Source of the DNA: Scenedesmus sp. ARA3
Taxonomy: Eukaryota; Chlorophyta; Chlorophyceae; Sphaeropleales; Scenedesmaceae
DNA: 64,000 nt
Assembly (NCBI GenBank): GCA_004335835.1
Contig: RWJK01001610.1
Location: 282 to 64,281 of the forward strand
Direction: 5' to 3'
The notes below the pieces were generated by a model that saw only the letters and a program-made list of their open reading frames with translations, was not told the DNA's origin and did not search any database. Shown piece after piece: positions 1-64,000 of this stretch (the first letter of the stretch is position 1; each line of letters begins with the position of its first letter). The position numbers were made by a program, and so were the translations under genes.

Positions 1-394
1 TTTGTGCCCTGTGCTTTGAGCACCCTGCTGCTTTTCGTGCTGCACTTCGCACATGCTGCACTGCATGCACTTGTTGGTTTACGGGGAGGTAGGGGCTGCA
101 AGATGCCTCTGGAGTTTTACTTTGGTTGCATCTTGTGGCTTGCTATCGGGTTCTCACGATATGTGAACTGATAGAGGGGCAAGTGACTCACTCTAGGGTG
201 ATGGCTTGCCTACCCCTGTAACAGACCTCTCTCGTAACAGCCCTCTCTCTCTGTAACAGATCTCTCTCACCTCTCTCCAAGTTGCCGAAATACATTTTGC
301 TGCAGCTGTCGGTATCACACATGTCATCAGCACAGACTCCTACTGCCACGTCACTGACAAGGGCCGCGTGTGGCGTGTTCCTGCTGCCTGCCAG
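1..394 (+). other. left flank: presumed last intron of the VAC14 homologue
   Basis: No coding segment resembling VAC14 is seen here. The stretch ends in a CCAG acceptor at 391-394, directly before the recognised exon. It holds short CTCTCTC runs around 228-276. I infer intron; an upstream exon inside it cannot be excluded. Confidence 0.5.
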
Positions 395-1026
395 GTGCTC
401 TGCTGAGCTTGTGCCTGCTGGCACAAGTGTACAGCCACTGCTGCGACATCATACAGCACCTGGCAACGCTGCCTCTAGCCGCCGAGGTGCTGGTGCAGAT
501 AGACAGGCTGGTGCAGCTGCTGGAGACGCCTGCTTTTGCATTCCTGCGGCTGCAGCTGCTGCAGCCATTGCGGCACCCGGACCTGCTGCGGGCGCTGTAT
601 GGCTTGCTGATGCTGCTGCCGCAAAGCAGTGCATTCAAAACGCTGTCGGCGCGGCTGCAGGCGGTGCCTGCAGTGACCCTCATGCAGCTGGAGGCGCTGC
701 AGCTGCAGCAGCAGGGCACTGGCAGCAAAGGCGGCAAGCAGCAGCAGCAACAGCAGCAGCAGCAGTTGGAGCAGCAGCAGTGGGCCGACTTTGACGATTT
801 GCTGAAAAAGTTTGTAGCTCGGCAGCAGCAGCATGCAGCAGAAGAGGAGCGGCGGCGGCTGCTGGTTGAGGGGCTGCGTGTGGAGGAGGACATACAGAAA
901 GAGCAGCAGCATCAAGCGTCCATGGCGGCTGTTGAGCGAAGCAGCCCAACCAGCAGTGGCGTGGTGGGAGGCGGAGGGGATGACCAGGTGGCAGCAGCGG
1001 CAGCAGTAGGCAGCAGAGAATCGTGA
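395..1026 (+). CDS. VAC14: VAC14 homologue, C-terminal exon (partial gene)
   Basis: This is the last exon of a VAC14-like scaffold protein. VAC14 holds the PIKfyve/Fab1 kinase and the Fig4 phosphatase in the complex that makes PI(3,5)P2 on endosomal and vacuolar membranes. After the CCAG acceptor the protein reads as the conserved Fig4-binding end of the family: an LSLCLLAQ segment, then DRLVQLLETP, LRLQLLQP and LYGLLMLLPQSSAF, followed by RLQAVP. Past the conserved block comes a 9-Gln run and a charged E/R-rich tail, then a low-complexity G/A end and a TGA at 1024-1026. The rest of the gene lies beyond the left edge. The family match rests on several consecutive conserved blocks and is firm; the exact exon start depends on the acceptor chosen. 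Confidence 0.88.
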
Positions 1027-2395
1027 TGCAAACACTTGGCATTGCACAGACCTGTACATATCCACCTGGACGGGTTTTGAAGGACTCTTTTTGAAGGTCC
1101 TGCATTGCTTATGTGGCGTGTGACCTTTCCTTTCAAAGTTTGCATACAAGATCTCAGCTGCATAGTGCTTCATCTGTTTACATGCTGCATGGCGCCATGC
1201 GGGGTGACATGTATCTGACGTGATACGAACATCTGAACATGATTTGTGGCTGGATTGAGTGTATCAGCCTCACAGTGCACGTTATAGGTTTCAGAGGCAC
1301 ACCTCAGCAGGCGCCTGAGGACTTGGTGAGCACTCAGTACAGTCGCATCTCACACCGTGTGACAGTCCCCCTGGGGGTTCCTTCTTGCTATGTGAGTACG
1401 CATTATGTTGCATGCGGTTGTAATGTATGACCTGCAGGCACGTTATAACCCTTATATACTGGCATAGGTGGCGCCTTCCAGTCCCATCCATGCCTGGTCC
1501 CGTCCATGCCTGTGTCAAGGATATCATGCGCGCAAGCACACCGCTACAGCACATGCAAAGGCTGAACAAAGGTTCGGGACCTGTTTAAACCTCAGGACGA
1601 ATACAGTGAACCTGATAGCAGGGCAACGCCCTGCAGCGGCTGCTGCGCAGATGGGATTGCTGTCCAGAGTTTGTAGAATGTACAACATTGTGATAGGACG
1701 CTTTGCCAGCTGCAGGCTCACCAATAACCTTTGTTCAGCTAATGAACATTTGTGATAACGATTTCGCTTCAGGCGCTGTCCGGCAGTGCGTAATTCAACG
1801 CTGCCGTTGAGTGTGTGCGGTGTCCTGTGCAGGTGCCACTGCCCAACAGGTGCCAGGCTTCCAACCTTCGCAACCTACAACAGTCCCATGCATCCCAGTT
1901 AGTATGATTTTGACCGGCTGATACATCGTTTTGTTCGTTCACTCGAAGGACGCGTTCGCTCTTACCCATGCTTTGATATGACTGTCACCTGACCAAAGCT
2001 TAAGCAGTCCCACTTACAGCTTATCCTGCAATGCTCCTTCGTTTCTTACTTTACTAGTACGACTCCCTGGCTTATCAAAGACACCTGCTGCAGCTCGCAG
2101 TGCAGCAATAGGCATTGTGCCCCACGCTCTGGGCCAGTTTCGAAGCTGTGAGCAGTACCAGCCACCTTACTGCAAACAACAACGGATCCCTGTATACGTT
2201 GCGACGTCTGAAGCTCTGCCCTGCTCGCCCATTGTACCAGAACAGTAGAGTGAACTAGGCACCAAGTTACCCTCGGTGTGTCGACAGCCCAACGGCATCG
2301 GAAGCATCACAATGGAGCTTGTTTAGCTGCAGCGAGGGCCGCAAGCACCTCAACCTGCTCTTCGGGGCACCTGTCCTGAACAGCAGCAGCAAGCC
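1027..2395. other. intergenic: VAC14 3' UTR and ATPase promoter/5' UTR
   Basis: No convincing gene is seen. The reading frames here are short and unlike any family I recognise. The first part should be the 3' UTR of the VAC14 homologue and the last few hundred bases the 5' region of the copper ATPase. No clear TATA box was identified. Confidence 0.5.
1419..1423 (+). terminator. TGTAA poly(A) signal candidate for VAC14
   Basis: TGTAA is the usual green-algal polyadenylation signal. This copy lies about 390 nt after the VAC14 stop. A five-base motif occurs often by chance, so the support is position only. Confidence 0.35.
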
Positions 2396-5300
2396 ATGGA
2401 CAGGCTGAGGCAGTTGCTAGGCAGGGCACGGGCGAAGTATGAGCCCGTGGCCGACACAGAGATGGTCACTGCGCCTTCTTCTGTGTCTGTGCACAGCATA
2501 CCCTCCAGCGCGCTGGTGAGCGGGGCAGGGTCATCCAACAACTGCAGCTGTCCTTCGGGCGCTTTGCTGACTCTGCTGCTGCATGAACGTGCCTTGCAGC
2601 TGTCTGTCAAGGGCATGACATGCTCAGCATGTACATCCGCAGTGGAGGCAGCGCTGAGGTGAGCACACTGGCTGCTGATGGCCCTTCTGGCGAGCTGGGT
2701 AGCTTCTTTGCAGTTGCCCTTTGGTAGCATTCCATGCTCACCAGCTAGCCATAGCGTACAGCTAAGCACAACGTATTTTTGCCACTGGTGCGGATGTGTC
2801 ATTGTGTTGCTTTGTCTGATCTGCTGCATCACAACCTTGCATACACGTCAAGCGATGCCCACGGGCAACAGCAGCTGCAGCTGCAGTCTCACCCTGGCAT
2901 GGGTAGCGGCACGCAATGTGCACGCAGTTGGGTAACCGTGTTGCCGCCTGCACTGTGTAGGGCCGTGCCTGGAGTGACGGAGGTGCAGGTAGCACTGCTG
3001 CAGCATTCTGCAGAGGTGAGATCAACAACAACCGCAAGCAGTTTGAGTGCAGAAGCCTCACTGGCAATGCACAGCAGTGCAGGAAGCGGACAGTGCCGCC
3101 CACCAACAGCGCGGTGTGAGATGCATGCAGGTTAGGCATGCAGCAGCTGCACACAGCACAGTGTGCCGGCAGGCTCCTGCCAAGAGGCAGCAACTGGCAC
3201 TGCATTAGCGCAACCTCAACCTGCTGGCTGCTGCTGATGTCCTGCAGGTGAATTACAACGCAGCAGTTGCTTGCACGGATGACCTTGTGACTGCTGCTGA
3301 GGACTGCGGCTTTGACTGCAAGCTGCTGTCAGTGCACAACCTGAATGGCGGAGCAGATGAGCAGGAGGACAGGCCACAGGTGGGTGTGAGCAGCTGTGGG
3401 TTGTGGATGCTTCGTGGTGGCCAACACCAGTCAGCCATGACATGGTCTACAGCAGTGTGGCAGGAGCACCCGTGAGAATAGCACAGCTGAGAATAGCACA
3501 GCTGAGCAGCAGGCATGGCTGTCAGGTATACTCAGCTAGCAGCAGAACAGCAGCAGCAGCAGCCGGAGTGCAATGCTTGACCAGAGCTTGTGTATGGCTC
3601 TGGTGTCACAAGCAACACAGCAGGCCTTGCCACAATGACTGCTGTAGTCAATTGCAGAAAGCCAGCTTGCAGCAGCTGCACCTGCGCAGCAGTGGCGCCC
3701 ATCCCACTGCTGCTACTGCTGCTGCTGCTGCTGCTGTTGCTGCTGCTCCTGCTGCTGCAGGTTGCGCGGCTAGGCATCACAGGCATGACCTGTGCAGCCT
3801 GCTCCGGCTCCGTAGAGCGGGCCCTAGCAGCGCTGCCTGGCGTGATGCGGGTTGGCGTTAGCCTGCCTACAGGCCAGGCAGAGGTTTGCCACCACCCCAG
3901 CAGCATCACCGCAGAGGCCCTTGTTGCAGCGGTTGAGGACCTAGGGTTTGAGGCGCGGCTGGTCAGTAAAGCGGGCCTGGAGTGCTGCAGCTTGGGGGTG
4001 CTGGGCATGACCTGCTCGGCGTGCTCTAGTGCAGTGGAAGCTGCACTGACTGCGCTGCCGGGTGTTTCCTCTGCGTCTGTTAGTGCGCTGACAGGGCGGG
4101 CAGAGGTGTGGTATGATGCAGCTGCCACAGGGCCGCGGGCTTTCCTGGCTGCAATCAGTGATGCAGGCTTTGTGGGAAGTTTGCTTGCAGGAGACTCCTC
4201 CAAGGGCAGTGACGCTGCTGCTGAGCTGGCTGAGTGGGGCAACTTGCTGAGCATGGCGCTGGTGTTCACTATTCCTGTGTTCATCCTGGCGATGGTGCTG
4301 CCCATGCTGCCAGGTGCGCTGCTGTGGACATAGGACAGCTGCTGAGGATTGGTGCATCAGTTACTTGCTGGGTTTCCTGAGGCTTGTATGCTTGCAAGCA
4401 TGGTGTTGCAGTAAGCGGTTCATAAAGGACAGGATTGTGAGGGCGCCAGCCTTTCACCTTGCATAATGCTTGCCCTTTGCTTGCATGTTGGACACATGCG
4501 CAAGACTGCGCGACCACATGTCACAGCCACACCATTCACTGACCAAACACCAACCACCACCACCGCTTGCTCTCTCCCAAATATGCAGGCACTGAACCGG
4601 TGCTGTCCGCGCCAGTATTCGGCTTCCGCCTGGATGAGCTGCTCAAGTGGGCTCTGGCCACGCCGGTGCAGTTCTGGATCGGGTGGCGCTTCCACAAGGG
4701 CGCTGCAAAAGCGCTGCGGCGCGGCGTGGCCAACATGGACGTGCTGGTGGCGCTGGGCACGGACGCGAGCTACTTCTACAGCGTGATCAGCATCCTGCAC
4801 CACCGCTTCGTGCACCACAAGAAGCTCAACTACGTGCCCACGGTAAGCAACAGCAGCAGCAGCAGCAGCGCTGTCCCTTCATTTCTTTTGCCGGATGCTT
4901 GCTTGCTAGTGTATCTGTACCACTCAGTCAGCTGCTCATGCTGCCTCTATTTGAGTGGTGCCAATCCTTGCGCCTGCATGGTATACACATAGCCGCAGTT
5001 CGACCATCCACCTTGCTTGTATCCTGTCCTTCACGCTTGCAGGACTTTTTCGAGACGTGCGCGATGCTGATCACGGTCATCATCCTGGGCAAGTACCTGG
5101 AGTGTGCCGCCAAGGGCAAGACCAGCGCCGCGATCCAGTCGCTGCTGTCGCTGGCGCCTGACAGCGCCAACCTGGTCACGCTGGACGAGGAGGGCCGCGT
5201 GCTGACCGAGGACGTGGTGGAGAGCGCGCTGATACACCACGGGGACTTGCTCAAGGTGCGAGGCGCTGCTTGCTTGTATATTAGAGTTTGTTTGCAGGGT

Positions 5301-8300
5301 GACATCATGGCTAATGTTTGGTGCTAGGGAGCATTGCTGAGAGAGGGAGGTTGCAGAGGTACATCGCGCTTATCCACTCAAGGATGGTGATGACAGGTAG
5401 TGTGTGCCACACTGACTTGTCGTTGCGCTGCTGCTTTGCTTGTGCTGCTGCTTTGCTTGGCTGGTCATGCAGGTGCTGCCTGGAGGCCGCATCCCCGCAG
5501 ACGGCGAGCTGCTGCACGACGCTCATTCCACTGATATTGCAGGCTGGTGCCTGTTTGCTGACTTGCGCTGCTGCTGCTTTGCTTGGCTGGTCATGCAGGT
5601 GCTGCCCGGCGGCCGCATCCCCGCGGACGGCGAGCTGCTGCACGACGCTTATTCCACTGATTATGACAGCTGCTGCATGGTTGCTGACTTGCGCTGCTGC
5701 TGCTTTGCTTGGCTGGCCATGCAGGTGCTGCCCGGCGGCCGCATCCCAGCAGATGGCGAGCTGCTGCACGGCTTCATCCCGGTAATCCTGACAGCTGGTG
5801 AATGTTTGAGTAAGTTGCGGTGCTGCTGCATTGCTTGGCTGGTCATGCAGGTGCTGCGTGGCGGCCGCATCCCCGCGGACGGCGAGCTGCTGCACGACTT
5901 TATTTCAGTAATCCTGACAGCTGGTGAATGTTTGAGTAAGTTGCTGCTGCTTTGCATTGCTGGCCATGCAGGTGCTGCCCGGCGGCCGCATCCCAGCAGA
6001 CGGCGAGCTGCTGCACGGCAGCTCCTACATCAACGAATCCATGATCAGCGGCGAGTCAGCGCCCGTGCTGCGCCAGGCCGGCGACGCCCTCATAGGCGGC
6101 ACCATCAACACGGGCAATGCGCTGATCATGCGTGCGAGCCGTGTGGGCGCAGATACCGTGCTGGCGCAGATTGTGCGTCTGGTGGAGCGCGCGCAGATGA
6201 GCAAGGCGCCGATCCAGGCGTATGCGGATTATGTGGCCAGCCTGTTTGTGCCGGTGGTGGTGGGGCTGGCGCTGATGACGTGGCTCATCTGGTGAGGCCC
6301 TTTGCATACACAGCTGCTTATGCCACGCGCATCATGCACAATTGATCACGTGCAGGCGGTGCTGGGAGCCCTGCTTAATCTGCGGTTATCTGCGTGTCGC
6401 GTGCCTGCCCTACCCTAACCACCCATTGACGGCGCGCCACATGGTTGCTGCACAGCTCTGGAGAATAACACACACATGGTTTGAATGCTCACGCGTGCAT
6501 CTCACACATATGCTGTGTTGCGCCCTGCAGGTTCATTGCGGGCAGTGTGGGCGGCTACCCTGAGGACTGGCTGCCGCTGGGCCACACGCACTTTCTGTTT
6601 GCGCTGCTGTTTGGCATCGCGGTGCTGGTCATCGCCTGCCCCTGCGCGCTGGGCCTGGCCACGCCCACTGCAGTGATGGTGGGCACGGGCGTGGGGGCGC
6701 ACCTGGGCGTGCTCATCAAAGGTGAGAGGCGTGGTTTTCCTAGGTGGTTGGCATGCAGTGTGTGTGCGCGGCTGGCGCAGGCAGTGGCGTTGGTGCTGCT
6801 GTTGCACATTCTGCAGAGCACATGGTGTGCTGCATGCACTGTTTCCTTCCTTGGGCCTTGCATGTTGCGGCCATGCATATGCACTGCCGGTTGCAGTGGC
6901 ATGCTGTGGTTGTGTTGGCTGTCTGCATGCCAGTCAGCGCATCGTTCCGTCACAGTGCATGCCCAGCTGTGTACTGACAGCAGATCATGTTTGTGTGCTG
7001 TCTTGTCGTGCTGCAGGCGGCGACGCGCTGGAGCGCGGGCACCACGTGAACACGGTGGTGTTTGACAAGACAGGCACGCTCACGCGCGGCAGGCCGCAGG
7101 TCACTGAGGCGGTGCTCTTCAACAGCCACTACTCGCTGCAGCAGGTCTGCCAGCTTGCTGCTGCTGTGGAGTCCTCCAGTGAGCACCCACTGGCTAAAGC
7201 AGTGCTGGAGTTTGCGCAGGCGGAGCTGAGCAGGCCCTCGCCGACAGCCGTGTTCAGCAGCAGCGCAGTAGATCTAAAGGCCAGCAGCAAGCAGCAGCAG
7301 CAGCAGTCTGCAGCGCCTGCTGGGCCGCATACAGTAGTGACGGTGGCAATGTACAGCTTAGAGGACGAGGATGGCAGCAGCCCGCGCTGCGGCGGCAAGC
7401 AGCAGCAGCAGCAGCGGCACGGCGTGCTGAGGCACAGCAGCAGCAGCCCGCGGCAGCGGCGAGGCAGCTGTGAAATGCAGCCGGGGTTGGTGAGCAGGCT
7501 GGGCAAGCAGCTGGCGAATAGCACAGGCGGGCTGGCTGCCTGGGCGGGGCATAGTGAGGGCGGGGAGGGCCCGGGGTCTCCTGTGAGCACCCCGAAGCGG
7601 CTGGGGCGCATGCTCAACTCGGGCATGCTGAAGGTGTCAGAAGTAGAGGTGAGCGCAGCTGCTGCTGGGCCAGTGCCATGCCATGCAGGTTGCAGCAGTG
7701 TGTGCTGTTGCATTTCGACGCACTGCGTGGCAAGGATGGGGTGGGGATGTACATGCGGAAGGTGGCGAGTGTCGAGGTACATGACGGCAGCTTGCATCAA
7801 GCCCGGCCGGCCAGCGCAACCGCTTGCTTTTTGCTTGCAGAGCACGCAAGCACATTAGCTCTACTGAATTCTGTACAGTTGCAAAAAACTTGAGGTGACT
7901 GTGGTTTGGCTTCTATCCTGCCTGTTTGCGGCCGCGTTGCTGACACCAGGTTGTGCTGTTCTGCCTGCTTCCTGCAGAACCATCCTGGTAAGGGCGTCAC
8001 TGCGCAGCTGCCTGACCCCAGCCTCAGCTGCGGCGGCAGCAAACAACCCCAGCAGCAGCAGCAACCGCAGCAGGTGCACATACAGGCCAACGGCAGCAGC
8101 AAGGAGCAACCAGCCGGCAGCAGCCTGCATGTTGCGCTCGGCAACCGGCTGCTGATGCAGGAGCAGGGGGTGCTGCTGGGGCCTGAGGTCGAGGACTACA
8201 TGCAGTCGAGAGAGGCGCAGGGCCAGACGTGTGTGCTGGTGGGCATCAACGGCAAGGCAGTGGCAGCGCTGGCAGTGTCAGACCCGCTCAAGCCTGAGGC

Positions 8301-9044
8301 ACTTGGAGTGGTGGCAGCGCTGCAGCGGCAGGTGAGGCAGGCGGGAGTCCATAGCAGTGCAATGAGGCTGTAGTGCATGCTTGTATGCGGTGGCAGCTGC
8401 TGGTAAGTGCATGTCATTGAGAATCAGGGCAGAACTTTGCCTGCACCAAGCGTGCGAGTATCTTGCTCACCTGCTGCTGCTGCTGCCGCTTCCTGCAGGG
8501 CGTCGAGTGCCACCTGCTGACCGGCGACAACTGGCGCACCGCGCGCGCGATCGCCAAGCAGCTGTGCATCCCCAGCAGCCACGTGTCGGCCGAGGTGCTG
8601 CCAGCCGGCAAGGCGGGCGTGGTCACTGACCTGCAGTCGCGCGGCTGCTGCGTGGCCATGGTGGGCGATGGTGTGAATGACTCGCCTGCGCTGGCGGCTG
8701 CTGATGTGGGCATGGCTATCGGCAGCGGCACAGACATTGCAGTTGAGGCTGCTGACTATGTGCTGATGCGGGATGACCTGGAGCAGGTGCTGATCGCGCT
8801 GGATCTGGCGCGCAAGACCTTCCGCCGCATCCAGTGGAACTTTGTGTGGGCGATGGGGTATAATGTGGTGATGATTCCGATAGCGGCGGGCGTGCTGTAC
8901 CCGCAGTTCCACGTGCAGATGCCGCCGTGGGTGGCTGGCGGCTGCATGGTGTTTAGTAGTGTGAGCGTGGTGCTGTCGTCGCTGACGCTGCGCGCGTACA
9001 AGCCGCCAATGCGCGTGCAGAAGCGCGACTCGCGGTGCGAGTAA
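2396..9044 (+). CDS. Cu+-exporting P1B-type ATPase with three HMA domains
   Basis: Heavy-metal P-type ATPase of the RAN1/ATP7/CopA group, moving Cu(I) across a membrane at the cost of ATP. Eleven exons join without any frame break: 2396-2658, 2961-3015, 3248-3379, 3761-4313, 4589-4842, 5043-5255, 5972-6291, 6531-6721, 7017-7648, 7978-8331, 8499-9044, giving 1170 residues. Three metal-binding HMA domains each carry GMTCxAC (about residues 73, 158 and 232). Membrane helices follow. The actuator loop has SGES where most relatives have TGES. The Cu-type CPC motif is at 633-635, the phosphorylated Asp of DKTGT at 677, the nucleotide-site SEHPL at 715-719 and GDGVND at 1045-1050. The nucleotide-binding domain is enlarged by Ser/Gln-rich inserts in exons 9 and 10. 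Intron 6 holds the exon-edge array listed separately. Which membrane it sits in, Golgi or plastid, cannot be read from the sequence. Confidence 0.95.
5440..6017 (+). repeat. tandem array of the start of ATPase exon 7 (5 copies)
   Basis: Acceptor plus about 46 nt of exon start occur five times, with exon starts at 5473, 5599, 5725, 5851 and 5972 (periods 126, 126, 126, 121). Each copy codes for [15 protein letters not shown] or a near variant and is preceded by a GCAG acceptor. Only the last copy continues into the rest of exon 7. The first four are in frame with each other; the fifth is shifted by one base. Confidence 0.93.
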
Positions 9045-10595
9045 GTGTTGTTGATGGAAAGTAGGTAGGTGCATTGAGCCAAGTGAGTGATCTCAATGCC
9101 GAGGGATCATGATCAGCCGATCGGCAGTTGTACAGTTCGTTTTGATTGGTATGCATCACATGGGCCGTAATTGTCTGCTGTGAGCGGCTTCGTGGTCATG
9201 CATAACGCATGATTACTCTTGACAGGGCGGCTGTAACAAGCACTGCATGGCAGCTGCGGGTGTTATAGCAAAACAACAGGCCGGTGTGGCTTTTGCGACA
9301 TACCTTGCCCCTGCACATGGCATGTGCACGGCGCGTCATGTTTGGTCGGCTTGGGGGCTCAGGTGTTGTAACCCGTCAACAGGTTGGCAACTTGTTGGCG
9401 CAACTTTGTATGAATGACGCTGCAGATGCGCCCCTTGTGAGTTGTTGGTTTCTGTACATAGATGTATTGCCTGCCGCGTGTTGCCACTTGAGCAGCATGC
9501 AGCCACTGCTGTACATGTGGATCAGGAAGTAGCGTTGCATGATGTGCACTGTGAGTGACTCATCAAGGTTTGCTGCACGTGCACGTCATGTTTGTGATTC
9601 AAGTGTGATACACGAGCGGCTGCCCTGTCACACTGTGCAAGCTGCTGACACGCACTGTCAGGTGATGTGTGGTTGTGGACGTGTGCTTGCTGCGCTTCTG
9701 CGGCGGCTGAGCAGTGCCCTGCATCATGTTGACCTGAGGCCATTCATGCTGCGCAATGTATTCAGTCATTGGCACATTATTGTGGCATAAATCTGGCAGT
9801 ATGCAAAGGCAAAATGCCATTGACAGCCATTGCTTGATTGTGAAAGCCATCATGGCACAGCAAGTTGCTGTGATGTGTTGTTCTGGTTGTGTCATCCGCC
9901 TCGCCAGTTCTTGTAAAGCTGGAGGTTGAAATTGGGGTCAGGTCCAGTTTTTAACGGCAACCAAAAGGTATAATATGCCTTGCCAGTGCCAGTTGTCAAG
10001 GTGCCACAACAGTCACTGCAGGTCCCGCAGCACCTCCTTGAAGGCTTCAGTTCTCTAGTTGGCTGCCTCAAAACAGCAATAACTGCAGTATTATTGAGTT
10101 ATGTAATGTATCTGTGCTCGAGTACAGTGCGCACATGTGCACAGCAGTTTCTGGCAGACGAGTGGGCATCTTGCAGAGTTTGCATGCGGCAATGCACCTT
10201 CAGTGCACGGCAAGGTTGTGAAGCAGCAACCCATACATGCACGTTACGATCAACCGTGCAGAAGTTCGGTCGCACACACAAGCAGCTAAACCATGGGACG
10301 CGACCTGTTGTTGACGCGCTTGTGGGAATGAAGCAGGCCTTCCCAACACAAGCGACCCATTGCTTAGTGTGCGGAACCTGTATAACCTTGTAATAGCTTA
10401 GGTTGGGACCTCTACAGCACGGCAGCACCTTCACACTTTAGGGCTGGTCAAACTCGCATCTTGCTCTCTTCTGCTTGCGAATCAAGGTCAAGCATAGCCA
10501 TAGCGGGTGGATCCTTTTCTTAGCTATAAGTTCGGCAAACCAGCTGTCTCTGATCGGCCGTGGGTGCCTGGTTCGACCGAAGCAAGGCAGCAGCA
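9045..10595. other. intergenic between Cu ATPase and MYB genes
   Basis: After the ATPase 3' UTR I see no open frame with family resemblance, no RNA gene and no repeat of note. The last several hundred bases must hold the MYB promoter; no element was identified with confidence. Confidence 0.5.
9232..9236 (+). terminator. TGTAA poly(A) signal candidate for the Cu ATPase
   Basis: Green-algal type signal about 190 nt after the TAA stop at 9042-9044. Position is the only support. Confidence 0.4.
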
Positions 10596-13384
10596 ATGCC
10601 AGTGTGCCAGGAGGAGCTCAAAAAGGGCGCCTGGACTCCAGAGGAGGTACTTATTAACTGAGCTTTGCAGCAAGCATTGAAGAACAGAGGCGAATCCAAG
10701 CTCTGAACTCTTGGTCACGGCCCGCAGGACGAGCAGCTCCGCAGGCTGGTGTTGATAAATGGCGCACAGAAGTGGAGCGTTGTTGCTGAAAAGATCAAGG
10801 TACGTGCCTGGTTGTGCCCAGCTGTCCTGCTGCTCGCACTTTCCGCTCCGGAAGGCGCTCAAGCTGGCTGACTGACTCTCCCAACGCTCTCCGCTTTCTG
10901 TGTAGGGCCGCTCCGGCAAGAGCTGTCGCCTCAGGTGGGTTGTGAGCAGCTTAGGAACTGCAGCGCAAGCAGCGGAGTCATCAGGGACCTGCCTCTGACT
11001 TTGCTGTCTGGCGTGTGTCTTGCGCAGGTGGTGGAACCACCTCAACCCAGCGGTCAAGAAGGGCGTGTTTTCTGATTGGGAGGACGCTGTGATCATCAAG
11101 GTGCGGGATCGGCCTTGCCGAGCCAGGCATTGACTTTTGCTGCTGAGCACTGTGCGCCAGAACTTACGCCACGATATTTACGTGCTTGGGCGAAAAAAGC
11201 AAGATGACTGCAGCCTTGCTGCCGTTGATGCTCTGGCTGCCTCACACGCCTGCATCATTGTTGACTGTTGTGCTGCAGGCCCACGAGTTCAATGGCAACA
11301 AGTGGTCAGGTGAGGCCCTGGGGCAGCACATTCGTTGCACATAGTCCCTACTGTGCCGGATCAGCGTGCTGACGTGCTGCTGCCTGTTGTGATGCAGTGA
11401 TTGCGAAGCTGCTGCCAGGACGCACAGACAACGCCGTGAAGAACAGGTGGAACTCCACCCTCAAGCGCAAAGCAGGCACCTCCAGCATGCGCCAGAAGTA
11501 AGCACTTCTCCGTTGAGGCTTGACAGCAGTATCAGTGGGCAGCAGCTGCAGCAGCTTGTAGTGCAAAGGATCGGCTCAGCCGCATATCGGCTGTGGGACC
11601 CGTCGTCACATGCAGCAGCTGCAGAGCTAAGCCCCACCAGAACCCTACATACCCGCAGCATGCACACAGTCCTATGGCTGAACCACACTCAACCACTGCT
11701 TTGCATATGTGACCCGTGCAGCAAGTACCTGGCGAAGAACATCGCGCTGGACAGGCTGCTCACAGAGTTCAAGCAGGACCAGGACGACACCAGCCCCTGC
11801 GACAGCGGCTCGGAGGACCTGGCAGATGACGAGGGCCTGCGCAACGACGCAGCAGCAGCACCCGGCAGCGGCGCAGACATGGCTGCCAGCCCCGGCTACT
11901 CTCACTCTGAAGACGGCAGTGACGACATTGGCGCAGTGAAGGTCAACGACACACTGGGCTACCAGGTGGGGCGCTGCGCAGCATGCAGAGCTGGCAACCA
12001 AAGTACTCGTCGCTCATTGTTGTGGCAAGCAACCATGGGCAGTGTGTGTTTAGGGCCAAGGCAGTGCTGAGCACGCCCTTTGCATGTGCAGCGTCACAAG
12101 TGCAGCAGCTGCTCGCTGGCCTTTGCACCACTGCACTGCGGCACTGTCTGTCAGTCCTCCTATCCTTGCGTCATCTATGCTTGATCCCCGTGTTCCGCTG
12201 CTGCTGCCACTTGCGCGGTGGCTGTGTGCAGGAGGACCCCCACGACGACTACAGCCACCTGCTGCAGGACCTGAGTGGCGGCGAGGGCCTGCAGGAGTCC
12301 ACTGAGCTCATCTGGGGCAGTAGCGATGAGCTGGCCGCGCCACACCAGGCTGGCAGCAGCTCCAGCGACTCAGTGCTGCAGGCAGAGAGCCCCATGGTCA
12401 GCAAGGTGGGTCCAGCTTGCGCTCGGCAGCACAGGATGGAGGCAGCAAAACATGCAAAGGTGAACAACCAGGAGGGTGCAAGCAAAGGCACTTCAGTGTT
12501 GGGAGCAGCAGCTGCCATGTCTGGCAGTGTACACTGCACATGAGAGCTATCATCTGCTGTGCTTGGTGCATCTTGCTGATGACCCTATGCTTGACCTGCT
12601 GTGGCTTGTGTTGAACTGAACTGAACCAAACCCCTCACTGCATGCTGTGCGCAGGGCACTAAGCGCGCAGCGCAGAGCGAGGATGACCTGGACAGCGCCC
12701 ACAGCCTCAAGCGGCTGTGCAGCAACACCATGAGCAGCCAGCCGCCTGCGCCGCCGCAGCTGGTGATTGATGTGAGCACGAGCATCGCCACAGGCATCAG
12801 CCCCAGGCTGGTGGGCGTGGAGGAGCTGGGGCTGCTGTCGCTGCGCAACGCCGCGGGAGCAGCAGGAGCAGACTTGGGCATGTGGAGCGTGCTGCAAGAG
12901 GTGGGTTCAGCAATAGGACTGAGGACAGTTGTGGTTTATGTGGTGCAGGCAGTCAGGTAGTGCTATGTGATGGCAGCTGCAGGGTTGCGGCTCTCTTGGT
13001 CAGCGGGGCAGCAGTGGAGCGCCTGCACTGGCTTGACAGCCGCACAAGACTCTGCAGGCAGTTGTTTTTTGGCCCCAGCACGGCTGTACAGAGCAGCAAC
13101 TTCTTGTTGTGCACTAGCAATAATACATAGTGTGTTTGTAGCGCCGTGGCTCTGCTTATGCCCTCCTCCCTTCTGCCATTGCCTGTCTGCAGGGTGAGCA
13201 GCTGGGTGGCGGCTTCACGCTGTGCAGCCCCTGCGGCCAGCAGTGGCAGATATCGGACCTGCTGCGCGAGCCAGACACGCCCAGCCTCACCATGCTGCAT
13301 GCGCTGCCGGGGCACCAGCGGGAGTGCCTGATGGAGGCGGCGCGCCTCTTCCTGACCAATGTGCAGCCCACGGCAGAGGCGTGA
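10596..13384 (+). CDS. R2R3-MYB transcription factor
   Basis: Nuclear DNA-binding protein of the R2R3-MYB family. Ten exons join in frame: 10596-10646, 10728-10799, 10906-10934, 11028-11100, 11279-11309, 11398-11497, 11722-11965, 12232-12405, 12655-12900, 13193-13384, giving 403 residues. The first repeat starts near residue 9 with [10 protein letters not shown], its spaced Trp residues follow, and it ends in [15 protein letters not shown]. The second repeat has Trp replaced by Phe at its first position ([10 protein letters not shown]), as in plant R3, and ends in [25 protein letters not shown] recognition helix sequence. That wording is closest to plant subgroup 22 (MYB44/70/73/77-like) proteins, by memory. 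The DNA-binding region is split over six short exons, one of only 29 nt and one of 31. The C-terminal half is acidic and Ser-rich. The start is the first ATG in frame with the repeat, 8 residues ahead of it. Target genes are unknown. Confidence 0.93.
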
Positions 13385-16300
13385 GCGGCGCGGCGTGGTG
13401 CGGTTGGTAGATGCTGTGAGTATCATGTGGGGGCGGTGTGGGCGGGGGCTGGGGTGGATCAATGAGGCGTACTCCAGAGAACAGCTGCGCTAAGCTGTTG
13501 AGGCGCTTGAGGCTCGCGTGTAGCGGGTGCGTGGTGGGTATGTTGCGTTGGGTTGGGACAACAGGGGGGTGGAATTTGGAGGCATTGTGAGGTTGGCGAA
13601 TGCATGTAGGCATGGCGCTTCATTGACAGTTTGAGCGATCCTGGCTTCTTTTTGTATCACCCTGGCTTGCTGGCTTGTATGGCCCCGGCCTTGACAGGTA
13701 GCAGTTACTGTGTGTGTGACGTGTCTGTGCAGACCATGCGTGCAACTCAGGCAGATCATGCTGCAGACTTGTGCAGCAGCACTAACAGGCCTGCACAGCT
13801 GGCATGGCTGCTGCAGCTATGCTGTTGTGGGTCTGGTGCTGTTTGTTTTGCCGCTGCACCGTCCTGCAAAACATGCTGCAATGCGTGTCAAAAGTAGTAG
13901 TGGTAGGTGTGACGCCCTTTCCGACTGAAGGGCCACATACGTGAGGTGGCTCCTGCCGACAAGTGACTGGCAGGCGCCACATAACAAGCTTGACTGCTCA
14001 CCTTGTTCTGCCAGCTGGTGATGACTTATGATTTTCATCCTGCCAGCATGCAGTGTGTGCGTTTGTCGTGTGTGTTGTGTGGTGTTCTGACGGTAGCATG
14101 TGGCAGAGGCTTGACCTACTGCATGCACTGCAGAAGTGCCCTTCAGACCCGAGTCACATGCACCTGCGTAGTGTACACATGCAGCCGCGCACCCCACGTG
14201 GCATGACTCATTGTGACGTAGCAGCCTGTGCTCAACCTTAGGCACATGAGTTTGTGCGCCTTATGATCATTGAGCATGACGGCTGGAGCTTAGTTGTGTG
14301 CTAGTATCGTGCGTGTGTGGTTTCCGAATTGAATGCTGACGAGATATTCACAGGTAGCACGCGAGTGGTTAGCTCGGGGCTGCTGATGTTGTGCTTCCTC
14401 TGTTCAGGCAGTGCTTGCGATAGCAGTAGAGGCTATCATTCTGCCACACTGCAAGAAGGGCACAGATATGCCCTTTTGCATGATGCTCGGGGCTGCTAAC
14501 ATTGCCCTGCCTCTGTCAAGGCATAACTTGTGGATGTGGCTGTGGATGTAGTAGTAGGGAAGTGTAGGGCTGTGCATGGTCACAAAATCACTCTGCACTC
14601 CCAGCTTCCGGCTTGACGAATTGCCAGAGCCCTGATGCGTAGTAGGCAGTTGATGGTGTCAGCTTACGTGCTTTGTGCTAGGCAGGCGGCTGCAATGACA
14701 ACACAGAGTCTGGCTTATTGGCACGGCATGGTGGCTTGCATGGACTTTTTGTGGCAGATCACAGACGGGCGCCTGGATTGGTGCCTGCGTTGCTGCTAGC
14801 ATACTGACTGCGGGGAGCTTCGTTGTCTGTTGACGCGCACATGTGTGGTGCAGCTGTGCTGATTGCAGCGTGCCTATGCATGGGCAGAGTTGGCAGGCAT
14901 GATGGTGCCAAGGTGGGTGCTTTTGGTGGCTTGATTGTTGGCAGGTATGGTTTTATTGCCCTGCCCTGAGGCACCGTTGCAGGGACTTGATACAGGACTG
15001 AGGAGCCAGGGAGGTCGGCATGTGCAACCGCACAGGCCCACCTGCACTGCGGCATCATCGTGCCAACTACAGTACAGCATTCTGAGGGAGTAAGGGTGGT
15101 GCCCGCGCCACTCCTGCATGGTGATGACTTGCCCGCGCTGCATAGCACATGGCATTGTGTCGTGTTCAGGACTGCACATATATGCCGATATGTCTCGTGC
15201 AAAGGGGCCATGTGGATTTGGGGCCAGCGGCAGCGTCTGTTGCTGTCGAGGGGTTTGGTGCTGTGTCTGCAGAGCTGTGTCTCCTTGCCTGTCTGTTACC
15301 GTACAAACATATGTTTTCTAGTATATTTTGTGGATAAGTGGGACTGTGGATGTGCTGAGCTTGGAATCATGTGCTGTTTCAGCTGCATTGCCTGGCAGGC
15401 TGTGTCCTGCCAGGTTGCTGGCGGCATTGGCTTGGGTGGCACAAGGGATACGGGAGGATGCGGCTCAGGAGTGGTTCACATTGACCAGCACGGCCCATGA
15501 CGGTTTGCTGTGCATGCAGCACTATGCGTGCTAGGCTGCGGTGGAGGGCCCTGTCGGCAAGCATCTTGAGAGTTGGCGACATTTCGTTATGTGCAAGCAG
15601 TGCCGTCAAGCGCCTTGTGACGGCGCTGATGATGTACCTGGCTGTACCATGCATCAGCGCACCTGCATTGCGGTTTTTGCGTGATTCATCGATGGCCGTT
15701 ACATGTGCACTTCTGCAGCTGACATTGCATGCTCATTCATGCATGGCTCCTGTTTGCTCTCGGGGTTGCCTGCCAGGCCACGATGCTGTTGGTGTGACTG
15801 CAGTCAGCACCAGCTGGTGCATAGTGATCTTCTGGCTTGAAGCAACTTGTGTAAAGAGTTTTGTATCGCCTGCATCATCGCCGTCATGTTACCACTGAAG
15901 ATGCAGCAACTCCGCCGTTGAATGAACACTGGCCTCAGAAAGCCCAGCCTTGGCAACATCAGACATGCAGCCTGACCATGGCCGGCCATCATGGCCATCA
16001 TGGACGATAGACCATAGCAGCCATGAGATATAACAGATCATGCAGAAGATTCTGCCTTGACCATGCAACGCCAGAGAAGAACCATGTAACGCCGCACTAC
16101 TGGTGCCTGCAAAGATAAGCAGCATCACCGCATGTCGTAGCAATGCTTCAACCATTCAGAAACACATGTGCAGCAAATGACTGCGCCACTGCTGCAGCCG
16201 CATGCAGTAGCACATGCTTGAAGAGGACACCAAACTGTCATATTACACCAGGCTGGAGGTGACTCACAGACTTACGACGTGCTCTTCGTACATGCTGAAC

Positions 16301-16619
16301 CGCCCGTGAGCTGGTAAGACCTGTTGAATGTGACCAACCACGATCCGCAGTCACAGTTGCACTGCGCAACCCCATAAGAACCACCATGTGTGCAAGCTCA
16401 GCCTTGAATGGATGTGCTGACAGTGCTTGTGATACGTGCATTGCATCAAAAAACATGTCCTGCTCTAAGCAGGCTTGAAGCCTAGGCCTCAAGCTTACCT
16501 AGTGATCAAGTGGACCAGCTGTGGTACGTGAGCAGGTGTGCCTGTTTGCATAGATTTGACTATCATTTGTGACTGCCCTGGTATGTTCTGCTACAGCAGA
16601 ACGTTCCGGAGCGCTGCCG
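13385..16619. other. 3.2 kb intergenic stretch between convergent MYB and USE1 genes
   Basis: Both flanking genes end here, so it should contain two 3' UTRs. Open frames up to about 150 codons occur on both strands but are Cys/His/Thr-rich, match no family I know and lack the exon codon pattern of the neighbours. No tRNA, transposon end or tandem array was noticed. A non-coding RNA cannot be excluded. Confidence 0.45.
16243..16247 (-). terminator. TGTAA poly(A) signal candidate for USE1
   Basis: TTACA on the plus strand, so TGTAA in the USE1 sense, about 375 nt after its stop. Weak, position-based call. Confidence 0.3.
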
Positions 16620-18708
16620 TCACCGCTGCCCTTTCAGCCCCACCATGCTTGTGAGCTTGATCCACACAATCATGAAGCTGAACACCACAGCCACCACCAG
16701 CAGCATCAGCAGCACCTTGCAGAAGTTCCAGCTGGCCTGCTTGTGCTGCTGCTTCGCCTTGGCAGCCACTGACTGTGCATTGGCGGTGCTGTGCACCAAG
16801 GACTCCTCGGCATCATCCAGCAGCTTGCCGCGAAACCTGTGGCAGCAATATATAAAGTAGAACAGCAGCAGGAGACGCATCAGCAGCAAGTCCTTCCATC
16901 TTGCAGCAGCAGCCCGCGTTGGCTGATGACAATGCGCATGTTTTGCCATGCTTCCGCTGCTCTGCACTGCTGCATGACCCCACGCACCGCCAGATAATAT
17001 TACTGCAGTCTGCAGGCTCTGCTGCTCTCCCGGCGCTGCTGCCCATCCCCCAACCCTTGCTGCCTGGCTGCTACTCATTCCTCAGCTACAGCCTGCTGTC
17101 AAGAACAGTGTACCTCATGGCGCAACATGATCGACCCTGTGCCAGCATGCCTCTGAGCACGCGTGTGCCTGCAACAGCGTCCAGCCCAGAACACCCACTC
17201 AGCACCGCATGCAGCGGCCGGCCTGCTGCTGCCGCCGCTGCTGACATTGCTGCTCCTCATGCAGCGCTGCCTCTGCGCCCAATGATCTCACTGCATGTCA
17301 GCCACGCACCTGATAGCGCTTTGCATCGCAAGCGTGCTCGCCTTGAGCTCCTGTGTCATGTCCAGCAGCTCGCCAGTCAGCTCATCCTGCAGCCGCTGCT
17401 GCACCTGCAGCTGGTCCTTGGCGCCACTGCTGAGGCTGAAGCCTGGGGCTTCCTGCTGCTGCTGCTGCTGCTGCTGGCCTGCCGTTGCTGCTGCTGCTGT
17501 TGCTGTGCTGCGTTTGCTGCCGTCCTGCTGGTGGCTTCTGCTGCTGGTGGCGTCCCGCGCTGCGTTGTGCTGAGCTAGCGACCTGCAGGCAAGCCCGGTG
17601 CACAGCAAGCAGTAAATTACTGCGGCTCCTGACACGTCGACCAGATTCAGGTCTCAGTTGTTGCTAGTGCAGCTGATGTAGCGTTGTGGGTCTGATTTGC
17701 GTGATGTGTGGAGCACCCCCGCCATGCACACCCGATAAACATCGGTACTGGCTCCACGCCTATGACCAAAGCTGCTGTACGGCCCCTCCACCCACATTCC
17801 TGCAGCACCCTGCTGGCATCTGCTGGTCCAACTTCATGACACGCTAGTAACTGCCACCAACTGCTGCAACTCTGCCTTATACACTAAGAGAACGTAAAAT
17901 CCTGTCTGGTGCTCGCACCTGGACGCGCCTTGCAGGGCGCTGCTAGCTGTGCATGCTGCTTTCCCGCTGCTGCCGTCTGCCACTCGGTCCTGCGCGGTCA
18001 CCCGCAGGCAGTACGCCGGCAGGTCGGGCTGCCGCAGCTCGTCTGCTATGGCTCTCACGTGAGCCTTGTACTGCTGCAGGACATCTGGCGGCGGCCTGCA
18101 GGACAACAGCCATGAATCTAGGTGTGACTGGCAGGCAGCGTGCTGTGCATGCAGTGCAGTGTGCAGGCGCAGCACTTATGCAGCTGTGTTTCTGTTGAGA
18201 GCATGCAGCCTTGGATTTACATGCAGCTCAGCTTTGCGTGATCTGTCCTGCAAGTGCTGTGGGTGAGCTGGCAGCTCACGCGATGCATCGGATGCACACC
18301 TGTCAGCTGCGCTTTGCTCTAGGTCGTACAGCTTTTCCTGCAGCGCCTCAACAATCTGCAGCGTATAACAAGTAGGTAAGCACAAACAAAAACAAAGCAG
18401 CTGTTGGTCATTGTTGCGCACCACAGCATGCTGCGCAAGCATTTCAGCACCTGGCCAACTGCAAGCGGTTGAATGCTTTGCGTGTAAGTGCAGTGCAGAC
18501 AGCCAGCTGCGGCATGCATGGCGTTGTGACGATGCTTTAGCAAGGAATTTCAGTCAGCTGCACTCACACAATGGAACTTTGGGTCACATCTCCATTCACT
18601 GCTGCCTGATGTTTGTGTGCGCTGCTGGCATTGCAGAAGCACCCGCCGGAAAAGCACCTCCAGCAGTGATGGCCCTGGCAATGGCAGTTCTGGCAAATCT
18701 ACCGCCAT
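16620..18708 (-). CDS. USE1: USE1-like SNARE of the ER (retrograde Golgi-ER traffic)
   Basis: USE1 is the unusual Q-SNARE of the ER that works with Sec20, Syntaxin-18/Ufe1 and Sec22 in fusion of Golgi-derived COPI vesicles. Five exons on the minus strand join in frame: 18708-18568, 18355-18300, 18095-17919, 17582-17310, 16836-16620, giving 287 residues. The N-terminal helical part includes IVEALQEKLYDLEQ and PPPDVLQQYKAHV. A Gln-rich linker follows. The SNARE-like helix begins near LQDELTGELLDMTQELK and continues over the exon 4/5 junction to GKLLDDAEESLVHSTANAQS. A hydrophobic tail of about 22 residues (LLMLLVVAVVFSFMIVWI) near the C-terminus makes this a tail-anchored protein. Exon 1 is the least certain part: its ATG at 18708-18706 has an open frame and a good GTGAGT donor but little similarity. 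It is divergent from the thioredoxin-like gene. Confidence 0.85.
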
Positions 18709-19112
18709 CTGGTCCCAGTGCCCGAGTGCTGATTGTTATGCCTTGCAGGCAACTTCGTTGTGCTCCGAGAAGCAGTAGGGAAGGTCAGGTAGACGGCAGA
18801 ACTTCATTGCGCACAAAGCGGCTTCAGCTCACATAGAACACTTTGATCAGACCTAATTACTTCAATTTTTGACGTTCAATGCTCCTGTCTTGGGCGAGGG
18901 GTGATGACACAATGTGACAGGTGTTAATTACAGCTCACCATACTCACCACATAGGCAACGCCTGGACACGAGGGACTAGCTACTAACGTGCACTAGCTGT
19001 GTACTTTCAGCGGCGTTGAGCGTCAACTAGCGCCTTTGCTAAGCTCAGGGGACTGTTCCTTTCGTTTGAGCTCACCTTCGTTTGCAGTCTTTCGGGTCAA
19101 CAGCACAGCAAC
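18709..19112. promoter_or_regulatory. shared upstream region of USE1 (-) and thioredoxin-like gene (+)
   Basis: About 400 bp separate the two divergent start codons, so both promoters and both 5' UTRs must lie here or overlap. No TATA box or known motif could be assigned. Bidirectional control is inferred from the arrangement only. Confidence 0.45.
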
Positions 19113-20198
19113 ATGGCTTTCTGCTTATCTAAGTCGGTGGTAGCGGTCGGTATGCCAGCTCGCAGCACGCGTTGCGCCTGCCCACGGCCTTCAACAACAG
19201 CAGGGCCTCTGCTGTCGAGGGTCGCCAACAGACACGCTAGGAGCGTGGCAGCAAACACATACGCTATGCCTACTCTGGGCAACGAGAAGAGAGGCTCGCT
19301 GGACCCCATGTTTCAGAAGCAGGCTGGCGATGGCACACCGACATGGGAGAGCGGAAAGCTGCTGCTGGTAAGAAGCTTGGCTCGTGCGAAGCCATTCTGT
19401 CCTATGATTTTGTTTGTACATATTCCTAACGTGTGCCTTGTTGTGCTTGCAGGTCAGCAGCCCGGAGCAGTTTGACGAAATTGTGGAGACGCACCGGGAA
19501 AGGCTGGTGGTGCTCATGTGCAAGTCGCACTCTTGCCGGCCATGCAAGATGTTCACCCGCAAATACATGTCAATTGTGAGTATATTGTGGCGCTGCATGG
19601 TTCTAGTGGGCGACATGGCGGTGTGGCGGGCTGATCATCATGGCCGGCTTTGACAATGTGCAGCAAGGGTTGACACCCTGTTCACACAAGACAGCTAGCA
19701 GGTCTAGCTGCCGCTTTGAGTGGAAAACTGATTAAGACAGCCGTCCAACGACATGCCTGTTGAGTTGAATGTCGCTGGCACACAACAGCCACCAGCAGCT
19801 GCCCTGACAGCAGCAGTAGCACGGCAGGTTTGCATGCCACTCCCTTCTCTCAGCAGTGCATGTGCTGACACGACACACCCACACATTCCCTGATCCTGCA
19901 GGCACAGCGCTTCCCAGAGGTCGTGTGCTGCGAGCTGTACGGGGACGAGACGCCAGAGACGCGCAAGATGATGATCCGGCTGCAGGTGAAGGTCACACCT
20001 ACCTTCCGCATGTACCGCCAGCATGAGTCCGTGAATGTTGTTACAGGCATAAACGACAAGAAGCTCATGCGCGGCATCCTGGCGCAGCTATTTCCAGCAG
20101 AGCTGGTTAACCATGAGGCTGAGATTCAGGACACGCTGGAGTCGGATGAGGAGCTGCAAGCAGCAGCAGCAACAGCAGCAGCAGCAGCCAGCCATTGA
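19113..20198 (+). CDS. thioredoxin-like protein with CRPC active site, probably plastid-targeted
   Basis: Three exons (19113-19367, 19453-19575, 19902-20198) join in frame to 224 residues. The first 50 or so residues are rich in Ser, Ala, Arg and Thr with almost no acid, as in a transit peptide. A thioredoxin fold follows: VVLMCKSHSCRPCK holds the redox pair Cys113/Cys116, with CRPC instead of the usual CGPC, and VTPTFRMY supplies the cis-Pro at 159. The C-terminus is acidic and ends in an Ala run. Neighbouring sequence resembles plant ACHT/TRX-like plastid proteins in general form, but I cannot name a subfamily. The expected role is thiol-disulfide exchange in the chloroplast; the substrate is unknown. 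The ATG chosen is the first in frame and gives the transit-like leader. Confidence 0.85.
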
Positions 20199-22599
20199 AC
20201 GCAGCAGCAACACTTGGCGACAGCAGGCGCAGCTTGCAGCTGCTGCTGCTGATGGCAGTAGCTGGAGTTGGGCTCGCGTGGATGCTCTGTTTCGTGGATG
20301 GCACATTTCTTGGCATGAGCAGCATGCCGGCACGGCAGCGGTGGGTGGTGCAGCGTGCTGCTTGTTGGTTTGCAGCACTCCAGCGCCTCTGGTGCAGTTG
20401 CATGAAGTCATTCCTGCATGTGTTTGGCGGAGGTTGTGACAGCATGTCACGAGGCGCATGCAGCAATCGGTAGCATGCTACCTAGCCTGGGTCCAATAGT
20501 AGCCTGACAGCTGCCAGAAACTTGACTTGATGTTGTGCCTTGCGCTGCCTGCGTAAATGGTAGCGTCAGCAGCAGGGTCGCTGTGCATGGGCAGCACGTG
20601 TGCTGCTGCAAACACACAGGTTTGGCCAGCTGCCTATAAGCATGCATTGCCTGCCTAGCAGCAGGTGACACATGTCTGATCTCCCATTGGATCCCCGCGC
20701 ACCTGAAACATGGTGCAACTCGGGGCTTTGCCACTTGGAGGACTGCCGATGCATCCCTGCCAGCCATTGCTGTGGTTCAGGTGCACTTGCCGTAAAGCAG
20801 GGGCCTCAAATGAAAGCAGCGGCTGTATGGCTTGAGGCGGCTGGCGAGTTTGTGCAGCGTCCTGCCGTGCAGGGTGGTGTCTTGTTCTTTGTGCCTGTGG
20901 CTGCATTTCATTGTGCAGTGCACTGCACGCTCTTTGTTTCGACAAGCTTGTTGGTTTTGTCTTGCCTTTTTTCCCGGTGGCGTGGTGTTCATTACACACA
21001 ACACGCCTGGCGCAGCAGTGCTAGATGGCGTGTGAATAGCATGCGCATGTAGCGCTGCATCAACACATCAGCAGTGGGCATGCAATGGCAGCACTGGCAG
21101 CGTGCCTTTTTGCCCATAACAACAGCAGTGCTTTGCGTGCATGTGTGCTGCGCTGTTCGGGGTTGGGCTAGGTGGCAGATGGCTGGCATGGCCTGCACGC
21201 AGCTGCCGTTGTTTGTACAACAGCAGGGCACGGTTGCAGCTGGCATGGCCAGTTTGCAGGTGCCAGCACATATCACTCGCACTCGGCGTGGAGCTGCGGG
21301 CGTGTACGATGGGACGGTGTTGGCAGAACTGCACTGAGGGCGCACAGGACTGATCACTTGAGGAGGTGGCATGAGGCAGTTGTCATGTGCCTGGGTACTT
21401 GTGTTTGCGGGTGTGCATGGTAGAGAGCCAACCAGGGATGAGTCCGGTGGCTGCCATGCAATGATAGCAGGGGTGATGCGGGTGGTAGGTGGCGTGCATG
21501 CGGCATGAGATTGGGCATATATGCAGCCATGTGTGCCAGTCTGGTAGGCGTTTGGCGTTTGTTATGCAAGTACTGCTGTCAACACATTGTTGGCGCACCC
21601 CGTTTGTGGCCCTTTTTGACAAGAACCTGCTCATTGTCATATGCCGGTGGATTTTAATGCTGCAGCCAGAACTACACATGGATTCTTGTGGCTGACAGAG
21701 TGAAGTCAGCCGCAACATGTATCCAATCAAACCTCAGATAGTTTTCTTGCCTGGCTATCTTGGCCTGGCCAGATATCTTGGCCTGGTCAAACTTTGGTCA
21801 AACTTGGTCAAACGCCACTGCGGACAAAGGGAAGTTCACGTGGTCCATCTGACTGCTGTACCTAGTTACTTGCGCATGTGGTGTGGTTGGTCTGCTTGGT
21901 TGCAGTATGGTGAGATGCGCCCCTGCTGGCAGATGTTGTGCAGCGGCCCTTGTCTGTGGTCGGTCTGCAGTCAGCTGATGCCTTCCTAGGATTGGCAGGG
22001 ACTCTGCCCCTGCACTGCCTGCCGCAAGCGCCGCCCTGACAGGCATCAGACGAGGCGTGATGCATGTTCTATCTCCCTTTTACTCTCAAGTTTGCGATGC
22101 AGATAATTAGAAAGCATGCATTTCTGCTAGGCTGTATTGCCTGCTATAGCCAGGCTGGTGTGCCTGTGTACAAGTACAGATACGTGGAGACTGCTGGTTG
22201 CTGATGGGCCACTGGTTTGTGCTCTGTTTTTTGGGTTGTGGTGAGGCCGTGGACCTTTGTGGGCCTGCAAGGAGAGTGCATACAGCATCTAGCATGCATA
22301 GGTCGGAATGGAGTCGGGCCACGTCATACAGTTTTTGTTCTGGGTGTTTGACCAACATGTTGTCGTCATCGTGGTTACGAGTGTAAAACAAGCAATGGAA
22401 GGCATGTGAAGTGTTACGTGAAGATATGCCAGGCACGTGTGCGCTGCACTGCGATCAATTGAAATCCTGCCGCCCTCAGGCAAGCGCCATCACAATCGCT
22501 CTGACAGTGTGGCAAAACAAATGCCTTGCAGCTTGCTAGGCTGACAACCCCAGGCAACCTGCAATTACGTGCCCAGTCAACCAATATCAACTGCCTTGC
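20199..22599. other. 2.4 kb intergenic stretch between convergent genes
   Basis: It should contain the 3' UTRs of the thioredoxin-like gene (+) and the nucleotidyltransferase gene (-). Open frames up to about 126 codons show no family resemblance. Short local repeats occur at about 21755-21815: a TATCTTGGCCTGG-like unit twice, then a TGGTCAAACT-like unit three times. Nothing else was recognised. Confidence 0.45.
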
Positions 22600-25309
22600 T
22601 CACACGCTGACAACATCAGCAGCTGCAGTCGATGCCAATGGCAGCTCGTCTGCATGCTCAGCCGCCACACCTTGCTGCGCTATGCCCTCCTCACCCTCAT
22701 CAGGCAGCTGCTGCTGGCCCTGCAAGCAGCACACGAGCAGGCAGAAAGAGTCACAAGGCTGGTCCGTTGAGCACGCACATGAAGCAAAGCATGCTGCAGT
22801 GCTTCGGACAGCCGCTGCAACACCACACAGCACGAGGCCTGGCGCAACTGCAGGACATCGACGCGCCGCTGTGCCGCCTAGGCCTGCTGCTGGAGCCCCA
22901 CATGCCCACAGCCTGTGTTTCCTTGCTGTGCCAAACACGACACAGCACTTCCGGACTGCACATCAACGGGTCTAGCATGGCACGCATACACACGTCAAGG
23001 CAATGCTACAGTATCCTGCTGTTTTGCAGGTGTTGCATTCAAGTGTGCCTTACCCGCTGCTCCCCCACCAGGGCCTGTATGGCTGCTGACAGCTCCTCAC
23101 GCTGCCGCCGCCGCCGCTGCTGCAGCGCCTCACTCGCCGACGACGGCTGCTGCTGCTGCTGCTGCGATGCTGCTGGTGCTGCCGTGCTGTGCCTGTCTCT
23201 CTGCTGCTGCTCCTGCTGGGCGTGCTGCAGCTGCCTGTGCTGCTCTATGCAAGATCGTAGCTGCATCATGCGACCCTGCAGCAGCACCAGCAGCAGCAGC
23301 AGCAGCAGACGTTCTGTGCTCGGAGTTCTGCGGATCCACGTCACACGTCCATCAAGTGCAAGCAATGCATGCAGCCGCACTCAAAGCAGCAGCATTGCAC
23401 AATCAGGCATGCAAAGTGCTGGCTCCTGGCAGCCCCACCGCCAGCACACAGCACAAGTGTCATATAATTGGCCAACCACCATCACAGCAGCTGCTGCACA
23501 CCCATGACAGCAAAAGTTAAGGTAGCTACTGCTCACCTGGTGCAGCTGTCTGAAGCTGGCTGCGAATGCGCCAGGCATCCACGCAGCCAGTATGTCCAGG
23601 CAGGCAGCAGCATGCTCCCCAGCATAGAAGCGCACCCACACCTCATCATCTGCGCTGCTGCTGCTGCCTGGTTGCAGGCTGGCAGAGCTGCTGCTGCTGC
23701 TTGCATGTGTGAGCACTGCAGCGTCCAGCAGTGCACGCACTGCTGCTATCTCAGACGGCTCCTGGAAGTACTGCTCAAACTGCAGGCACCACCACCAGCA
23801 GCAGCAGCAACGCGCAGTCAGCTTCAGCTTGGCAAGCCTATGCAGCTGCTGGTGCACATGAATGCTCAGTTGGTACCTCTCTGCATGTGCTGACCTTCAT
23901 TGTCCAGTTTCAAGTTCTGCTGCATCTGCTCATCGCAAACAACGCCTCACACAGCCTACGCAACCTTCCACAGTTGCCTTACCTGCTGCAGTGCCTGCTG
24001 CCTGTCCACACTCATCGGGTGCAGCGTCGCTGCCACCAGCAGCACCAGCGGCACCCCTTTGCCTTTCCACGCCACCCCAAGCCGCTCAGCCACCTGCACA
24101 GCCTGCTGCTGCACCTGAGCAGCAGCCAGAGGGCTGCAGTGCAGCTGCTGCTGCTGCAGCCAGGGAAAGAGGTGCTGCAGTAGGCCCAGGTGGTATGCCA
24201 GCTTCAGTGAGCGGGCCCAGGTGCCGGGCTGCTGCAGCTCGGCGCGGTGCAGCTTGCGCAGCTCCAGCCAGATGCGGCGCGGGGGCAGGCCTGCAAATGG
24301 GAGGTGGGGCGGCAGGCGGCAGCATGAACATGGGTTTAGAGTTGTCACTGCAACTGCAGCTGTAACATATATGACGCGGTGCAGCTTGCGCAGCTTGAGC
24401 CAGATGCGGCCAGGGAGCAGGCCTGGTGGGAACAAGGTGGGGCGGCAGGCGGCAGCACAAGACTTGGTCTTGAAGTTTTTTCACTGGAACTTCAGCTGTG
24501 ATACATCATGTCACGTATAAATTTATGTGCCATTGGTGTTGTTGCCCAGCGCAGGCAGCACACGTATGCCAACGCCAGGCAGGCACATCCGCCCAACCGC
24601 TGCTTGCTGGAGTGAAGCTGACAAGTTGGGACAGACTTGCGTCGCTGAGCACAGTGCTGACACTGCACAAGCAGTAGCATTGCAAAGCTTGCTGTGGCTA
24701 AGCTTTTGGTGTGACAGCCAGCATCACAAACTGCCGACCGCATATCCTTACACGCAGCACAGCAACTGTTTAAAGCAGCAGGCCGCACCCACCCTGCTGC
24801 ACCGAGCACAGGTGTGCGTGTGCCTTGACAGCCGCTGCAGTGGAGGGTGCCAGGCGCAGCCCCAGCGTCGCCACCAGCCGCACGCAGCGCAGCAGACGCA
24901 GAGGGTCCTCAGCCAGCAGCGCAGGAGAGTCGCCTGTGGCATAATTGGCACAGCGGGTTTCATATTATATACAGAGCCAGGCCAGGGTGACGTGCAGCAG
25001 ACGCAGAGGGTCCTCTGCCAGCAGTGTGGAAATGTCGCATTCGGCAGGCAGTGTTGCATAAAGCGGTGTCGGGAACAGTAGTGCCATAAGGGTGAGTAAG
25101 GGTGAGTGCAGCAGCCGCAGAGGGTCCTCCGCCAGCAGCGCAGGAGAGTCGCCTGACGCAGGCAACGTTCTGTGGACAACACAACAGGGCAGTGCCTGGT
25201 GCGGGTGCTGCAGTTGCTGAAGGCGCATGAGTTGCATGAAGTTCAGCGTCCCTGCAAGATGACACATACAGCAGAACATATTGCAGCGAAGACGCCCGGC
25301 AGTAATGTG

Positions 25310-25365
<56 letters not shown>

Positions 25366-27291
25366 CGGCATGCGCTGCTCAAACAGCGATTGTCACCTGT
25401 GAGGCGCAGCACGCGCTGCTGTGCGTCCGCCACGCCTCCCACAAAGTCCAGCACGGTGCCGCTGGAGGGGTCAAAATAGAGCGCGTTGATGGTGAAGTCG
25501 CGCCGCGCTGCAGCAGCAGGCACGGCAGCAGCAGCACAGGTGCTCAAACGTTATGTGAGTATGGTACAAGGGGTGTAATGTAGCGTTGCTGCATGCTGAG
25601 AGGTGTGGTGTAGCCTATAGCCGCCACTGTGCGCCTGTGGCAGGCGACGTGGCACGCCAGACTAGCATTGTCAGCAATGTACGAGCAGAGCGCCCCATCC
25701 CCTGCAGCCCAGAGCCCAGCAAGCCCTGAACCTGTGAACTTTACATCAAACTCCCACCGTGAACGTGAACTTCTGAGCCCTTGCCCGCACCTGCGTCGCT
25801 GGCCACGCTGAACAGGCTTGCTGCCCTGCTGATGCCCCTGAAGCAGCTCCAGCACCTCGCCTGCATAAGCTAGGCACTACCCTGAACCTTACACCTTACA
25901 TCAGATCCCTGCTGAGCCCTGAGCTCTGTGTGGTACATTTAAACCGCACCTGCGTCGCTGGCCACGCTGAACAAGCTTGCTGCCCTGCTGATGCCCCTGA
26001 AGCAGGTCACCTCCAGCACCTCCCCCGCATGGCTCAGCTTCACAGTGCTGCGCGGCAGCAGCACCACGTCACGGAACAGCGCCTTGAGCTGCGCATGACA
26101 AGCAGCAGCAGCACAGCAGCAGCATCAGCAGTGCTGCACAGCTCAGGCCAGCAGCAAGCATAACCTGTGCCTTGCTGCGCATGCATAGCGAGAGCGGCGG
26201 TCCACAAAGGCGGCTGAGCATGCTGAGCTGGCATCCGTGCACACGCGCTGCCTCAAGCGGCTTCATCAGATGTGCCACACACAAACACAGCCGCATGTGT
26301 GCCAACCTATGAACACTACTGTGCAACCCCACCCGCCCCCCACAAGCGCACCTGCCATGGCGTGGCGTTGGTGGCGATGTCAATGTCGCTGGCGCGCCGC
26401 CCCAGGTACTTGTCACGCACCCAGCCGCCCACAATGAGTGCCTTGTAGCCGCGCCCCTGCAGCCTGGCAGCAGCAGCAGCAACAAATGCAGTATGACGTC
26501 AAACACGGCGTACCAATGAGCGCCTTGTAGCCGCGGCCCTGCAGCATGGCAGCGGCAGCAGCAGCAGCTGGGAGAGGACATGCAGCCAATTGTTGAACCA
26601 GCGCACAACAAGCCACTGCTGGCCCAACTTAGCAGCACACGAGCAGCCCTAGCTGGGCACCATGGGACCAGCTTAGCAGGTGGCCCAGCTTTCAGCCTAG
26701 CCGTTGATTGATTGAGCTGAAAGCCGGCAGCTGCGCTTGCGTTTGCTGCCTCTCTCACACCTGGCAATCACTTGCTGCGCCTTGTCGAAGGAGTCTCGCT
26801 CCTCATCATCAATTGGGTAGGCAGGCAGCGGGTGGCTCTGCACCGCCACCTCATCAGTGGCAACAGCACTGGCAGCGGCGCTGCTGCTGTCTTTGCTGCT
26901 GCTGCTGCTGCTGTCTCTGCTGCTGCTCTTTTCACTGCCATTGCGTCTAACAGCAGCTGCAGTAGCCGCTGCCTGCTGCTGCTCGCTGCTGTCTGCAGCA
27001 GCTACAGCGGCCTGAGCGTCCAGAGGAGCAGCTGTGTCTGGAGCAACGGCAGCAGCAGCAGGGGCGGCAGCAGCAGCAGCAGCAGCAGAGGCAGCGCTGT
27101 GTCTGCTGCTGGCTCTGCTCAAGCTTGCGCTGAAGGCTGGATGCTGCCCTACTGCACCACCACCTGACAGCGGCGGCTGCAGTTTATGTTTGCTGTGCTG
27201 CGCTGCTGCCGCAGGTGCTGCTTGCTGTGGTTGCTGCTGCTGTTTCTTCTGTTGCTTGCTGCCAGGTTTGTGTTGACGCTGCTGTGGTGGC

Positions 27292-27344
<53 letters not shown>

Positions 27345-27350
27345 GCCGGT
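22600..27350 (-). CDS. class II tRNA nucleotidyltransferase / poly(A) polymerase-like protein (N-terminus unresolved)
   Basis: Enzyme of the CCA-adding / bacterial PcnB-type poly(A) polymerase superfamily. The readable exons are: (A) about 27342-26761, 26463-26352, 26088-25950, 25507-25397, 24933-24793, 24290-23983, 23779-23537, 23275-23054, 22719-22600; all junctions after A keep frame. Exon A is a long Ser/Gln/Ala-rich region with no in-frame ATG, so a 5' exon is missing from the model. The catalytic head shows LIVGGWVRD then DIDIATNATP, whose Asp pair should bind the metals. Next come EVLEVTCFRG, RRDFTINALYFDP with FVGG, and LLAEDPLRLLR. A helical, Gln/Arg-rich C-terminal part follows and ends in an acidic tail. 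These motifs do not let me separate CCA addition from RNA polyadenylation; both occur in algal organelles. Four exon-edge duplications lie in its introns. Confidence 0.85.
24235..24440 (-). repeat. duplicated start of nucleotidyltransferase exon (RIWLELRKLHR)
   Basis: The real exon starts at 24290. A partial upstream copy of its first 50 or so bases lies about 132 bp away (24370-24430) and would read RIWLKLRKLHR before diverging. Acceptor-side type. Confidence 0.85.
24870..25175 (-). repeat. three copies of the LLAEDPLRLL exon start
   Basis: The segment coding ALLAEDPLRLL is present three times with a period near 110 bp (around 25135-25100, 25025-24990 and 24920-24880). Only the copy starting at 24933 continues as exon. 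The middle copy is the most diverged. Acceptor-side type. Confidence 0.88.
25311..25364. repeat. (CTG)n microsatellite
   Basis: About 17 perfect CTG units on the plus strand, inside an intron of the nucleotidyltransferase gene. Confidence 0.97.
25791..26020 (-). repeat. duplicated end of the EVTCFRG exon
   Basis: The real exon end (to 25950) is repeated at 25860-25791. The copy has its own possible acceptor and donor and would make a 70-nt cassette; it lacks 6 bp coding for Val-Thr. Confidence 0.88.
26430..26560 (-). repeat. duplicated start of the GGWVRD exon
   Basis: The stretch coding LQGRGYKALI occurs at 26463 downwards (real exon) and again about 82 bp upstream in the gene (26555-26515), with the preceding intron sequence. 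Acceptor-side type. Confidence 0.85.
27293..27342. repeat. (CTG)n microsatellite
   Basis: About 16 perfect CTG units on the plus strand. In the sense of the minus-strand gene it gives (AGC)n, which would encode Ser at the head of exon A, or it may lie in an intron. Confidence 0.95.
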
Positions 27351-28070
27351 GTGGTGTCTCACCCCAGCAGGCCATGTTTGCAGGCAGCCTGCAAGTACAT
27401 TGCTCAGCAGTCAGGCAGAACAACATCAACAGCATAACCAAAAAGAAGCAACTACAGCTTCAAAGAAATGACATTTGGATTGCTGCTGATCTGTGTTGAT
27501 TTGCCAGCAGCTTACCAGTGCTGCTGTGGCATTGCCAGGGGTTGTTCAAGCCCAGTGCAGAGCACAGCTGCGCCACTGCACTGCAGCAGTGGCTGACAGC
27601 ACACACTGACACTGCACTGCTGCTGGTTCTGGGTATGAGACTCATTATTATGCTATGGCTGCATGTGCTGCAGTGCTGGCTGACAAAAAAGAAGATGGTG
27701 CCAGTAGCAGCGGCAGCGGCAGTAGCAGCAGCAAGACAAGCAGTCAAGGGTGACACCAGTCTGCCGTGCCGTCATCCTTGTGATTTGAGTGCTTTAGGCC
27801 AAGCCTGAAAGCAGTTTCTACAGATGATATGTGAAGATCAGGTCTTGCAGAGGTGCTGGTGACACACCAGAGACACAAAGACATACATGACAACCGACTA
27901 ACAGAGCGTGCCCGGTACGTCTCGCAACCATTGCAGTCTTTTAATGTCAACGGTACTGTCTACGACTGAATATCTATGGTTACAAGCACGCATAGCCCAA
28001 GGAACTCACTCACCTGCTTGTCCGCATTGCCTGCATGCAACCCTGTGCTTGCTGACACCGTTGAATCACC
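27351..28070. other. region between nucleotidyltransferase (-) and RED (+), divergent
   Basis: It should hold the first exon of the nucleotidyltransferase gene, both promoters and both 5' UTRs. Two minus-strand frames (about 27756-27460 and 27950-27744) might contain that first exon, but no splice combination could be proved. A short minus-strand frame at about 27375 begins with ATG and runs into a GTGAGA donor. Confidence 0.4.
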
Positions 28071-29191
28071 ATGGGTGATGCCTGGACGAGTCAAACACCG
28101 CTGAGGAATTCGGACTTCAAGGCCCTGCTGGCCACACCTAGGCCAGCCCACCTGCAGCAGCAGAAGACACACAGACACAAAAAGAAGGACTATAGCGAGG
28201 AGGATGGCGAGAAGAAGCAGAAGTTCAAAAAACCCGCACCTAAGCCTCGGCCCGGCAAGAAGGATGAAGACAAGGAGAAGGAGGAGGGGCCTGGCTACAG
28301 GTGCGCTGCCCATGCTGCAAGCTGTGCACGCTGCTGCAGCTGCAGACGCTGTCGTGCTTCTGCTGCAGCTTTACAAGCAGCAAAGAAGCTTTCATCAGAG
28401 ACCAGAAGCAGCAGCATCAGCAGTGTGGTGCCGCTGGCAGCAGCACATGTGCCCCTTGCACCACCAGCAGCAGCAGCAGCAGCACTCCGCGTGCAGTGCA
28501 CACACGCAGCGCAAGCAAGCGACACTGCATGCCTTGCTACTTTGTGATGCTTGATCATCAGCACCACCATCAGCATGCTCTTCAAAGCAGCTTGATGCAG
28601 CTGCTGAGCACAACAACTGCAGCAGGCCTGTACCACTTTGCACCACCTGCTGCTGAGGTGCAGCACCACCCTGCACAGCACTGGTGGAGCATCTTGGTGC
28701 TCAAGGACAAGATATGGTGTTCTTGTACTTCCTGCTGGCTGCTGCTGCTGCAACCCAGGACCGCGCCAAGGAGCGGCGTGAGGGCGTCAGCGTGGACTTT
28801 GCTGAGCTGGCGCAGCGCCACCCTGCGCAGCAGTGCTGCTCTTGTATGGGCTTATACCTCTGCTGCTGCTGCTGCTGCTGCCGGTGCCTGCAGGTGCCCC
28901 TCTCACAATCCAACTGCTGATCTCTACTGCTGCTCGGAACCTGTCTTTTAAGTCAACTGCTGACTCCTGCCGTTGCTGCCGCTGCTCCTAGGGATCGAGC
29001 CAAGGAGCGGCGTGAGGGTGTCAGCGTGGACTTTGCTGACGCGGAGGCTGAGCTGGCGCAGCGTGGGCTAGGTCCCGGCTCGCTGCAGCACCTGAGCATC
29101 GAGCAGTCCAAGTTCCTGGGAGGTGACATTGCGCACACGCACTTGGTGAAGGGACTGGACTATGCGCTGCTGCACCAGGTGGGTGCAGGGG

Positions 29192-29223
<32 letters not shown>

Positions 29224-30661
29224 GATGGCAGCAGCAGCAGCAGCAGGTTATCCAGTGTCCTCCGGCGTCGTGTGTCTCTGCAACTCTACAGCAGCAGCGG
29301 CAGCAGCGACACAGGGAAACCTGTGCGGTGGTTGACCGTAGAAGCACTAGTGTTCAGGCAAGCCTTGGCAGCAACAGTAGCAGCAGCAGCAGCAGCAGCA
29401 GGAGGAGGAGGAGCTGCACAAAGGTCAGAAAGCGGGAGTCCTGGCACTCAAGACGCTTCATGGGTGCTGCTGACAGCGTCACTGCTGGTCGCCGCCTTGT
29501 AACGCTGCCTGCCGCACCTGTTGCTGCGCCGCACCTGCTGCTGTGCTGCCTGCAGGAGCGCCAAAAGCTGGAGTCAGACAAAGCCAAGGCAGCAGATTCA
29601 GCAGCAGCAGCCAAAACCGCAGGCATGCTGCCGCGAGGCGTTGCCCGCGAGCAGCAGCAGCAGCAAGTGCAGTTCCAGTCGCAGCAGGGGCGCGCAGTGT
29701 ATGATGCGTTGTTTAAGCCGCCGCTGGTGAACAGAGCCCTGCTGAGGGAGATGTTCCAGCCAAGGCGCACTGCATTCCTGTTTGAGTTTGGGGAGGGCTC
29801 TGGTGATGTGCCCACCACGCTGCGGCGCTCCAAGGCGGACTGCCCGCAAGTACAGGTGGGCTGGGTGGAAGGAAAACCTGAAGCATGCCGGCGTGTGTTT
29901 GTGGCGTGTGTTTCAGTATCTTACTGCCAAGGCGGACTTGGCAGACTGTTCCGGCCGCCCCTGTACAGTGCCTTGCTGCTGGCTGTCATGCATCGCCTCG
30001 TACGGCGCTGGCACCACATACTCATGTATGTTGGGGACTTGCTGCTGCTGCTGCTGCTGCCGCGTTAGGACCTGGTGTCTGCTGCTGGTGACGGCTTGCT
30101 GCTGGGGCGCGTGGCCAAGGTGCTGGGATACATCCTGCTCAGTACCTTGCTGCTGCCGCTGCTGCTGCTGCTGCTGCTGCTGCCGCAGGATCTCGTGTCT
30201 GCTGCTGGTGACGGCTTGCTGCTGGGCCGCGTGGCCAAGGTGCTGGGCTACATCGCGGCCAGCAGCAAGGGCGGCAAGAAGGGCGAGCGGGACAGCGCCT
30301 ACATCCGCAGCATACTGGCGGGCGGCAACCCGGCAGCAGGGGGCGATGCACAGGTGGGGCCTTGCAAACCTGTGGAGTGCAGGGTTGTGTCTACTGTATT
30401 TGAATGGCGTAAGGTGCAACAAAGGGAGCAGTTAGGCCCTTCAACAGACATGCGGAGTGCAGTGCGGATGGGGATATACGCGTGGAAGGGGAGTGCAGAT
30501 GGCAGCAGCAGCAGGAGTTGCAGAGGATTCGTTCAGGAGATTGGCAGACAAGCAGTAGCGGTTGATTAATTGGCAAGTGCTGCTGCTCTTGTTTCAGGTG
30601 TGTTCACCGCTGCCTCTGCAACCATGCACTGAACTGCTGCTGCTGCTGCTGCTACTGCTGC

Positions 30662-30698
<37 letters not shown>

Positions 30699-30932
30699 AC
30701 AGGTACACGGGCAGCTGGTGATGAAGGGGCAGTCAGCCATTGCAGCAGCAAAGGGAGCAGCAGCAGACACAGCAGCAGGTGCAGCAGCAGCAGCAGGTGC
30801 TGCCGCTGCTGACGATGACGATGACATATTTGGCGAGGCTGGCACCGATTATGTGCCTGCACTGCCCCCAAAGAAGGGAGACCAGCCGGCAGAGGCCAGG
30901 TGGGTGGTGCTGGCAGTGTGGAAGCCTGCTGC

Positions 30933-30966
<34 letters not shown>

Positions 30967-31213
30967 GCTGCTGCTGCGTGTGTCTGCTGTTCTTTTTGGT
31001 AGCTGCTGGCCTCTAGTTATGCAGGCATACGCCGGCCCATGCGCATTTGGCAGTGCATGCATTGTGGGCGTACAGAGATAAGCTGGGTGGTTGCGTGCTG
31101 CTGCTTCTATACAGTATACGCAAATGATTGGACTGTGTACGCGCTCCTGCACTGCTGGCAGCTGGGGCTGCTGTTCCGCACCATCTTATGGGCCTCACCA
31201 TACATGTTGCTTG

Positions 31214-31262
<49 letters not shown>

Positions 31263-32292
31263 GCCAGGCGCCCTGATGGCGGCTACTTCAATGACCGGGA
31301 GCACCTTGAAGACCTGCAGCAGCCAGCAGCAGCAGCAGCAGCAGCTGGTGATGATGTGGACATGGATATAGAGGAAGGAGAGGTACCGGGCAGCAGACCA
31401 GCAGCGCAGCAGCAGCAGAAGCAGCAGCAGCAGCAAGGGTACCCACAGTACGGCGCGCAAGGGTACCCGCAGCAAGACTGGCAGCAGCAGCAGCAGTACG
31501 GGCAGCAGTACGATGCGCAGTATGGGTATCCGCAGGTGAGCCTGGTTGAGGCTGGCGGCAGTGGCTTCTGCAGTGGTGACGCAATGCCTAGCTGTTGGGT
31601 GCCCATCGCTCTTGCTTCTGCAGTGTCCATGGTCTGCATTATGTGGTTGTATGGTTGCAGTGAGCAGCGACGCTATTGCAAGTGAACCTGAATGCAGCCA
31701 ACTTTCTGTTGTAGCCTAGCTACTGATCATGTGCTTGCCTCACCTGCTTCACACCATGCCTTCTCTGCGTCCTCTGCAGCCGATTCAACTGCTGCTGCTG
31801 CTCTTCCTCACTTCCCGCACTCTGCTTTTCCTGCAGCCCCCGCAGCAGCAGCAGCAGGAGCTGCCCAAGTGGCGTGTGGTCAGCAAGCCCGGCCAGGCGG
31901 CCCTGCAGGGCTTTGATGATGAGGCCTACGGCGAGTTCTTCCCTGAAGCAGCAACCGGCATCGGCGAAGATGATGACGAGCCTCTTGCAAAGGGCAAAGG
32001 AGCAGCAGGGGCTGGTGGGGAGGGTGGAGCTGAGGGTGAGGGTGGTGCAGAGGGTGGGGCTGGGGCCGGTGGAGGGTTGAGTAGAAGGGAGCGGCGAAAA
32101 GCGATGATGCAAGGGGGTGGGGGTGGGGTTGATGATGCGGAGAGGAAGCTGAGTCAGAAGCTGAACAAGCAGGTGCATCAGATGCAGGGCGTGTTCAAGG
32201 AGAAGGGGTGGGGCAATGATGCGGCGTTTAAGAAGGAGGATAAGTTTGACGCGGTGGCGGCGACGCCGGCACGCAAGCGCATTCGGCTGTGA
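28071..32292 (+). CDS. RED: RED/IK (SMU2-like) spliceosomal protein
   Basis: RED (IK) is a B-complex spliceosome component that pairs with SMU1. Seven exons join in frame: 28071-28300, 28989-29178, 29556-29855, 30189-30353, 30703-30899, 31268-31535, 31837-32292, giving 601 residues against about 557 in human. The N-terminus has LRNSDFKALL and a Lys-rich stretch. The RED_N core reads YRDRAKERREG, LSIEQSKFLGGD, HTHLVKGLDYALL, GRAVYDALFK and DVPTTLRRSKADCP. The middle has IFGEAGTDYVPALPPKK; Gln/Tyr-rich and Gly-rich runs replace the RE/RD repeat of animal RED. The C-terminus has the family's ELPKWRV, AYGEFFPEA and a basic KRIRL end. Exons 2 and 4 each have a partial copy of their start upstream. 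Confidence 0.93.
28753..29050 (+). repeat. duplicated start of RED exon 2
   Basis: DRAKERREGVSVDFA is coded at 28759-28803 behind a CCCAG acceptor and again at 28990 onward in the real exon, about 231 bp apart. The upstream copy lacks a DAEA segment and does not continue. Confidence 0.9.
30067..30260 (+). repeat. duplicated start of RED exon 4
   Basis: The segment coding DLVSAAGDGLLLGRVAKVLGYI is present from 30069 and again from 30189 (period 120). Both are preceded by a CTG-rich tract. The first copy has a TTAG in place of the real exon's GCAG acceptor. Confidence 0.92.
30630..30702 (+). repeat. (CTG)n tract forming the acceptor of RED exon 5
   Basis: A nearly pure CTG run ends in CTACAG at 30702, directly before exon 5, so the microsatellite serves as the pyrimidine tract. 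Confidence 0.9.
31214..31267 (+). repeat. (CTG)n tract forming the acceptor of RED exon 6
   Basis: About 16 CTG units run into CCGCCAG at 31267, directly before exon 6. Confidence 0.9.
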
Positions 32293-33232
32293 TGATGATG
32301 ATGATGATGATGCATGTGGTGTTGTGGATGCTTTGTGGATGTGCGCACACGTGGTCACATTTTGTGTGGTGTGCCTGAGATCTTGTTTGCGTTGGTTGTG
32401 ACGCAAACAGCCGGCCTGGCCGTGTGGCACTGGGAGACTATGCTGGCCAACTTGATACCCGGTGGTTGGTGAGGCATGCATGCCATCAACTGCGCAGCAA
32501 ATGCCGCACTGCGCACTGCGGATCCAGGCCACCTCAGGTATGGGATGCTGCAAGCCTGGATGCGGAGCGTGTTGGTGGCAGTGTGCATTCATGTGGCATT
32601 GTGCTGCGTGTGACTCATATGATGTAACGCTCTTGGACCTTGACTCAACGGTTGGGCGTTTGCGGCGGTGCAAACATTGGCATCTGCCGCAGACTCAGTG
32701 AGTAGGTCAACTTACAACGTTGCGCATCAGGTGCATGTCCTGGGTACACCTTCTTTCGGTCTCATTCTTCGTATTGGGTTGTGCAGCAGATGTGCTGCAT
32801 CAAGCTGTCTGAGCTGGTGGTGCCTAGACGGTGGAGACGCTACAGATCTGTCATGTGTTTTGTGCAGCCTTGGCGGCTGCGTTGGGGGTACTACAGCATC
32901 ACTTGACGCGTAGGGAGTCACTCTTTATGTCAACTCATGGTGTTTGCAGTGACGTTTCGGCGCTTGGAGCACTTGTCCCTTCCTAAACACGCCGCACACA
33001 TGCTGTTACATGCAGCGCAGTTACATCCCAGACAGCGCCTCCTGCCCGCAACGTGGATGCTGAAACCAGCATTTGTCGTTACCTAAAGCATATATATCGC
33101 ATATGCGACAGTTTACGGGGCGTGATAAGACTTTGCCGAAACGGTCAGCAATCCATGAACAGCGAATTGGTCACAGGCAGCAGATACCAATTCAATTTTG
33201 TTTAATAACCAACAGAAAAACTTGCTGACATA
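32293..33232. other. intergenic between RED and FBH1 (same strand)
   Basis: RED 3' UTR begins with a short (GATGAT)n run (32292-32310). Nothing else gene-like was found. The stretch before 33233 is comparatively A/T-rich, as expected for the promoter and 5' UTR of the helicase gene. Confidence 0.5.
32623..32627 (+). terminator. TGTAA poly(A) signal candidate for RED
   Basis: Green-algal type signal about 330 nt after the TGA at 32290-32292. Position-based. Confidence 0.4.
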
Positions 33233-33761
33233 ATGAGTGGTCCACGGAACGGGTCGCATCGTGGCAATACAGCGGGTGGGCCTGAGGAGGGCTTGCTGCT
33301 GGGGCTGTCCGAGGACTTACTGGCACGGGCTTTGCTGTTCTCCAGTGCTGATGACGCCTGTAGGCTCAAGGCGGTCTGCAGGTGCGTGCTGCAGCACTTG
33401 CGGAGTAAATGGTGTTGCTGGCAAGCACAGCAGCAGCAGCATGTCAGCTGTGTCTGCTACTTCACAGCGGTTCAGTATTGCCAGCACTTTCCATATCAAT
33501 CACCTCGTTTTCAATTTGAGCTATTTTCTAGTCAAACAAACTCTGCCTGGTGCTTGCAGGAAGCTGGATGGTTCTCTCAGCAAGCTCGTCTGCTTTGGGC
33601 AGCACCACAGGGTGAGCTGGCTGGCACCTATCAAATGGACACGTTTCCATAAGCCAAGCATTTGCGAATTGACCACTGGTCGTTATCTGAAGGCACACCT
33701 ACGATTGCCTGTAAGTTTTGTCAGCATCACGCGCCAAACAGGCACTCAACAGCTCCTCCCT

Positions 33762-33810
<49 letters not shown>

Positions 33811-35880
33811 TCCTTGCGCATGCGCCAGCAGCCATCACAGCCACAGGGTGTGCACTGCAGTTTGCCTGCACACTGCTGCTTGCCGCCAGGGGTGCTGGCT
33901 GTCCTGCTGCTGCGCGGGGCTTCTGGGGCACACTGCTGCTGGGCCTGCTGGCCTCAACCACCTCTGCTGCTGCTGCTGGCGGCGGTGCCAGGCTGGCTCA
34001 GCAGCTGCTGAAGCTGGCTGCACAGGCTGCAAGCAGCAGCAGCAGCAGCAATGCTGATGAAAGCAGTGGCAGCAGGCCCAACAGCAGAAGCAAAAGCAGC
34101 AGCATCAGGGTCTTATGGAGGCAGATACCTGTTCCTGCACCTGACACCACGCCCTGGGAAGAAGCCACAGATCCAGCTGCAGCAGCAGGCGGCAGCAGCA
34201 CTCCTGCTGATGGCAGTGACAGTGCTGCAGCTGCTGATGGCGGCAGCAGCAGCCACTGGCTGCCGCAAGGCTGTGAGTCATCTGCTGCCTGCCTGCATTA
34301 TCATGTGCGGCAGTTCCTGTCGGCGCTGCTGGTGCTGCTGCGGCTGGCCCCGCTCAGGAGAAACGGCCTGCAGGAGGCGGCTGCACTGCAGGAGCTGCAT
34401 TACAGCGTGCTGCAGGTGTGTACATGTCACAATGACTGTGTTCATGTTATATAACATCTGTCATAACATACCTGACTTTCAATCAGCTGTTGTCGCTGCA
34501 AATGGTTTGGGCAGGCAGCCTGGAGCTAGCACTACAGCAGTGAAGTTTGGTGCTCAGCCAGCACCTGTGCTAGCTTAGTACCGCCTTTTCAAACAGCCAG
34601 CACATCACCACGACTTTCCTTCTGCGGCTGCTACTGCTGCTGCTGCTGCCAATCATCGCACAGGAGCTGCTGCTGCAGGAGGCGCAGGAGGCAGATGCAG
34701 CAGCAGCAGCACTGAGTGCATGCCTGGCCAGCCCAACAGCAGCCAGCTGGCAGCTGCAGCAGGCTTGCCTGCGGGGGCTCGGCCCACTGCGGAGCAGCTC
34801 AAGGTGGTGCACGCGGTGGCGGCTGCGCCGGGCGCAAACAATGACCTGGTGCTGTGAGTGACGTGACGGCTGCGGGGCTGGGCAGTTTGAACACAGTGCC
34901 TCATGATGCTAGGAATGATGCTCGTGGCTATGGGTCTGACTGGATGCAAGGTTTAGGTGTTTCTAGGTGTGACATGAGAGGTCAACTGCTGTTATAATGG
35001 TCCAGTCATAAACACGGATGCTGCGTTTTGGCGTGACATTCGCGGCTGATACCTGTATGTCAAGTAGTACCTGTTTTGTGTCGAGCGGTTGCAGAGGAGC
35101 ACCAGCCACGCACCTATCCCTGGTCAAACACTGACCGTCAATCTTTTGTGTTGTGCTGCTCCTGTGCTGCTGCCGCAGCATCAATGCCTTTGCCGGTGAG
35201 TGAGCAGAAGACTTGCACCTGAACCTTCCTCTTGTCAACTGAACACAGCAAACCAGCCTATGATTGCAGACGTTGGATATTTACACGCGGCAATTCTATA
35301 TCCATCAATGGCAACACAGCAGAGACGCGTAACCAGTGCACTGCAGGCTTTACATTAAGACACTGAGCTCGTTTCACTTATGTGTTATTCAATTGCTGTC
35401 TGCTGTTGCGCCACGCCCCTCTGCTGCAGGCACTGCCAAGTCTACCACTCTCAAGCTGCTGATGCATGCCAACCCAGAGTCAGTCTTCCTGTACACAGCT
35501 TTCAACAAGGTAGTGGTGGAAGATGCACGCAGCAGCGCGCCCAGGCATGTTCACTGCAAGTAAGCAATACTGCTGGGTTGATGTGAGGTGTGATTGTAGA
35601 GGTTCAGGTCGTCTGCCACATGCTGCGGGTGCTTATGCAGAAGCAAAGCCAGAAGCGGCAGCACAGCTACATGCACAGCCGCTTGGCAGTACAGTTACAC
35701 GGCAGTACAGCCACACGCACAACATGCACATATGTCAACTGACGCTACTGGAAGAACGTGTGTACTTGCATCAAAAGCCGCCCTCTTCGCCAGCAGCAAC
35801 AGCATCATCATGATAACACTAACCGGCCATGAACAGTCTTCACCATTCACCAGCTTTATTGGCTGTGCTGCTGCTGCTGA

Positions 35881-35943
<63 letters not shown>

Positions 35944-38328
35944 AGGACCACGCACCAGCTGGCTGCCCCCAAGCGGGAGGAGATGAAGGCGCGGCCACGC
36001 GGCTGGCAGCTGTAAGTGGCGCAGCAGCAGGACATTACAAGTCTTTCGCTGCATAGACGTCGCTTACATACAATGGCTGAAAGCCATGCCGCCCACCATG
36101 AGACACATGCTTATCTTGTAAACCTGCTTCACACCCTGCAGCTGGAACGAGGGCTTGATGGTGGATGAGATTTGGGATGCCCTCATGCAGCTGCCTTATT
36201 GCATCATAGTTGCATTCATCCGGTTTCTCCGCCCGCCATGAGACACATGCTTATTTTTTTAACCTGTTTCACACCCTGCAGCTGGCCGGGGGGCTTGATG
36301 GTTGATGAGATCTGGGATGCCCTCAAGGTGCTGCCTTACTGCATAATAGTTGCATTCTTCCAACTTCTCCGCCCACCATGACACACATGCTACCTTTCAA
36401 ACCTGCTTCACACCCTGCAGCTGGAATGGGGGCTTGAGGGTTGATGAGATTTGGGATGCCCTCAAACTGCTGCCTTATTGCATACAAGTTGCATTCTTCC
36501 AACCTCTCCGCCCACCATATGAAACACATGCTTATCTTTCAATCCTGCTTTACACCCTGCAGCGGGCCGGGGGGCTTGATGGTGGATGAGATCTGGGAGC
36601 GGCTCAAGCTCCTGCCTTGTGGCATCATAGTTGCATTCTTCCAACTTCTCCGCCCACCCTGAGACACCTGCTGCCTTCACACCTGTTTCAATCCCTGCAG
36701 CTGGGCGGGCTTAATGGTGGATGAGATCTGGGATGCCCTCAAGGTGCTGCCCTACTGCATAATAGTTGCATTCTTCCGGTTTCTCCGCCTGCCATGACAC
36801 ACATGCTTCCATTCAAACCTGCTTCACACCCTGCAGCTGGAACGGGGGCTTGATGGTGGATGAAATCTGGGATGCTCTCAAGCAGCTGCCCTACTACCAG
36901 CAGCGCGTCGCTGCCGGCAGCAAGGGCCCGCCGCGCCAGGTGGCGGCAGCAGTGAAGGAGGCGCTGGACAAGTTTGTGACGAGTGCTGACAGGCGGCTGG
37001 GGCGGCAGCACCTGCCCAAGGCCCTGGACCCGCTGAGGTGAGGACGCTAACAGCTGAGGCTTCATTTTTGCATTTAGGGGAAAAGCTGCTGTGCTGCTTG
37101 CTGTTGAATCACACTGGTGCATTGCAACAAGCCCAGGCCCCTGGACCCGCTGCGGTGAGGAACCAACGTGCATGACATGTTTATGATGCAATGCGGCAGC
37201 TGCTCTGCTGGCTGCTGTTGAAGCACGCCCCGTTGTGCTTGAAGAGCGTGGTATGCTTTGACTTGAGTGTACACACGAGGCATATGCGTACAAACTCCCA
37301 GCTGCCATACTGTCTGTTGTGCTTGTACGTTCCCTGTTAGCGGCGCTTGAGCTGCTGGCACAGGCTGTCTTTGTGTTTGTGCTGTCATGCCGCAGCCACT
37401 ATGTGCGCTGAGGACGCTGACGCTGCTGTGCATGTGTGCTGTCTTTTGTGTATGTGCTGTGCTGCCGCAGCGACCCTCCTGACTACGTTGAGGTGGCACA
37501 ACAGATGTGGCAGGCCATCCTGGACTCCTCCTGCCGCCCCTTGAAGTTCAGCCACAACACCTACCTCAAGCAGTTCTCAGACGCACTCGCAGATAACCAG
37601 GGAATCCTGCGCAACTGGCGCGGCCAGCCCTACCAAATCATCCTCATTGATGAGGCACAAGATGTCAATCCGGTCACACTGCAGATGCTGCTGAGTCAGC
37701 CTTGCTTGAGAGTGCTGGTAGGGGACAGGCACCAGCACATCTACAGCTTCAACTTTTGCGCCAGTGCGCTGGAGGGTGCGGCGGCGGCGGCGGCGGCAGC
37801 TGGGCGGCCCAGCAGGGTGCGCAGCTACAGCCTGAGCAGCAGTTTCAGGCTGGGGCCGGCTGTAGCAGTTGTGGCAAACAAGTGAGTGGGATGGGGGTCC
37901 GTTGAATTAGCTCTTGCTCTTGCTCTGCACGCCTTCTTTTGTGGTACTTTGTGGCGAAGGCCCGCACTGCAAGAGTGCCCTCACATCATTGGCAGTGTGA
38001 TGGTTGCCACTGCAAGTGTCTTGCTGGTGTACATGCTGTGTCACTTTGCACACAGCTGCAGGGCCAAGGAGGCACCTTCAGCCGGCTTGCAATGCTCGAG
38101 ACTGTGTCATGAAGTTGTGTGCCTGACGCTGTTTTCTGCACACGTTTCTGCTTGTGTATCGCCTCCTGCGCTGCAGGCTGCTGTGGCAGTTGGGTGAGCG
38201 CAAGTGCCCCCTGGTGGGTGTGGGCTGGCAGCATGCAGCAGTGTACAGGCAGGTGAAGCTAGACCATGCCCAGCAAGGCACAGCAGCAGCAGCAGCAGGC
38301 CAGGCAGCCGGCCAGGCAGAAGGCGTAG

Positions 38329-38362
<34 letters not shown>

Positions 38363-39787
38363 GGAGGCTTACTTTGAGCAGGTGCAGCTACTGCAGCAGC
38401 AGACCACCACAGGCCAAACTCCTGCGCAGCTGGAGTCACTGAGCTTGCGTGTGGACACAAAGGACGGGCCAAAACAGCTGCACCTGGCGCTTCCACCAGT
38501 TGACCCCCAAACAGGCAAGCGGAAGCCGCTATGGTATGTAAAACATTATGACAAGACGTGGGTGGAGGCTGCAGCAGCGCTCGTGCTGCCTGATAGGCAG
38601 CTGGCAGGGCTGGGCAGCCCTGCTGCTGGCACGCCTGGTAGCAGGCTTGCCGGCACACCAGGCTCTGGCGCGCGCAACAACAGCGGCCGCGCTGCTGCAC
38701 TTGATGCGGCAGACGGCAGCCTGCGGCGCATCCTGTTTGGAGTGCCAGTTGTCGCAGCAGCAGCTGCTGCTGCTGCACATGTGCTGGAGCATGACGAACA
38801 GGAGGCAGCGCAGCAGCAGCAGCAGCATGGGGTGCTGCTTGGCAGCCAGATCAGCAGCCAGGGCAGCAGCACGGCTGGGCAGCCCAGGCTACAGCAGAGC
38901 TGGCAGCCAGCTATCAACGCCTCAGCAGCAGCAGCAGCAGCAGTATGTGGTGCCAAAGCTGTTCCTGACAGCTGTGGATGGCTACAGCGGCAGGGTGGAG
39001 TTCCTGGAGAACGTGCTGGGCATATACAGGCTCAAGTGCGCTGCTGTTGAAGGGTGTAATGTCTTGTTACTTGTTGTTGCATGCTTAGCAGGTGCATGCA
39101 TGACTGTAGTCAACACGCATGTCTGTTTGCAGCTGCTCTCAGGGCCGCATGGCGACTCTTGTCAGGCTGTTGTGCTGGCGCTGTGTTGCTGGCTGTTAAT
39201 GTGTGCAGCAGTGCAGTAAGTGGTTCATATGCAGTCTAGCTGGTCAACTTGCTGCTGCTACTGTACTGTATTGCCTGTTGTACCGTCTGTTGTACTGCCT
39301 GATGTACTACCTTGTGTACTGCCTGTCGTACTGCCTGCAGGTACCACGGCAGCCGGTTCAGGCAGTACAGCTCCTGGGATGACCTGGAGAAGGCTGCTGA
39401 GCGGCGTGAGGACGCCGACCTGTTGGGAGCCATTGGCCTGGTGCGAAAGTACAAGCAGGCCACGCAGCAGCTGGTGGAACCCATACAGGCGGCACAGGTG
39501 GGACCAGCGGTGTGTTGGTGCAAGGCAGAGGTGTACATGCAAGTTTTGAGTCTGCACGAGGTCATACTCAAGATTGATTGCCTGCTCCGTTGCACCCAGG
39601 CGCCAGCGGCGCACAACCATGGCAGCTGCCTACACCAACACTGCAGCGGCCCTCAGTGTAATGCTGCTGCCCATGCTGTTGATGTTGCTGCTGCTGCTGC
39701 TGCTGCTGCTGCAATGGTCAGGTGCGCCGCAAGGCTGATGCGGACTTCATCCTGGGCACCTGCCACAGTGTGAGCACCTGTAACTGC

Positions 39788-39853
<66 letters not shown>

Positions 39854-41376
39854 AGGTGCTGCGCAAGGCTGATGCTGACTTCATCCTGGGCACCTGCCAC
39901 AAGGCCAAGGGCTGCGAGGAGGACTACGTGCAGCTGGCTGACGACTTCACACCCATTCGTGCGGGGCGGCAGCCCGACGTGGAGGTGAGTTACAGATAGC
40001 TGTGGACAGGCGATGCTTGTGGCTTTGCCCACATATGTGTGCGTTCATGGAGGTTGAGCGCGTATGGAAGAGTGCAGCTGGATGCTGGTGTGCTTGTGGT
40101 GTGGCTGAGCATGCTTTGACTCGCAAGGGCACTGGCAGGGCTGTGGGGTCTGCAGGGTGCTTGCTGCAGCTCAGCACGAATGCAGAGGACTACGTGCAGC
40201 TGGCTGACGACTTCACACCACTGCGCGCGGGGCGGCAGCCCAACGCGGAGGTGTGTTTGGTTGTGCTGGTAGAAAGCTGGTCATGGGCTGTGGTGTTGCT
40301 TGTGTGTGTGTTTGTACGTGTGTGGTTTTGAGTCCTTGCTGTGAGCTTGGACGCAGATGTAGAGTGCAGTTGAGTCCCGGGTGAACTCATCCGTGCATGC
40401 GGCTGAGCAGACTTTGAAGTGGAGAGGCAGAGTAGCTGTAAGTGCAGAGAGTGGGCTACGGCTCAACTTTCCAGCAGGTGGATGTAACAACACAGCACAC
40501 AGTACGTTTAACCCAGTGACAAGTCCTTTCGCAAGCCTGCTGCGGTGGCTGTGTGCTGCAGGTGGACGAGTACAACCTGCTGTATGTGGCTGCGACGAGG
40601 GCCAAGCTGGCGCTGGTGCTCAACCCAGACCTGCAGCAGCTGCTGCTGGCTGGCAGCCACAGGCCGGTGCTGCTGTGGGTGAGACCTGCGGGTGGCTGAA
40701 CTCACTTCACATTGTATATCTGTGCGGAGTTTATGCCAGCATACTATTTGAGAGAGGATAGTACATGTGGGTCCTGGCACCATCTTATGGTATGAGCAAT
40801 ACTAGGGTATGAACTATGCTATGGTATGAGCCATGCTATGCTACATATATGCTAGTAACTGCAATGGTATGCAGCACACGAGCGGCAGATAGCTTGATGC
40901 CAGGCAAGTGATGCATGCGGCGCACTGCTCCGGTGTTGTGTCCTCCCTCAGCGCACTACGGCGTCTCGTTTGTGTATGCCTCAAACATCCGTATGCTGGC
41001 CTGCTGCCGCTGCTGCACACAGGCTGCTGGCAATGCAGCAAGGACCGCTGCCGAGGAGAGCCAAGCAGCTGCCCAGCACTGCAGCTGCTGCAACCAACCC
41101 GTCATCAGGCCAGCAGGCACTGCCACATCCAGCACATCAAGCACTGCTACGCCAGGCGTGGCCATTGCATTGGTGTCGCAGCAGCACCGGCTGCAGATGC
41201 CTGTGCTGTTTGGAGCTGAGCAGGCCGAGCCAGGGCTGGCAGCAGGGGTGATGCAGCAGGTGCAGCAGCTGGAGCAGCAGTGGCAGGCGATGCAGCAGCA
41301 GCAGCAGCAGCAGGAGATGCCCATTTGTGCTGGATGTGTGAAGAGCAGCACGATATGGGGTCAGCTGTGTGGCTGA
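33233..41376 (+). CDS. FBH1: FBH1-type F-box DNA helicase (UvrD/SF1 family)
   Basis: FBH1 joins an F-box (SCF ubiquitin ligase) to a UvrD-like 3'-5' helicase and limits Rad51 filaments during recombination. Supported exons: 33233-33381 (F-box, LSEDLLARALLFSSADDACRL), 33560 to about 33611, one or more between there and 34415, about 34679-34853, 35179-35195, 35430-35559, 35946-36011, 36837-37037, 37471-37881, from 38177, one ending 39035, 39341-39497, 39856-39984, 40562-40678, 41023-41376. Helicase motifs: Q-like PTAEQLKVV; Walker A as AGTAKSTTL; FNK; CKTTHQLA; Walker B LIDEAQD; VGDRHQHIYSF; SSSFRLG; LGTCHKAKG; and NLLYVAATRAK. The last exon has two Cys pairs (CSCC, CAGC). Unresolved: the frame link at 34415/34679, and 38252-39035. 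Note a 17-nt exon just ahead of the Walker A Gly. Confidence 0.88.
33764..33808 (+). repeat. (CTG)n microsatellite in FBH1
   Basis: About 14 CTG units within the unresolved 5' part of the gene, likely intronic. Confidence 0.9.
35867..35945 (+). repeat. (CTG)n tract forming an FBH1 acceptor
   Basis: A CTG run with a few changes ends in CTGCAG at 35945, directly before the exon coding TTHQLA. Confidence 0.9.
36095..36890 (+). repeat. six tandem copies of the VDEIWDAL exon start in FBH1
   Basis: Acceptor plus exon start occur at 36142, 36282, 36421, 36563, 36701 and 36837, with periods 140, 139, 142, 138 and 136. Each unit holds ACATGCTT-type intron sequence, a CCCTGCAG acceptor (all six) and the segment coding LMVDEIWDAL or a variant. 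Only the last copy runs on into KQLPYYQQRV and the rest of the exon. Copies differ by scattered substitutions. Confidence 0.95.
37020..37165 (+). repeat. duplicated end of the same FBH1 exon (LDPLR)
   Basis: The last 20 or so bases of the exon ending at 37037, with its GTGAGG donor, recur at about 37136-37160. So this one exon is duplicated at both edges. Confidence 0.75.
39262..39340 (+). repeat. GTACTGCCTG-type minisatellite in front of FBH1 exon
   Basis: Five to six imperfect units of TGTACTGCCTG fill the 75 bp before the CTGCAG acceptor at 39340. The same unit precedes two PRP8 acceptors. Confidence 0.85.
39719..39905 (+). repeat. duplicated start of the FBH1 motif V exon
   Basis: RKADADFILGTCH is coded from 39722 behind a TCAG acceptor and again from 39856 (period 134). 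The first copy breaks off at CAC-AGT; the second continues through KAKG. A (CTG)n run lies between them and forms the second acceptor. Confidence 0.92.
39915..40250 (+). repeat. duplicated end of the FBH1 motif V exon
   Basis: The segment coding EDYVQLADDFTP...AGRQP with its donor is present at 39917-39984 and again at 40185-40249, about 265 bp apart. The second copy has Asn-Ala-Glu for Asp-Val-Glu and a GTGTGT donor, and its own CAG acceptor-like start. Confidence 0.9.
40780..40880 (+). repeat. short ATGCTATGGTATGAGC-like repeats in FBH1 intron
   Basis: Four imperfect copies of a CTATGGTATGA-like unit, interrupted, in the last intron. No splice signal is attached. Confidence 0.6.
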
Positions 41377-42864
41377 TCAGCGGCTCGCTTGATTGCTGTG
41401 TACGGCCAGCCAGTTGGGTTTCGCCCCCCCCCCCCTGATAACAAAAAACAGTGTCATGACGTGCTGTGGCGTAGCAGCTGCCAGCTTGTGTGGTGTTTAT
41501 GGCTTGCCCACGCCATCAGCCAGTGTGGTGGTGTGGCTACACAAGGCGGTCTGATGACAGCTTTCAACACTAGGCAAGTTAAGGCAGGCGTGCACTCAGC
41601 AGCGTCCAGCTGCTGTTACAGCTGATGGCTTGCTGTGGCACTGGACGCATCGGGCTGTGCGGCTTCCATGGACAGGTGGTTGCACAGCACGTATAAGACG
41701 GGGCCATTCAAGCTGTATCAACTGCTGTTACACAATGCAACGCAGCAGCCAGGCAACAACATGAAACATCAACGTGAGATGCAGCATCACAGCGTACAAC
41801 TATGAACCATGATCTATGATGAGCAGCCTGCTCGCTGAGCGACTGGCGCATCGGATGCAGCTGCACGGTGAAAAGACCCTGGTCGCGACAACATCAGAAC
41901 GAGCGCACATAAGGCTGTAGCACGCAGCCTTACCATAAGACGACGGCGGCAGGAACGCTGCCAGCAATGGTGCTGCTGCACGTACCAAGCAGAGTGCCGC
42001 AACGAGCCACGGCCGCACAGCAGACACCAATAGCTGCGACCTCAAAACATGCTGCTGACAGCGTTGCGCAATCTGTAATGACCGCCGCCGCCACCACATG
42101 GGTTTGCAGGTAGTGGTGGATGCCACCACCCCCATAGCAGAGGCTTGATTGTCGCACTGCAACAAGCTGGACAAGCATAATTAGCTGGTGCACAGCAAAG
42201 CAACAGCTCCTGCAAGGTCAACAGCAAGCTGCACAGCAGCATGCTAACAGCTGCAGGACAGCAACACAGCGCCAGCGGCCACGCTAGCACGGCTGATGCA
42301 CGCTGTCAACAGAGCAGAAAACACACCTGACACATGACACAAACACAAAGCAGCGGACAGCGCACTGTCTCAACATCTATCCTAACCTACCTACCGCGCT
42401 GCACGCGGCAGCGCCCTCACCAGTGCCTACTCGGCCCAGGTTTGCACGCCCACATCCACCACCCATCCCACAGCAACCCCAAACAGCAGCGCCACGCATC
42501 CGAACGCCTGCCCTGTCCGCAGCCCAGCTGGCTGCAGCACCAGGACACAACCAGCGCCAGACACGCGTTCCCAGCTGCCCAGAACACCTCAACCACCCCT
42601 GCAACAACTTGCACGCAGCCACAACCTGCTGCAGCGCACCCTCACAGGGGTATACCACACGGCAGAAGTCTAGCTGCTGCACGCAAGCCGCACGCTCAAC
42701 CCCAGCCGTTTACACACGCAGCAGCCCGCACAACAGCCCAGCAAAAGCTGCGCCTGTGCAGACAACAGCCACTTGCTGCCGCCGCTGCCGTCGCCGCCGC
42801 CGGCTTAGCACCCGCTTGCAGCCGTGTGCTGCTGAGCAGCGCCACTCAAAGCCGCAGCTGCACT
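41377..42864. other. intergenic between convergent FBH1 and PRP8
   Basis: Two 3' UTRs should meet here. A run of 12 C at 41424-41435 stands out. The right part (about 42300-42840) is C/A-rich with scattered CAGC and ACACC words and open frames on both strands that look compositional. No gene was recognised. Confidence 0.5.
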
Positions 42865-63691
<20,827 letters not shown>

Positions 63692-64000
63692 CTGCAGGAA
63701 GTGCAAGCGCGGCAGCAGGAGGCGCGCGAGAGAGAAGCATAAGAGTGGCATGAGCTTGGTTTTGACCCCAAGTGCTCCATGCATGTGGGTGGGGAACTCA
63801 GCACAGCACAGCACAATGGCAGGTTTGACGGCGGCATAGTGTATAGGAGGTGGGGAGACCAGCAGCTGCGGGTGGTGCATGGGCTACTGCTGCATCTGCT
63901 GCATCAGTCCAGCTGCGCCAATGACTGCCGCGGCTGCTGCCAATGAGAAAGCAGTCTGTCGCACAACCCATTGCGTAGCGTGCTCGCTTGGGTCAGATGG
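63692..64000 (-). other. right flank: upstream intron or 5' exon of PRP8
   Basis: The frame of the first recognised exon stays open from an ATG at 63880, but that stretch contains nothing like the PRP8 N-terminus and runs into a CTTCCTGCAG acceptor at 63697-63692. I infer intron, with the first exon beyond the window or unrecognised. Confidence 0.45.

Follow-up and report, generated by a model that had tools for sequence, protein, structure and literature searches.

Introner elements form dispersed families and are a cause of mass change of intron content in algae, and a mass change of algal intron content is also what is described here. Introners place similar sequences at many loci; this was not found at the two borders where it was looked for (PRP8 exons 8 and 26), and at PRP8 exon 8 neither spacer nor flank recurs elsewhere in the genome. 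Decoy exons and decoy splice sites are strong unused splice sites inside introns. Strong sites lie in the introns of the present alga too, where their engagement by the splicing machinery is only putative.

Tandem genomic duplication is a source of new introns in accounts of Drosophila near intron pairs (PMC2891723) and of potato RdRp (PMC4974935). As in the alga, the Drosophila account has a local exon duplication that includes a splice motif, with one copy intronised (PMC2891723), and in the passages cited the new intron forms between copies that carry a proto-splice site (PMC2891723, PMC4974935). In the alga, by contrast, the intron pre-exists, a unit holds one border, and the intron grows, at both sides and genome-wide; intron gain places both intron ends in the duplicated segment, whereas the PRP8 units span one border each. 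Internal tandem repeats and minisatellites that modify genes, as treated in PMC2812944, are likewise tandem units inside genes, but those of the alga are anchored on splice borders and often recognisable by their exon part alone. Stwintrons also stack several sets of splice sites in one intervening sequence; in the passages cited they are nested introns removed by consecutive excisions (PMC8469720, PMC9024468), whereas the arrays of the alga are known from DNA alone. No description of exon-edge arrays was found among the matches listed from the open-licence text of PMC, subscription papers being outside this scope.

The window, i.e. the whole 64-kb stretch of DNA that was analysed, belongs to contig C1218 of an 87.27-Mb genome of 1567 contigs. 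Its arrays consist of a live copy, joined to the exon body, and of extra, dead copies inside the intron:

5442..6019, plus strand: Cu-ATPase acceptor array of exon 5972-6291, four dead copies and the live one, period ~124 bp; exon confirmed by P0121
24243..24499, minus strand: nucleotidyltransferase-like gene, acceptor copy of predicted exon 23983-24290, period 132 bp
24886..25164, minus strand: acceptor copies of predicted exon 24793-24933 at 105 and 219 bp
25785..26030, minus strand: donor copy of predicted exon 25950-26088, period 159 bp
26432..26566, minus strand: acceptor copy of predicted exon 26352-26456, period 82 bp
28730..29039, plus strand: RED-like gene region, repeat pair 235 bp apart, matched to no predicted border
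30040..30254, plus strand: RED-like gene, acceptor copy of predicted exon 30189-30353, period 120 bp
36089..36895, plus strand: FBH1 acceptor array of exon 36837-37037, period ~139 bp, 5.8 units by TRF
39662..39901, plus strand: FBH1 acceptor copy of exon 39856-39984, period 134-138 bp
39919..40257, plus strand: FBH1 donor copy of exon 39856-39984, distance 266 bp
42868..63694, minus strand: PRP8, 36 exons, 35 GT-AG introns and 18 border arrays; the model begins at residue 36 of P0001
63300..63507, minus strand: PRP8 exon 1 donor array; dead edge perfect over 42 bp, GT changed to GA, flank diverged
62457..62745, minus strand: PRP8 exon 2 donor array whose exon part is long (~86 bp)
61403..61772, minus strand: PRP8 exon 3 donor array
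59960..60399, minus strand: PRP8 exon 5 acceptor array, spacers unlike each other
58584..58751, minus strand: PRP8 exon 8 acceptor copy, 49 bp aligned with 1 mismatch; spacer found nowhere else in the genome and unrelated to the flank
57595..57725, minus strand: PRP8 exon 10 donor copy, exon edge alone
56180..56435, minus strand: PRP8 exon 13 donor array
54566..54733, minus strand: PRP8 exon 16 acceptor copy, relation of the flank not significant (p 0.10)
52174..52625, minus strand: PRP8 exon 20 donor array, three dead copies
50655..50811, minus strand: PRP8 exon 22 acceptor copy
48921..49068, minus strand: PRP8 exon 26 acceptor copy, 41 bp without mismatch, spacer unrelated
47594..47887, minus strand: PRP8 exon 28 donor copy (47716-47887), then a 27-bp minisatellite (47594-47733)
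46290..46777, minus strand: PRP8 exon 30 donor array, a young one with 95% over its 139-bp unit
45707..46014, minus strand: PRP8 exon 31 donor array
45393..45518, minus strand: PRP8 exon 32 acceptor copy
44970..45272, minus strand: PRP8 exon 32 donor array
44742..44886, minus strand: PRP8 exon 33 acceptor copy
43039..43177, minus strand: PRP8 exon 36 acceptor copy

With E<=1e-4, distances of 50-600 bp and dust filtering, self-comparison of the window gives 28 array clusters. Twenty-seven of them touch a splice border, compared to 13.3 +/- 2.6 (maximum 21) in 400 circular shifts, in agreement with the original prediction that exon edges and their splice sites are repeated inside introns. Exact borders were used for PRP8 and predicted ones for the rest of the window; the exons of the ATPase and the core exons of FBH1 later gained confirmation from protein alignment. 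By our assignment, 15 arrays are on the acceptor and 12 on the donor side, with cluster 28730-29039 outside both; the earlier count was 16 and 13. A weak donor pair at 37014-37161 falls below the array cut.

PRP8 has 18 arrays at its 70 borders: donor arrays at exons 1, 2, 3, 10, 13, 20, 28, 30, 31 and 32, and acceptor arrays at exons 5, 8, 16, 22, 26, 32, 33 and 36. Their periods are 87-146 bp with one to three extra copies; the ATPase array has four. When PRP8 is compared to itself, 35 pairs lie within 1200 bp, against one match at any distance when it is compared to its reverse. As had been noted from the letters, the copies bear scattered substitutions (median divergence of the exon part 6.5-6.7%). 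Matches of exon heads and tails to random 475-bp stretches number 0/170 and 0/170 in PRP8, 0/680 and 3/680 in the sampled loci introduced below, 0/255 and 0/255 in the other window genes and 0/700 in the later loci. Chance is excluded as the source of the exon-edge copies.

The clearest signal is orientation: heads are echoed upstream of their exon and tails downstream. Tails recur downstream in 9/34 PRP8 exons, 22/136 exons of the sampled loci, 2/51 of the other window genes and 12/70 of the later loci, as opposed to 0/34, 1/136, 1/51 and 2/70 upstream. Heads recur upstream in 7/34, 8/136, 9/51 and 10/70, respectively, and downstream in 0/34, 2/136, 0/51 and 1/70. For the other window genes the contrast is evident in heads, not clearly in tails. 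Copies are also more frequent at borders than in interiors: summed over PRP8, the sampled loci and the other window genes, nearby copies exist for 57/442 exon edges (in the expected direction), 20/442 intron segments 90-141 bp from the border and 3/292 exon middles. Intron segments at that distance may themselves belong to border arrays.

Outside PRP8, borders come from an exon scan for which PRP8 served as training set and which was then refined on the sample. With a score >20 it finds 249 exons, compared to 7 on reversed sequence, and 30 of the 34 internal PRP8 exons exactly. The sample comprises 10-kb loci at evenly spaced contig starts, 19 of them informative (L015, all N, was dropped), and the later set comprises eight stretches from long contigs matched in the search with the PRP8 exon 26 spacer, on which the scan was kept frozen. 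The loci are not strictly random because they derive from evenly spaced contig starts and from long contigs of a single search. Of 73 arrays in the sampled loci, 45 reach a predicted border (null 24.0 +/- 3.5, maximum 34), as do 26 of 30 in the later loci (null 13.8 +/- 2.4, maximum 21); except for this frozen-scan rerun, all tests were designed post hoc. In total, 254,091 sampled non-N bases hold 103 arrays, or 4.05 per 10 kb, and 71 of them touch a predicted border. This bears out the claim of a genome-wide habit, and the echo of exon edges in introns is real and genome-wide. Extrapolation from the 27 loci gives ~35,000 local repeat arrays in the genome. Array density is uneven (chi-square per degree of freedom 3.57): loci L004, L010, L017 and L025 have 11-19 predicted exons each and zero arrays.

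The three proteins compared use the live copy. In a spliced alignment, the PRP8 of the window is identical to P0001, the annotated Tetradesmus obliquus protein OEZ86_006694, in 2305 of 2308 residues; all 35 introns are GT-AG, and every junction agrees with P0001. The adjoining FBH1 gene matches OEZ86_006695, and the gene order is therefore common with T. obliquus. The alga is accordingly most likely a Tetradesmus, either T. obliquus itself or a very close relative. The 12-exon ATPase model fits P0121 except for a 13-residue length difference in a Ser-rich stretch, and a 10-residue motif present once in P0121 is encoded five times in the ATPase DNA. P0121 is most likely transcript-derived, since its source contigs are at most 4711 bases long and the gene is 6.6 kb. 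The annotated FBH1 protein P0241, compared over the core exons and not the gene ends, has one copy where the window DNA has several. All three proteins thus confirm that only the copy attached to the exon body gives a continuous protein, and they do not support the further proposal that the arrays supply working alternative splice sites; the extra sites are apparently unused.

A property of the arrays that goes beyond the original prediction is that their exon-edge parts stay alike however far the spacer has diverged, STATISTICALLY. Edge and flank similarity are uncorrelated over 59 nearest copies (Spearman 0.11, p 0.41), with mean edge similarities of 0.78, 0.79 and 0.79 in three flank bins (n 33, 13 and 13), whereas simulations of neutral decay give correlations of 0.63-0.73. 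Flanks are lost in 33/59 (56%), compared to 3-12% of the detected copies in the simulations; the copies were located through exon-edge similarity, and the simulation, which is simple, imposes a similar cut. Spacer and far flank of the nearest copy are related in 25 of the 59 arrays (p<=0.05 versus unrelated flanks), where head-to-tail repetition of the whole unit is supported. In the remaining 34 the spacer is indistinguishable from unrelated intron and such repetition is undetectable, yet the median exon-part divergence is the same (0.067 versus 0.065). Adjoining intron, which the original prediction included in the repeat, is therefore part of it in the former group, while in the latter the exon edge and splice site alone are recognisable (34/59 by the flank-by-flank test, 34/70 arrays otherwise). 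Several arrays repeat the whole unit, flank included; in edge-only arrays, alignments stop within ~10 bases of the splice site. The exon parts of dead copies are more alike than their flanks in 25 of 26 arrays (0.88 versus 0.61), a contrast to which never-duplicated flanks at the array ends contribute. In a two-sided search, a 50-bp exon edge is copied at 15/70 and 45/424 borders and a 50-bp intron edge at 1/70 and 11/424 (score 50), and the low-complexity filter probably masked flanks in one or more young arrays (PRP8 exon 30). The copy, edge/flank and tree statistics include the array of predicted exon 5417-5763 (minus strand), antisense to the ATPase array. In the later loci, 6 of 10 flanks are lost and the correlation is 0.30 (p 0.40), with n=10 too few to decide. 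The tandem duplication of the original prediction, followed by ordinary decay, does not explain this uncoupling of edge and spacer.

Our best reading, whose probability we put somewhat below even, is a tandem duplication of ~115 bp across the border followed by short conversion from the live exon. Tandem duplications of ~90-150 bp, each with ~30-60 exonic and 53-91 intronic bp, would arise repeatedly across exon/intron borders. They would be tolerable there, as the full exon and its site survive in the copy joined to the exon body; the extra copies would become intron, and introns would therefore grow by whole units. A short exchange between live exon and dead edge, either gene conversion or recombination, would then keep the two alike. 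It would reach only the still-matching exon edge and the splice-site consensus, while the diverged spacer would no longer be homogenised. Staggered-break repair, which the original prediction named as a possible active process, is no more than a candidate. The exon parts of the units are 33-59 bp long, plus one of 86 bp (unit lengths, like the list of 19 arrays used below and the sorting into edge-only and other arrays, were compiled by hand from alignments). Their lengths are much tighter than even placement gives (KS p 1.3e-6) and fit even placement once a spacer of at least 50 bp is demanded (p 0.28). Unit geometry is alike at both intron ends. At PRP8 exon 1, a perfect 42-bp edge sits beside a diverged flank and a donor whose GT has become GA, as renewal would leave. 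In the PRP8 exon 20 array, the nearest relatives differ between exon and flank similarity, and exon and flank trees are congruent in 7 of 14 non-independent informative triples, one of which is from the array antisense to the ATPase. Such incongruence may also stem from nothing more than a slowly evolving live exon. A single inter-allelic event is argued against by arrays with several unlike spacers. The position and orientation of the copies, the geometry of the units, the growth of introns and the fit of the live copy alone to three proteins are shown; we infer conversion from sequence patterns in one genome. Homology of 40-60 bp is short for gene conversion.

It is possible, if doubtful, that a process which recognises borders writes exon edges into introns, or that the echoes are actively kept functional. 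Tens of thousands of strong, apparently unused sites would then exist, each with an exon part that is renewed or constrained and a spacer that turns over, a picture we regard as equally tentative. The main rival to the conversion reading is constraint on the copies as decoy splice sites: dead copies may be held by purifying selection because they work, binding the splicing machinery as decoy acceptors or donors and tuning splicing or intron retention, which we consider unlikely. Dead acceptors keep AG in 50/53 cases and dead donors GT in 55/61, and in the edge-only class 55/62 dinucleotides are kept, as such selection would have it, but a divergence of 6-7% alone predicts similar retention. 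The polypyrimidine tract score of dead acceptors (0.10) is not different from that of live ones (0.46, p 0.51) and well above that of control intron CAG sites (-2.3, p 1e-10); the excess over controls persists in the 21 acceptors whose flanks show no recognisable relation (p 3e-6). To judge by these letters, the tracts would favour function or recent function, and conversion limited to the edge would not maintain them. Differences between dead copies, on the other hand, are in excess at codon position 3 (0.138 versus 0.074 and 0.079; 0.164 versus 0.103 and 0.113), which suggests that dead edges descend from a coding copy at different times and points to copying from coding sequence as opposed to constraint on each copy. 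Serial duplication, and likewise GC-rich third positions, could also produce this excess. Coding by the dead copies themselves is ruled out by frameshifts, found in 19 of 25 gaps with 6 multiples of three (84 versus 9 in a global alignment with edge effects), and by some stops. Furthermore, the dead donor of PRP8 exon 1 has lost its GT while its edge is still perfect, and we somewhat favour renewal from the live exon over selection on the copies.

Distinctly unlikely is the explanation that ordinary tandem duplications occur everywhere, harmful ones are purged and the rest decay neutrally, the slowly evolving live exon keeping exon parts visible. Geometry alone would place about half of the tolerated duplications across borders: with 90-150-bp duplications spread evenly on PRP8 and ATPase and only exon-sparing ones surviving, 48% is expected. 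All 19 arrays of these two genes are at borders (p 8e-7), or p 5e-5 if interior duplications fade 1.6 times faster. The sole apparently interior repeat of PRP8, the intron 28 minisatellite, has a 27-bp unit that includes the adjoining dead donor of exon 28 and was for that reason not counted as interior; taking it as a 20th, interior array gives p 8.9e-6. Border preference exceeds random duplication plus purging, so the selection proposed in the original prediction is insufficient alone. The period spectrum is also tighter in border than in other arrays (56/71 and 13/32 within 90-165 bp, respectively; Levene p 1.2e-4), and the lost flanks and missing edge/flank correlation described above are far from the simulated values. 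Purging with decay is nevertheless adequate for part of the data. Where flanks are recognisable, live-dead divergence (exon 0.069, intron 0.108) is near the expectation if only the live exon is constrained; codon-position pattern and frameshifts suit relaxed copies, and intron segments 90-141 bp from the border are copied as well, if less often than edges. In the FBH1 array 36089..36895 the exon part has diverged no less than the intron part (0.186 versus 0.152), which also speaks against renewal. Since arrays with clear flanks and FBH1 fit a constrained live exon with free copies, the puzzle sits in the lost-flank arrays.

A copying of edge and splice site without the flank, with its boundary set by splicing or transcription, would directly produce the 34/59 arrays whose spacers resemble unrelated intron at equal exon divergence, the alignments that end ~10 bases from the splice site and the similar geometry of both intron ends. 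This is improbable: edges landing at random would be without the strong acceptor tract that dead acceptors have, and whole-unit arrays of the same geometry exist. Spacer and upstream flank of PRP8 exon 8 have one genomic match each, namely themselves, so that a donor elsewhere is absent, and import of the spacer from elsewhere in the genome is ruled out for this exon only. The PRP8 exon 26 spacer has 47 further genomic matches, nearly all within query bases 14-57, which we read as its CTG-repeat part. Highly improbable is the removal of homologous flanks of normal duplications by large intron deletions selected for short introns; introns are indeed indel-rich (0.022 gaps per bp at 0.108 substitutions where flanks are recognisable), but deletion ends should scatter through the flank, whereas edge-only homology stops near the splice site, and the dead polypyrimidine tracts persist. 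An assembly artefact, such as falsely duplicated exon edges between haplotypes with different introns, has a negligible chance of being the cause even in this fragmented assembly of 1567 contigs with N runs in several stretches, given up to five different copies per array, frameshifts and regular units, dead copies that would be more decayed at codon positions 1-2 than alleles, a single full-length genome match for window DNA queries and vegetative cells of Sphaeropleales that are considered haploid (according to the passage in PMC5966456).

Intron growth and the origin of new splice sites are long-standing problems for which few cases have been observed under way, and with an extrapolated ~35,000 arrays of many ages in one genome, their birth, spread and decay become directly measurable. 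Should exon edges be renewed, conversion would act on stretches of some 50 bp; should selection keep them, splicing control would have a large layer that has gone unrecognised. That the arrays are a source of intron growth, as originally proposed, is seen in intron lengths: the 46 introns of PRP8 and ATPase have a median of 245.5 bp after subtraction of dead units, and PRP8 introns without arrays have a median of 246 bp. Dead units make up 23.9% of the PRP8 intron DNA. Border arrays may help explain the mean intron of T. obliquus, which at 462 bp is the longest of the five green algae compared in Table 1 of PMC5966456.

The repetition of exon edges with their splice sites inside neighbouring introns depends strongly on the locus: in the sampled stretches L004, L010, L017 and L025 (loci elsewhere in the genome) there are 0 arrays despite 11–19 predicted exons, whereas other stretches carry 7–11 arrays per 10 kb. 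At two places, copies lie 266 bp apart, or about two units:

39919–40257, plus strand, donor-side copy of FBH1 exon 39856–39984
about 9430–9857 of sampled locus L018

This distance may reflect either decay of the nearest copy or duplication of a two-unit block. In PRP8, the exon-28 donor (CACAG|GTGAG) is included in the unit of a minisatellite, and therefore one dead donor, i.e. that of an extra intronic copy, has itself been amplified:

47594–47733, PRP8 intron 28, 27-bp minisatellite, 5.2 copies

PRP8 and FBH1 were compared with their T. obliquus counterparts, whose locus numbers are consecutive:

42868–63694, minus strand, PRP8 (OEZ86_006694)
33366–41093, plus strand, FBH1 (OEZ86_006695)

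Identity is 99.9% for PRP8, but only about 79–100% for core FBH1.

(GCA/CTG)n runs are very numerous across the whole window (e.g. 25311–25364, 31214–31261 and 39784–39862) and also appear as Gln, Ala and Ser tracts within predicted exons.
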